A DNA stretch of 64,000 nucleotides from Cymodocea nodosa (taxonomy: Eukaryota; Streptophyta; Magnoliopsida; Alismatales; Cymodoceaceae): positions 7,276,501-7,340,500 of the forward strand of contig CM072342.1 in the NCBI GenBank assembly GCA_036874045.1. Direction: 5' to 3'. Positions within the stretch are counted from its first letter, which is position 1. Every line of letters begins with the position of its first letter. The translations under genes and the position numbers were made by a program. The notes under the pieces were generated by a model. It was given only the letters and a program-made list of their open reading frames with translations. It was not told where the DNA came from and made no database searches. Shown piece by piece: positions 1 through 64,000 of this stretch.

Positions 1-478
1 GCAAGAATTGAATGAGTCCTTGATACTCAAATAGATATTTTATTTCCATCAAATTTCTGAATTTTATTGGTTGAGCATGTAAATCTGACATGTAATCAGA
101 TTATTATATTTCTGCAATGCTTCTTCAGATCTAAAATGAATTGAAGTATCTTCAATTTGTAATACTGTACATAAAGAAGGTGATACCTGAAGCCGTGATT
201 CAGAGTTTAATTCATCTTTAGGAACCTCTTCTACAAAATGAATGTCATGTTGTTCCTCTATGAAAATATTTTCTTAAAGTTGCATATGTAAGCTTGATTC
301 TTCAGCTTCAACAGTGTAAGGAACATTGTCAATATGCTCAACATTCATCTGTTTAGTCTCTATAGAATGATCAGAGTTCAATGTTTCCATAAATTCTACA
401 GCCGGTGTATCTGTCCGTAATTGTTCATTTTGTTCAATAGATATTTCCATTAATACATGTGAATTCTCAGACCTTAGG
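1..478 (-). pseudogene. Post-pol ORF fragment of element B
   Basis: Reverse complement of this stretch aligns with positions about 16870-17350 of element C, the middle of C's extra ORF. It keeps Gln codons where C has TAG stops; for example, C's TAG at 16998 is CAG here. This shows the frame was once open and was closed in C by C-to-T changes. The N-terminal part of the ORF is missing because of a deletion that joins this fragment directly to the spacer at 479. The function is unknown. The product is acidic and Glu-rich, with no membrane segment seen. Confidence 0.7.
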
Positions 479-1102
479 TTGCTAGATTTAAAGAATCCTT
501 TTTAGGACAACAATCCTTACATACCTATTTGCTTAAGTACAAAAGGCTCGTGATCAAACTGATCAATAAACTCTCAAAGATTTTCACTTTGTAAGCACTT
601 TTCATTTTAAACACAGTATATATGTATTCCATTAATACAGATGCAATAAAACACAAATCTCATACAATTTTTACTTCTATGATTTTATTGAAAATATGAA
701 TCAATTTCAATAAGTTTATACTTTTGATTAACAGTTTAAGATGAGTTACATATAACTTATTCTACAAGTTTAATCAATTAAGTCAAATTTATGCATGATC
801 ATATGCACTTTCCTTGATTCAAAGAAAACATTTAATCAAAATTTCAGAATGTTAGAAGTATTTAATGTTTTTCATTTACACTTCCACTTAAAATCGTAAA
901 AACCATTAAAATTGATAAACTACTTAAAATCAATAAGATACTATTATGATTTTATAATAAATACATAGTATCTTAAAATAAATACATAGTATCTTAAGCA
1001 GCAGTTTAGATATTACTTAGATATTTATGATAAGTATATAATATCTATGAGGTGAATAACATTATCAATAGTATTTATCTTTTTATGTGGAGTTTAAGCA
1101 TT
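479..1102 (-). other. Post-pol non-coding spacer of element B
   Basis: AT-rich spacer, equivalent to 14269-14885 in element C. No ORF. It ends abruptly at about 479, where about 2 kb present in C is absent. No RNA gene or promoter was seen. Confidence 0.75.
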
Positions 1103-2740
1103 TTACACATCACATAGCCTAACAATACCCAAATTTAATCTAATGTTGTAGAATGTATTTTCGTCTAGAGGTTTTGTAAATATATCAGCTAATTGATTTT
1201 TACTAGACACAAATTTTAATTTAATTTTTCCTTTAATTACGTTATCTCTTAGAAAATGATGTCTAACCTCTATATGCTTTGCTCTAGAATGTAATATAGG
1301 ATTTTTGGAAAGATTTATTGTAGAACTACTGTCACAATAAATCTCAGTTATATCATAAGATAATCCAAAATCTTCTAAAGTTTGCCTTATCTACAAAATC
1401 TAAGTGCAACACAGTGCAACAGCAACATATTCAACTTCTGTAGTAGAAAATGCTATACAGTTTTGCTTTTTACTAAACCATGACACCAAATTGTTTCCCA
1501 ATAATTGATATGTGCCACTTGTACTTTTTCTATCAGATTTAGATCCTACATAATCAGCATCAGTATATCCTATAAGATCTATTGAACTATCCTTAGAATA
1601 ATATAGTCCAAAATTTTTAGTTCCTTGTATATATCTAAATATTCTTTTAACTGCAATTGAGTGTAATTCTTTAATATTAGATTGAAATCTAATACAAACA
1701 CACATAGCAAACATAATATCAAGTCTACTAGCAGTCAAATAAAGTAAAGAACCAATCATATTTCTGTATTTCCTTTGATCTATTGATTTTCCTATGTCAT
1801 CAATATCTAACTTTAATGAAGTACTCATAGGAGTTCCTCGAATCCTTGTATCATTAAAATTAAATTTCTTAAACATTTCATCTACATATTTTTTCGGATT
1901 TAAAAATATACCTTTATCCATTTGCTTAATTTGAAGTCCTAGAAAATATGAAAGTTCTCCTATCATACTTATTTCAAACTGATTAGTCATTTCGTTAGAG
2001 AATATTTTTATCAGCTTATCAGAAGTTGCTCCAAAGTTTATATCATCCATGTATATTTAAAAAAGTAGATAATCTTTCATACCATGATCTAGGTGCTTGC
2101 TTCAAACCATATAAGTCTTTCTTCAATTTATACACAAAGTCAGGATTTTTAATATCTTCAAATCCAGGTGGTTGTTTTACATAGACTTCTTCATTAATTA
2201 AACCATTTAGAAATGCACTCTTTACATCCATTTGAAATAATTTAAAATCTATATAACAAGCATAGGCCAATAATATTCTAATCTAGCCACAGGAGTAAAT
2301 GTTTCATCATAATCTAGTCTTTCTTCCTGTGTATACCCTTGTGCAACTAATCTAACTTTGTTCCTTATAACTTGACCAGTTTCGTTAGTTTTGTTTCTAA
2401 AGATCCAATTTGTACCTATTATGGACTGATTTTCTAGTGGAGAGACTAATTCCCAAACATCATTTCTGATGAATTGATTTAGTTCTTCTTGCATTGCCAC
2501 TATTCAATTTTCATCAGATAATGCTTCTTGTATATTCCTTGGTTCCACCATAGAAACAAACATATACATACTATTTAAATTTACTGAAGTTTTAGTTTTA
2601 ACTCCCTCATTAATATTACCAATGACTTGAGTAATGGGATGCGATGAAGAATAACGCCAATTTCTCTGATTTTCGTCAATATTCTCATTAACATCTGAAG
2701 GTCCATCACTTTCATCATTAGTTTGATCATTTAAGTTCAT
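1103..2740 (-). pseudogene. Reverse transcriptase and RNase H of element B
   Basis: The copia RT region is read in overlapping minus-strand pieces. The piece at 2249-2500 has the N-terminal WIF/GTNW block, 2043-2270 has QMDVKSAFLNG and YGLKQAPRSWYE, and 1400-2050 starts with the catalytic YxDD as YMDD and continues to an RNase H with SKSDRKSTSGT. Compared with C, about 80 bp just before YxDD are missing (near 2057), which removes the segment between the APRSW and catalytic blocks and shifts the frame. The RNase H then runs to the stop at 1103-1105, before the spacer. The enzyme would copy element RNA into cDNA in virus-like particles, but this copy cannot be active. Confidence 0.9.
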
Positions 2741-3560
2741 ATTTTTGATTTTCTCAGATAAATCTTCAATCTCTCAATTGATCTCTAACTCTTTTAGAAG
2801 ATTGATCATATCATCATTATTAGCTTTAGATTGAGATTCTCTGAAAGAATTTTCATTGAAGCTTACATGGAGGGTTTCTTTAATAGTTCTAGAAGTCTTG
2901 TTATATACTCTATAGGCTTTACTTCTAGTAGAGTAACCTACAAAAATTCTTTCATCCGATTTGGCTTGAAATTTATCCCTTTTATCCTTAGTATTAAGAA
3001 TAAAACACTTGCAGCCAAATAGTTTCATATAGGAAATTTTTGGAACCCTATTAAACATAATTTCAAAAGGAGTTTTATTAACTTGAGGTCTTAAATGACT
3101 TCTGTTAGTAACATAACAAGCTGTATTCACTACTTCAACCCAAAGATTTTGAGGTAACTTATGTTCATTCAACATAGTTCTGGCCATTTCTTGAAGTGAT
3201 CTATTCTTTCTCTCAACAACACTATTTTGACATGGTGCTCTTGGAAAAGAAAATCTATGATCAATTCCATGCTCATTACAATAATTATCCATTTGATCAT
3301 TATCAAATTCAGTACCATGATTACTTCTAAGTTTTTGAATAGAGACACTTTGTTCATTTTGAACAAGATTGCAAAGCATTTTAAACTTTTCAAAAACTTC
3401 TGTCTTAGATGCTAGAAAATATACCCAAGTGTATCTAGAGAAGTCATCTACTAAAACAAATACATACTATTTGCCACCAAGACTCATGATTCTTGTTGGT
3501 CCAAATAGATCCATATGTATAAGTTTTAAGACTCTCTTGCTTGAAATATCAATTTTAGAT
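2741..3560 (-). pseudogene. Integrase core of element B
   Basis: rve-type integrase core. The first catalytic Asp lies in HMDLFGP near 3510. The second block reads LRSNHGTEFDN, where C has LRSDHGTEFDN, so the second catalytic Asp is Asn here. The Glu block is QNSVVERKNRS, where C has QNGVVERKNRS. The C-terminal part has the copia motifs KLFGCKCF and FVGYSTRSKAYRVYN. A frameshift lies near 3380-3470. The loss of the second Asp means the enzyme is dead apart from its frame breaks. The family assignment is certain from the motif order. Confidence 0.9.
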
Positions 3561-4130
3561 TTAAAAGAGTTTTTGTGAAGTTTACCTAACTCACATGCAT
3601 TACACATAAAATCCTTTGAGTATTTAATCTTTGGTAAACCTCTCACTAAATGTTTTCTAGATAGTTTATGTAATAGTTTCATATTTATATGCCCAATCAT
3701 TCTATGCCATAGATATACATCACTAGTTTCAGCTAGCAAACTTGAATTTAAATCAACAGTACTAGAAGGTAAAGATAAAATACATATAGAACCTTTTCTT
3801 TTAGTAATAAACTTAATTTCATCTATATTTTTATCAATAATTTTGCATACATTATCTTTAAACACTACATAATATCCATTTTTAGTTAGTTTTATAACAC
3901 TCAGCAAATTAAATCCTAGGTTTTCTACATATAGTACATTCAAAATAACACAAGTCGGAGTTATTTGAACATTGCCCATACCTATGATTTTATCTTTGCT
4001 TTTGTTTCCAAATGTTACACTTCCTTTCATGGTATTTGTAAAATTTTATAGTAGACTTTTCTGTCTGGTCATGTGACTTGATGCTCTACTGTCCAAGATC
4101 TATTTTGATGTTGTTTCCTCCTGCAAAACA
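3561..4130 (-). pseudogene. Protease and GAG-pre-integrase region of element B
   Basis: The retropepsin active site is visible on the minus strand near 4074-4105 as WxLDSRASSHMT; C has DSGASSHMT, so the active-site Gly is Arg here. Downstream is the GAG-pre-integrase zinc-binding domain with LWHRMIGHINMKLLHKLS and CNACELGK (H, H, C, C ligands). The region processes the Gag-Pol polyprotein and links protease to integrase. The normal order protease then GAG-pre-integrase then integrase is kept. Confidence 0.85.
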
Positions 4131-5106
4131 AATTAAGAAAAACTTTTTCTTCGTACCCAATGTTATTGAGGACCAAGTTCATTAAACGCATATTTCTTCT
4201 TTTTGTTTAAAAATAGTTTAACATTATCATTTACATTCTTATTAGTTGTAAGTACTATAGACTTATTTTTAACATCATACTTACTTATAGCATTATTGCT
4301 CTTATAATCATTCTTTTTATTTTCAGATGTAGTATAACCAAGACCAAACTGATTTTTATCAGATGTTAATTTAGTTTGGTCATGCTCATACATTTTAGTA
4401 AGTTCATACCAAGATTTTGTACTAGTATTAACATTTTCTGTACATACAAAATCTTTTTCTACATAAGAATTTTCAGATTTATCACATGCAGAATGTGTAA
4501 TTGGTCTAACACCAGTGTTTTGAATTACATGCTTGAATTTCTGAATTTTTAGTTTACTACAATTGTCTGAAATTTTAGGGACATTAGAAACTAAATATCT
4601 AGAACAAGAAACAAGATTTTTAGAAACATTAATAGTCATGTTAGAAGTACAATTTGACAAATTACATTGATTTATATTATTACTACATGATTCATCCCTT
4701 GAAGTACCTACTTCTACATATTTATTACCTTGTTTCATGATAAAAGGAATTTTAGTCTTAGATTTACTTGAACTGTAACTAATAAATCCTTTATTGGCTT
4801 GAGATTCAGGATAATCAAATCTTAGGTCAAATTTATATGACACTGCAAGGGTACTAGTTAGTTTGTCTAACTTAGTTTGACTTAAATTCTATTTCTCAAT
4901 GGTAGAATTTAAATCTAGCTCTCTCAGTTTTAATTTATCTATCTCTAATTCAAGTTCATTTATATTTTTTCTCAAGATTTCATTTTCAGATTCTATCTTT
5001 AATTTTTCAACATTTGTATTCTGTATTTGTTCATGCAAGACACATTCATTAAATCTAAATTTATGCAAATCTCTAGCATGATTTTCATTATCATATTTAA
5101 ACTTTT
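4131..5106 (-). pseudogene. Gag-Pol linker region of element B
   Basis: Ser/Asn/Lys-rich open segment (4163-4843 in one frame) between gag and protease, with counterparts at 10286-11154 in C. No catalytic motif is visible. Long linkers with coiled-coil-like Leu/Glu/Lys stretches are usual in SIRE-type Gag. The upstream stretch at 4844-5106 has lost its frame. The role is inferred only from position. Confidence 0.65.
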
Positions 5107-6381
5107 CTAAAGTAATAGACAGGAAATAATTTTTTCTTCCACAATGGATAAAGAGTTTCTAATATTCTTATTTTTCAGTTTACAAACTTTAAGTTTTTGT
5201 AATAATGCATGATAATCACATAATAATTCATCAAAGTTAAAATCTGAATAACTTTCAGGATCAGATATTACCTCAGACTCTTCTGCCATGAAGCACACAT
5301 GAGCAACGTCTTCTAACTCTTGTTCTCCTTCTGAATGTGAAAATTTTGATGATGATTCCTCAGATTCAGACTCTTCAGACGTGTCATCCCAAGTGACCTT
5401 CAAAGTCTTTTTCTTGTAAAACTTTTTTTGAGTTTTCTGAGCCGTCTTCTTCTGATTTGTCCTACTTTGCTTTTCATTTTTCCTTACAGGACAATCTAGA
5501 GAAAGATGTCCAGGTTTCTTACAATTGTAACATACATACTTTCTAGATGAAGAATTCTTGTAATTCAGTGATTTTGACGGTGAGGGTTTGTCATTTCTAT
5601 TCCTTTGATGTTTCCTAGCTTTCCATGTTTTCTTGAATTTCCTAGTCAGCAAAATCAAATCCTCGTCAGAATCAGTAGATATACCAGAATCTGAATTAAT
5701 TTTGAAGGCTATTTCTTTCTTCATTTTTGGTTTGTTGTGACTCAATGATTCATTTAATTGAACTTCATAAGCTATTAAGTTTCCTATAAGTTCATTCATG
5801 GTATAAACATTTAAATCTCGTGATTCCTCAATTGATGTTACTTTTTGAGACCATTTAGAACTTAGGGATCTGAGAATTTTCCTCACCAAATTCTTCTATT
5901 CAAAATTCTTTCCTAAACATTTTAAAGAGTTTATGATATCAAGAAATCTGGAAAACATCTCAGAAATATTTTCGTCTTCATGCATCTTAAAGAGTTCATA
6001 CTTATGAATCAACATGTTTATTTTAGTCTCTTTAACTTGAGAAGTACCTTCATGTGAAACTTCTAATGCATGCCACACCTCATAAGTAGATTTATATGCC
6101 AACACTTTACTGAATTGTTCATAACACAATGCACAAAATAAAATATTTAAGCCCTTAGTATTCAGAGTTTCATTTTCTTTTTCAGTAATTGTCCAAGTAT
6201 TATAAGGGGTAGATAATGGAGTACATAGTTTAGAAATCATGAACCATAACTTATAATCTATACTTTGAAGAAAAATAGTCATCTTATATTTCCAATATTT
6301 AAAATGAATTCCATCAAATAAAGGAGGACAATTAAGATTTTGGCCTTCATACAAAGAAAAATTACCATTTCCAGTAGCTAT
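5107..6381 (-). pseudogene. Gag of element B
   Basis: Gag with a UBN2-type N-terminal half (FDGIHFKYWKYKM near the start; MHEDENISEMFSRF) and one CCHC zinc knuckle, CYNCKKPGHLSLDC, near 5490-5535. Gag forms the virus-like particle and binds element RNA. The start codon is ATA on the minus strand at 6381-6379, where C has ATG. One in-frame TAG at 5896-5898 is the only stop in about 410 codons, and C has the same TAG at the same codon. The C-terminal end breaks by frameshift near 5120. Confidence 0.9.
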
Positions 6382-6567
6382 CTTACCTTAGATTTTTCAA
6401 CCTATTTGATTTTAAACAGTCTAAAAACTTTAAAACAACTTGAGCCTTAAATCAAGAAAGTTAAACGTATACTCAGATATTAATGTCTGTTTAAAAACAA
6501 GGAAGGCAGAATAAGCAATGATATTAAATAAGTTGGTATCGATTTTATATCAAAGATTATTAACAAA

Positions 6568-6579
6568 GCTTTGATACCA
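6568..6579 (-). promoter_or_regulatory. Primer-binding site of element B
   Basis: On the minus strand this reads TGGTATCAAAGC, two bases after the LTR end at 6582. It is one base from TGGTATCAGAGC, the usual copia PBS that pairs with the 3' end of initiator tRNA-Met. Confidence 0.9.
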
Positions 6580-6877
6580 CTTGTAGGATCGTATGGCTAC
6601 ACAAGAGGGGGTGAATTGTGTTTTTCAATATTTTCGAATATAACTGAAATTTTAAAACTCAAAAACAAGTCGAGACATTGTTTTCATAAAATCATTTTTA
6701 TTCAAGGTTTCAATTACAATATACAATTCAATTCTCCTCAGAAATTGTAGATGCAATTATATCTCGATACCATGTATCATTTAAACAATCTCATAACTAC
6801 AAACAGAGAAAACTAATTTGCAGAATTTAAAACATTTCTCCCTGTTCGATATATTTCTTCTTCTTCTTCTCTTTCTT

Positions 6878-7031
6878 CTTCAACAATTCTTCAATGACGA
6901 ATATCTTGTCTTTTTATGCTTCACTGAATTTACTTTCTTCTAATACTTTAAATCTTTAGTGACATAAATCTTACCTTTTTAGCTACACTAAACTTTCTTC
7001 CACCTGATACTTCAAATATTTAGTGACATCT
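6878..7031 (-). repeat. 65-bp repeat array in the SIRE LTR (B copy)
   Basis: Repeats of a unit containing ATACTTCAAATCTTTAGTGA and ATCTTACCTTTTT. Unit phase marks (ATACTT) fall at 6943 and 7007. A further unit was split by element C and continues at 20276-20330. Copy number differs between the LTRs in this window. Confidence 0.75.
7027..7031 (+). repeat. Target-site duplication of element C, left (CATCT)
   Basis: CATCT here and CATAT at 20276-20280 flank element C. The unbroken repeat unit at 63551-63563 reads GACATATATCTTA, which gives the pre-insertion site and shows the left copy has one base change. Confidence 0.85.
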
Positions 7032-7309
7032 TGTTGAGTATTTTGTTTTGATGATGTGTGCTAAATGAATATAATCATATTTGCTCAATTACTATTGCTT
7101 GTGAAAAGAAATTAAAATCATCAATTAATACAGAAAAAGCTTACTGGCATAAATACTTGTCTGTATTGGATCTGAAGTTAATAACTAGTCGTTTCGTTGC
7201 ATTAATTTCTCATTTAACTAAACGTTAAGTTAACGTGTGTTTTTATTGAAAAGCATGATATGTTTTAAAGTTATATCTTCTATATCATGAACAGTGCACG
7301 TTTAGACAA

Positions 7310-7740
7310 CTCATTAAGTTAGAGTTTTGTTTGTATAGAGGTCACATGAGAACTCGTTAAGTTAGAAGCTTAAAGGTTAAAATAGGTCACGTGATAACTC
7401 GTTAAGTTAGTGAGTAAAAGAAGAGACGAACTCGTTAAGTTAGTGTTATACACGTGGTGAAATTATAAGTTACGAATGTTGTATTGTATCACGTGAGGTG
7501 CACATGTTTAACTCATTAAGTTAACATAACTAAACGCGTTGAGTTGCTATATTGAACACTAAGGCAACGCGTTCGGTTAGCGTTATAAACTTAAGTTGTT
7601 ATTTTTTGCACGTGGTAAAATTCTTATTATAAAAACATTTGTTTATGACTGAATCGGTGAGTTAAAGCTTTTTCGGAGACTTACAGTCGTAACTATCTGA
7701 AAGGTAACTTAAGTCATGTTTTCAGGTATTGACACGTGTC
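7310..7740 (+). promoter_or_regulatory. G-box and AACTCGTTAAGTTAG modules in the SIRE U3
   Basis: CACGTG cores stand at 7388-7393, 7451-7456, 7490-7495, 7609-7614 and 7733-7738. Copies of AACTCGTTAAGTTAG or close variants stand between them, near 7309, 7349, 7394, 7427 and 7509. CACGTGGT and CACGTGTC resemble known ABA-response/G-box sites of plant bZIP and bHLH factors. A role in stress-driven transcription is inferred. Confidence 0.6.
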
Positions 7741-8187
7741 TCACTAGTTTTATGATATAAAGAGTTTTTCAGTGACTTACAACCGTAACTATCCGAAACT
7801 TAAATTGTTTTCGGTGAGTTATCGTTTAACCTTCTGAAAGAAAGGTTAAGCTGGTTTGTTGAGTTAGCTACAGTACTTGTTACGTGAAATGACACATGAG
7901 GAACTCGTTAAGTTAGAAACGTTAAGTTATATATATATACTTGTGTTACTCATTTAGTTAACATTAAAGTAACGACTTCGTATTACACTTGATGGAAAAT
8001 TCTTTAGACGAGAAAGTTTATTTTGCAGGAAATTTTTCAGAGATCTAGGATTGATGATTAAAGAAAATTTGAAATATAAACGTGGGTTAGAACGTGTGTG
8101 TTTCGATGAAGGAAAAAGAAAAGACGTGGAGAAGTGGAAAACTAGTAGTGGTTAAACGTGAAGGATATGCATGAAATGAAGATACAG

Positions 8188-8195
8188 TATAAAAG
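8188..8195 (+). promoter_or_regulatory. TATA box of C 5' LTR
   Basis: TATAAAAG preceded by GAAATGAAGATACAG. The same box and context recur at 19776-19783 (C 3' LTR) and, on the minus strand, at 20410-20417 (B) and 63684-63691 (right-edge LTR). Conservation across four LTRs supports a real core promoter. Confidence 0.8.
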
Positions 8196-8704
8196 GCATA
8201 GAATTCTTGTTGATCAAACCATCCCTACACACCAAAAGAAAAATCTTTTTTAGGGATCAAAAACACCTCTTCGGGCAAAATCTCTCAAGTGGAAGAAAAT
8301 TCAGTGAAGCAAAAAAGGTTAAATTTATGTTGCTGAAGATTTGAAGTATCAAGTGAAAACAAATTCAGTGAAGCAAAGAAAGACAAGATATTCGTCATTG
8401 AAGAATTGTTGAAGAAGAAAAAGAAAGATCTCAAACAGGGAGAAAAGTTTTAAATTCTGCAAATTAGTTTTCTCTGTTTGTAGTTATGATATTGTTTAGA
8501 TGATACATGGTATCGAGTTATAATTGCATCTATAATTTCTGAGGAGAATTGAATTGTATATTGTAATTGAAACCTTGAATAAAAATGATTTTATGAAAAC
8601 AATGTCTCGACTTGTTTTTGAGTATTAAAGTTTCAATTATATTTCAGAAAATATTAAAAATACACAATTCACCCCCCTCTTGTATAGTCATACGATCCTA
8701 CAAG

Positions 8705-8716
8705 TGGTATCAAAGC
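8705..8716 (+). promoter_or_regulatory. Primer-binding site of element C
   Basis: TGGTATCAAAGC, two bases after the LTR. It complements the 3' end of initiator tRNA-Met with one mismatch, as usual for plant copia elements. Confidence 0.93.
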
Positions 8717-8902
8717 TTTGTTAATAATCTTTGATATAAAATCGATACCAACTTATTTAATATCATTGTTTATTCTACCTTCCTTGTTTTTAAACAGAAA
8801 TTAATATCTGAGCATACGTTTAACTTTCTTGATTTAAGGCTCAAGTTGTTTTAAAGTTTTTAGACTGTTTAAAATCAAATAGGTTGAAAAATCTAAGGTA
8901 AG

Positions 8903-10285
8903 ATGGCTACTGGAAATGGTAATTTTTCTTTATATGAAGGCTAAAATCTTAATCGTCCTCCTTTATTTGATGGAATACATTTTGAATATTGGAAATATAG
9001 GATGACTGTTTTTCTTCAAAGTATAGATCATAAGTTGTGGTTCATGATTTCTAAACCATATACTCCGTTAACTACTCCTTATAATACTTGGACAATTACT
9101 GAAAAAGAAAATGAAACTCTGAATGCTAAGGGCTTAAATATTTTATTTTGTGCATTGAGTTATGAATAATTCAGTAAAGTGTCGGCATATAAATCTGCTT
9201 ATGAGGTATGACATGCATTAGAAGTTTCACATGAAGGTACTTCTCAAGTTAAAGAGATTAAAATAAACATGTTGATTTATAAGTATGAACTCTTTAAGAT
9301 GCATGAAGACAAAAATATTTCTGAGATGTTTTCCAGATTTCTTGATATCATAAACTCTTTAAAATGTTTAGGAAAGAATTTTGAATAGAAGGATTTGGTG
9401 AGGAAAATTCTCAGATCCCTAAGTTCTAAATGGTCTCAGAAAGTAACATCAATTGAGGAATCACGAGATTTAAATGTTTATACTATAAATGAACTTATAG
9501 GTAACTTAACAACTTATGAAGTTCAATTAAATGAATCACTAAGTCACAACAAACTAAGAATGAAGAAAGAAATAGCCTTCGAAATTAATTTAGATTCTGA
9601 TATATCTACTGATTCTAACGAGGATTTGATTTTGCTGACTAGGAAATTCAAGAAAGCATGGAAAGCTAGGAAATAGCAAAGGAACAAAAATGATAAATCC
9701 TCAACATCAAAATCACTAAATGACAAGAATTCTTCATCCAGAAAGTATGTATGTTACAATTGTAAGAAACCTGGACATCTTTCTCCAGACTGTCCTATGA
9801 GGAAAAATGAAAAGCAAAGTAGGACAAATCAGAAGAAGACGGCTCAGAAAACTTAGAAAAAGTTTTACAAGAAAAAGGCTTTGAATGTCAGTTGGGATGA
9901 CATGTTTGAAAAGTCTGAATCTGAAGAATCAACATCAAAATCTTCACATTCAGAAGGAGAACAAGAGTTAGAAGACGTTGCTCATGTGTGATTCATGGCA
10001 GATGAGTCTGAGGTAATATCTGATCCTGAAAGTCATTTAGATTTCAACTTTGATGAATTATTATGTGCTTATCATGCATTATTACAAAAACTTAAAGTAT
10101 GTAAACTGGAAAATAAGAATATTAGAAAATCTTCATCCATTATGGAAGAAGAAAATTGTTTCCTGTCTACTACTTTAGAAAAGTTTAAATGTGATAATGA
10201 AAATCATGCTAGAGATTTGCAAAAATTTAGATTTAATGAATGTATCTTGCATGAACAAATACAGAATATAAATGTTGAAAATTAA
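8903..10285 (+). pseudogene. Gag of element C
   Basis: Starts ATG at 8903 (MATGNGNF), 200 bp after the LTR. UBN2-type Gag with one zinc knuckle, CYNCKKPGHLSPDC (9752-9793, CX2CX4HX4C). The frame is kept from 8903 to 10285, but stops interrupt it, for example TAA at 8942 (CAA in B), the TAG at 9386 shared with B, TAG at 9674, TAG in KT*KKFYK near 9855, and TGA near 9990. Frame breaks follow after 10285. Gag would assemble the cytoplasmic virus-like particle. Comparison with B shows that most stops came from Gln or Trp codons. Confidence 0.92.
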
Positions 10286-11154
10286 AGATAGAATCTGAAA
10301 ATGAAATGTTGAGAAACAATATAAATGAACTTGAGTTAGAGATAGATAAATTAAAATTGAGAGAGCTAGATTTAAATTGTACCATTAAGAAATAGAATTT
10401 AAGTCAAACTAAGTTAGACAAACTAACTAGTACCCTTGCAGTGTCATATAAATTTGACCTAAGATTTGATTATCCTGAATCTCAAGCCAATAAAGGATTT
10501 ATTAGTTGCAGTTCAAGTAAATCTAAGACTAAAATTCCTTTTATTATGAGACAAGGTAATAAATATGTAGAAGTAGGTACTTCAAGGGATGAATCATGTA
10601 GTAATAATATAAATCAATGTAATTTGTCAAATTGTACTTCTAACATGACTATTAATGTTTCTAAAAATCTTGTTTCTTGTTCTGGAAATTCTGTTTCTAA
10701 TGTTTCTAAAATTTCAAACAATTGTAGTAAACTGAAAAATCAGAAACTTGAGCATGTAATTCAATACATTGGTATTAGACCAATTACTCATTCTGCATGT
10801 GATAAAACTAAAAATTGTTGTGCAGAAAAAGATTTTGTATGTATGGAAAATGTTAATACAAGTACAAAATCTTGGTATGAACTTACTGAAATGTATGAGC
10901 ATGACCAAAATAAATTAAAATCTGATAAAAATCTGTTTGGTCTTGATTATACAACATCTGAAAACAAAAAGAATGATTGTAAAAGCAATAATGCTATATG
11001 TGAGTATGAAGCTAATGATAAATCAATAGTACTTACAATTAATAAGAATATAAATGATAATGTTAAACTATTTTTAAATAAAAAGAAGAAATATGTGTTT
11101 AATGAACTTGGTCTTCAACAACATTGGGTACCAAGAAAAAGTTTTTCTTAATTT
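10286..11154 (+). pseudogene. Gag-Pol linker region of element C
   Basis: A Leu/Glu/Lys-rich stretch, probably coiled coil, is followed by an open Ser/Asn-rich segment (10441-11151) that is near identical to B's 4163-4843. A frameshift separates it from gag. No enzymatic motif was seen. Confidence 0.65.
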
Positions 11155-11760
11155 GTGTTGCAGGAGGAAACAATATCAAAATGGATCTTGGATAGTGGAG
11201 CGTCAAGTCACATGACCGGACAGAAAAGTCTACTACAACATTTTACAAATACCATGAAAGGAAGTGTAATATTTGGAAACAAAAGCAAAGATAAAATCAT
11301 AGGTATGTGCAATGTTCAAATAACTACAACTTGTGTTATTTCGAATGTACTATATGTAGAAAACCTAGGATTTAATTTGCCGAGTGTCATAAAACTAACT
11401 GAAAATAGATATTATGTAGTGTTTGAAGATAATGTATGCAAAATAATTGATAAAAATATAGATGAAATTAAGTTTATTGCTAAAAGAAAAGGTTCTGTAT
11501 GTACTTTATATTTACCTTCTGGTGTAGTTGATTTAAATTCATATTTGCTAGCTGAAACTAGTGATGCATATCTGTGGCATAGAAGGATTGGGCATATAAA
11601 TATGAAACTGTTACATAATCTATCAAAAAAACATTTAGTGAGAGGTTTACCAAAGATTAAATACTCAAAGGACTTTATGTGTGATGCATGTGAGTTAGGC
11701 AAAACTTCATAAAAACTCTTTTAAATCCAAAACTGATATTTCAAGCAAGAGAGTCTTAGA
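11155..11760 (+). pseudogene. Protease and GAG-pre-integrase region of element C
   Basis: WILDSGASSHMTG (11180-11220) is an intact retropepsin active-site motif (DSGA). It is followed by the GAG-pre-integrase domain, LWHRRIGHINMK and CDACELGK (HHCC ligands present). An extra A in the run at 11700-11704 shifts the frame at the end of the CELGK motif; B lacks it. Order and spacing match B. It would cleave the polyprotein. Confidence 0.9.
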
Positions 11761-12626
11761 ACTTATACATATGGATCTATGTGGACCAACAAGAATCATG
11801 AGTCTTGGTGGTAAACGGTATGTATTTGTTTTAGTAGATGACTTCTCTAGATATACTTGGGTATATTTTCTAACATCTAAGACAGAAGTTTTTGAAAAAT
11901 TTAAAATGTTTTGCAATTTTGTTCAAAATGAGCAGTGTCTCTATTCTAAAACTTAGGAGTGATCATGGAACTGAATTTGATAATGATCGAATGGATAATT
12001 ATTGTAATGAGCATGACATTGATCATAGATTTTCTTTTCCAAGAGCACCGTGTCAAAATGGTGTTGTTGAGAGAAAGAATAGATCACTTCAAGAAATGGC
12101 CAGAACTATGTTGAATGAACATAAGTTACCTCAAAATCTTTGGGCTGAAGTAGTAAATACAGCTTGTTATGTTATTAACAGAAGTCATTTAAGACCTCAT
12201 GTTAATAAAACTCCTTTTGAAATTATGTTTAATAGGGTTCCAAAAATTTCCTATATGAAACCATTTGGCTGCAAGTGTTTTATTCTAAATACTAAGGATA
12301 AAAGGGATAAATTTCAAGCCAAATCGAATAAAGGAATTTTTGTAGGTTACTCTACTAGAAGTAAAGCCTATAGAGTATATAACAAGACTTCTAGGACTAT
12401 TAAAGAAACCCTCCATGTAAGCTTTAATGAAAATTCTTTTAGAGAATCTCAATCTAAAGCTGATAATGATAATTTGATCAATCTTCCAAAAGAGTTAGAG
12501 ATCAATAGAGAGATTGATGATTTATCTGAGAAAATCAAAAATATGAACTTAAATGATCAAACTAATGATGAAAGTGATGTACCTTTAGATGCTGATGAGA
12601 ATATTGAGGAAAATCAGAGAAATTGA
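11761..12626 (+). pseudogene. Integrase of element C
   Basis: All three catalytic blocks are readable: HMDLCGPTR (Asp, near 11770), LRSDHGTEFDN (Asp, near 11953) and QNGVVERKNRS (Glu, near 12055). The C-terminal copia motifs are KPFGCKCF and FVGYSTRSKAYRVYN. One frameshift lies at about 11935 (AGCAGTGTCTC, where B has AACAAAGTGTCTC). The frame opened at 11892 stays open to the TGA at 12624, which is TGG in B. DDE residues are intact, unlike in B. Confidence 0.92.
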
Positions 12627-14268
12627 CGTTATTCTTCATCACATCCCATTACTCAAGTCATTGGTAATATTAATGAGAGAGTTAAAACTAGAGCTTCAAT
12701 AAATTTAAATAGTATGTGTATGTTTGTTTCTATGGTGGAACCAAGGAATATACAAGAAGCATTATTTGATGAAAATTGGATAGTGGCAATGCAAGAAGAA
12801 CTAAATCAATTCATCAGAATTGATGTATGAGAATTAGTCTCTCCACTAGAAAATCAGTCCATAATAGGTACAAATTGGATCTTTAGAAACAAAACTAACG
12901 AAATTGGTCAAGTTATAAGGAATAAAGCTAGATTAATTGCACAAGGGTATACATAGGAAGAAGGATTAGATTATGATGAAACATTTGCTCCTATGGCTAG
13001 GTTAGAAAGTATTAGAATATTATTGGCCTATGCTTGTTATATGGATTTTAAATTATATCAAATGGATGTAAAGAGTGCATTTCTAATTGGTTTAATTAAT
13101 GAAGAAGTCTATGTAAAACAACCACTTGGATTTGAAGATATTAAAAATCCTAACTTTGTGTATAAATTGAAGAAAGCCTTATATGGTTTGAAGCAAGCAC
13201 CTAGATCATGGTATGAAAGATTGTCTACTTTTTAATAGAAAAAGGCTATATCATGGGAAAAGTGGATCATACTCTATTTATTAAGAGAGATGGTAAAGAT
13301 CAGATTGTTGTTCAAATATACGTGGATGATATAATCTTTGGAGCAACCTCTAATAAGTTGATAGAAATATTCTCTAAAGAGATGACTAATCAGTTTGAAA
13401 TGAGTATGATAAGAGAACTTTCATATTTCTAGGACTTCAAATTAAGCAAATGGATAAAGGTATATTTTTAAATTAGGAAAAATATGCAGATGAAATGCTT
13501 AAGAAATTTAATTTTAATGATACAAGGATTCGAGGAACTCCTATGAGTACTACTTTAAAGTTAGATATTGATGACATAGGAAAATCTATAGATCAAAGAA
13601 AATATAGAAGTATGATTGGTTCTTTACTTTATTTGACTACTAGTAGACTTGATATTATGTTTGCTGTGTGTGTTTGTGCTAGATTTCAATCTAATCCTAA
13701 AGAATCACACTTAATTGCAGTTAAAAGAATATTTAGATATATACAAGGAACTAAAAATTTCGGACTGTATTATTCTAAGGATAGTTCAATAGATCTTATA
13801 GGATATACTAATGCTGATTATGTATGATCTAAATCTAATAGGAAGAGTACTAGTGGCACATGTCAATTATTGGGAACTAATTTGGTGTCATGGTTTAGTA
13901 AAAAGCAAAACTGTGTAGCACTTTCTACTACAGAAGCTGAATATGTTGTTGCTGCACTGTGTTGCACTCAGATTCTGTGGATAAGGCAAACTTTAAAAGA
14001 TTTTGGATTATCTTATGATATAACTGAGATTTATTGTGACAGTAGTTCTGCAATAAATCTTTCCAAAAATCTTGTATTACATTCAAGAGCAAAGCATATA
14101 GAGGTTAGACATCATTTTCTAAGAGATAACGTAATTAAAGGAAAAATTAAATTAGAATTTGTGTCTAGTAAAAATCAATTAGCTGATATATTTACAAAAC
14201 CTCTAGATGAAAATACATTCTACAACATTAGATTAAATTTAGGTATTTGTAGGCTATGTGATGTGTAA
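12627..14268 (+). pseudogene. Reverse transcriptase and RNase H of element C
   Basis: The RT runs from the NWIFRNK block (near 12870) through QMDVKSAFLIG and YGLKQAPRSWYE to the catalytic YVDD at 13319-13330. RNase H follows (13480-14268) with SNRKSTSGT, the STTEAEYVVAALCC block and the C-terminal IFTKPLDE. Stops lie near 12827, 12954 and 13826, and frame breaks near 13230 and 13430. Pol ends with a TAA at 14266. The segment missing from B's RT is present here (about 13233-13312). Confidence 0.93.
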
Positions 14269-15857
14269 AATGCTTAAACTCCACATAAAAAGATAAATAT
14301 TATTGATGATGTTGTTCAACTCATAGATATTATATACTTATTATAAATATCTAAAGTAATATCAAAACTTTTGCTTGAGATACTATGTATTTATTGTAAA
14401 CTCATAGTAGTATCTTATTGATTTTAAGTAGTTTATCAATTTTAATGGTTTTTACGATTTTAAGTGGAAGTGTAAATGAAAAACATTAAATACTTTTGAC
14501 ATTCTGAAATTTTGATTAATTGTTTTCTTTGAATCAAGGAAAATGCATATGATCATGCATAAATTTGACTTAATTGATTAAACTTGTAGAATAAGTTATA
14601 TGTAACTCATCTTAAACTGTTAATCAAAAGTATAAGCTTATTGAAATTGATTCATATTCTCAGTATAATCATAGAAGTAAAAAAAAATTTCTATGAGATT
14701 TGTGTTTTATTGCATCTGTATTAATGGAATACATATATACTATGCTTAAAATGAAAAGTGCTTACAAAGTGAAATTCTTTGAGAGTTTATTGATCAGTTT
14801 GATCATGAGCCTTTCGTACTTGAGCAGATAGGTATGTAAGGATTGTTGTCCTGAAAAAGGATTCTTTAAATCTGGCAACCTAAGGTCCTGATCAGATCTG
14901 GGATTGTTGACTGAAAGCTCATTACATAGGTACATTAGAAAGCTCTTGTATGATTCAAGCTTTTCAAACTAACTTTTAAAGAAAATTATCAATATTCACT
15001 ATTTTGAAAAAAAAAAAAATGTTGTTTCATTAATTACAGATATCTTTGAATCACATATAGTTTCTACCAATATGACTACTGATTTATTGAATCAACATTA
15101 GTACCTTTGAAAACGTTTATTTGAGATACATTCTTTTATTCTCCTTGAATTAATCACATTGAGTTCACAGTTATGTTTTGATTCATATACAATAGGAATT
15201 GATTCTGGAAATCATTTTTAATGATGTCAGAATAACGGAAGTCTCTAAAAAGAAAATTTAAAAGTATAGTTATACTTAACATCTATTGTCACTACAAGTA
15301 TATTTTGATTGAATATATTTGAAGTATATTTGTAGGGGGAGGATTAACAATGTCGAAAACAGATTAATATAATTTAGAATACAAATCTTAGTTAATCTAA
15401 ATTAATGTCCTCTTAAAATCTTGATGAAATAATTAAAAAGACATACAAACTATTTTAGATTTAAAGGACAAAATGTTCAAATAGTTTACAATGTTCTCAA
15501 GATAATGTTAAGTTTAGCATGTGTGTTGTTTTCGGAACGTTTCAGTTGGAAGCATCCGAAAATTGTTTTAAGTGTACTAACTAGACATTATGTAAAATAA
15601 GGTAATGTGTAAAACTACCTCTAGACAGCGTTTTACTCGTTAGGTTAGTTAACTCAACGAGTTATATTTGAATATTTCGGGTACCTTGATTGAATAAATT
15701 TTATTCAATATTTATTTAATTTCTAAACCTGACTTCTCTTCACGTTGAAGTATACGCTTAAAAACCCTATTTAAACACTTATTACACAAGCACTTAGGTT
15801 ATTTGTAAACTTTGTCAAGAAAATCTTTCCCGCTTGTTGCTGTTACAACTTGCGACG
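14269..15857 (+). other. Post-pol spacer of element C, with internal PPT-like tract
   Basis: 1.6-kb AT-rich spacer without an ORF. A PPT-like GTAGGGGGAGGA stands at 15333-15344, well inside the element; multiple PPT-like tracts are a known trait of SIRE-type elements. The block 14380-15400 has a clear second copy at 36730-37718 and 38740-38810. The end (15640-15670) has GTTAACTCAACGAGTT, one of the hairpin cores found throughout the window. Confidence 0.75.
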
Positions 15858-18119
15858 ATGGTCTCCAAGTTCTACAAAAGTCGTGGCAGAGGAAAAGGCA
15901 AAAGCAGAGGAGATGCAAAAAGAAAAGAAATAGAGAATGATGAAGTTCCACGTACTTGGTTCAAGAAAATATTTTGAGTAGATAAAAGGTTAGTAGAAAT
16001 TTATAGTGAATATTTCTTTCCTGAAGGTATACTAAATGAAGTTAGACAAAAACTCCAAAATACTGATATTTGTATTACATACATGGGGATTCGAAGTAAA
16101 TTTGATAGAGAATATAGAATGAAATGTGTTGAGATTGCATTTTTGGAACAATATGCAAAATATTTGGAAAAAGATGTAGGTTCATCAAATAGAACTCCTT
16201 AAACTCCTATAAACGGTACAAGACTACATGCATTTGAGGAAGAGCATGAATCAGCTATCCCTACTCCTTTATATTCAAAACAAGTAGAATCAAATATTGC
16301 TGTAGACAAAACAAAAGTTGACAGTCTTCGAAAGGTCGTTGCAATTGAAAGTATCTTAGAAGAATTAAAGCAGAAAACTTTTATGGAGCAATTTGAAAAG
16401 AAAACAGCAATACTTGAAGAGGAGAAATAGAAATGTTATAGAAGAAGAAAAATTATGTCTAAGGAAACAAAGTCTATTGGAAAAGGACAATCAGATGAAA
16501 ATTTATTTCCAAAGGACAATGTATGTCTAGACATTGTACCGTATTGTGCATCTGATAAACTCATCAGTTCTAAACACACTGAAACTATTGAAGATAATGA
16601 GACTTTATTTTCCCTTGCTAGAAAGCTTGAGAAGAAATACAAGTCAAATATGAGCTCAAGTTTTTCTATTAGTACAAGTCCTGATGATGCAGAAATTGAC
16701 AAATCAGAGCATCAAACACTTGACATTGAACAAGTTATTGCAGATATAATTGACAATGTTGAGGCAGTAACTAGTTCACAAGCTGAATTGTTTGGAGTAG
16801 CAGATATTGAAAATGTTAAGACTCTAGAAGAGCTAAAAGTTAATCAACCTTCTTCAGAATCTATAGAAGTAGAGTCTGAGAATTCATAGCATGAATCAAT
16901 GGAAATATCTGTTGAATAGAATGAACAATTATAGACAGATACACCAGCTGAAGAATTTGTGAAAAAATTGAACTCTGAACATTCTATAGAGACTGAATAG
17001 ATGAATGTTGAGCATATTGACAATGTTCCTAACACTATTGAAGCTGAAGAATCAAGCTTACTTGAGCAGCTTCAAGATAATATTTTGGAAGAGGAACAAC
17101 ATGATATTCATTTTGAAGAAGTTCCTGAAGATGAATTAAACTCTGAATCACAACTTCAAGTATCACCTTCTTTGTGTACAATATTACAAATTCAAGGTAA
17201 TACAATTCATTTTAAATCTGAAGAAGCATTGCAGAAATACAATAATCTGATTACATGTTAGATTCTACATGCTCGTCCAATAAAATTCAGAAATTTGATG
17301 GAAATAAGAGATCTGTTTGAGTTTCAATGCCTCATTAAATTCTTGCCAGTATGAACGAAATGGAAGCAATACATAGAGCTTCTTGCAGCTTTTTATAGCA
17401 ATCTGGTCAAGAATGGAAATTTTCTGAAAACTCAAATAAATGAATAAGAGTTTATATTGTCTCCTGAGTTAATTTTTGAAGTTTTAGGATTAAAGAATGA
17501 AGGTGTTGTTGTTACAAACAGATTTGACATGATAAAACAACTAGAATGGAACATTCAGTCTTTATCAAAAATTCCAGATGTATATTTTGAAATGAGATTA
17601 ATGGAAAATCTGAATGCAGAGGCAAGGTTTATTGCAAATATATTGCATGCAAATTTATTTCAGAGAGTTGGACACAATTTGGAAGTTAGCAGAAGCTGTT
17701 TATATGCAACTTATGGTTTGCTGAATAGAATTCAAATAAATTGGTTTGATGTTTTTATGTCTCAACTACAACATATGAGTTCAAAGTTATTTTATGGTGA
17801 TGCTGTATGTAGAATCCTTGCAAGCCAATTGACTTTATCCGATTGGCCCTCTGAAACTAAATGCATGAGAGCATTTAGTGTTAAAGATTTGCAAAAATTC
17901 TAGACCATGCATAAACTTCAACGACAACATCAACAACAACCTGATTATACAGACCATATACAACAACAACAACAACAACAAAGTTATTCAGTTCAAGCAG
18001 AACAGCAAACCCAACTACCTCCTGACTTAGATGCAGTGCTTAACGACATCAGAAATGATATTAGGCATCTAGGAGATAAAATATGTAATGCTATAAGTGA
18101 TATACTTAGGAGGGGTTGA
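15858..18119 (+). pseudogene. Post-pol third ORF of element C: basic N-terminus, acidic middle, plant transposon-protein-like domain, polyQ tail
   Basis: ATG at 15858 and stop TGA at 18117 define 754 codons in one frame with no indel. Eleven internal stops are seen: TGA 15975, TAA 16200, TAG 16428, 16887, 16917, 16932, 16998 and 17259, TGA 17352, TAA 17445, TAG 17901. The N-terminus is Arg/Lys/Gly-rich (RGRGKGKSRG), residues about 200-480 are Glu/Asp-rich, and residues about 530-680 hold a domain with NRIQINWFDV and SKLFYGDA. The last 70 residues hold a (CAA)n-coded Gln run. SIRE elements usually carry an envelope-like ORF here; no signal peptide or membrane segment is visible, so that label is not supported. 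The function is unknown. The NRIQINW domain resembles plant transposon-protein domains also seen in gypsy third ORFs, including the one at 31882-32190. Confidence 0.75.
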
Positions 18120-18621
18120 TAACTGTTTTTGTTTGTTTTTGAATACAAAATGTAATGTTTATATTACTTGTTTGATTCATTGAATAATACATTTTTCTGT
18201 AAAAATGTTCAATTATTATTCTTGTTTACAGAAAGAGTTGTAATTATATCTCATATATATATATATATATATTCTCTGTAATTATGTTTTTGATTAATGA
18301 CAAAAAGGGAGAGAAATATTATAAAAAGATGATTATGATCTTAATTGCATATATATATTATAAAAGGAGATGCTATTTAAATGGTTATTGTAATCTGACA
18401 GATGATAATTAGAAAACTGATACTTATATAATTATTGACATCTGAGAGTTTTAGTTCTGAGAGGTAAAATTTACACAAACAATAGAAATAAGCTTAAGTG
18501 AACTTAAGTCAACAAACTTGTTTGTTGAATTAAAAGTTAACCCAACGAAAGTGCTTTGTTGAGTTAAACATATTTCATAATTGATTAAATATGGTTTTGT
18601 CATCATCAAAAAGGGGGAGAT
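18120..18621 (+). other. 3' untranslated region of element C with repeated PPTs
   Basis: It holds an (AT)n run at about 18249-18272, a PPT-like CAAAAAGGGAGAG at 18301-18313, hairpin cores AACAAACTTGTTTGTTGAAT and CTTTGTTGAGTTAA (18510-18570), and the main PPT AAAAAGGGGGAGA at 18608-18620, directly before the 3' LTR. Confidence 0.85.
18608..18620 (+). promoter_or_regulatory. Polypurine tract of element C
   Basis: AAAAAGGGGGAGA one base before TGTTGAG. It would prime plus-strand cDNA synthesis. Confidence 0.93.
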
Positions 18622-20275
18622 TGTTGAGTATTTTGTTTTGATGATGTGTGCTGAATGAATATAATTATTTGCTCAATTACTATTACCTGTGAAAAGAAAT
18701 TAAAATCATTAATTAATACAGAAAAAGTTTACTGGCATAAATACTTGTCTGTATTGGATCTGAAGTTAATAACTAGTCGTTTTGTTGCATTAAATTCTCA
18801 TTTAACTAAACGTTAAGTTAACGTGTGTTTTTATTGAAAAACATGATATGTTTTAAAGTTATATCTTCTGTATCATGAATAGTGCACGTTTAGACAACTC
18901 GTTAAGTTAGAGTTTTGTTTGTATAGAGGTCATGTGAGAACTCGTTAAGTTAGAGGCTTAAAGGTTAAAATAGGTCACGTAATAACTCGTTAAGTTAGTG
19001 AGTAAAAGAAGAGAGGAACTCGTTAAGTTAGTGTTATACACGTGGTGAAATTATAAGTTACGAATGTTGTATTGTATCACGTGAGGTGCACATGTTTAAC
19101 TCATTAAGTTAACATAACTAAACGCGTTGAGTTGCTATATTGAACACTAAGGCAACGCGTTAGGTTAGCGTTATAAACTTAAGTTGTTATTTTTTGCACG
19201 TGGTAAAATTCTTATTATAAAAACATTTGTTTATGACTGAATCAGTGAGTTAAAGCTTTTTCGGAGACTTACAGTCGTAACTATCTAAAAGGTAACTTAA
19301 GTCATGTTTTCAGGTCTTGACACGTGTCTCACTAGTTTTATGATATAAAGAGTTTTTCGGTGACTTACAACCGTAACTATCCGAAACTTAAATTGTTTTC
19401 GGTGAGTTATCGTTTAGCCTTCCGAAAGAAAGGTTAAGCTGGTTTGTTGAGTTAGCTACAGTACTTGTTACGTGAAATGGCACATGAGGAACTCGTTAAG
19501 TTAGAAACGTTAAGTTATATATATATACTTGTGTTACTCGTTTAGTTAATATTAAAGTAACGACTTCGTATTACACTTGATGGAAAATTCTTTGGACGAG
19601 AAAATTTATTTTGCAGGAAATTTTTCAGAGATCTAGGACTAATGATTAAAGAAAATTCGAAATATAAACGTGGGTTAGAACGTGTGTGTTTCGATGAAGG
19701 AAAAAGAAAAGACGTGGAGAAGTGGAAAACTGGTAGTGGTTAAACGTGAAGGATATGCATGAAATGAAGATACAGTATAAAAGACATAGAATTCTCGTTG
19801 ATCAAACCATCCTTGTACACCAAAAGAAAAATTTTTTCAAGGATCAAAAACACCTCTTTGGGCAAAATCTCTCAAGTGGAAGAAAATTCAGTGAAGCAGA
19901 AAAGGTTAAATTTATGTCACTGAAGATTTGAAGTATCAAGTGAAAGCAAATTCGGTGAAGCAGAGAAAGACAAGATATTCGTCACTGAAGAATTGTTGAA
20001 GAAGAAAAAGAAAGATCTCAAATAGGAAGAAAAGTTTTAAATTCTGCAAATTAGTTTTCTTTGTTTGTAGTTATGAAATTGTTTAGATGATACATGGTAT
20101 CGAGTTATAATTGCATCTACAATTTCTGAGGAGAATTGAATTGAAACCTTGAATAAAAATGATTTTATGAAAACAATGTCTCGACTTGTTTTTGAGTATT
20201 AAAGTTTCAATTATATTTCAGAAAATATTAAAAATACACAATTCACCCCCTCTTGTGTAGCCATACGATCCTACA
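18622..20275 (+). repeat. 3' LTR of element C
   Basis: 1654 bp, TGTTGAG...CCTACA, matching the 5' LTR with about 4% difference over the part counted. It has a TATA box at 19776-19783. A short deletion near 20133 removes part of the ATTGTATATTGTAATTGA segment of the 5' LTR (8555 onward). Confidence 0.95.
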
Positions 20276-21458
20276 CATATATCTTACCTTTTTATGCTTC
20301 ACTGAACTTTCTTTCACCTGAGAGATTTTCCCTGAAGAGGTGTTTTTGATCCCTAAAAAGATTTTTCTTTTGGTGTGCAAGGATAATTTGATCAAGGAGA
20401 ATTCTATGCCTTTTATACTGTATCTTCATTTCATGCATATCCTCCATGTTTAATCACTACCAGTTTTCCACTTCTTCACGTCTTTTATTTTTCCTTCATC
20501 GAAACACACACGTTCTGACCCACGTTTACATTTCGAATTTTCTTTAATCATTAGTCTTGGATCTCTGAAAAATTTCCTGCATAATAAACTTTCTCGTCCA
20601 AAATTTTTTTCATTAGTGTAATAAGAAGTCGTTACTTTAATGTTAACTAAACGAGTAACACAATTATATATATAACTTAATGAGTTTCTCATGTGCTAAT
20701 TCACGTGACAAGTACTGTAGCTAACTCAACGAACTAAGTCTATGGTGTTACGCTAACTCAACGAACCATCTCCGTGGTGTTACGATAACTCAACGAACCA
20801 TCTTTGTTGTGTTACAGATAACTCAACAAACTAGTAATAAATAAATATTTTTATAATAAGAATTTTATCACATGCAAAAATAACAACTTAAGTTTATAAC
20901 GCTAACCTAACGCATTTCCTTAGTGTTCAATATAGCAACTCAACGTGTTTAGTTATGTTAACTTGACGAGTTAAACACATGCACCTTACGTGATACAATA
21001 TAACATTCGTAACTTATAATTTCACTACGTGTATAACACTAACTTAACGAGTTATTTAAACTTTTACTCACTAACTTAATGAGTTCTCACATGACATATT
21101 TTAACCTTTAAGCCTTTAACTTAACGAGTTCTCACGTGATCTCTATACAAACAAAACTCTAACTTAACGGGTTTCCAAACATGCACTATATATGATACAG
21201 AAAATATAACTTTAAAATATATCATGCTTTTCAATAAAAACACACGTTAACTTTACATTTAGTTAAATGAGAAATTAACGCAATGAAACGACTAGTTATT
21301 AACTTAGTATAATTTCAGATCCAATACAGATAAGTATTTATATCAGTAAAGTTTTTCTGTATTAATTGATGATTTTAATTTCTTTTCACAAGCAATAGTA
21401 ATTGAGAAAATATGATTATTTTCATTTAGCACACATCATCAAAACAAAATACTCAACA
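20276..21458 (-). repeat. 5' LTR of element B, outer part
   Basis: Continuation of 6582-7031 after element C. The first five bases CATAT are the right target duplication of C. On the minus strand it has TATAAAAG at 20410-20417 and U3 with CACGTG-like and GTTAAGTTAG modules. Extra copies of ATAACTCAACGAAC (20700-20830) form an array that C lacks. It ends ACTCAACA at 21458. Confidence 0.93.
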
Positions 21459-21524
21459 AACAAGCTTCCGATTGAACCTAGACTTCTTGTGGCATACTCC
21501 ACACCTATACTACTCGCCCTAACA
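21459..21524 (-). repeat. 3' LTR of element A, first 66 bp
   Basis: Matches the outer end of A's 5' LTR (28206-28272): CAAGCTTCCGA...TACTCGCCCTAACA. It is broken at 21459 by element B. AACAA at 21459-21463 is the likely right target duplication of B; the left copy is off-window. Confidence 0.9.
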
Positions 21525-21535
21525 ATCTCCCACTT
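21525..21535 (-). promoter_or_regulatory. Polypurine tract of element A
   Basis: AAGTGGGAGAT on the minus strand, directly before the 3' LTR start TGTTAGGG. This is the usual PPT form of Tork-type copia elements. Confidence 0.88.
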
Positions 21536-21573
21536 AGGTGCATTTACACCTACTACTAAGCACTCACTCTTGT

Positions 21574-21651
21574 AAGAACTCTGGAGTTAATTGTGTTTGG
21601 GTGGGAGCAGAACCAAGATGGGTGACCACTTGGAAAGTTCTCGTGTAGCCC
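21574..21651 (+). pseudogene. 5S rRNA-derived fragment (3' two-thirds)
   Basis: 78 bp on the plus strand match the plant 5S rRNA gene from AGAACTC to the GTGTTGC end. The best-kept part is the internal promoter, where AAGATGGGTGACC differs at one base from the usual AGGATGGGTGACC and AGTTAATTGTGTTTGGGT corresponds to AGTTAAGCGTGCTTGGGC. About three in four bases match by eye. The first third of the 5S gene is absent. It lies antisense within the 3' UTR of copia element A. Cassandra-type TRIM retrotransposons and 5S-derived SINEs are known carriers of such sequence; which applies here was not resolved. Confidence 0.75.
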
Positions 21652-22059
21652 TTATGGGCAGTAGTGTTGGCTCCGCTCAAGCATTGGCAAGCTATAGGTG
21701 TGTGCACCACTTACCCAATTCACATGCCAACATTGTGGGCTTTGCCTTAATCAGTAAACTTAATCGAGTTGGTGGATGAGGCCACCTAGGGTACCCCCAA
21801 CTGTTTAGAATCTCTACAGGACAAAGTGCGCGATACTTAGAGAAATCTACCATGTTGGGGCCTAGTAAGGCCTCTTACAAGCTTTCGCCTCCTTGGATAC
21901 TCTTGGTGTATACCAAGTTGTTTGAGTGTCCATTAAGACTCACATGTTATCCTCCTCTTGTAGAGGATAAAAAAAAAATTTAAAAAGAACATTCTCCTAC
22001 TTGGAGTATGACACAATGATCAAAGAAAAAACAATCTCTACTCTTGGCTTACAGATTAT
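21652..22059 (-). other. 3' untranslated region of element A
   Basis: More GC-rich than its surroundings, without a coding frame. It includes GGGTACCCCC and ACCTAGGGT near 21785-21800. It may belong to the element that brought the 5S fragment, or to A's own 3' UTR. Confidence 0.5.
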
Positions 22060-25000
22060 TTGCAACAATAGCTCAAATAAACATCAACTCCATGTCTACT
22101 TTTTCTTAATTATTTAGGAGACCAATTAAGGCCATACAGAGCCTTAATTTCTATAGATTCAGAACTTTAGTTAACATGTCTACAATATTTTCAACACTAA
22201 CAATCTTTTGTAGATCTAACCTATTCTGCTCTATCTTTTCCCTTATGAAATGAAACCTCATTTTCATATGCTTGGACCTTGAATGAAACCTCGAATTTTC
22301 AGCTAAATAAATGGCACTTTGATTGTCACAGAATAGAATGCTTCTTTTCTATTTGTGCCCTAATTCGGCTAGTACATTCGCTAACCAGATTCTTTCTTTA
22401 GCTGCCTCTACAATTACAACATATTCAGCTTCTGTGGTTGAGAGTGTAATAATACTTTACGGTTTGGATCTCCAACTTATTGTAGTACTTCCTATGCAGA
22501 AAACATAGCCTGAAGTACTGCTTTTATCCAACTCTCTTCCCAAATCAATATCATAGTAGCCAATCAATTCAATTGGCCATTTCTTGAAGTTTAGATCTAC
22601 ATCTAGGGAATATCTGAGATATCTGAGTATCCATAGTACAACAGACCAATGCTCAGCTCCTAGATCTATCATATATCTACTAACCACTCCCACTACATGA
22701 GATATGTCAGGTCTTGTGCATATCATGGTGTTAGGAATTTTGTTTTGATGATATATGCTTTATTAAAGTTTTTAAATAAGTCTAAATAATATTCTCTAAG
22801 TATAATAGTTAACAGATTATTGGAAAGTTTCATTTTTATGTCGGATAAGTTAAGTTTTCCGAAGAGTTAGATTTTCGATAGTTAAACTTTTGGATAGTTA
22901 ACGTTTCGTTTTTGTCGAATAGTTTATGTTAAAAACTTGTATAGTTAAGTTATCTGCACGTGTGTTTTTAATGTTTTAAGTTGTCATGTGTTTTCTATGT
23001 GCGTTCGGTAATGAAAATCAAATAGTTAGATAACTATTCGAGTTTTTATATGCATAGATAGATAAGTCTTCGAGTTTTATAAAATGACTAACGAACAGAT
23101 AAGTTTGCTATGTTTAGTCACATGTTTTGTAGGTGCAAAAACTCGAAGAGTTATAGATAAGTATTCAAACTTTCATAAGACTTAAAGGATAAGTGTTCGA
23201 CTAAATCGAAGACTTAGAAGATATTCTACAAGACTCTAGGAAGATAAAGTTTTGGTGAATCTACGAGTGGAGATTGTGGAAATTCAAAATGATAGTGGAG
23301 AAAGTGGAAACTCAAAAAGATAGTAATTTGGATTAAAGAAAAAATTAGTACGTGGATTATGGATTATGGATTGTGAATTAAGTGGATGAACATGCTGAAC
23401 GTGAAGACATAGTTCAACTACTAATAGAGAGTACGAGCTACATTACAACAAAGGATCCCAATCTCAAAAACCAAGTCTGAATATTCAATCTGGATCCTTA
23501 ACTGAAAAGTTAAGTTTGAATATTCATATTCTGAAAAATTCTCCAACATCAGAAGAAGTTCGAAATTCCAAGCAATTTCAGAAAAGGAGTTGCAAACGCA
23601 AGAAGTTTGGAAATTTGACAATTGGAGAAGAAGAGATAGAGAAGCTAAGCAAAGAAAAGGAAAGAAGCTGTGTGCATAAAGATCAGGTTTTATACAATTC
23701 GAAATTAGTTTTGAATAAGAGCTTTATTTTTCTATTTGAATTGTATATCGAACATTACTGTATCAAAACTTTCAAGAAGGGAATTGAGCTGAAAAGATAT
23801 TGTAAATTCTGTCTTTAAAGATTATAAAGAATAGAATTTCATTTACGAGTGTTTTTGTGCTCTTGTTTTATCCATTGGTATTTTAATTACTAAAGACACA
23901 ATTCACCCCCCCTCTTATGATACAGACGATCCTACACATGGTATACATTAAACTTCCCACTACTGAAGCATATGGTATTCTAGACATTTTTGTCCTTTCT
24001 TCTTCAATCTTAGCTGACTGATCTTTAGACAACTTGAAATGGGGTTCGAGAGGGAGCTCAGTTTTCCTCTCATTTGAGATGTTAAATCTCCTAAGTACCT
24101 TTTCTAAGTACTTTTGATTTAATTTCAATGTGCCTGCCATTCTATCTTAGATGATTCTTATACCTAAGATTTGCTTGTCTTCTCTCATATCCTTCATGTT
24201 AAATTCTTTTGATAGTTGTCTCTTTAATTGCTTAATCTATTTCATACTTGAACAAGCAATTAACATATCATCTACATAAATCAGTAAAATAATGAAGCAA
24301 TCATTAAACAGTTTTATGTAGCAACAATAATTTGTATCACATCTTTTGAAGCCTAGGGTACAGATAAAGGTATCAAATTTCTTGTACCATTGTCTTGGTG
24401 CTTGCTTCAAACCATACAGATTTTTCAACAGTCTACATACTGTCTTTCTTTTCTTGTCAACTATTGCAAATCCTTCTAGCTGCATCATGTAGAGTTCTTC
24501 TTGCAAATCTCCATGTAGGAATGTTGTATTTACATCCATTTACTCTAAGAACAAATCTTCTACAGCAATAATGCTTAAGACTATTCTTATAGTATTCATC
24601 TTCACAATCGGAGAGAATACTTCAATATAGTCTATGTCTTGAATTTGCTAAAAACCCTTGACTACAAGTCTGGCTTTATATTTCTTGCTACCATCTAGTT
24701 GTTCTTTCATCTTGAACACCTACTTGTTTCCTAGGATTTTCTTTCCTTCTAGCAATGAAGTTAGCTTCTAAGTTTTATTCTTCTCTAGGGACTTCATTTT
24801 TTCTTTCATTGCTAACTCTCATTTATATACATCACTTGCACAGATTGCTTCCTAATATGTTTCAAGTTCACCATCATCCATCAGCAACAGATAATTGAAT
24901 GATAGTACATACCTTTCTAGTTGTCTAGAAACCCTTCTAGATCTTCTAAGTTGTCTAGTAATAACTTCATCTTCTTGATCATCTAGATGTTCCTGTTGTT

Positions 25001-25090
25001 TAGCCTCTAGAAGCTGAATTTCTTCTATAAGTTCCTTCTAAAGTTGTTCAACATCATTATCTAGACTGATCTTAGCAATACTTTCAGACT
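22060..25090 (-). pseudogene. Reverse transcriptase and RNase H of element A (split by solo LTR D)
   Basis: Copia RT read right to left: MDVNTTFLHGDLQEELYM and YGLKQAPRQWYKKF (24237-24539), catalytic YVDD in LLIYVDDMLIACS near 24260, then IPYASVVGSLMYT (23883-24140). Solo LTR D cuts the gene at 22724-23941. It resumes exactly with MICTRPDISHVVGVVSRYM (22457-22726), so removal of D and one target duplication restores the reading frame across the GSLMYT-ICTRPDI junction. RNase H follows with KSSTSGYVFCIG and STTEAEYV. Stops are scattered. Confidence 0.9.
22729..23936 (+). mobile_element. Solo LTR D (SIRE-type family), TSD CATGG
   Basis: 1208 bp from TGTTAGGAATTTTG to CGATCCTACA, flanked by CATGG at 22724-22728 and 23937-23941. 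Start and end resemble C's LTRs (ATTTTGTTTTGATGAT; CACAATTCACCCCC), but the body differs, so it is a separate SIRE-type family. A partial copy in the opposite strand stands at 53870-54219. It has CGGATA/CGATAGTTAA-type short repeats at 22838-22910. A solo LTR arises by LTR-LTR recombination. Confidence 0.95.
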
Positions 25091-25822
25091 GAAGTTCTGA
25101 TTACTGTTCATCTACACTTTCTTTGTGCTTATACATCTTGGATTCAATAAATGTGACATCTTTTGCACGGATTATTTTCTTGGTTTCTTCTATCAAGAAT
25201 CTGTAACCAAAATAATCCTTACCATAGCCAATGAAATAACACTTTTGTGATTTTGAATCAAACTTATCTCTTTTGTCACTATTCAAGTAGACAAATGACT
25301 TGGATCCAAAGACTTTTAAGTGAGCATAATTGACCTCTTTCTTAGTCCACAATTCTTCAGGGTTTTTGAGCCTCATTAGGATAGATGGTCCTCTATTTAT
25401 TAGATAGGCAGTTGTATTGACAATTTCTGCCCAAAATGTCTTGGGAAAACCTGCATGTAGTCTCATGCATCTTGCCTATTTATTCAAGGTTTTGTTCATT
25501 CTTTCAACAACTCCATTTTGTTGTGGAGTTCTAGTTACAGTCCTCTACCTTCTAATTTCTTACTCCTCATAGTAGACTTTGAATTCATGGCTATCATATT
25601 CTCCTCTATTATCTAACTTGATGGATTTGATTTTTCTTCCACTCTGATTTTCCACTTCTACCTTCCATTTCTTTAAGACTTGGAAAACTTCAGACTTTTG
25701 TTTCAGAAAATAAATCCATACCTTCCTAGTATTGTCATCAATGAAGGTGACATAATAAAGAGCACCTCCTAAAGAATTGATAGGGGTAGGCCCCCACACA
25801 TCCGTGTGAACCAACTCCAATT
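25091..25822 (-). pseudogene. Integrase of element A
   Basis: HTDVWGPTPINSLGG (Asp, near 25800), LDNRGEYDSHEF (25580-25600) and QQNGVVERMNKTL (Glu, near 25510) mark the core. The usual LRTDNGGEY block reads IKLDNRGEY, keeping the Asp. Downstream are FWAEIVNTTAYLINRGPS and the copia C-terminal KVFGSKSFV and CYFIGYGKDYFGYRF. Stops lie around 25465-25560. The gene follows GAG-pre-integrase directly, as usual. Confidence 0.9.
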
Positions 25823-26470
25823 TCTATGACTTTGGATCATGATGAGTCTTGGCAAAGCTAACTTTCTTTTGCTTTCCCTCAATGCAGTCCTCACATATCC
25901 CTAAATTGACATTCTTCAGCTTAGGAATTTTCCCTTTTGCCACTAAAACCTTCAGTCCATTCTCACTAAGGTGTTCGAGTCTTTTATACCATAAGTTAGT
26001 GTCTTCAATATCACTAACTACTACAATAGTGTCATCTTGATTCGATGTCAAATATAAGGTGTTAGTCCTCTATCTTGAGGTAACAATTCTTGCACCTTTG
26101 GTTACCTTCCATTTTCCTACACCAAAGGTAATTTGATAACCATCATTATTTAGGGAGCTTATGAAAATTAATTGCTTTGCAAGATCAAGAACATATCTGA
26201 CTTCTTGCAATTTCCATATCCTTTGTTTTGTTTTAATGTGTACCTCTCCTTTTCCCAACACATTCAAGCTTGTGTTGTTAGCTAGGTACACTTTCTTCAC
26301 AAGAGTTGCACGATAATTGTGCAACAAATCTTTCTTGTAGGTAGTGTGGAATGAAGCTCTTGAGTCTAGTACCCATGAGTCAATAGAACTGTCCACACAA
26401 TATATTAGGGCATCATCTGAATCGTAGGAGACAACATTTGCACCTGCTCCTTCTGATTCCTTCCCTTTGT
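25823..26470 (-). pseudogene. Protease and GAG-pre-integrase of element A
   Basis: The retropepsin motif reads WVLDSRASFHTT near 26360-26390, with Gly-to-Arg at the active-site Gly. It is followed by LWYKRLEHLSENGLKVL and CEDCIEGKQKKVSF, the HHCC domain (one His ligand changed in KRLEHLS). Only two stops separate it from integrase. Confidence 0.87.
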
Positions 26471-27218
26471 TGTCTTTCTCGGGAACCTTACACTGTGACT
26501 TGAAGTGCCCCCATTGATTACAATTACAACATTTAATATCTGATCTCACCTTATTGGTACCTCTAGACTTTGACCTTCCTTTGGATTTAAATTGTTTTGA
26601 TTTACTTCTCCCTCTACTTTCAACACTAAGGGTAAAAGTTGAAGTTGACAATTCACTTTTTCTACGAATATCCTCACTCAAAATTAAATCTCAGATGTCA
26701 CTCATTTTGAGCTTTTCATGACCTAGTGAACTACTTACACTAGTCACAACAGGAGACCAACTTTTTAGTAATGAGGATAATAAAATCAAGGCCTTGACTT
26801 CATCATCAAATACTATATCTATTGAATGTAGTTGATTCAAAATAGTATTTAACTTATTAATGTGGATTGTAACATTTCCACTTTCATGCATTTTCAGATT
26901 GAATAATCTACGCATGAGAAATACCTCATTGGTAGTTGATGGCTTCTCATACATGTTGGACATTACTTTCATCAAGTCAGTTGTTGTTTTCTCCTTGGTA
27001 ACATTTGAATGAACGTTCCTTGCTAGTGACAACTTGACGAGACCTAAAGCTTTTCTATCTAGCAACTCCCACTCTTCCTGATCTATCTTCTCTAGTTTTC
27101 TTTCGAATAGAGGTTGATGAAGATCCTTTTGATACAAATAGTCTTCTATCTAAGACCTCCAGTATCCAAAATCTTTTCCATCAAACTTCTCGATCCTAAG
27201 CTTTCTATCGTCTACCAT
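26471..27218 (-). pseudogene. Gag of element A
   Basis: ATG on the minus strand at 27218 opens MVDDRKLRIEKFDGKDFGYW, followed by DYLYQKDLHQPL, a start typical of Tnt1/Tork Gag (UBN2 domain). The TAG after YWRS is TGG/CAG-like in relatives. It ends with a zinc knuckle, CCNCNQWGHFKSQC (26500-26540, CX2CX4HX4C), after an Arg/Ser/Lys-rich stretch. One TAG near 26690 divides it. Gag forms the particle and binds RNA. Confidence 0.9.
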
Positions 27219-27241
27219 TTTGTTGAACTGAAAAACCTTTA

Positions 27242-27253
27242 GCTTTGATACCA
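27242..27253 (-). promoter_or_regulatory. Primer-binding site of element A
   Basis: TGGTATCAAAGC on the minus strand, a few bases after the LTR end. It complements initiator tRNA-Met with one mismatch. Confidence 0.9.
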
Positions 27254-27258
27254 ATTGT

Positions 27259-28272
27259 TGTAACTAAACATGATCGTTCAGTCAACACACTATGACACGA
27301 TTCTGAAACACTCACCTCTAAACTCACCAAAACTGGGAAGTGAAGAGAAAAAGGAAGAAAGAACACTAAAGACAAGGATTTACGTGGTTCAGCAACAACC
27401 TACGTCTACAGAGAGTTAAGGGTTCTACTATGAGCTTCGGCACAATCAACTGCAATGTTTTACAACATTATAAAGGTTTATATATTACCCCACTTAGGAT
27501 TAATAAATCTTAAATTACACTTAAGCCATTATAGTAGAGAGAGAATGCTTCAGAGAAGGAACTCTCAATTTCGAAGCCTTATCTTCTTATCTTTCCAAAA
27601 TTTGCAAAACTTCAGATAGTTACAGAGCTTAACTATTTGAAGAATAATCTTCTTTCTTCATTTGTCATAATGGGCGTTACTATAGCTAACTGTTTGGAGA
27701 GATTCAGTCTTTCGGATAGTTATAGACTTAACTATCTAAAAACCCATTTACGTCTCTCTTAGTTCATTTGGAAGGTTCTATCGTTAACTTTTCAAAAACT
27801 ACATGCCTTTCAGATAGTTATGGACTTAACTATTTGAAAACTCACTTAAGTGTCTTTTTAGTCACTTCGGAAGGTTGTAGTTGTAACCTTCCGAAAAACT
27901 CATGACTTTCGGATAATTACTACCTAACTATCCGAAGATCTACTTAAGTCACTATCATTTGGATACTTAGCTCCTTAACTATTCAAACATCCACTTAAGT
28001 GTCTAACTTTCAGATACTTAGCTTCATAACTGTCTAAACGTCTACTTAAGTGTCATTTAAGTCATTCTAGATGGTTACAGTTAATAACCCTCTGAAATCT
28101 CCTAACTTTCGAATAGTTAGCTCAAAGCCTTCCGACTAAAATGTTATTTCGGATACTTTGACCTGGTAACCTTCCGAAATCATAAATCTATTGGAGACTT
28201 ACTGCTAACAAGCTTCCGACTGAACCTGAACTTCTTGTGGTATACTCCTCACCTGTACTACTCGCCCTAACA
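27259..28272 (-). repeat. 5' LTR of element A with serial hairpins
   Basis: 1014 bp, TGTTAGGGCGAG to TTAGTTACA on the minus strand. A solo copy of the same LTR is at 37719-38734. Positions 27590-28200 hold a chain of short inverted repeats of the type GGATAGTTA/TAACTATCC and GGAAGGTT/AACCTTCC, separated by CACTTAAGTG. Confidence 0.93.
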
Positions 28273-29981
28273 GAAATACCATTTTGGAAAGAACCTTAAT
28301 AGACCTAGGTGCAAGTATAAATGTTATGCCTAGTGATATATTTGCATCATTAGGATTAGAGGGCTTAATCCCTACTAGGATTGTCATTCAATTAGCAGAT
28401 AGAAATATAAGATACCCTAGAGGAAAAATAGAAAATGTTCTAATTAAAGTAAAGAACTTCATATATCCTATTAATATTGTTAATTTGGATTCCCAACAAA
28501 TTAAGCATCAGGATCATGATACATCTTTAATTTTGGGAAGACCATTTCTAGCAACTTCAGGGGCTATTATAAACTATAAAAATGGAATGATGAAATTAGC
28601 ATATGATAACAAGGATACTCAATTAAATATTTTCAAACTAGAAAGGGATGAAGAGTTAGAAATGTCCTTACATACTATAGAATTTCTAGAGGATGAAGGA
28701 GATATGTTAGAAGATGTGATTCAAGAAGAATTAAATAGGCAATTAGATATTGAAAATTTAGAAGTGAAAATATAGATGGAGACTTAAACATAGAAGTAGA
28801 AGGAGGTCAAGAAGAGTTTAATATCGAAAATGAAAATGTTAAATTAAGAGTTCTAGCTTTTGATGGTCAACACTTAAATTTAAAAACATTTACCTCCTGA
28901 ATTGACCTATATATTTTTGAAAAAGGAACAGACTTGTCTAATCATTATTGCATCAGATTTAAAAGAAGATCAAATATCTAAATTAAAAGATGTAGTAAAA
29001 ACATATAAAGAAGTAATAGGATGGACTATGGTTGACATAAAAGGGTTAAGTTCTACTTTATGTCATCATCATATATATTTAGAAGAAAATGCTAAATCAT
29101 TTAGAATTCCTAAAAGGAGATTAAATCCAAACATTAAAGAAGTAGTTAAGAAGGAAATTGTGAAATGGTTAGATAAGGACATAATATATTCGATTTCTAA
29201 TAGCTCATAGGTTAGTCCAATCCATGTAGTTCCTAAGAAATCAGGGTTAACTATTATTAGGAATAAAAGTCAAAACTTGATACCTACTAGAATTTAATCA
29301 GGTAGGAGAGTGTGTATAAATTATAGAAAGCTGAATGTTGTGACTAGGAAAGATCATTTTCCCTTACATTTTATAAATAAGATATTAGAGAAATTAGTAA
29401 GGCAAGAATATTTTTATTTCCTAGACGGGTATTCAAGATATAACTAAGTCCCAGTAGTATTAGAGGATCAAGAGAAAACATAAAGCTTAGGTATGTCACC
29501 TTTTAAGATAGTATATGGGAAAAGTTATCATGTATCAACTGAAATTGAACATAAAGCTTATTGGGCATTAAAAACTCTAAACACTAATTTAAATCAAGTT
29601 GTTGAAAATAGAAAGATACAATTGATTGAGTTAGAAGAATTTAGGAATAAAGCTTATTCGAAAACTGTAATAGAAAAAGAAAAGATGAAGTTATGGTATG
29701 ACAAGAAAATTATTTCAAAAACTTTTGAAATAGGACAAGAAGTATATCTTTACATGACTAGACTTCATAACCATCTAGGAAAATTAAGATGTAGATGGGT
29801 AGGACCATACATAATTTGAAATATTTATTCCTATGGAGTTATTGAAATTGAAAATCCTAAAAATTAGAATATATTTAAAGTAAATGGGAAAAGATTTAGA
29901 CCTATTTTGAAATTTCCAAAAAGTTCCTTTGGTATTATAGAAGAAGTAAAAGTAGAGGACTACTCAAATCTTATTAAGTAA
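28273..29981 (+). pseudogene. Athila-type Ty3/gypsy pol remnant: protease, partial RT, integrase C-terminus
   Basis: The left end is cut by element A. The retropepsin has LIDLGASINVMPSD (28300) and ILGRPFLATSGAIIN. The RT N-terminus follows (28902-29440) with SPIHVVPKKSG, GRRVCINYRKLN and RKDHFPLHFI, up to YFYFLDGYSRYN. The catalytic YxDD, RNase H and the integrase core are missing. The frame passes at about 29480 straight into the integrase tail MSPFKIVYGKSYH, EHKAYWALK and RWVGPYII, ending at 29981. This motif set is specific to the Athila/Tat branch. Stops are mostly TAG/TAA at Gln positions (29208, 29295, 29445). A pair of compensating frameshifts lies at 28773-28900. Confidence 0.9.
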
Positions 29982-30647
29982 ATATATATATATATAAAGT
30001 CATTGGTTTTATCAAAGTAGGAAATTAAAAGAAAATTTTTGTTTTGGTCACACCGAAAGGATCCATTGGTCTGACTGAAGCTAAAAAAAAAGAGAAAATT
30101 TATATATTAAGTAAAAGTGTTGGTTTGATTGAAATATAGTATCAGTTTAACAATGTATTAGAAAAAAATTTTCGATTCAACTAAGGAAGAACAATAGTCT
30201 AACCAAAATTAAGAAAAGAGTAAAATCAAAAGTCAGTCAGACCAGAGATTTTTTAGTTTTGACTGCATAAAAATTATTATATTTACATTATTTTATTAGA
30301 TATAACTTTATGAGAGGTCCATTGAATTAAGCTTAACTTAACGAACTTACTTTGTTGAGTCTAGGATAAGTCCACAAACTTACTTTGTTGAGTTAACTAT
30401 AACTCAATGGAGTACTTAAGGTAACTCCACAAACTTAATTCATGGAGTTAACTGTAACTCCATGGAGTAGTATGTGTTAGTAGCAAAAGGTTATGCGGGA
30501 AATGACCTAATTACTAGTCAAAAACTTAAGATTTATTTAAATTAAAACTTAGGATTTGGGAGTATTATCTGTAGAAATCATTTAGTGCTTAGAACAAAAA
30601 AGATCAAGCCTATTCTGTTTCATTCTGTAACATCACGAAGGAGAAAG
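29982..30647 (+). other. Spacer between Athila-like pol and third ORF
   Basis: No gene. It has repeated GGTCTGACTG-like and CAGTCAGACC-like segments (30050-30255), then hairpin cores TTTGTTGAGTTAACTATAAC and ATGGAGTTAACTGTAACTCC (30340-30475). These are the same cores found in the LTRs. Confidence 0.6.
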
Positions 30648-32222
30648 ATGGCACAAAGTTTGTGGGATTCGATTGACACTAGAAGATTCCTTAGAGAATT
30701 GAAGGAGTGGCATACAAGATAGAAAATCTAGAATACCACTAGAGAGAAGGAGCTACAACAGGTAAAAGTAGACATTTTTCATTTTACAAGGAGGCTCATA
30801 AATTTGAATGTTAGAATACCTAAAATAATGGAAACAAGAATACGAGTGGTAATAGAGATAACCGTTAATAAAGAAAAAAGGATTAGACCTAACAACGAGG
30901 TTGTCCTAGAGCTCATTAGAAGAAAATCAAGGTTGTAGTTCATACGAACTAGTTGTCAAAGCGGCTATTCAACAAAGAGAAGAACAAGACAAAGAACAAA
31001 CAGAAGCATTGGCAGTAGTAGAGCAACAACTAGTACCTTTAGTTCCACCAATAGGACCAATGCGACAAGTTAGATTTGCTTGGCCGAGAATTGAAGTAGA
31101 AGATAGGGAGTTTGCTAGCTTGGTCAAAGCAGCAAAAGACTAAAGAGATAATGAGGAAATGACTATGCCAAGGCACATATTCTGTATGATGCCATGTAGA
31201 GGAGACAAGTTGAAGAAAAGTTGAAAGCCCAATATAAAATCAAATTAGAACAACACCAAGAGGTAGCTAGAGCACAAGTTATAAGAGAATATGAGGCTGG
31301 TCCTTCGAGACCAACAAATATAGAGGAAGAAGTAAAACAGGAAGAGCTAGAACCTGTGGCTTGAGGGTCTAAAGAGCCCATTTTTGTTGATTTAATATCA
31401 AAAGAAGAAGAAGAGGAATAGTTACAACTAATTAAAAGAAGAAAAGGAAAAGAAATCGTGCTTAAGGAAGAAGAAATAAAATCTGAACCTAAAGTATTTA
31501 TAGGAGGGCCTTAGGAGCCCATTTATATTAATCTTGAATCTTTTGAAGAAGAAGAAGAAGATCAAGAGTAGCAGAAAAGAGAAGAAGAAAAATAGGTTGA
31601 AAAAGAGTTGTAGCCTAAAGAAATTGAAATAGAAATTAGGGTAGAATATGTTGTGCCCAAGACTTCATCCTAATCTACCATTAAATTAGAAAGAACAGTA
31701 ACATTGGAGATTAGTTGTGAGGAGGAAGAAGAAAGAGAAGAAGTTGAATATGAAGAAAATAATTTGACAAATTCCATTGAAGAGAATGAAACTCTTTAGC
31801 AATTACTAGAAAAATTACAAGATAAAAGTGTGGAATGTTTTGCAATCTCTCCACCACAATTAAGAACTGAATTCAGTCAAATTGATCAATTGGGCCACAT
31901 TTGCTGTTGTCAACAAAATTCAAGTAAATTGGCCAAAAGTAATAATCTCCAAGTTGAGAGTAGTAAAGAAGAAATTATTTTATGAAGATTTAATTCTATT
32001 GCTGATGGTGGAAGTTATTGATTTTACGAAATGGATATCCAAGAAGATAAGATCTAGAACCATTTCTATGAAAGAATACAGAAATTATGTTGCTGCTGCT
32101 ACTAAAACTGCTATGGTAGGACCTTCTAAAGAATTTACAGGAGCTGTAGATCATATAAATCAATTAGAACAACAATTAAAAAAACTCTAAAAGGAAGTAG
32201 ATGAATTAAGGAAGAAAAATTA
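30648..32222 (+). pseudogene. Athila-like post-pol third ORF, Glu-rich with plant transposon-protein-like end
   Basis: ATG at 30648 (MAQSLWDSIDTRRFLRELKE), with several frameshifts and many TAG stops. The middle (31320-31800) is very Glu-rich and repeats a module: KEPIFVDLISKEEEEE (31370-31422) and EPIYINLESFEEEEED (31515-31565). The C-terminal piece 31882-32190 has NKIQVNWPKVIISKL and KKLFYED, which resemble NRIQINWFDVFMSQL and SKLFYGDA in C's third ORF, and ends in a short coiled coil (HINQLEQQLKKL). Athila elements often carry an envelope-like ORF here, but no membrane segment was seen. Function unknown. Confidence 0.65.
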
Positions 32223-33424
32223 AATGTATTATTTATCTACTTGTACTGAAATATATCAAAGTGTATGTAATTCAAAAATAATTTGTATATATATGTTGTT
32301 TGAAAATCAATATGTTTCTGAATTCGTATGATTATGAATGAATGATTTAAAGCTGTATTGAAATTATAATTTATATATTTGTTTGAAGCATTACAGGATT
32401 GTTTTAAAAGAATTTGAATGAAAAAGGCGCTTAAAGGCACAATTATTTAAGAAACACTTGAATATGTGTACAGACTGTAGAAATTCTATTTTTTGCATAA
32501 CAAGAAATGAATTGTAAGTTAAATATGCATATATGGTCAAATGTAAATTAAATTTAAATTGGAACACTACATTAAGTCTATGTATTTAATCATATTTAAG
32601 TTGAAAATATGTAGGAAAGGAGATATAGAAGTTAATATGAGAAGTAAGTTTTTAGGAAATTTTTTTAAGTGTTAACTCAATGAAGTTAGTTCATGGAGTT
32701 AACCTTAACTCCACAAAGTTAGTAGTAAAGTATACAGTCACTCCATTAAGTTAACTGTAACTCAACAAAGTTAATCCGTGGAGTTAGCAAATAGAAGCTT
32801 GAAGCTAGTCTATTGAGTTAGTTGTAACTCAACGAGGTTAGTTTGTTAAGTTAGAAACAACAACTAAGGTCACTCCGTTGAGTTAATTATAACTCAATGA
32901 AGTTAGTCCATGGAGTTAGCTGAATAGTTATTCTTTTCTCCACAAACAAGACTTCGTGGGTTTAGTGGTTACTGAAATTTAAAAATGAGAAGTGAAACAC
33001 ATATCCATAAAAACAAGAATCATACTACATGTTACAAGACACGTTCTTGTAATAAGATTCATTTGCCATATGGACGTGCATTATAAATACAAAACAGAAT
33101 GTTATTTACTAGTTACCATTAATTGAGAAGAGACAAGAGAACTTGTTGGGGGAATTGGAAGGAGAAGCAGCTGATTCAACTTCATCTGTCAATAACTATT
33201 TATTTAGAGTAAAGCTTTAGACTGGTATGTAATTAATTTTTTACAATTTACTATATGCTAAGAGTTTATGATCACATAGACTCATTCTCCTGGCACTAAA
33301 TGTTTAGTAAGAACACCTACATAGGATTATTCAATATAGACGGGTATTGAAAATTTTTTTTAAAATAAACGTTAACAAAATCCTTAGGGGTGTAGCTAAC
33401 ATTTCTTTAAAGGAGAATAAAGAC
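32223..33424 (+). other. Non-coding interval between third ORF and gag, rich in hairpin cores
   Basis: No gene. 32670-32930 holds at least six alternating GAGTTA/TAACTC repeats of the CGTTGAGTTA type. A TATA-like CATTATAAATAC at 33080-33091 suggests LTR or leader sequence. An LTR end and PBS should lie here if the following gag starts a second element, but none is recognisable. Confidence 0.5.
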
Positions 33425-34618
33425 ATGGCTGCTCCAATAGAAAAACTATTAGGGGAAATTCTATATCCTGAACTAGTTGATGAACCTTAATGTATTCGAC
33501 TACCAAATTTTGAAGGAGATAGGTTTGAACTGAAATCTAATTGTATTAGTTAATTACCACACTTTCGTGGATTAGAAAGGGAAGACGCCTATTATTTCCT
33601 TAGAGAATTTAATGAAGTTTGTCAAATGATGAAAATGTCGAACATGAGTATTGATGTTATTAAACTTAGATATATCCCTTTTGCTTTAAAAGACATAACT
33701 AATAGATGGTTATATATTCTTTCGCTTGATTCAATTTCTACATGGATTGAATTTTGCTTTATTTTTCTGGAAAAATATTACCTAATACATTAAACAATTA
33801 AGAAGAAAAAGGAAATATTAATGTGTAGCCAAAAACAGGGAGAATCATTTTGAAAATATTTTGAATGATTTAAAGATTTATTGACTCAATGTTCACATCA
33901 TACAATGAGTAAAGCACAATTAATAGGTATAATTTATGAAGGTATAGATGTTTCAACTAAATCTTTATTAGAATCTACTTGTTAGAATAGATTTTTGAAA
34001 TTGTGTAGTGAAGAAGCCTGGGCTTATTTAGAAAACTTTACAAAAAGAACTACTTAATGGAAAAACTCGACTGAAGTTATTACAGATAAGAAAATATTGC
34101 TAAGGGGAATGCATGAAATAGATTCGAGTACTATGCTTGAAATTAAATTAACTTAGTTAACAAAGAAAATAGAAGAGTTATCATTAAATTAAAAACTAGT
34201 AGAAATGAATGTAAATATTAATGATTTAGATATTATTTATGCTAGAAACTAGAAAAATAACTTTGGTAATTCTTATAACCCTAATTGGAGAAATCATTCG
34301 AATTTATCTTAGAGAAATAACAACTTTTAGGGAGTAGAAAATATAAATAATAGAAATGCAATTTATGAAGCATTAATTGAACAAGGATCTAAAATAGAGA
34401 AATTAGAAAAGATAATTCAACAATTAAACAATCGTTTAGATCATGTGTTTGGAAATGCTACCATTCAAAATCAGAACATGAATAGAAATATACCCCTTAG
34501 ACAGAAGGAATCAATAGAAGTTAGACCTATAGGAGGACTGCCAATTCAAGTAGTACTGAACCCTTTGAACAAAACTATTAATGAAATTGATATCTCCTAT
34601 GGGAGGGAAGTTGAATGA
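33425..34618 (+). pseudogene. Athila-type Ty3/gypsy Gag
   Basis: ATG at 33425 (MAAPIEKLLGEI). One frame of about 398 codons. The retrotransposon Gag domain is clear: IKLRYIPFALKDITNRWLYI, STWIEFCFIFLEKYY, then KQGESF and FKDLLTQCSHHTMSKAQLI. The Athila-specific NSYNPNWRNHSNLS is near 34270, where the following Trp is a TAG. About 12 internal stops (5 TAG, 5 TAA, 2 TGA) all fall where Gln or Trp is expected, and no indel is seen. Gag here lies downstream of a pol and third ORF, which is the wrong order for one element, so it starts a second element or marks a rearrangement. Confidence 0.9.
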
Positions 34619-34854
34619 GGTAGCACAATTATAAGCAACTATGTATAATATAGTAAGTAGAAAAATATAGATAGAAAACATAGAAAAAATAGAAGTTTTA
34701 GTTATAGTTAGTAGTACCATAGAGTATTACTTAACTCAACAAACTTAGTCCATTGGGTTATGCCCTAACTCCACGAAGGTATCTATAAGTAGATATAGTA
34801 ATTTTTATCTCTTTTACATTTTGTTTTATGTTGCTGAATACAAAATCACAATAG
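34619..34854 (+). other. Short spacer between gag and F-box pseudogene
   Basis: No gene. CTCAACAAACTTAGTCCATTGGGTTA-type repeats stand at 34734-34775, again the GTTGAGTTA core, followed by a T-rich leader. Confidence 0.5.
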
Positions 34855-36000
34855 ATGGAATTGATGGAATTACCACTAGATGCACTAAGAGAAGTATTAA
34901 GTAACTTATCAGTTAAAGATCTGTGCAGATTATGTTGTGTATCAAGACAAATTAAAGAATGTGTAGCAGAAAAGTATTTTCATAGACTACAGGTTGCAAA
35001 GATGACTAATATTAGAGATGGATTTTTATGAAAGTCATTCAATCGTAGTACAATTAGTTATGAATATCTGAACATAGAAGAAACTGCTAGAATTCCACTC
35101 AATACATTAGAAGGAATAGATCATATTATGGGAATAGATGAAAGAGTGATTGTTTACAGAACTAAACCAAAGTACGCTATTCTGTTACCGGATATTTTTA
35201 TTAGAAATCCTATCACTAGAGAAGAATGAAATATAGGAAGACCTAATATGTTTGAAGTACCAATTGAAAATTGTGGGTCAGCTTTAACATTTTTTGATAA
35301 GAATTCGACTATTCCTGAAAAAATGTTTTATTAAAGACTAATTGGAAATTGAGATGAAGGATAATGTTTAAGTGTGCATAATTTTATGAATAGATCTTGG
35401 AAAGAAAATGTTATGATATATCTAGGAGAGAAAGCATTAGTTAACAATATACATGTGATACTTGATGGATATATATATTTTGTCATAGATATATTAGTTG
35501 CATTTAGATCTAATTTATACATAGTGAGCATAGATAATTATGATGACTTTATAGAAATATTACTTATACCTTAAGCTATAGCTGAACCACCATTTGCAGA
35601 ATATGATAAAATTCAATTAGGAGTATGATATAATGAATATGACGATCTTACTTTATGTCTAGTAAGATAGTGGGATGAATTGATGAAATTTCAAATATGG
35701 ATTATAAAGGACCTAAATGAATGGAAATGGGAAGAGGAATATGTTGAAATATATGTGGAAATGGAAACAACTACTTTGTCTTGGTCGAGAAAAGGATCCC
35801 TTTTTGCATTTCAATTTATTAATGGTAATACACTCATATTTAGTGTTGATAACATATTGCAAGTTTATAAATTAAAAAGGAAAGCAAATTGCATTAAAAT
35901 AGAATTAATACCAAGGAGAATTATGCCTAAAGGTTTTGCTTGTACTAACATGTTTATTCCATTTGTCACTACTTTTTGTCATGTTCTTAAACTGTGATTT
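34855..36000 (+). pseudogene. Captured F-box protein gene (single exon, stop-riddled)
   Basis: ATG at 34855 and stop TGA at 35998 give 381 codons in one frame with no indel. The N-terminus is a good F-box, LPLDALREVLSNLSVKDLCR followed by LCCVSRQIKECV (residues about 6-40), which binds Skp1/ASK in SCF ubiquitin ligases. The remainder resembles an F-box-associated region with strand-rich, Trp-containing blocks (for example residues 275-320), so substrate recruitment is expected of the parent gene. Eight internal stops: TGA 35029, 35227, 35350 and 35626, TAA 35332, 35362 and 35572, TAG 35668. Flanked by Athila gag and LTR-proximal DNA on the same strand, it looks like a host gene taken up by a retroelement. 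The parent is not identified. Confidence 0.8.
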
Positions 36001-36729
36001 TGTATTTTTGATGTTTCGTGTATACTACATTTATTTTAAGAAAAGAAAAGGAAGAAAATTTTTTTAGTTTATGTTTTATTTATCTTACAAGAGAAAAAAT
36101 AAAATATCAATCTAGTTTGTTGGTATCTGTTTTAAGAAACCAACTAGCTTGCTTGTGAGCCACCAAAGGTATAGGAGCCTAGGTTCCACACAAGATACAT
36201 ATTTAACAATATATGTTTAATTGTTAGTGTTATTTTGTTATATGTTTTACTTTTATTTGTGAATGGAAAGTTTTTTAGAATCAAAATTAGAAGATATTAA
36301 TGGAGATACAAAATAACAAGGCATGTGATTAATTACTTATTTGGAATTTATATTCATATGCATAGTTCATGGAGTTATTCATTAACACAATGAACTTAGT
36401 TTGTTGAGTTAGGTGCTAAGTTAATGAAATAGTATTCATTCTTGCTAACATTTATTATTATTTTTATAAATCTTTTACATTGAGGACAATGCAAAATATA
36501 GGTATGGGGGAGAGGTAATTAGATTAAAATCTAAGTAATATTGTTAATTATAGGAATTAGGATTGTGCTGTAAATTTCTATGGAAACTGAATTTTTTTTT
36601 TTTTGAATTTTGTTGTAACTTTTCGAAATTTCCTTATAGCTATCCAAAAAATTATGGTAACTATTTGAAAATTTTTCTGAAACCTTTCAATAGTTGAAAT
36701 TGTAATTTTTTTTTTTTTACTATAATTAC
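36001..36729 (+). other. Spacer with PPT-like motif downstream of F-box pseudogene
   Basis: No gene. CATTGAGGACAATGCAAAA followed by TATGGGGGAGAGG (36479-36516) is the conserved 3'-terminal motif of Athila/Tat elements; a close copy stands at 60135-60170. A GTTGAGTTA repeat is at 36395-36407. Confidence 0.6.
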
Positions 36730-38810
36730 TTGAACGTTATATTTAGAATTTTATATAGGATGCTACAATACTTTACTATTAATACAAATCTAGTATAGTA
36801 TCTTATGTTTTTACTGAATTTTATGAGTGTAACAGTTTTATGATTTTAAAGGGAAATCAGAATGCTTAATTGAAACTTAGAAATTATCTAAAGTCCTAAA
36901 AAAGTTGAAATGTTGATTTTTGGATTAAATAAAATGCATATGATCAAGGATACATTTAATTTGATTGATTAAACTTATAGAATGATTTATGTGTAAATCA
37001 TATTAAACTATAGAAAAAGTATGAGCTTATTGATATGGATTCATATTTTTCAATAGATTGTAGAAGTAGGATTATATGAGATTTGTGTTTTATTGCATAT
37101 GTATTAATGAAATACATATATATACTATGTTGAAAAGAAAAAAATGAGGATAAAGAGAAAAACTTTGAGAGTTTATTGAATTGTTTGATCATGAGCCTTT
37201 TGTACTTGAACATATAGGTATATAAAGATTGTTGACCTAAAAAAGGACTCTTTAAATCTGGCAACCTAAGATCTTGATTAGATTTGAGATTGTTGATTGA
37301 AAACTCGATACATAAGTACACTAGAAAGCTCTTGTATGATTCAAACTTTTCAAATTAACTTTTAAAGTAAATATATATATATACTGTTATGAAAAGATGA
37401 AAGTATTTTATTAAAAGTACAAATATCTTTTAATCAAGTATATTCTCTATTATTTATGACTATTGAAGTGTGAATCTAGATTAGACTTTTGAAGTTGTTT
37501 ATTTGAAATACAATGCATTATTCTTCTTATTTTAATCATATCAAGTTGAATTGTGTTTTGATTCTTATGCAATTGAAGTTTATTCTGGAAATCATATTGG
37601 AAAATTTAGGATAATAGATGTTTGAGAAAAATTGATAGTGTAACTACCACCTATTTGATGCTAGTATATTTTATATGTAGTTTACATATTTTTGAAATAT
37701 ATTTGCAGGTGGAGGAAATGTTGGATTGAAACTCGATCGTTCAGTCAACTCGCTATGGCACGATTCTAAAAAGCTCACCTCTAAACTCACTAAAACTAGA
37801 AGTGAAGAGAAAGAGGAAGAAAGAACAGTGAAGATACAGGATTTACGTGGTTCAACAATAGCCTACATCCATAGAGAGTTGAGGGTTCTACTATGAGCTT
37901 CGGCACAATCAACTACATGTTTTACAACATCATAAAGGTTTATATACTACCTAACCTAGGGTTAATAAACCTTTAATTACACTTGAGCCATTACAGTAGA
38001 GAGAAAATGCTTCAGAGAAGGAACTCTCAATTTCGAAGCCTTATCTTCCTATTTTTCTGAAACCTACAACACTTTAGATAGTTACAGAGCTTAACTATCC
38101 GAAGAATAATTTTCTTTCTTCATTTGTCATAACGGGCATTATTGTAGCTAACTGTTTGGAGAGATTTCATCTTTCAGATAGTTACAGACTTAACTGTCTA
38201 AAAACCCACTTATGTCTCTCTTAGTTCATTCGGAGGGTTCTATCGTTAACTTTTCGAAATCTGCATGCTTTTTGGATAGTTATGGACTTAACTATCCAAA
38301 AAATCACTTAAGTGTCTCTTTAGTCACTTCGGAAGGTTGTAATTGTAACCTTCCGAAAACCTCATGACTTTCGGATAGTTACTGCCTAACTATCCGAATA
38401 TCCACTTAAGTCACTGTCTTTTAGATACTTGGCTCCTTAACTATCTGAACATCTACTTAAGTGTCTAACTTTCGGATACTTAGCTTCATAACTATCTGAA
38501 CGTCCACTTAAGTGTCCTTTAAGTCATTTTGGATGGTTACAACCAGTAACCCTCCGAAATCTCCTGACTTTTGGATAGTTAGCTTAAAGCCTTCCGACTA
38601 AAACGTTATTTCAGATACTTCGACTTGGTAACCTTCCAAAAATATAAATCTACCTGAGACTTACTGCTAACAAGCTTCCGACTGAACTTGGACTTCTTGT
38701 GGCATACTCTACACTTGTACTACTTGCCCTAATAGGAAAAACAATGTTAAATTAGATTATTGAATTATAGATAATAACTTTATATTAATCTAATCTTAGT
38801 ATTCTGAAGA
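36730..38810 (+). repeat. SIRE-type post-pol spacer module inside Athila-like DNA
   Basis: 36730-37718 aligns by eye at roughly 80% with element C 14380-15345. Shared runs include TTGAGAGTTTATTG, TTTGATCATGAGCCTTT, GATTTGTGTTTTATTGCAT and GAAAGCTCTTGTATGATTCA. It ends in a PPT-like CAGGTGGAGGAAA, then continues weakly after a solo LTR (38735-38810). The flanks on both sides are Athila-like, so a copia spacer is embedded in a gypsy context. Confidence 0.8.
37719..38734 (-). mobile_element. Solo LTR of Tork-like family A, TSD GGAAA
   Basis: 1016 bp, homologous to A's 5' LTR (27259-28272). It is flanked by GGAAA at 37714-37718 and 38735-38739. The terminal TGTTAGGG/CCCTAACA end reads CCCTAATA here. 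It holds about ten consecutive short hairpins (38080-38650), including TCGGATAGTTA/TAACTATCCGA at 38371-38397 (11-bp perfect stem) and TTCGGAAGGTT/AACCTTCCGAA at 38328-38357. Confidence 0.95.
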
Positions 38811-38927
38811 TGCAAAATAAAGAAATATTTTTCATAAGGAATACATATTTATGAAGAAAAGAAATAGTTCTAGCACTTTAGAAAGACCTATTAACTAGAT
38901 CAAATTAGTTTGCTAAGAGACTAGCAA

Positions 38928-38946
38928 AAGTTAAGTATGGGGGAAG
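38928..38946 (+). promoter_or_regulatory. Polypurine tract before Athila-like LTR
   Basis: GACTAGCAAAAGTTAAGTATGGGGGAAG ends directly at the LTR start TGTTTAG; the G-rich part is 38936-38946. The same GACTAGCAAAG...TATGGGGGTG motif precedes F's 3' LTR (61313-61339). This marks 38947 as the start of a 3' LTR. Confidence 0.8.
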
Positions 38947-40196
38947 TGTTTAGAATGAAAAAGTGCATAATATTAATGGTTAAATAATGGTTAATTGTAT
39001 AATATTTAGCTTATCACATGAGAATTAAGCCATTATGTTATAATTGCATGATTGTATGCTTTAATTAAAGAATGTGTATAATTTTAGCGAATTAAAGTTA
39101 ATGAAGCATATTTTTGAACTATTGGTGAGTTATAGGCTTTTTAATTCCTTAAGTATCTGAAATGTCTGTTATTTCGGAGAGTTTTATTTTATGTATCGAA
39201 TAGTTTGATTTTGAATGCTTAAAGAGTATTTTATTATTATTAAGTCATGTGACTTAAGTTGTATTTTAGAAAGTTAGTTAGTAACTATCCAAATGTGTTT
39301 AAGCATTGGATATTTAGGTTTGCAAGTATCCAAAATACCTTTTTATCATAAAAACTACTGAAGACATGTGTCGTGACTTGAAAACATGACTTAAGTTATC
39401 TTTCGAAAGGTTAGAGGCAAACTATCCAAAATGCATATAAGTTTTGGATAGTTATAGTTCATAACTATCTGAAAAGTCTTTTTACCATTGTAAAGTTAGT
39501 ATTATGCACATGTGAATTTAAATGTTTTATTATGTCACGTGAGTTGCATATGTTTTATATTAAGTCCATTGAGTTAAGCTTTACTCAACGAAGGAAGTCC
39601 ATTGAGTTAACTATTAAGTCCACAAAGTAAGTCTATTGAGTTACACTAACTCTATGGACCAGTTATTTTCTAATATTTAAATATGAAGTAGTTACAATAA
39701 ATAGGAAATTTGAAGGAAAACCACGGTTGCATGCATCACATAGGAATTAACTCGTGGAATGAAGAAGAAATCACCATCGTTGATACGAATGAAGGAAATC
39801 CAACCGATCATTAGGTAGAAGAAATTACTATTGAAAGAAATATAAAAGAAGAAGAGAAAGACGAAGAAAAGTGTGTGTGGAAAGAGGTGGAGAACTATGC
39901 TAACTGTAGGAAGCATTGGAAGTTCCTTGAAGCTCCACAACACTACTATAATCACCAACCATCAAAGGTCTATGAGGATACTTTCCAGTTGTTGGGTCGA
40001 TTTCGAGCTAAACACAGTGACTGACAACCATTGTGAGGAATGATTGCATCACAGGAAGGAAAGTCATTTTCACCAAGCATCGACTCATCTTTCAAGAGAT
40101 CGTAAAGCTTCTAGCCTTAGTTTCGAGTCGATACCAATATATTGAAGATGAGATCAATTTACAAGTCTCAGTTCATGATTCTATAGGGAGAGGAGG
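38947..40196 (+). repeat. Athila-like LTR, first part
   Basis: Starts TGTTTAGAATGAAAAAGTGC after a PPT, so it is a 3' LTR. It is interrupted at 40196 by a solo LTR of its own family and resumes at 42103. Other copies start at 40197, 53611 and 54220. It includes hairpins such as TTGGATAGTTATAGTTCATA/ACTATCTG near 39440-39470. Small ORFs inside are not conserved as protein. Confidence 0.88.
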
Positions 40197-40553
40197 TGTT
40201 TAGAATGAAAAAGTGCATATTATTAATGGTTAAATGATGGTTAATTGCATAATATTTAGCTTATCATATGAGAATTAAGCCATTATGTTATAATTGCATT
40301 GTTATATGCTTTAATTGAAGAATTCGCTTAATTTTGAGGAATTAATGTCAATTTAGTACATTTCTGAACTGTCTGGTAAAGTGACTTAAGTGGATTTTCA
40401 GTGAGTTAGCTGTAACTATCTGAAATGCATCTGAGCATCGGATAGTTAGACTTGTAACTCTCCGAAATGGGTATTTTATTATTAAACTGCTGCTGACACG
40501 TGTCGAGATCTGGTAGATTTACTTAAGTTATATATCGGTGAGTTAGCTGTAAC

Positions 40554-40680
40554 TATCCGAAATGCATCTGAGCATCGGATAGTTAAGTTTATAACTATCC
40601 GAAATGCATCTGAGCATCAGATAGTTAAGTTTATAAGTATCCGAAATGCACCTGAGCATCGAATAGTTAAATTTATGCTC
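40554..40680 (+). repeat. 42-bp tandem array, each unit a CGGATAGTTA hairpin
   Basis: Three direct units of 42 bp begin at 40554, 40596 and 40638. Each unit links TATCCGAAATGCATCTGAGC to ATCGGATAGTTAAGTTTATA. A diverged unit lies upstream at about 40416-40465. Each boundary forms a hairpin of CGGATAGTTA with TAACTATCCG. Confidence 0.9.
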
Positions 40681-41732
40681 GTGTTTTATAGTTAAATCAA
40701 CGAAGAAAGTCCGTTGAGTTATCTGTAACTCCACAGACTATTTATTTTCTAATATGCCACTATAGCGGTTGCAGAAACAGGATAGTTGGAAGAAAAACCA
40801 CGATTGCATGTATTACACAAGGAGAAGAAATCATCGCCGTTGATATGAATGAAGGAAATCCAACCGATCATTCAAGTAGTAATTACTACTGAAGAAATAT
40901 AAAAGAAAAGAAGAAAAAGAAATCCAGTGTGTGATCGATGGACGGGTAGTGTATACAGAGGAGGAGCACCGAGCTTTCTGCAGATAGTATCAGTGATTCT
41001 CCGAAGTATCATACCAACCATCGTTACCATCACCATATCCACCATAATCACGAACCATCGAAGGTCTGTGAGAATACTTTCTTGATGTCGGGTCGATTCC
41101 GAGCCAAACATAGTGCCTGACAACCACTGTGAGGAGTGATCACGTCGTGGGAAGGGAAGCCATTTTCACCAAGCGCCGACTCATATTTCAGGAGATCGTA
41201 AAGCTTTTAGCCTTGGCTTCTGGTTGATGCTTGTATGCTGAAGAGAAGATTATCTTGCAATTTTGGACTCGCAATTCTATAGGGAGAGGAGACAGAATTG
41301 TAAGTGGTTTAATTTTCAGTGGTGTAATCACGTTGCAAGTAGTGTCAGAAGTATTTACTGTCGAGTGAGATTACTTTACATTTCACCTTTCGCCCCATTC
41401 CATGTTCATATTAAAACAAAAATACCAAAAACAATTTATCTATGTTTGTAGGTTGTATTTGAGTGTTGTATTGTGATTAATGTTATCTTCATCAGTGTTG
41501 TGATTGTTTTATGTTTGTTTTAGTTTTACATTTTACTGAAATTGGTTTGTTCAAAAGACTTAAAGATTTTAATGGTTACTATTTGAATTATCTAAATGTT
41601 AGTATTGCTTAATGATAAATCCAATGTTTACTAACATTAAAGAACTTAATTGATGTTATTTACAATCTGTGGAATTGCCCAATGGTTGGCCGAATTCCTC
41701 TGTAAATAGTAGTATTAAAAAGAAAAGACAAG

Positions 41733-41824
41733 CTCGTGGAGTAAACTTAAGTCCACGAGGTTAGTCTGTTGAGTTAGCCATAACTCAACGAACTTTATCC
41801 GTTGAGTTAACTGTAATTCAACGG
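41733..41824 (+). promoter_or_regulatory. Triple hairpin near LTR 3' end
   Basis: Three consecutive hairpins: CTCGTGGA/TCCACGAG (41733-41759), GTTGAGTTA/TAACTCAAC (41768-41789) and CCGTTGAGTTA/TAATTCAACGG (41799-41824, one mismatch). The same trio stands at 42583-42674 and 61549-61642 in two other LTR copies, about 70-90 bp before the GTGGGATCGAC end motif. Confidence 0.75.
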
Positions 41825-42097
41825 AGAGCTTATTGAATATATAAATTTGATTGTTAACAAACGGACAGTTCTGAACTTTTCAGCAATTCCTTGTGGGATC
41901 GACTTATACTTGCACACTAATACAATAGACACTATGCACTTGCAGTTAAAGTACAAATTGGAATTAATATCTAAATTGCATTAAAGGTTGTTTGTTTACT
42001 TCTAAAAGAAGGAATAGGCATAAAGATAAATTAACTAAGTAAAAACAAAAGTAACAAATCCAAGTTTTTCTAGTGTAGTGTTGGGAAAACGCAAACA

Positions 42098-42898
42098 GGA
42101 GGTATGACTATAAGTGATTAAGTTTTCAGTGGTGTAATTGTGTCGCATGTAGTGATGGAAGTTTTTATTGTCAATTGACAATTTCTACATTTCACCTTTT
42201 GTTCATATTCAGGAATATATCAAAACAAAAATGTCAAAAACAAACTAATTATCTATGTTTATAGTTAGCATTTATGTGTGTATTGTTTGTTTAGTATAGT
42301 GATTAATGTTATTATTGTCAATATTGTGAATGTTTTATGTTTAGTTGATTTAGAAAATAGAAAATAGTTTTATTGATTACTGAAATTGATTCGTACAGAA
42401 TACCCAAAAATCTTAGTAGTTATTATTCAAAATATCTGAATGTTAGTGTTGATTAATGATAAATACTAGATAAATTAACATTAAAAGCTTAATTGATGTT
42501 ATTTACATTCTATGGAACCGCCCAATGGTTGGCCGAATTCCTATGTAAATAGTAATAGTTAATTGGAAGTTACAAGTTAGGCTCGTGAAGTTAGTTTAAG
42601 TCTACAAGGATAGTTCGTCAAATTAACTATAACTTAATGAATTAAGTTCGTTGAGTTAGCAGTAACTCAATGGAGTGCTTAATTGAACACATATAAAACT
42701 CTAGTTATAAAAATCAAAATAGTACATAATTCTTACTCAATCTTTGTGGGATTGACCTATACTTGCACATAAATACAATAGACATTGTGCATTTGCAGTT
42801 AAAAATAAATTAAACTTAATACTTAATTTGTAAAAATCATTTATTTACTTCTAAAAGAAATTATTAATATACATATATAACAAAACAAATGCCAAACA
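42098..42898 (+). repeat. Athila-like LTR, second part
   Basis: Continuation of 38947-40196 after the solo LTR; the first five bases are the repeated target site. It has the triple hairpin, then CTTTGTGGGATTGACCTATA at 42742-42761. The likely end is GCCAAACA at 42898, matching GCAAACA of the solo copy. Confidence 0.8.
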
Positions 42899-43381
42899 AT
42901 GCTCAACCCACCCCTACCCAATGTTGCCATCTCACGTGGACATCACTTGAATGCACCCACCATCCTTGTTTCCATGCACTCGTCTATTGTTGGAGTTTAG
43001 GGATTTGGTAGATTATTTTATTGTGATCATATGTTGGGAATAATAAGGTTATAATATAAGGCTAATACAATAATTAAAAATAATAATAAAGGATTTAATT
43101 AAACTTGTTAAATTTTTAAATCATTTAAACTTATTTAATTCTTTAGTTTAATTGATTAATTGCATGTTTTAGTTGTTAATTATAATTGCATGATTTAAAG
43201 ATTATAATTGGAATTAGATATCATTTATATCTTGTTACATATTAATTAGATAGTTGGAAACTATTATAGAATTCATTTTGATAAATTCTTGGAATTAAAT
43301 TTCTTGTTAGGAATTTTAATATTGCTAATTAAATAGTGGAATTTTAAAGTTTAAAATTTATATTTGTTGTAGAATTGAAAA
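42899..43381. other. Interval with no recognised feature
   Basis: AT-rich after 43000. TGTTGGAGTTTAGGG at 43013 might be an LTR start, but it does not match the 3' LTR at 47534, and no PBS was found. The 5' LTR of the next copia element is therefore missing or unrecognised. Confidence 0.4.
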
Positions 43382-44220
43382 ATGGCTAATAAGATATTCT
43401 CAACTAAAATGACACAAATTGAGAAACTGAATGGGGTTAACCATGAGATGTGACATAGGAAAATAAAAAATGTTTTGAAATATGATAATCTAGAACATGA
43501 TTTAGAAACTAATCTTCCATAAATAAATGAAAACTTTTCTAAAATGAAAGTAAGGAAATAGGAAATTAAAGGTAAGAGGGTTAGAAGTCTTATGTTCATG
43601 TTCATGGATAGTTTGCTAAAATATTTTGAAAATTACACTACTACATACACATTTTCGAAAGCTTTGAAAGAGAAGTATGATAAATATTCAACTTCTCTTT
43701 TAAAAGTACAACTAATGCAAAATGCTTGAGGAACAAAATGTAGTGAAATATGTTAATAATATGATTCTCATGACAAAAGACATAGCTACTATAGGAACAC
43801 TTATACCAAAAAGACTACAAATAATAACTATATTAAATAGTCTGCAACATAATTTTGATATGATGACCACATCTCTTAAGTCAACCCCACTTCAACTTTC
43901 TAAATTACCAACTTGGTTGAGAACAAAATAAGAAATAATGGCTAGTTGGAAGCATTACGAGACCAATCTAGAAGAAGTAAAGGTTGCTTTTCAAAAGCTA
44001 AAGTTTGATAGAAACAACAAAAGGAGGAATGAGCCAAATAGGAACTAATACAAGTCAAATCAAGTGTCAAGAAAGAAAGCACAAGGTTCTTGTCATGCTT
44101 GTAGCTAATTTGGTCACTAAAGAGTAAATTGTTTAAATAAGGATAGAAATAAAAGCATGAACACAGAACAAAATGTAAAGAACAAGAGAATCTTTGTTGG
44201 CATGGTAGAGTGTAATAACG
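43382..44220 (+). pseudogene. Gag of element E
   Basis: ATG at 43382, MANKIFSTKMTQIEKLNGVN. Copia Gag (UBN2_2-like) with SLMFMFMDSLLKYFENY. The zinc knuckle near 44092-44135 is CHACSxFGHxRVNC, with stop codons at two non-ligand positions; C, C, H and C are kept. Frame breaks occur near 43723 and 43930. Confidence 0.8.
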
Positions 44221-45545
44221 TTTTAGTCTTTAGTTTCAACAATTAGTGGATAGATTTAGGTGCCATTAGACACATTACCAAAACCAAGAAAAGACTAAAA
44301 TCTTTTAAAGAATTCAGTTCTAGGGAACAATGCATCGATATAGGTAATAATACCTATTTGGATGTAGAAGGTATTGACACCTATTGGTTGGATCTAGGAG
44401 ACAACATTATGGCTTTAAAGGGCATCCTTTATGCACCTAGCATGTGATAGAATTTGATATCTATTAGTACTTTTATGAAAAATGACTTGGAAGTAAGGTT
44501 TTATAATAAATGTGTGTCCATTGGAAAAGATAAAGTTGTTTTTTCTTTAGGTACATATGTGTTAGAACATGTTTTATTTCAAATTTTTGTAATTGATAAT
44601 AAAATAAATTAAATTGATGTAGCTTCTAGTTATATTTTGTGTTCTTTAATAGAATGTAAATTGTGACATTTGAAATTGGTTCATGTCAACATGCATAAAA
44701 TGAAACAAATGTTAAAAATAATTTTATTACTTCATATTAATGATATGAAATTAGATAAGTATCAATATTGCTTAGTTGGAAAAATGACTAAGAAATGATT
44801 TGAAATAGGACATAGATTAGATGAATTATTAGACTTAATTCATTTTGATGTGTGGGTCTACTTAGTATTAAAAAATATAATCACAAGAAATATTTTGTGA
44901 CATTCATAGATAACTTTTATAGATATACTCACATTTATTTAATTAGTTATAAAAGTGAAGTTTTGACTTGTTTTAAGAAATACAAGTCAAAAGTTGAAAA
45001 AAAACTTGGAAGAAATATTAAGGTATTAATGTCAGATAGAGGTGGGGAACATAATTCTAGAGAATATAATTCTAAGGAATTTAAACTATTTCCTGAAATG
45101 CAAGGAATCAAGAGGTATACCATAATGCCTTATATTTTACAACAAAATGGTGTGGTAGAAAGGAAAAATAGAACTCTTATGAATTTTGTTAGGTACATAC
45201 TATCACATTTAAGACTCTTTAAAAGTTTTTAGGGAGAGACTTTGCTTATAGTAAACCATATGTTAAATAAAATACCCACCAAATCTATACCTAATACACC
45301 TTATGAGTTGTAGACTAGGTTAAAGCTCAATTTACATTATTTGAAGAAATGAAGTTTTGTAGCTTATGTTCTTATTTCTAGTCAATTAAGGGATAAGTTG
45401 GATTTTAAAACCTTAAAGTGTACATTTATAGGTTATTATGAGAATTCTTTTGGTTATAGATTTTTCATAAAGAAAAGAGAATCATTGAATATAGGGATGC
45501 AACTTTTCTTGAAAATTTGATAGAAAAGGAAGAAAATAAAAATGA
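44221..45545 (+). pseudogene. Protease, GAG-pre-integrase and integrase of element E
   Basis: A degraded protease motif WIDLGAIRHIT is at 44250-44280 (usual DSGAT/S). The GAG-pre-integrase domain has decayed (44640-44810). The integrase core has FVTFIDNFYRYTHIYLI, the Asp block LMSDRGGEHNSREY and the Glu block QQNGVVERKNRTLMN (44852-45232). The first Asp block is HFDVWV near 44840. The C-terminal GYYENSFGYRFF is at 45430-45465. Stops and frameshifts throughout. Confidence 0.83.
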
Positions 45546-47405
45546 AATGGAACCACTTCTTGTAGTGGGTGATAACTACAATGATATCCCAAAGTAATAC
45601 CTTATGATTGAAGGGGAACAAAATATGGATGAACCCACGAAAAATGTGAGTGGGGACCAAAATGAACCTATAAATGGAAATGATGGAATAGTGGATTGAG
45701 ATGAACAAACTCAAAATGAATTAAACTGGTGGAACCTATTAGCAACAAAAGAGTAAGAACTCAACTTGCTTGGATGAATGATTATTATTTGTATTTTTAT
45801 GATCCTTTATGTTTATTAGCAGATATAGAGGAAAATCACATGGAACCTATGAGATATATAGATGCTATTGAATCAAAGGAAAAAAAATTATGGATTAAGG
45901 CCATGAATGCTGAAATTGATTTGCTAGAAAAGAATAATGTTTGGAAATTGTATGATTTACCTAGTAATAGAAAGGTCATAGGATGCAAATGGGTATTTAG
46001 GAAAAAGCTAAAGATAGATGAGTCTATTGATAAATATAAAACTCAACTTGTTGTTAAGGGTTATATACAAAAATCAAGAATTGATTATCTAAAAACTTAT
46101 TCTCTAGTTGCTAAGTTCACATCTGTAAAGATAATATTGACTATTGTTGCACATTTGGATTTAGAATTATAACAAATAGATGTAAAGACTACATTTCTAA
46201 ATGGTGATTTGCAGGAAGAAGTTTATATGTCACATCCTAAGGGATTTTAGGTGGAAGGACATAAGAATAAAGTGCGCAAATTAAATAAGCCAATATATGG
46301 TTTGAAACAAGCATTTGGACAATGGTATCATAAGTTTCATGATGTGATTGTTGGAATGAGATTTTATTTCAAATGGGTTAGGCCATTGTGTATATGTCAA
46401 GAAAAGCGAGAGCAAGTTTATTATATTATCCTTGTATGTAGATGATATTTTACTCGTTGAAAATGATACTAACATGTTAAATAATACAAAGGAAGAACTT
46501 AGCAAAAGTTTGAGATGAAGGACATGGGGGAAGCATCTTATGTTCTTGAAATTTAGATCCTTAAAGATTAGACATCTAGAATATTGACTATAAATTAGGA
46601 AAGATATCTATGTATAATGCTAAAAAAATTTAAAATAGAAAATTACATTTCAACCCCTATACCATATGTTTTTGGAAAGAGATTAAGTAAAGATCAATAA
46701 CCTAAAAGGGGAAAGAACCTTTAAAAGTATCTTATGCCTAAGTGGTTAGAAGTTTGATATATGCTATGTTGTATACATGACCAAACTTAACATATATCAT
46801 GAATATTATGAATAGGTATCAAAGTAATCTTAGAAATAAACATTTGGAAGCTGTCAAGAGAATAATGAAATATGTGAAAGGAACTTTGTACCATAAGTTG
46901 ACTTATCAAGTAAATGAGCTTGAAGTACTTGGTTATACAAATGCAGATCTAGGTGGTGACAAAGATGATAGGAAGTTCACTTTGGGAAATATATTCATCT
47001 TTAGAGGTATAGCTATATCTTGAGAAAGTAAAAAGCAAGTATGTGTAGTGAAATATACACAAGAAGTTGAATATGTTGCTTGTAATGTCATTGTATCATG
47101 TGTTGTTTGAATTAGGAGATTTATAAATGATTTAATCTTAATTTAATTAATGGTCCAATAAAGATATATTATGATAACCAAGCGACAATAAGTCTTGTAC
47201 ATAGTGGTATAAATACAATAAGGAGATAATATATTAATATACATTATCACTATATTCATAATATTATGAAAAGTGGGGAAATAAAATTGAGTTATATATC
47301 CACATCTAATATGATTACTGATCCTATGACAAAGGAGATTATAGTGAAAAGATTCATTAAGTTTGTGAACGTAATGAGATTAAAGAACATTTCTATAAAT
47401 GATAG
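45546..47405 (+). pseudogene. Reverse transcriptase and RNase H of element E
   Basis: RT: WIKAMNAEIDLLEKNNVWKL and VIGCKWVFRKK (45729-46172), QIDVKTTFLNGDLQEEVYM, YGLKQAFGQWY, and the catalytic block YVDDILLVEN near 46435-46460 (read across a frameshift). RNase H: ADLGGDKDDRKFTLGNIFIF (46940-47010), a decayed EVEYVACN block, and DPMTKEI near 47320. Order and spacing are typical of copia. Confidence 0.85.
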
Positions 47406-47533
47406 AAATAAAGAACATCATGAATAGTGAGAGTGAAAAATTAAAATGTATGCTTCACACAAATAGTGACAGTGAAAGTTGGACATCTCAATGTATGGAA
47501 TATGTGCATAGTCTTTCTGGTCAAGTGGGCGAT

Positions 47534-48163
47534 GTTGGAATCAATGGCCATTGAAGGAAGACGAGAAATAAATGATTGTTTCTTCCCCCCTTACTGTAAT
47601 CGTTAGATTAAATTGGCCGATGGTTATAAAGAGTGGATGGGGGTGGATGGAGGTGGAGGGGGGTAGAGAAGGAGGAGAAGATGCATAGAAAAAAAGATCC
47701 TAACATTTTCTACCTACTCCACCATCATTGGAGCCCCCCTAAACATTGCTAAAAACTTCTCTATCATTGGCAATTCGACCAATAAGATGTATGAATGTGA
47801 ACAACAATGATGAAACATTCATGGAAAAAGAGACAATGGATCATTTTGAGTTATTTTCTCTACTATGGGTCTAATGATTTTTGTTTTATGAATTTTTTTC
47901 TTGATTTTGAATAAACAACAATAATGATGTCGAATTGATAATCAGAATATCAAATGACAGGAAAGAAACCATGCAAACAATTTTTTTGGTTCAAGAGTGT
48001 AGTGAAAATAAAGAGATTGTAGAAAGTTATATTTTGATTTTAACAAATACAATACTCATTCTTTGATTTTCTTCCATTTGGTCTATGATGTATATATATA
48101 TTTTCCTTTTTTTAGATCTTAGTGTTGTGACATGTGGTATGTGATCTCTTCTTTCTATTCTTA
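47534..48163 (+). repeat. 3' LTR of element E, probably incomplete
   Basis: Begins TGTTGGAATC after the PPT. No second copy is available to fix its end. It includes a G-rich segment GTGGATGGGGGTGGATGGAGG split around 47631-47660 and runs up to the Harbinger target site at 48161. Confidence 0.55.
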
Positions 48164-48190
48164 GGGCTTATTTGTGTACCCAAAAAGTGA
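48161..48190 (+). repeat. PIF/Harbinger left end: TSD TTA and terminal inverted repeat
   Basis: TTA (48161-48163) is followed by GGGCTTATTTGTGTACCC (48164-48181). TTA/TAA target sites and G-rich GGGCTTGTTTG-like TIRs are typical of PIF/Harbinger elements. Subterminal repeats AATAGAAAGT/AGAAAGTGAC follow to 48330. The partner TIR was not found on the right. Confidence 0.75.
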
Positions 48191-48586
48191 CGGAAAGTAA
48201 TAGAAAGAAAGTGTCAAAAAGTGATGAAAAGGAAAATGATAGAAAGTAACGAAAGTTTGCTAGAAAATTGTGGTGTTTGTGCATCAGCCAGAAAGTGACA
48301 AAAAATAATAGAAAGTGAAAAAGTAATAGAATACATCATAATATGAATGAATAACATAAAAATGTTTGTAGACATCTCAAGTTTATAAAAAAATTAATAA
48401 TGTTTACATTCTTCATAATAGTACATTATACATTATGTTCTTCCCACATAGATAACACCATCTCATTACGCATGTTATCAGCTATTTGTTTCTTTTATTG
48501 TTGAGTTAATACTGTTGTAGTTGCTCTTTCAACTTTTTAATCTATACCTTCAAATGTTTGTGCATCATTAAGATCTTTAAATTCTT

Positions 48587-49853
48587 TCAACTCATTTTGA
48601 AGATCTTTAAGTAAATTTTCTTTATTTGCTTTACAAATAAAATTATGTAGTAGAAAACATGAGTTTCAAATGGAAATGACATATAATTGCATAGAATTGC
48701 AAAATGATGTTTCACAATACCAAATGTATGCTCGATCACTATCTTTAATTGTGAATGCCTATAATTTAAATTCTCTATGGCATTTGTTGGAAGTTGAGAC
48801 ATATCATAATTTGATAAATGGTATCTAACACATCTAAATGGGCAGATAAATTTTGGTCTATTTGGAAAACTAGTATTTACTAAGTAGAATTTATTTACAT
48901 TAAAAAAAATATTAATTTAAAGATAAAATAAATGACTAGCTAAACTAATATAAATACTTACCAACTGGAACTTGAAGTCCATTAGGTTATACTTACCAAC
49001 TGGAATTTGAAGTCCATTAAGTTGAGAGATTGCATCTTAAAGAATTCTAGCATCAGTAGTAGACCCTTCCCATCTAGCAAGAATATAAATAAACTCCATA
49101 TCAAAATTATAAGTCGCCAATACATTTTGTGATAATTCACCCTTTTTGTTCCTAAAGGATGTTGTTTCTTCTCCATAAATGGTTACTTTTATATGTGTAC
49201 CATCTATTGTACCAATAGAATCTTATTAAGAAATACAAGAGAAACATTATATAAACTAATAATATCAATGTTGTAAGAAACAACAACAAATGGTAAGAGT
49301 ATGTTACCTTGAAGTATAGGAAGACATTTTTATCATTACAAATTCATCTATGTGTTGATGGTGAATGTTTAACTAGAAGTTTTCCACTTAAGCCAATTGT
49401 AGCAATTAATATCTCATTGAATATATGATTGACAATGTAACTTGAACAATCAAATCTTTTTCTTGTTACTCCATATCTTTGATTTTGACCAATTATTACC
49501 AAAAATACAACTAATTTCTCCTCCATAGTGATGTTATTACCATCATGTACTAGTCCTTTCTTTCTCAATAAATTACAAAATTGTAGGAATATAGATTGAC
49601 TCATATGATATATTTTCCTACAATTATATGCCTAATTTGGTAAATTTGGATCAAATAATTTTTTGACATAATCTTGTCCTTCCTTACTATATATGTGATC
49701 TTTAACTATTGAGCTAATATTAAAATGACATGCAATTGTACTAAAAAAATTCCATGTTAACATCATTATCTTTCTCTTTTTCCTTGCTTTTTCATCCTCT
49801 TGTTTTAATAGTAGCCTCAACTTGTGGGTCTTTTTCTTTGAATTCATTCTCAA
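48587..49853 (-). pseudogene. PIF/Harbinger DDE transposase
   Basis: From right to left: a basic N-terminal leader (49632-49853), the N-terminal domain with SQSIFLQFCNLLRKKGLV and QNQRYGVTRKRFDCSS (49344-49604), then after a probable 90-bp intron (GTAACA at about 49307 to ATAAG near 49220) the DDE_4 nuclease. Its three acidic positions are kept: Asp in GTIDGTHIKV (near 49205), Asp in GSTTDARIL (near 49050) and Glu in VIEHTFGIVKHHF (near 48720). NYRHSQLK precedes the last. Stops: TGA near 49342, TAA near 49035. It would cut and paste the element at TTA sites. Confidence 0.88.
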
Positions 49854-50887
49854 AGAATATCACTTATAAACATTAGTTACATTAGCAATATAATGTCTCA
49901 TACAATATAAAAGCCAATGACATACGACCAATAATATAAATGTTTATCACAATATCATAACTACCAACAACATAACAACCATCAATATAAAAACTTATCA
50001 CAATATCATAACTACCAATAACATAACAACTAATAATGTAAAAGCTTATCACATATAATTTTCAACATTAGTAACATAATAGTTTAAGTACATCAACATA
50101 GATAAAACCTCAACCATACTACTTTCTTGTCATTTGGTATAACTAAAAACTATTTGAGCATTTCAGTACTTTGTAATAATGTAGTTGCTTTAAATTGTTC
50201 CTCATCATTAAGCTCATATAGTGAGAATAATATGTTCATTGCATCTTCTATTTTCCTTTCTTTCACATGCTTCATTTGCAATCTTTCTTTTTGTACTTCA
50301 CATAATTCATCACTAATTTCTAATCTATGGGTGTCCCTACAATCATCTTTTTCAAAATATTCTCTAAAAGCATTTGCCATATCTTTAACTGCATTGGACA
50401 TTATTTCTTGGGACTTTGCATGTGGTCGAAGCCTCTTCCCCTTCTTAGAAGCATCTACTATAAAGGCATTGGTTAATGGTGAATGTGTTTGCATTGGATG
50501 AACCTCTTCATCTACAACTCCATCAAATACTAGAGGAAGTGTATCATTCTCATTATTTAAAGAAACATGTGTGTCATCTTCTTCTTCTTCTTGTCTACAA
50601 TCCTTAGGCTACCTTGCTTGAGAACTAGATGCAATGTTGTGTTCAAAATTAATTTACAATTGCTCAAATATAGGGCAAGGTCTTCCTTTACACTACCTAC
50701 AATCATGATGTTTCTATAATTGAAAAGATGAATTTATCAAATTTAGAGTTAAATTAGAGTCAACAAATAAAAGTTGATAAATTTCTTACTTTAACAAAGT
50801 TTGTCTAGATTTTTTCAAGTATATCAATATATCCATTTACATAATCCCAACCCCATCCACCTTGACTTAAAAATTTTTGTACATTAG

Positions 50888-52431
50888 TGTTTAACACTTT
50901 TTTGTGTTTTAATTCATAACTGCAAATGCACAATATCAATAATAGTATATCATGCAAGTATGAGTCGATCCACGGAGATTGGGAATTACTAATTTTTTAC
51001 TTAGATTCTTAAATTTTCCCTCGATCTTTAGTTAATAAATCCAAATCCTAAATTTAATTGGAATTATAAGGGATTTTAGTGAATTTCTAGATTATTCCCT
51101 AAAAACCTAGAAATTGATGCATACTTCTAATTAATCCTATCTAATGACTTCTAAAAATTCTAGAAAAATTCTAGATTAATTTTGACAATTAAGATTACTT
51201 AATAACACTCCTAATTCTATAGAAAAACTTAGAATATTACTCCAATTAATTTTAGAATTATATTGAAATTTAGATGCAACGCATAAAACCTTAAAAATTG
51301 ACTTCTACTTCTACTTCTACTAAATGTCTTCTATTTGCTTTCTAATCTTTAACTACATGCATCATAACTTGATTACTTTTATTGACCTACTTTAATTCTT
51401 ACTAAAATAAAAGAAATACACATACAATCACTATACAAATGTATATAACATCACAAACAACAAGTCACATTAATAATCAACACATACATGCATAGTTTTG
51501 TCTTTTCACATAAGAACATAAGTTTTTCTTATAACAAAATACATCAAGTAAATGTAACAACATAGATCTTCATGTCTTTGATAGATTAAACATAGGAGAA
51601 TGTAATAAAAAGAAGAAAAAGGGAGATGAACACCTCATTTTCCAAGAAAACACTTCACCCTTCAAACCTAGCTTAGGTTCAAGATGTCTCTAACCTTTAC
51701 TCCAATTCTTCACTTTGTCAAGGCAAGGAACTTTGGCTTCAACTCTTGAATTACCTCCAAATTCTTGTCATCACATTAGACATCCTTTAAGGATTGAAGT
51801 TGAGGAGCAGCCAACTTCAAGAATTACTTCCCTTCAAGAATATGCTTAGGTAGAGAAGATTTTGCAAAGAAGAAAATAGAGGAGGAAGAAGAAGAGGGGG
51901 GCGTCACTTCTCTCTTGGGAAGAAATGAGTGTGTGTGGAGGAGGAGAGGAGAATCGAGTGGAATAGAGAGGACGAAATTGAGGAAGAGAGGAGTGGTATT
52001 GGAGAGAGTGGTGACTTATAAAGAGAGATGGAGAGTGGTGACTTATAAAGAGAGATGGAGGAGAGAGAAAATGTAACCACCTTCCAACATGTGTCTTCAT
52101 CTATTCTTGCCATGTCATCTCACTTTCTTCTATGATTTGGCATCCCTTGGAATACACCCTTTCATGCACGTCTAACCTTGATTTAATTTCTTTTTGTTGG
52201 CCTTCCATAATTATAATTATGATATAATCAAAATTTCATATTTTCCCTTGTGTTGTTCTTTATAATTACATCATCAATAATTATAAATTGAGCTCCAAAA
52301 ATGTTTATATTCCTTCTTCCTTGTAATAATGTTGTCTTCAATACCCTGCAAAAATCTACTAAAATACCTTTCCATGAAGCATGTTTTATATTATAAGTAC
52401 TTTAATAAATTACAACAAACACAATTGAACA
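50888..52431 (-). mobile_element. Solo LTR (gypsy, Athila/Tat-like), TSD ATTAG
   Basis: 1544 bp, flanked by ATTAG at 50883-50887 and 52432-52436. On the minus strand it runs TGTTCAATTG...GTTAAACA and has TCCGTGGATCGACTCATACT near its end (50957-50980), an Athila/Tat-like U5 mark. It is inserted in Harbinger ORF1, so it is younger than that element. ORFs inside (51846-52113) are pyrimidine-rich leader, not genes. Confidence 0.93.
52004..52057 (-). repeat. Perfect 27-bp tandem duplication of a TATA region
   Basis: Two identical 27-bp units, 52004-52030 and 52031-52057. On the minus strand each reads CATCTCTCTTTATAAGTCAC and continues for seven more bases. Each contains a TATA-like TTTATAAG, so the core promoter of this LTR appears duplicated. 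Confidence 0.88.
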
Positions 52432-52783
52432 ATTAGTCATTAGGTCTTCATGTGACTATTTATATTTTTCCATGTCATGCTATTTCTCATTATATTCTTC
52501 AATAACTTTATCCTATGTATCAACTTCTATATTCCTATCTATAGTTCTCCCATTATGTTCATTCAACTTTACACACAATATATTCAAAATTTGTTCTTTA
52601 GCTGCAACACTCTAACTTGTGTAACTTCATCCTCCACCCCTTCTTGTGGTAGACATGGTTGACTAATATCATATAAGAAAAAAAATAATGAAACACATAT
52701 TTCAAAACAACATATATATCACAAAGCATACTACATGAAACGATAACCAATTATTTATTTAACCCTTCTATATTAACCATATT

Positions 52784-53610
52784 TGTAGGAAAAGTTTATA
52801 TTTAAGAGGGAGGGTGAATTAAGTATATTGCAGATTTTTTAATATTTTCGGTCCCTTTTTAAATCTAATTAATGTGGAAATAAAACAGAGATTAAATCAC
52901 ACAAATAATTTATAGTGGTTCCCCTCAACCAAGGTACGTTCATTTCTCGAGTCCCTACTCAAGAATTCACTATTCTTAGGAGTTTTTGGTTTACTCAAAA
53001 CTTGGTGTACATTAGCTTTACTTAAAGCAAAATTAACTTGATAAGGCATTGATGCTAACTATATGAACCCTTGTATAGTTATCTGTACAACTTTATGGTC
53101 TCCCTTAAAGTTATCCAAAACTCTTTTGAAAGAACACATTCTCCAAGTATCTTCTAAAAGTTACAATTCCCCTTTTAGAGTTTCCTTCACAACACCTCTT
53201 GTGGATAGGTTTTTCAATTTACAATGTAATGTAAAGAGAAATTAATCATGATAGCATAAACATAATAAAAACTTTCCTCTTGTAGATACAACAATCCTTG
53301 AATCTTCAGGAAATAACTTTGTTGTTATGGAGTTTCTTTGAATGACTTTTAGCTCTCATTCTTTAAGTATCTTTAAGACTTCTAACAATTTTCTCTTTGG
53401 AGTTACTACTAAAAGGGAACTCACTTCTAACTTTGATTTTACTCAATTTATATTACATGAGAAATTCTAACTGATTACACATGATCTTGCATAGACATTC
53501 TTTCTCTTTCAAAATTTCCTGCAATTGCTCACTTTGTGAATAGTAGAAAAATAACTAGTTTGTGGAGTTAATGTAACTCAATAGACTTACTTCGTTGTCT
53601 TAATTGTAAC
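52784..53610 (-). repeat. SIRE-type LTR remnant
   Basis: Begins TGTAGGAAAAG with AAGAGGGAGGGTGAATTAAG nearby, close to the inner end of the B/C LTRs (AAGAGGGGGTGAATTG). Followed by GTGGTTCCCCTCAACC and CGAGTCCCTACTCAAG, a leader seen in this LTR type. It differs from B/C, so it is a separate family. The right end is unclear; a short ORF at 53063-53245 has no support as a gene. Confidence 0.6.
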
Positions 53611-53869
53611 TATTTAGAATGAAAAAGTGTATAATATTAATGGTTAATTGCATAATATTTAGCTTATCATGTGATAATTAAGCCATTATGTTAGAATTAT
53701 ATGATTACACGCCTTAATTACAGAATATGCATAATTTCAAGGAATTAACATTAATTAAATATCATTTCTGAAAGATTGAAAACTTGGTTTATGCGTGGTT
53801 TTATAGTATTAAGCATGATATGTTTTATTTGCACATATTTATATCATGTATAGTGTATAGTAACAACTT
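53611..53869 (+). repeat. Athila-like LTR fragment H
   Basis: Starts TATTTAGAATGAAAAAGTG (TGTTTAG in other copies) and matches 54220-54400, then skips to match 54683-54770: an internal deletion of about 280 bp. It is cut at 53869 by the next LTR. Confidence 0.8.
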
Positions 53870-54219
53870 TGTAGGATTGTAGTATCACAAGAGAGGGGGT
53901 GAATTGTGTCTTTAGAAATTAAAGATTTCTAACGGATAAAACAAGAGCACAAAACACTCACCAATAAAATTCTAATCTTTATTGACTTAAAGAAAGAATT
54001 TACAATTACTTTTCAATACAATTCCCTACTTGTCAGTTCTGATACAATAAAGTTCGAGATACAATTCAAAGAGAAAATAAAATACTTATTCTAAACTAAT
54101 TTGAATTGTATAAAACCTAATCTTTATGCATGTAGCTCCTTTTCCTTCATTTTGCTTAGTTTCTATATCTCTTCTTCTTTAGTTGTCGAATTTCCTAGAC
54201 TTCTTGCATTGCAGCTCCT
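53870..54219 (-). repeat. D-family LTR fragment
   Basis: Reverse-strand copy of the inner end of solo LTR D (23936 back to about 23590): TGTAGGATTGTAG, GGGGGTGAATTGTGTCTTTAG, GATAAAACAAGAGCACAAAA. It is truncated at 54219 by insertion of element G, with CTCCT at 54215-54219 as the likely left target duplication of G. The remainder is not in the window. Confidence 0.88.
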
Positions 54220-56098
54220 TGTTTAGAATGAAAAAGTGCATAATATTAATGGTTAAATAATGGTTAATTGCATAATATTTAGCTTATCATATGAGAATTA
54301 AGTCATTATGTTATAATTGCACTATTATATGCTTTAATGAAAAAATCTACATAATTTCTAGGAATTAGCGTTAATTAAGTACATTTTTGCACTACCGGTG
54401 AGTTATAGGCTTTGTAATTTTTAAGTATCCAAATTGTCTGTTACTTCGTAGAGTTACATTTTATGTACCAAACAGTTATGTTTTGAATGCTTAAAGAATA
54501 CTTTATTATTTTGCTAGAGTACACGTGTTGTAACCTTAATACATGACTTAAGTGAATTTTTGGTAAGTTAGATGCTAACTATCTGAAATGCATCTAAGCA
54601 TTGTATAGTTAGGTTTGCAAGTATCCGAAATATCTTTTTATCATAAAACTTACTGAGGACACGTCTCGTGATCTGAAAACCTGATTTAAGTGTGGTTTTA
54701 TAGTATTAAGCATGATCTATTTTATTTGCATATATTTATATCATGTACAAGTGTACAGTAATAACTCATTGAGTTAGTGTTCTTTTTGTTGAAAGATCGT
54801 GTGCCAACTCATTGAGTTACAAGTTTAAAGGTTTAAAAAGGTCATGTGAGAACTCGTTGAGTTAGCGAATAAAAACTATAAGTTGTATATTTGAACTTGT
54901 TAGTTAGAATTATGCACGTGTTGAAATTAAATGCTTTATTATGTCACATGAGCTACACATGTTTAACTCGTTTAGTTAGTATAACTATATGTGTTGAGTT
55001 ACTTGAATATACACTAAGGTAATGCATAGTGTTATTGCTATAAGCTTATAAGTTATTTCTTTATTGTACGTGTTTTATAGTTAAGTCAACGAAGTAAGTC
55101 CATTGAGTTACACGAACTCCACGGACCACTTATTTTCTAACATGCTATTGTAGTAGTTACAGAAATAAGAAATTTGCAGGAAAACCATGATTGCATGTAT
55201 GACGTAGGAATTCACTCGTGGAATGAAGAAGAAATCGCCATCATAGATACGAATGAAGGAAATCTAATCGATCATTTAAGCAAAAGTAGTTACTACTAAA
55301 AGAAATATAAAAGAAGAGGAGAAAAACCATGTGAAAGGAGTGTGAAGGTGGAGGACCGCACTAACTGTAGGAAGCGTCAAAAGTTCCCTGAAGCTCTATA
55401 ACACCACCAAAATCACCAACCATCGGAGGCCTGTGAGGATACTTTCTGGATGTCAGGTTGATTTTGAGCCAAACACAGTGACTAACAATCACTACGAGGA
55501 GTGATCATGTCGCAGGAAGGGAAGTCATTTTCACCAAGCACTGACTCATATCTTAGGAGATTATAAAGCTTCTAGCCTTGGTTTTGGGTTAATGCTAGTA
55601 TATTGAAGAGGAGATCAACTTACAAGTCTTGGTTCACAATTCTATAGGGAGAGGAGGCAAGATTGTAAGTGATTAAGTTTTCAGTGGTGTAATCACGTCG
55701 CATGTAGTGATAGAAGTTTTTACTATCGATAGAGATTTTTTACATTTCACCTTTCGCTCATCTTCAAGAACATATCAAAACAAAAATACCAAAAACAACT
55801 AATTATCTGTGTTTACATTTATTATTAATGTGTTGTATTATTTGTTTTGTATCATGATTAATGTTATCATTATCAGTATTATAAATGTTTTAGGTTTGTT
55901 TGATTTAGAAAATAGAAAATAGTTTTATTGTTTATTGAAATTGATTCGTCTAGAATACTTAAAAAATTCTTAATGGTTACTGTTTGAAATATCTGAATGT
56001 TAGTGTTGCTTAATGACAAATTTCAAATTAACTAACATTAAAAGCTTAATGGATGTTATTTACATTTTGTGGACCACCCAATAAATAGTCAAATTCCT
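54220..56098 (+). repeat. 5' LTR of element G, first part
   Basis: Starts TGTTTAGAATG. Same layout as 38947-40196: CGTAGAGTT and GTATCCGAAATAT hairpin remnants, GTTGAGTTA modules (54775-55110), then the AATTCTATAGGGAGAGGAGG landmark near 55637. It is cut at 56098 by element F, which left TTCCT on both sides. Confidence 0.9.
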
Positions 56099-58278
56099 TG
56101 TAAAGTATCAATTTGTGCATTTTATATATGTTAATTCATGCATATTAAGGATTATAAGTCATCATTATATATGTTCTTATGAAAGATTACATGAAAATCA
56201 TATTTTAGAACTATGCATGTTTTATTGGTTAAATAGTCAATAATGCACAAATTTATCCTTTATTAAATTAACACCTAGTCAATTAGCCCATGTGTAAATA
56301 TAAGTAATTTATATATTGATTTCATGCATATCTTAAAATAATTATCATTAAGATATGAAATCAAATAATCCTCAATTGAGCAAACATTATATTATGCACA
56401 TTTCATTTTTACTTTATAATCTAGTAGGAATTTATGTGTAATGTACATATGCATTTAATGTTATCTTTTGAGTTGTTGATAATAGGTGAGGACATGGACC
56501 TTTGGATTAAATCATGGAAAATCAACAACTCATGGTCATCCAATTCAAACTCCAAATCAGTCCATCAATCAATCAATCAATGATTAAAACTTGCCTAAAT
56601 TAGAAGGTCTCAATTGGAAGGAGTTGAAATATTTCCATAGATGGATGATAATGGAAAGCAAAAGAGGATGGTTGGCCAAAGGAAAGATGATCTCCTTTCT
56701 CCTCCACGTAAAAGGCCAAGCAAAGAACTCCAAAAATTTCGTCCTCCCTTCTTCCAGCCAAGGTTGTGGACGAGCTCTCCTCCAAGGTTGGTGAGCTAGG
56801 TGTCTTCCCCCTCATACTAGAAGACCTCCTTCTCTCCACTCCAAGCCGACATATGGAAGGACCTCCACAGGTGAAATCAGTGGTATTAGAGGCACGTGTG
56901 CAGCATTGGAAGAGCTTGGGACGTGATCTTCAAGATGAGGTAATAGGAAGCATCAACATTGAGAGGAAAGCCAACAACTTCATACATCTTGGAAGTGGTT
57001 GAAGACGTGCAACCACCACTTCAAAGCAACCCTAGAGACCTCTTTTGGATGTGCTACAGGTGGTGACAGCCCTGTGGTGTGTTGGTGTGACGTGATTCAA
57101 GGTTGAAAGGGAGCTCGTGCTTGAAGAAAGGTGGAGAACTCAAAGGTATATTGGAGAAGAGAGATCCTCATACTTGAATATCAAATTTTCATATCATATG
57201 TGTATGAGTATTTAGGTTTTTAATTCATTTGTTATGTGCACATGTAGTATGTTATTTAAATGATGATTTTGTTTAAAAATATTAGTTATTTTACAATATA
57301 TTTCGTGGAATATAGTTGCTTCATGTGAATATGTGAATGTTGTGCATAAAACTAACTCTTAACCCTTGTGAATGCATGTATATCCTATTTGCTGTAAATT
57401 CCTGTATGAGTCTTGTTTTGTTATATGTTGTACAACTTGATTTCTCTGAGTTATATGTCATGTTATAGCTTGTTTTGTAAGTAATTCAAGTCTAAAATAC
57501 GTATGTAGAGTTTTTGGAATTTTTTAGAATGCATTTATTCGGTTTTTTGATTATTCTTTTGAAGGTAGCATCTGCTTTGTTTTACTGGTCGAGTGACAGA
57601 AATTATGCTCGACTCCTTCATGTTTCCTTGCTTTTGTACGTTCCGAAATGTTTTCCTATAAATTTTCCTGATTAGAGAAATGAGTTATCTTTCAAGGCGC
57701 AGTAATTTCGTGGTGTTTCATGAAGATTTGATTGAGTTATGATATTTACACCAACAACGTGTTTTTGGAAAGTTTTCAGAATCGTTTGGCGCACTGTTTT
57801 TATATTTGACTTTGGTAGCAACCTAGAGTGAATTAGTCCTAGAAATCACTGCCATTTTAAAGATAACTTGATGACTTTTCCAACCAATATTTTCTCTGGA
57901 TTTTTCAATGTCCAGGTTGGAAGGAAGAAGAGTTAGAATTTGGACTAATTTCTGTGATTCCAGAAATGTGAACTTAAGATTTTCTTGAGTTTTCTAGTTA
58001 TTAGCTCTAGGAATTAACAAGTTTTATGCTACTTTTAAAATATTTATTGTATTTTTGTTAATTGTAACTTGATTACATATAATTAGAGTTTTAATTGTGG
58101 ATTTAATAGAGTGGATGTTTTATCAAACAATTATTTTAATAAAATTATTTAAGACAAACTCCTTGTGGATTCGACCCGTACTTGTACATGCTTATTACAA
58201 TGGGCACCATGTGCTTGCGGTTATAAATGTAAAATTTATACTTTTGCCATTAATTTAACAACGCATAAAAGTATTACA
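56099..58278 (+). repeat. 5' LTR of element F
   Basis: TGTAAAGTATC... to GTATTACA at 58278, seven bases before the PBS. The U5-like end CTTGTGGATTCGACCCGTAC is at 58162-58181. ORFs at 56591-57002 overlap on both strands and show no known domain. A shorter alternative, 56099-56446 ending TGTACA, matches the 3' copy's length of homology. Confidence 0.75.
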
Positions 58279-58284
58279 AGTTTT

Positions 58285-58302
58285 TGGCACCGTTGCCGGG
58301 GA
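58285..58302 (+). promoter_or_regulatory. Primer-binding site of element F
   Basis: TGGCACCGTTGCCGGGGA, one base from the canonical Athila/Tat PBS TGGCGCCGTTGCCGGGGA (tRNA-Asp type). Confidence 0.92.
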
Positions 58303-61300
58303 GTTTTAGTGCTTTAAAATGATTTATTAGATGATTTGCAATATTTAATATCCTTTATATTGTTCTAGTTTTGTTTGTTTTCTTATTTTAGTTGAGTTAT
58401 TATTTTTCTTTGTTTGTTTACAAGGAAATGGATACATGGATTGGCCGTTCTATGTGTTCAATTCTTTGTTATCTGATTTGCTTGTTACATGTTTAATTCA
58501 AGTTTATGATTTGGTGACAAGTAGCTTAAGGGAGTAATGATAATCTTTGTGTACAAATTATTAAGACAAAATCTATCTGTCTGTAAATTTAAATTTTTTG
58601 ATGTGCACGAGATTAGAACTCATTTTTATGATATTTTTCCTGAAATACTCGATTTCTAAGATTTCTTTTGAGTACTTATGCATAAAATTCTGATCAGTAT
58701 GTTAAAAGATAAAAATCTTAGAAAATAGGGATGTTTTACAGAATTCTGGATAGGTTTCTGCTAATGAATTTTGAAAATATGATATTATGAAAGTATTTAA
58801 AATTTAATTCACTAATTTTTTTCAGAAACTAGATGAAATTATATTTCCAACGAGTATTTATATGCTTCATTTGGATTTATATAAATTTATGTGTGAATTT
58901 TTAAAGTTAGCATATCAGATTTAACCAATATTATGAAAATCAGATAGTTAAGGTCATAACTATCTGTTCCTCATGAAAAAAATCGGATAGTTACACCATA
59001 ACTATCCGATTGTACAGTAAAATCGGATAGTTATTTTTGCCAATATTTTTTTCAGATGGTTATTTTCTGATGCAGAACAGTTTTATCTGAACTCTTATAT
59101 TTGAAATTGCAGTTACATGTTTGAATAAAACGTATTTTTGAAATTTTTCCATGAAACTACACGAGTTTACCTTTCCAACAAGGTATTATATGTTGTATTT
59201 GGAATTATATACATTTCTAGAGAATTTTTCTAAGATGATGTGTTCTGCAGATTACGAGTTTGAGTTGTTTTAGGTTTCACACGATTTTGACAATACTTCA
59301 ATTTTGGCAATTTTTGTCTGTGATTTTTCTTAGAAACTAGAAGTAATTATATTTTAGAAGAATATTTAATTGTGAATTTCTAAGTTGTATGAATTTCTGT
59401 AGAAAATCTTGAAGTTATAGTAGCACAGTTTAATTTCTGAAATCTTGTGTGTGCTTGATATATTTAAAACTTTAGATGAAGTTGATGTTTTATTGATAAA
59501 ATACATTGTATTTTATGCTGATCATAGTGGCATGAATGTAGGATCTTGTAATTTAATGAGTTAAGGAAAATGAGGTCTTAAGTGGAATTAAAAATGATTG
59601 CTTTTCAATTCTTTTATTATATTGCAAATTGCTAGTATTACTAAAGACCTAAGTACTTGAATTAATTATCTTTACTCATTTAATCAGTTTTGCATGTCAT
59701 TATGGATAACTAGTAATAATAATAATAATAATAATAATATAATAAAAAATATAATTATTAAAAAAATAATAATAAATTATTATAAAAAAAAATTTAATTT
59801 TGTTGTTTGTGTGCTTTATATATACTTTCTTTTTTGTTTTGATATGTTTGTTAGTTTTGTAGTTTATTAGTTTTCTTCATCAAGTAAGGTACGCACTCTT
59901 AACCTTATTTCTTTATGATGCATTTGAATGATACATGTGTTGAATATTATTTCTTAAGCATACTACTCAATCTCCATTGTATGTTTTAGAAATAATACAA
60001 TTTAAATTTACACAAGTGCATATAGATTGCATGCTAGGTATGGGGGCGTAATCTTTCCTTACTTGTCATAGTTTGTTTTTTTTGTTTTTGTCGTCTTCTG
60101 CTTTTTATCTTGTTGCCTAAATTCTTTCTTTTACATTGGGGACAATGCAAAATTTAAGTATGGGGGGGAGGCATTTGATGATAGTTTTTTTTTTCGATTT
60201 TGTGCTTTTTTTCTTGTTTATTTTGTTTTATAAATGCTCATAGGCCCTAATGGATAGAGTTCTTTTAGGTATAATTGAGACCTAAAAGTGAATCCTTTAG
60301 GAAAGAAACCTTAAACCTTAAGGGGAGGAGAAGAATAAAATTCAAAACCATCCATATTTTTGAGCTTATATGTAGTATTGCACTTACATGAGGCCTTGAC
60401 TAGGAAGGAACCACTCCTCTTGAAGGGAAACTTAGGTAAAAAACATAGGAATATACCTTGGGGTTGTCTTATGAGAATGGTAAAATAAAAGGGCTAAGGT
60501 AAAATTGCTCGTTCCCACACCATGATGTGGGAGGCACTCTTAAGGGTAAAGGGCTAGGGAGAGAAAAAAAAAAGAAAAAAAAAGAAAGAAAAAAAAGAAA
60601 AAAGAAAAAGAGAGATTGATTACTTGTTCTTACAAAAGCTACTAAGTAACTGGTTAACTTTCCCCTAAGCAAGAGATTGTGGTCACGTAAAAAGGTGTTG
60701 GAGTAGGAGGTAATCTAAAAAAGAAAAAAAAAAGAGAAAAAGAAAGAAAAAAAAGAGAGTCAAAATAAAGGGACAATGGACTCAAGGATAAACCTTTAGG
60801 ATTACTTAGGTAACTTGGAGGGAGTTGAGTAGGTTATTTCTTAGTCTTAGCCATTTTCACATATATTTATTTATATAGTACTCTACATTCTTAGGATGGA
60901 AATTGAATGATTATTTGAATCCAATCTAGAAAGGTGAGAGGGTGATTGAATAAAGGTGAAGCTAATAAATAGGTCAAGACTACTTAAGAGCAACTTTATC
61001 CATGTTTAGGAAACTAAGAGCATATTTTTGTTGTTTTTTGTCTTTCAGTTGTATTGTTTTATATTTTGTTTTGGATTTTGTGGGTATATCTGCTGAAAAC
61101 CCTCTAGAGACACAACTCCACCACTAGGGTGACCTAGGGGTTTAAAGGCTTGCTGCACATGCTAAGTGTAGTCGTGATCCCTACGAAAGTGGCTTAGGTT
61201 AGTTTTATTTTTGTTATTTGTTTATTAGTTGTTTTTGTTTTCTATTTTTTAATAAGTGCATTTTCATATGGGCTTTATGTTATCATTGTTTAGTTTTAGT

Positions 61301-61339
61301 CCTTTGCTAAGGGACTAGCAAAGACTAGGTATGGGGGTG
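58303..61339 (+). other. Non-coding body of element F
   Basis: 3 kb without a protein domain. It holds two strong hairpins (58941-58966 and 58981-59011), an (AAT)n run at 59709-59740, purine-only runs near 60560-60610 and 60718-60760, and CATTGGGGACAATGCAAAAT followed by TATGGGGGGGAGG at 60135-60170. The final PPT, TATGGGGGTG (61330-61339), precedes the 3' LTR. Confidence 0.8.
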
Positions 61340-61512
61340 TGTAAAGTATCAATTTGTGCATTTTATATATGTTAATTCATGCATATTAAGGATTATAAGT
61401 CATCATTATATATGTTCTTATGAAATCAAATAATCCTCAATTGAGCAAGCAATATATTATGCACATTTCATTTTTGCTTTATAATCTAGTAGGAATTTAT
61501 GTGTAATGTGCA
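61340..61512 (+). repeat. 3' LTR of element F, 173 bp
   Basis: Matches 56099-56446 except for a 174-bp gap at the shared TATGAAA, and ends GTGTAATGTGCA where the 5' copy reads GTGTAATGTACA. It is followed at once by TTCCT. Confidence 0.85.
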
Positions 61513-61517
61513 TTCCT

Positions 61518-61897
61518 CTATGAATAACAGTATTTAATTGGAAAGATAGGCTCATGGAGTTAACTTAAGTCCACGAGTTTAGTCCGTCGAGTTAGCTATA
61601 ACTCTACGAACTAAGTTTGTTGAATTAACAATAACTCAACAAAGTGCTTAATTGAACACATACAAACTCTAGCATAAAAATTAAAATAGTACACAATTCT
61701 TACTCAATTTTTGTGGGATCGACCTGTACTTGCACACAAATATAATATACACTGTGCACTTATAGTTAAAAACACAAATTAGAGTTAATATTAAGTTTGT
61801 GTGAAAAGTTGTCTATCGTTTTAAAAGAATTTATAATTAGACAAGGTTTGATTGAACAATATAGGTCTTCTAATTTAACTTCACAAACAACTGAACA
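61518..61897 (+). repeat. 5' LTR of element G, second part
   Basis: Continuation of G's LTR after F. Triple hairpin at 61549-61642, TTTGTGGGATCGACCTGTAC at 61709-61728, end CTGAACA at 61897. Confidence 0.85.
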
Positions 61898-61906
61898 AGT
61901 TATTTT

Positions 61907-61924
61907 TGGTGCTATTGCTAGGGA
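61907..61924 (+). promoter_or_regulatory. Decayed primer-binding site of element G
   Basis: TGGTGCTATTGCTAGGGA. Compared with TGGCGCCGTTGCCGGGGA it has five changes, all C-to-T or G-to-A, including both CG dinucleotides turned to TA. This supports deamination of methylated CG on both strands. Confidence 0.85.
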
Positions 61925-62007
61925 ATTGAGAAGCTAAGCAATTGTGAGCACTGTTTTGTTTTAATATCAGAGTGAGTGTTGTGCGTTTTTATTATATAAT
62001 TGAGAAT

Positions 62008-63039
62008 ATGGCATATGCCTATGCTCAAAGATTTCTAAAACCTATAGTTATCATATGTGAATTCTGTAATTTGGAAGGTCATGACATTTCTAATTGTTTA
62101 AAATTGAGACAATTGTAGATAGTTAGATCACATGAATAACAAATGAATTATATTCAATATAATAGAGCTGAGTTTGAGAATCCTATAGTTTATCCAACTA
62201 ATAGTCAGTTTAAAATAAGTAATATGTTGAGAGATAAAGAAGTTTAGGATATGTATGACAAACTTAAGCATAGTTTAAAGCAAAACATGGACAAATTGGA
62301 ACAATACATGTATTAGTAACAAGAAGTCAACTAATTAAATTATAGGGAAGAATATTCAGAACCTAAAATCGATATCATATATGAAATGGAAAAAATCATA
62401 ATGAAAATTGATAAAAATTGAATGCAATGAGACTAGATGATTTGGAAAGAAAGCTAAAAGCATTAGATGAATTAACAATGAAATTTCAAGTTATGAAATA
62501 GGAAAACACAAATGAAAACTTTAATGTTGAAGAACTACATAATTTGCAAGACATACAGACAAAAGAAAATACCAATGAAATAGTAGTTAAAGAATGTAAT
62601 TTAAAATTGGAAATAATAGAAAATCAAAATCAAGAAAATGAAATACAAGAACATCATGAAAGTAATGAAAATTTAGAATATGTATGTATAACATTAAGAT
62701 TCGAAACTGATATACCACCAAAAATTCAAAAAGAAAGCAAAGTGGAGCTAATTAAGAATAAAATTCAAAATGACAATGAACAAGTAATATTTGAAAATGT
62801 AGAAATCAATGAAGAAAAATCTGAATTTGAAAATGAGACTAAAAATGATCAAAAGAATGAAAAGAAAGAAAAAGAATATTGTAAGTCATAATTATTAGCA
62901 TCCTATCTTGAAAGATTACAACAAACATTTCCCAAAAAAAAGAAAAAATTAGAGAAATTTTTGAAAAAGTACAAGTTAACATTCCTTTATTAGACTTATT
63001 GTAGAAAATGCCACCTTGTGCTAAATTTCTTAAGGATTG
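62008..63039 (+). pseudogene. Athila-like gag/pro remnant of element G
   Basis: ATG at 62008 (MAYAYAQRFL). A CCHC knuckle, CEFCNLEGHDISNC, stands close to the start. A Glu/Lys/Asn-rich open stretch is at 62544-62891. The end (62915-63039) reads FEKVQVNIPLLDLL then KMPPCAKFLKDC, the motif found between gag and protease in Athila/Tat elements. The main Gag domain is missing, so a large internal deletion is likely. It is cut at 63039 by a SIRE-like LTR. Confidence 0.78.
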
Positions 63040-64000
63040 TGTAGGGTCGTATGACTACACAAGAGGGGTGTGAATTGTATTTTTCAACATTTTTGATTAT
63101 AATTGAAATTTTAAAACTCAAAAACAAGTCGAGACACTGTTTTCATAAAATCATTTTTATTTAAGGTTTCAATTACAATATACAATTCAATTCTCCTAAA
63201 AAATTATAGATGCAATTATATATCGATACCATGTTTCGTCTATACAATTTCATAACTACAAACAGAGAAAACTAATTTACGGAATTTAAAACATTTCTCC
63301 TTGTTTGAGATCTTTATTCTTCTTCTTCTCTTTCTTCTTCAGCAATTCTTTAGTGACAAATATCTATTCTTTCTCTACTTCACCGAATTTGCTTTTTTCT
63401 AATACTTTAAATCTTCAGTGACATAAATCTGACATTTTCTACTTCACTAAATTTTCTTTCATCTGATACTTCAAATCTTTAGTAACATATATCTTACCTT
63501 TTTCTGCTTCACTGAATTTTCTTCCACTTGATACTTCAAATCTTCAGTGACATATATCTTACCTTTTTCTACTTCATTAAATTTTCTTCCATCTAAGAGC
63601 TTTTCCCTAAAGAGTTGCTTTTGATCCTTGAAAAGATTTTTTGTTTGGTGTGCAAGGATAACTAATCAACGAGAATTCTATGCCTTTTATACTATATCTT
63701 CATTTCATGCATATCCTCCACGTTTAATCACTATTAGTCTTCCACTTCTTCATGTCTTTTCTTTTTCCTTCATCGAAATATACACGTTCTGTCCCACGTT
63801 TACATTTCAAATTTTCTTTAATCATCAATCCTAGATCTCTGAAAAATTTTCTGCAAAATAAACTTTCTCGTCCAAAATCTTTCATCAAGTATAATAAGAA
63901 GTTGTTACTTTAATGTTAACTAAACGAGTAAACAAGTAGATATGTAACTTAACGAGTTCCTCATGTACCAACTTACGTGACAAGTACTGTAGTTAACTCA
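63040..64000 (-). repeat. SIRE-type LTR of the B/C family, running off the right edge
   Basis: Starts TGTAGGGTCGTATGACTACA, the same end as B's LTR. TATAAAAG on the minus strand at 63684-63691. U3 modules follow to the window end. GATTG at 63035-63039 is the likely target duplication. Whether it is a solo LTR or a full element is not visible. Confidence 0.9.
63336..63600 (-). repeat. 65-bp repeat array in the SIRE LTR, about four units
   Basis: ATACTT phase marks at 63402, 63467 and 63532 give an exact 65-bp period. Each unit carries TCAGTGACATATATCTTACC and CTTCACTGAATTTTCTTCCA with variants. The same array has about three units in B and about two in C. Confidence 0.85.

What the first reader, a model, noticed from the sequence alone, without database searches (positions are those of the whole stretch)
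27590..59040. Same short hairpin, CGGATAGTTA/TAACTATCCG, in LTRs of unrelated retroelement families
Seen directly: perfect or near-perfect stems of this core occur in Tork-like copia LTRs (27590-28200; 38371-38397), in Athila-like gypsy LTRs (40554-40680; 39440-39470) and in the body of the Athila/Tat-like element F (58941-58966; 58981-59011, 13-bp stem). Related half-sites occur in SIRE-type LTRs (7770-7800; 22838-22910). These families do not share LTR sequence by descent, so the shared motif suggests convergence on one host factor, exchange of regulatory DNA between families, or selection for RNA structure. TAACTA resembles plant MYB site cores, but this is inference.
Basis: partly seen in the sequence, partly recalled or inferred. 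Interest (0 to 1): 0.87.

Follow-up and report, generated by a model that had tools for sequence, protein, structure and literature searches.

The report
Shared palindromic switch across plant retrotransposons
Several families of plant jumping genes, from two superfamilies that are only distantly related, carry the same short two-armed DNA module, mostly in their promoters; it looks like a shared control switch that was partly swapped between families rather than an RNA hairpin.

Summary
CGGATAGTTA (<=1 mismatch) occurs 39 times in the window against 1.95 expected; 37 of 39 lie in LTRs or element F. Genome-wide (374.6 Mb) there are 48,858 exact copies against 463 for the reversed word. The real unit is wider: a rigid half-site TTCGG-N3-GTTA, paired head-to-head (11,265 palindromes 3-9 bp apart; 0 reversed, 0 with N4). 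One arm is often followed exactly 6 bp later by ACTTAAGT (11,082; 0 reversed). Copia (Tork-like, SIRE-type) and Athila-like gypsy LTRs carry it.

Exchange of promoter blocks is the best reading there; Tork shares only the module. Genome-wide the arms' middle bases are not kept complementary (2 of 54 triples, 9.5 expected), against RNA-stem selection and for protein binding, although the window's own palindromes do match better than shuffled. Closest known: the palindromic motifs of Sirevirus LTRs, reported as Sirevirus-specific. The binding factor is unidentified.

The parts
7032..8703 (+). 5' LTR of SIRE-type copia element E2 (about 7032-20291), nested in the LTR of a second SIRE-type element E1
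   Evidence: 95% direct-repeat pair 7031-8719 / 18621-20291; PBS 8705, PPT 18610-18621; copia pol ORFs at 11152-12626
7230..7614 (+). U3 block S, shared in direct orientation with Athila-like LTRs (54686-55072)
   Evidence: 72%/401 columns, E 6e-60; part of the block in 18 of 28 Athila-type LTR starts examined, up to 90%/106 bp (two further rows show it but one belongs to a neighbouring SIRE LTR and one overlaps A3)
7655..7851 (+). U3 cassette with degenerate palindromes and ACTTAAGT, shared in inverted orientation with Athila-like LTRs; absent from SIRE LTRs E1, L016 and L023
   Evidence: motif-free part 7715-7769 still 81%/57 bp; 6 elements with it, five of them picked for the motif, and 3 without
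19243..19439 (+). same cassette in the 3' LTR of E2
22729..23936 (.). probable solo copia (SIRE-like) LTR inside the Tork-like element, with half-sites at 22891 and 23031
   Evidence: other Tork-like copies run straight across this point; repeat copies in L017, L069, L070; family label weak
27256..28272 (-). 5' LTR of a Tork-like copia element (minus strand) with a tandem array of palindrome + N6 + ACTTAAGT modules
37719..38734 (-). solo LTR of the same Tork-like family, target-site duplication GGAAA, inside Athila-like sequence; contains the perfect palindrome 38372-38396
38947..40196 (+). Athila-like LTR copy A1 after a PPT (38933-38946); modules at 39252 and 39389 read on the minus strand
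40197..41706 (+). Athila-like LTR copy A2 (the stretch shared with A3) with a 42-bp palindromic tandem array 40550-40676
54222..56098 (+). Athila-like LTR copy A3, interrupted by element F; one module (54546) plus SIRE-like block S
56099..61512 (+). element F: LTR element with short LTRs (about 175-350 bp), PPT at 61328, target-site duplication TTCCT; its four ORFs of 75 aa or more match no Pfam family; palindromes at 58941-59033 are internal
   Evidence: related copies in L027 with palindromes

Best explanation
This is a shared promoter (U3) enhancer module of LTR retrotransposons. Its unit is a rigid bipartite half-site TTCGG-N3-GTTA, usually paired head-to-head over 4-7 bp; in one common form one arm is followed exactly 6 bp later by a second, self-complementary site ACTTAAGT. 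I infer that a dimeric DNA-binding protein of the host reads the two half-sites, with a partner at ACTTAAGT, and that this drives transcription from the promoter downstream. Several families answer to the same factor. Between SIRE-type copia and Athila-like gypsy elements the module travelled as part of larger U3 blocks exchanged by recombination, in one case in inverted orientation, which an enhancer tolerates. In Tork-like and Athila-like LTRs it also multiplied in tandem. Shown: the grammar, the copy numbers, the position upstream of TATA-like strings in the window's LTRs, the presence in copia and gypsy-type LTRs, the SIRE-Athila homology and the presence/absence of the cassette. Inferred: protein binding, enhancer function, recombination as the route, and exchange rather than convergence for Tork.
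For: Rigid grammar: 401 N3 half-sites against 3 for all other gap lengths 0 to 7 together in 308,240 bases held, which were partly chosen for the motif; 16 against 1 in the window and 103 against 1 in the half-site sample L034-L073; genome-wide 11,265 N3 palindromes against 0 reversed and 0 with N4. ACTTAAGT: with the CGGATAGTTA arm, 1,807 at gap 6 against 173 at gaps 7-30 together (gaps 0-5 not counted); with any N3, 11,082 against 0 reversed. In the window 15 pairs (<=3 mismatches) sit at gap 6: SIRE 2, Tork-like 8, Athila-like 5. Upstream of TATA-like strings in the three LTR families. Superfamilies: RVT_1, RNase H and integrase in gypsy order in L026, RVT_1 and RNase H in L025, RVT_2 in L017, L019 and L023. 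Homology. Middle bases not kept complementary genome-wide. In a half-site sample not chosen for palindromes, 61 of 85 have an inverted partner within 2-9 bp against 1 of 85 in a control band. 12 of 12 composite sites picked for the SIRE-type N6 letters lie in SIRE E2-type LTRs in one orientation.
Against: No binding, expression or methylation data; no known factor was matched. Spacing between half-sites varies (4-7 bp), loose for a rigid dimer. After masking all motif-like 10-mers the Tork-like LTRs show no convincing homology to the other families, so for Tork descent is not shown. Palindromes in F lie inside the element and have no ACTTAAGT near. The window's own palindromes match arm to arm more than shuffled (0 of 500; still 2 of 500 with wobble counted and the TTGAGTTA-like class removed), and so do the Tork-like loci (1 of 500). 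Over all 471 palindromes the third and sixth arm positions match in excess of every shuffle: the third because a separate T-type class pairs with itself (48 T/T), the sixth only slightly (0.72 against 0.68). The window holds only one palindrome of the strict TTCGG-N3-GTTA form.
Confidence: 0.6

Rival explanations
1. RNA or single-strand DNA structure is what is selected: transcribed palindromes form hairpins that feed small-RNA silencing or serve the element's RNA, as proposed for maize Sireviruses.
For: Predicted RNA folds with z -6.8, -6.5, -4.9, -4.1 and -1.6 for five stretches. Spacers of 4-7 nt suit hairpin loops. Arms of the window's palindromes and of the Tork-like loci match more than shuffled. 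Passages of two papers say small RNAs pile up on palindrome-rich parts of maize Sirevirus LTRs.
Against: The three middle bases of the stem are not kept complementary genome-wide: 2 of 54 listed palindromes have identical triples against 9.5 by shuffling, and with G-U pairs 2 against 12.8; over 471 palindromes matching equals the shuffle mean (1.571 against 1.565, sd 0.032), and in the 136 with CGG in both arms it is below it. The N3 gap is rigid though its letters are free, which a stem does not need.
Confidence: 0.1
2. Convergence: each family gained the module on its own because one host factor with strict grammar rewards it.
For: Tork shares the module but no flanking sequence after masking. 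Grammar is rigid genome-wide.
Against: SIRE and Athila share motif-free sequence next to the module and a further 385-bp block. The same 6-bp gap in all three families and similar N6 letters.
Confidence: 0.15
3. Neutral spread: palindromic tandem repeats multiply by replication slippage and template switching, with no regulatory role.
For: Arrays are tandem in Tork-like and Athila-like LTRs and half-site density differs strongly between LTR copies.
Against: Slippage does not explain a 3-bp gap with free letters kept across 11,265 palindromes or the same grammar in two superfamilies.
Confidence: 0.08
4. The sites bind a protein encoded by one of the mobile elements (an anti-silencing factor like the VANC proteins of Arabidopsis VANDAL transposons, recalled) and other families parasitise it.
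For: In the sample of 40 half-site stretches 38 match repeat sequence held here.
Against: No candidate gene was sought; sharing by several families would be unusual.
Confidence: 0.05

Closest known systems
Palindromic repeated motifs (RM) of Sirevirus LTRs, Bousios et al. 2010 (PMC2829016; section 9 and passages seen)
   Same: High-copy palindromic boxes with CGG...CCG outer letters, in the LTR upstream of the TATA box; the Osr9 consensus TTTTCGGACWTRTCCGAAAA resembles the outer part of the motif here.
   Different: That paper calls the RM Sirevirus-specific and absent from classic retrotransposons. Here the same motif also sits in Tork-like copia and Athila-like gypsy LTRs and in an LTR element without recognised genes, has an inner GTTA/TAAC pair at a fixed N3, and is often coupled to ACTTAAGT at a fixed 6 bp.
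Palindrome-rich cis-region of maize Sireviruses as small-RNA hotspot, Bousios et al. 2016 (not held; known through passages of PMC10760457 and PMC5311732)
   Same: Palindromes in the LTR regulatory region able to fold into hairpins; PMC10760457 reports the maize palindrome also in Helitrons, so sharing between element classes has a precedent.
   Different: Different sequence and different element classes; here, genome-wide, the arms do not behave as a conserved stem. Small RNAs were not testable.
Template switching and recombination between retrotransposon copies in plants (PMC1950507 and PMC5668417, abstracts seen)
   Same: A known route by which LTR sequence is reshuffled during reverse transcription.
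   Different: The Onsen abstract concerns recombination within one family and the Triticeae abstract the fusion of two parent elements; here promoter blocks are shared between copia and gypsy superfamilies, one of them inverted.

Membership tests
Sirevirus palindromic repeated motif (RM) | palindromic, dyad-symmetric box in many copies | tested here: met
   11,265 palindromes genome-wide, 0 reversed control; 22 looser pairs in the window against 0.03 expected
Sirevirus palindromic repeated motif (RM) | CGG-CCG core signature | tested here: met
   half-site TTCGG-N3-GTTA, partner TAAC-N3-CCGAA
Sirevirus palindromic repeated motif (RM) | located in the LTR upstream of the TATA box | tested here: met
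   upstream of TATA-like strings in Tork-like, Athila-like and SIRE-type LTRs of the window (the SIRE LTR has a further TATA-like string before the modules); not for element F
Sirevirus palindromic repeated motif (RM) | restricted to Sireviruses | tested here: not met
   also in Tork-like copia and Athila-like gypsy LTRs
Sirevirus palindromic repeated motif (RM) | boxes form a CpG island | not tested
   no CpG-island call was made
hairpin-RNA / small-RNA source | transcript can fold into stable hairpins | tested here: met
   four of five stretches with z below -4, one at -1.6
hairpin-RNA / small-RNA source | base pairing maintained by compensatory change | tested here: not met
   genome-wide list and pooled set; the window and the Tork-like loci alone do show an excess; copies are related, so this is descriptive
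hairpin-RNA / small-RNA source | small RNAs map to the palindromes | not testable with these tools
   no expression data
MYB-type binding site | bound by an R2R3- or 1R-MYB protein | not testable with these tools
exchange of U3 blocks between LTR families | homology beyond the motif between families | tested here: met
   SIRE-Athila:
exchange of U3 blocks between LTR families | homology beyond the motif for Tork-like LTRs | tested here: not met
   after masking only one 32-bp match at E 0.004

The most novel reading that the evidence does not exclude
An enhancer cassette circulates between copia and gypsy retrotransposons of one plant genome by exchange of U3 blocks, so that many LTR families there are wired to the same host transcription factor through a module with fixed grammar (TTCGG-N3-GTTA pair, 6 bp, ACTTAAGT).
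Probability: 0.45. Interest if true: 0.78.

Novelty: new variant of a known kind. Interest (0 to 1): 0.66.

Why it matters
If true, transcriptional control of retrotransposons would be a property shared and traded between superfamilies, not one that each family evolves alone. A single host factor could then wake or silence much of a genome's mobile DNA at once, and its 11,000 palindromic sites could titrate that factor or bring nearby genes under it. The grammar is sharp enough to test directly with a reporter or a DNA pull-down.

Tried and rejected
RNA-stem selection: rejected as the main cause, though the window and the Tork-like loci alone show matching arms. One recent insertion carrying all copies: rejected (five flank clusters). 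Viral or prokaryotic origin: GGATAGTTA palindromes in viral contigs gave 9 stretches, one site each, which by my rough estimate is about what chance gives (the contigs were not studied further); the composite gave 0 in viral contigs, and a variant of it 0 in prokaryote genome contigs. Chance from low complexity: rejected by shuffles and reversed controls. Nested insertion of a fragment as the source of the SIRE cassette: I saw no target-site duplication at its borders in the alignment, but the borders lie in tandem repeats, so this is not excluded.

Papers: ten searches answered. No title or abstract start in the listings reports one palindromic module shared by copia and gypsy LTRs; others (15 of 25; 15 of 27) listed only part of their hits. 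From their titles none of the 15 papers listed for the literal 10-mers concerns LTR elements. The library holds only open-licence PMC papers, so this is weak evidence of absence.

Not answered: genome counts for CGGATAGTTA pairs 10-38 bp apart, TTCGG-N3-GTTA pairs 10-16 bp apart, TAACTCACCGA-N6-ACTTAAGT by itself, and TTGAGTTA palindromes (server busy each time).

Limits of sampling: fetched genome stretches all come from contig C1, because places are listed from there. L014-L033 were chosen around exact palindromes; L074-L085 were chosen for the SIRE-type N6 letters. L034-L073 are 40 stretches around the first 74 of 100 places listed, less five places left out (4,189,306; 4,985,124; 4,985,166; 4,985,305; 5,226,920); the list shows few minus-strand places. 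Copies are related by descent, so shuffle tests are descriptive. The window's own Athila-like ORFs gave one weak protease match and no retrotransposon match; gypsy rests on L025 and L026, where the protease and integrase matches of L026 are below Pfam's cut-offs. Only in L025 do a palindrome-bearing LTR and the RT lie on one strand within about 3 kb; the ORF before that RT has no Pfam match, and in L026 LTR and genes are on opposite strands.


Full report
What was checked. CGGATAGTTA with at most one mismatch occurs 39 times in the 64-kb window against a shuffled mean of 1.95. Head-to-head pairs 3-9 bp apart (up to 2 mismatches per arm) number 22 against a mean of 0.03 in 60 Markov simulations. 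Of the 39 hits, 37 lie in LTRs or in element F; the other two lie in a probable solo LTR at 22729-23936.

The surroundings. The window is a nest of retrotransposons. A SIRE-type copia element E2 (about 7032-20291, plus strand; PBS 8705, PPT 18610) sits inside the LTR of a second one, E1. A Tork-like copia element on the minus strand has its 5' LTR at 27256-28272, and a solo LTR of the same family (37719-38734, target-site duplication GGAAA) sits in Athila-like sequence that runs to a PPT and LTR A1 (38947-40196). Two more Athila-like LTR copies follow, A2 (from 40197) and A3 (54222-56098); A3 is interrupted by element F (56099-61512, target-site duplication TTCCT, short LTRs). The four ORFs of at least 75 aa in F match no Pfam family. 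Copia is supported by Pfam matches in the window. Gypsy is supported in related copies: L025 has RVT_1 and RNase H, and L026 has protease, RVT_1, RNase H and integrase in that order, the protease and integrase matches being below Pfam's cut-offs. In L025 a palindrome-bearing LTR and the RT lie on one strand within about 3 kb; in L026 they are on opposite strands. The window's own Athila-like ORFs gave one weak protease match and no retrotransposon match. Tork, SIRE and Athila are labels only; no tree was made.

Genome-wide counts. The window lies in a 374.6-Mb assembly of 28 contigs. Exact CGGATAGTTA: 24,249 + 24,609 against 212 + 251 for the reversed word. Palindromes with exact 10-bp arms 3-9 bp apart: 1,098 against 0. 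The tool warns that counts of repeats are lower bounds.

What the unit really is. I took 40 stretches around half-sites that had not been chosen for being palindromic. In them 61 of 85 distinct half-sites have an inverted partner (<=3 mismatches) 2-9 bp away, against 1 of 85 in a control band of equal width, and the partner reads TAAC, then variable letters, then CCGAA. So the half-site is bipartite: TTCGG-N3-GTTA. In 308,240 bases held, partly chosen for the motif, there are 401 such half-sites with N3 and 3 in all with N0-N2 or N4-N7; 69 of 69 N3 palindromes with 3-9 bp between the arms have 4-7 bp. In the window it is 16 against 1, in L034-L073 103 against 1. Genome-wide there are 11,265 palindromes of this form, 0 reversed and 0 with N4. 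The window itself holds only one palindrome of the strict form; its others are degenerate.

A second fixed part. In the window ACTTAAGT follows TAACTATCCGA (<=3 mismatches) at exactly 6 bp in 15 cases: 2 in SIRE, 8 in Tork-like and 5 in Athila-like LTRs. Genome-wide TAACTATCCGA-N6-ACTTAAGT occurs 1,807 times, while gaps 7 to 30 together give 173; gaps 0-5 were not counted. With N3 free, TAAC-N3-CCGA-N6-ACTTAAGT occurs 11,082 times against 0 reversed. These patterns require one arm, not the whole palindrome. Read in the sense of the element, ACTTAAGT precedes the palindrome in the window's Tork-like and Athila-like LTRs and follows it in SIRE. All 12 composite sites that I picked for their SIRE-type N6 letters (L074-L085) lie in SIRE E2-type LTRs in that orientation. 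In the three LTR families of the window the modules lie upstream of TATA-like strings; the SIRE LTR has one further such string before them. This fits a U3 enhancer.

Who carries it. In 20 loci taken around exact palindromes, 35 palindromes with exact 9-bp arms fall into five flank clusters: Tork-like LTR 21, a copia-associated cluster 7, Athila-like LTR 3, a cluster in L016/L032 2, and F family 2 (copia genes in L017, L019, L021). Of the 40 half-site stretches, the best match is an Athila-like LTR in 25 (2 more weakly), Athila-like internal sequence in 3, SIRE E2 LTR in 3, and the solo-LTR family of 22729-23936 in 2; 5 match no window family, of which 3 match loci L029 or L032 and 2 match nothing held. 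No Tork-like LTR was among these 40, so family shares differ between the two samples.

Shared by descent or not. SIRE and Athila LTRs share more than the motif: 7230-7614 aligns with 54686-55072 in direct orientation (72% over 401 columns, E 6e-60), and 7671-7850 aligns with 39253-39431 in inverted orientation (71% over 182, E 1e-23). With every 10-mer within three mismatches of the motifs masked, 7715-7769 still matches 39388-39333 (81% over 57 bp, E 1e-7). SIRE LTRs come in two forms: with the cassette of about 185-195 bp (E2, and L042, L074, L079, L080, L085, which were picked for the motif) and with TTGAGTTA repeats in its place (E1, L016, L023). Part of block S of the SIRE LTR is found in 18 of 28 Athila-type LTR starts, up to 90% over 106 bp (two further rows show it, but in L023 it belongs to a neighbouring SIRE LTR and the row at 53612 runs into A3; some stretches are too short to show it). 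For Tork the match to Athila (74% over 91 bp, E 6e-13) consists of the module and disappears on masking, so descent is not shown there.

Protein site or RNA stem. The stretches can fold (z -6.8, -6.5, -4.9, -4.1, -1.6), but a conserved stem should keep its middle bases complementary. Over 471 palindromes from the window and L014-L073 the three middle positions match as often as shuffled arms (1.571 against 1.565, sd 0.032). Of the 54 plus-strand palindromes listed, 2 have identical triples against 9.5 by shuffling, or 2 fully paired against 12.8 when G-U pairs count. In the copia-associated loci and the half-site sample the arms match less than shuffled, as they do in the 136 palindromes with CGG in both arms. 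Against my reading: the Tork-like loci show a slight excess of matching (1.72 against 1.54; 1 of 500 shuffles reached it), the window a clear one (1.82 against 1.39; 0 of 500), which stays when the T-type class is removed and wobble counted (2 of 500). Over all 471 the third arm position matches in excess (0.817 against 0.646), explained by a separate class with T there that pairs with itself (48 T/T), and the sixth slightly (0.72 against 0.68), unexplained. The copies are related, so these are not strict probabilities. A fixed gap with free letters fits recognition by a protein better than a stem.

Comparison with what is known. Bousios et al. 2010 (PMC2829016; section 9 and passages seen) described palindromic repeated motifs with a CGG-CCG signature in Sirevirus LTRs upstream of a TATA box and called them absent from classic retrotransposons. 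The outer part of the motif here is of that kind. New are the inner GTTA at a fixed N3, the coupled ACTTAAGT, and the presence in gypsy and Tork-like LTRs. Their 2016 paper is not held; passages in PMC10760457 and PMC5311732 say that maize Sirevirus palindromes attract small RNAs, and PMC10760457 that the same palindrome is found in Helitrons, a precedent for sharing across element classes. Template switching (PMC1950507, abstract) and recombination within a family (PMC5668417, abstract) are known routes of reshuffling.

Verdict. The most likely account is a U3 enhancer module read by a dimeric host factor, spread between SIRE-type copia and Athila-like gypsy by exchange of U3 blocks and multiplied in tandem in some families. 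The factor, its function, and the history for Tork remain open.

Noticed in passing
32687-32903, 39562-39648, 40714-40740, 41765-41825, 42651-42670, 61580-61640, and SIRE E1 LTR 20722-20831: A second palindrome class, TTGAGTTA facing TAACTCAA, occurs in both Athila-like and SIRE-type sequence; in the DNA held its spacing is 4 bp in 22 pairs, 5 bp in 1 and 37 bp in 7.
   Followed up: partly
56099-61512: Element F is an LTR element with very short LTRs and no ORF matching Pfam, yet related sequence recurs in L016 and L027; in L027 the palindromes again lie inside its body.
   Followed up: partly
38947-42896: Two Athila-like LTR copies (A1, A2) lie head to tail without internal sequence between them, and part of A2 (41287-42050) is repeated at 42097-42896.
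   Followed up: no
48587-48916 (minus strand): An ORF matches DDE_Tnp_4 (E 2e-7), probably a remnant of a DNA transposon among the retroelements.
   Followed up: no
L036, L052, L059: Half-sites inside Athila-like internal sequence, in a context without a palindromic partner.
   Followed up: no
G000:C1 1-2293809: Only 3 of the 100 half-sites listed fall in the first 2.29 Mb of the contig, which may mean that the module is sparse at that end; the list shows few minus-strand places, so this is a hint only.
   Followed up: no
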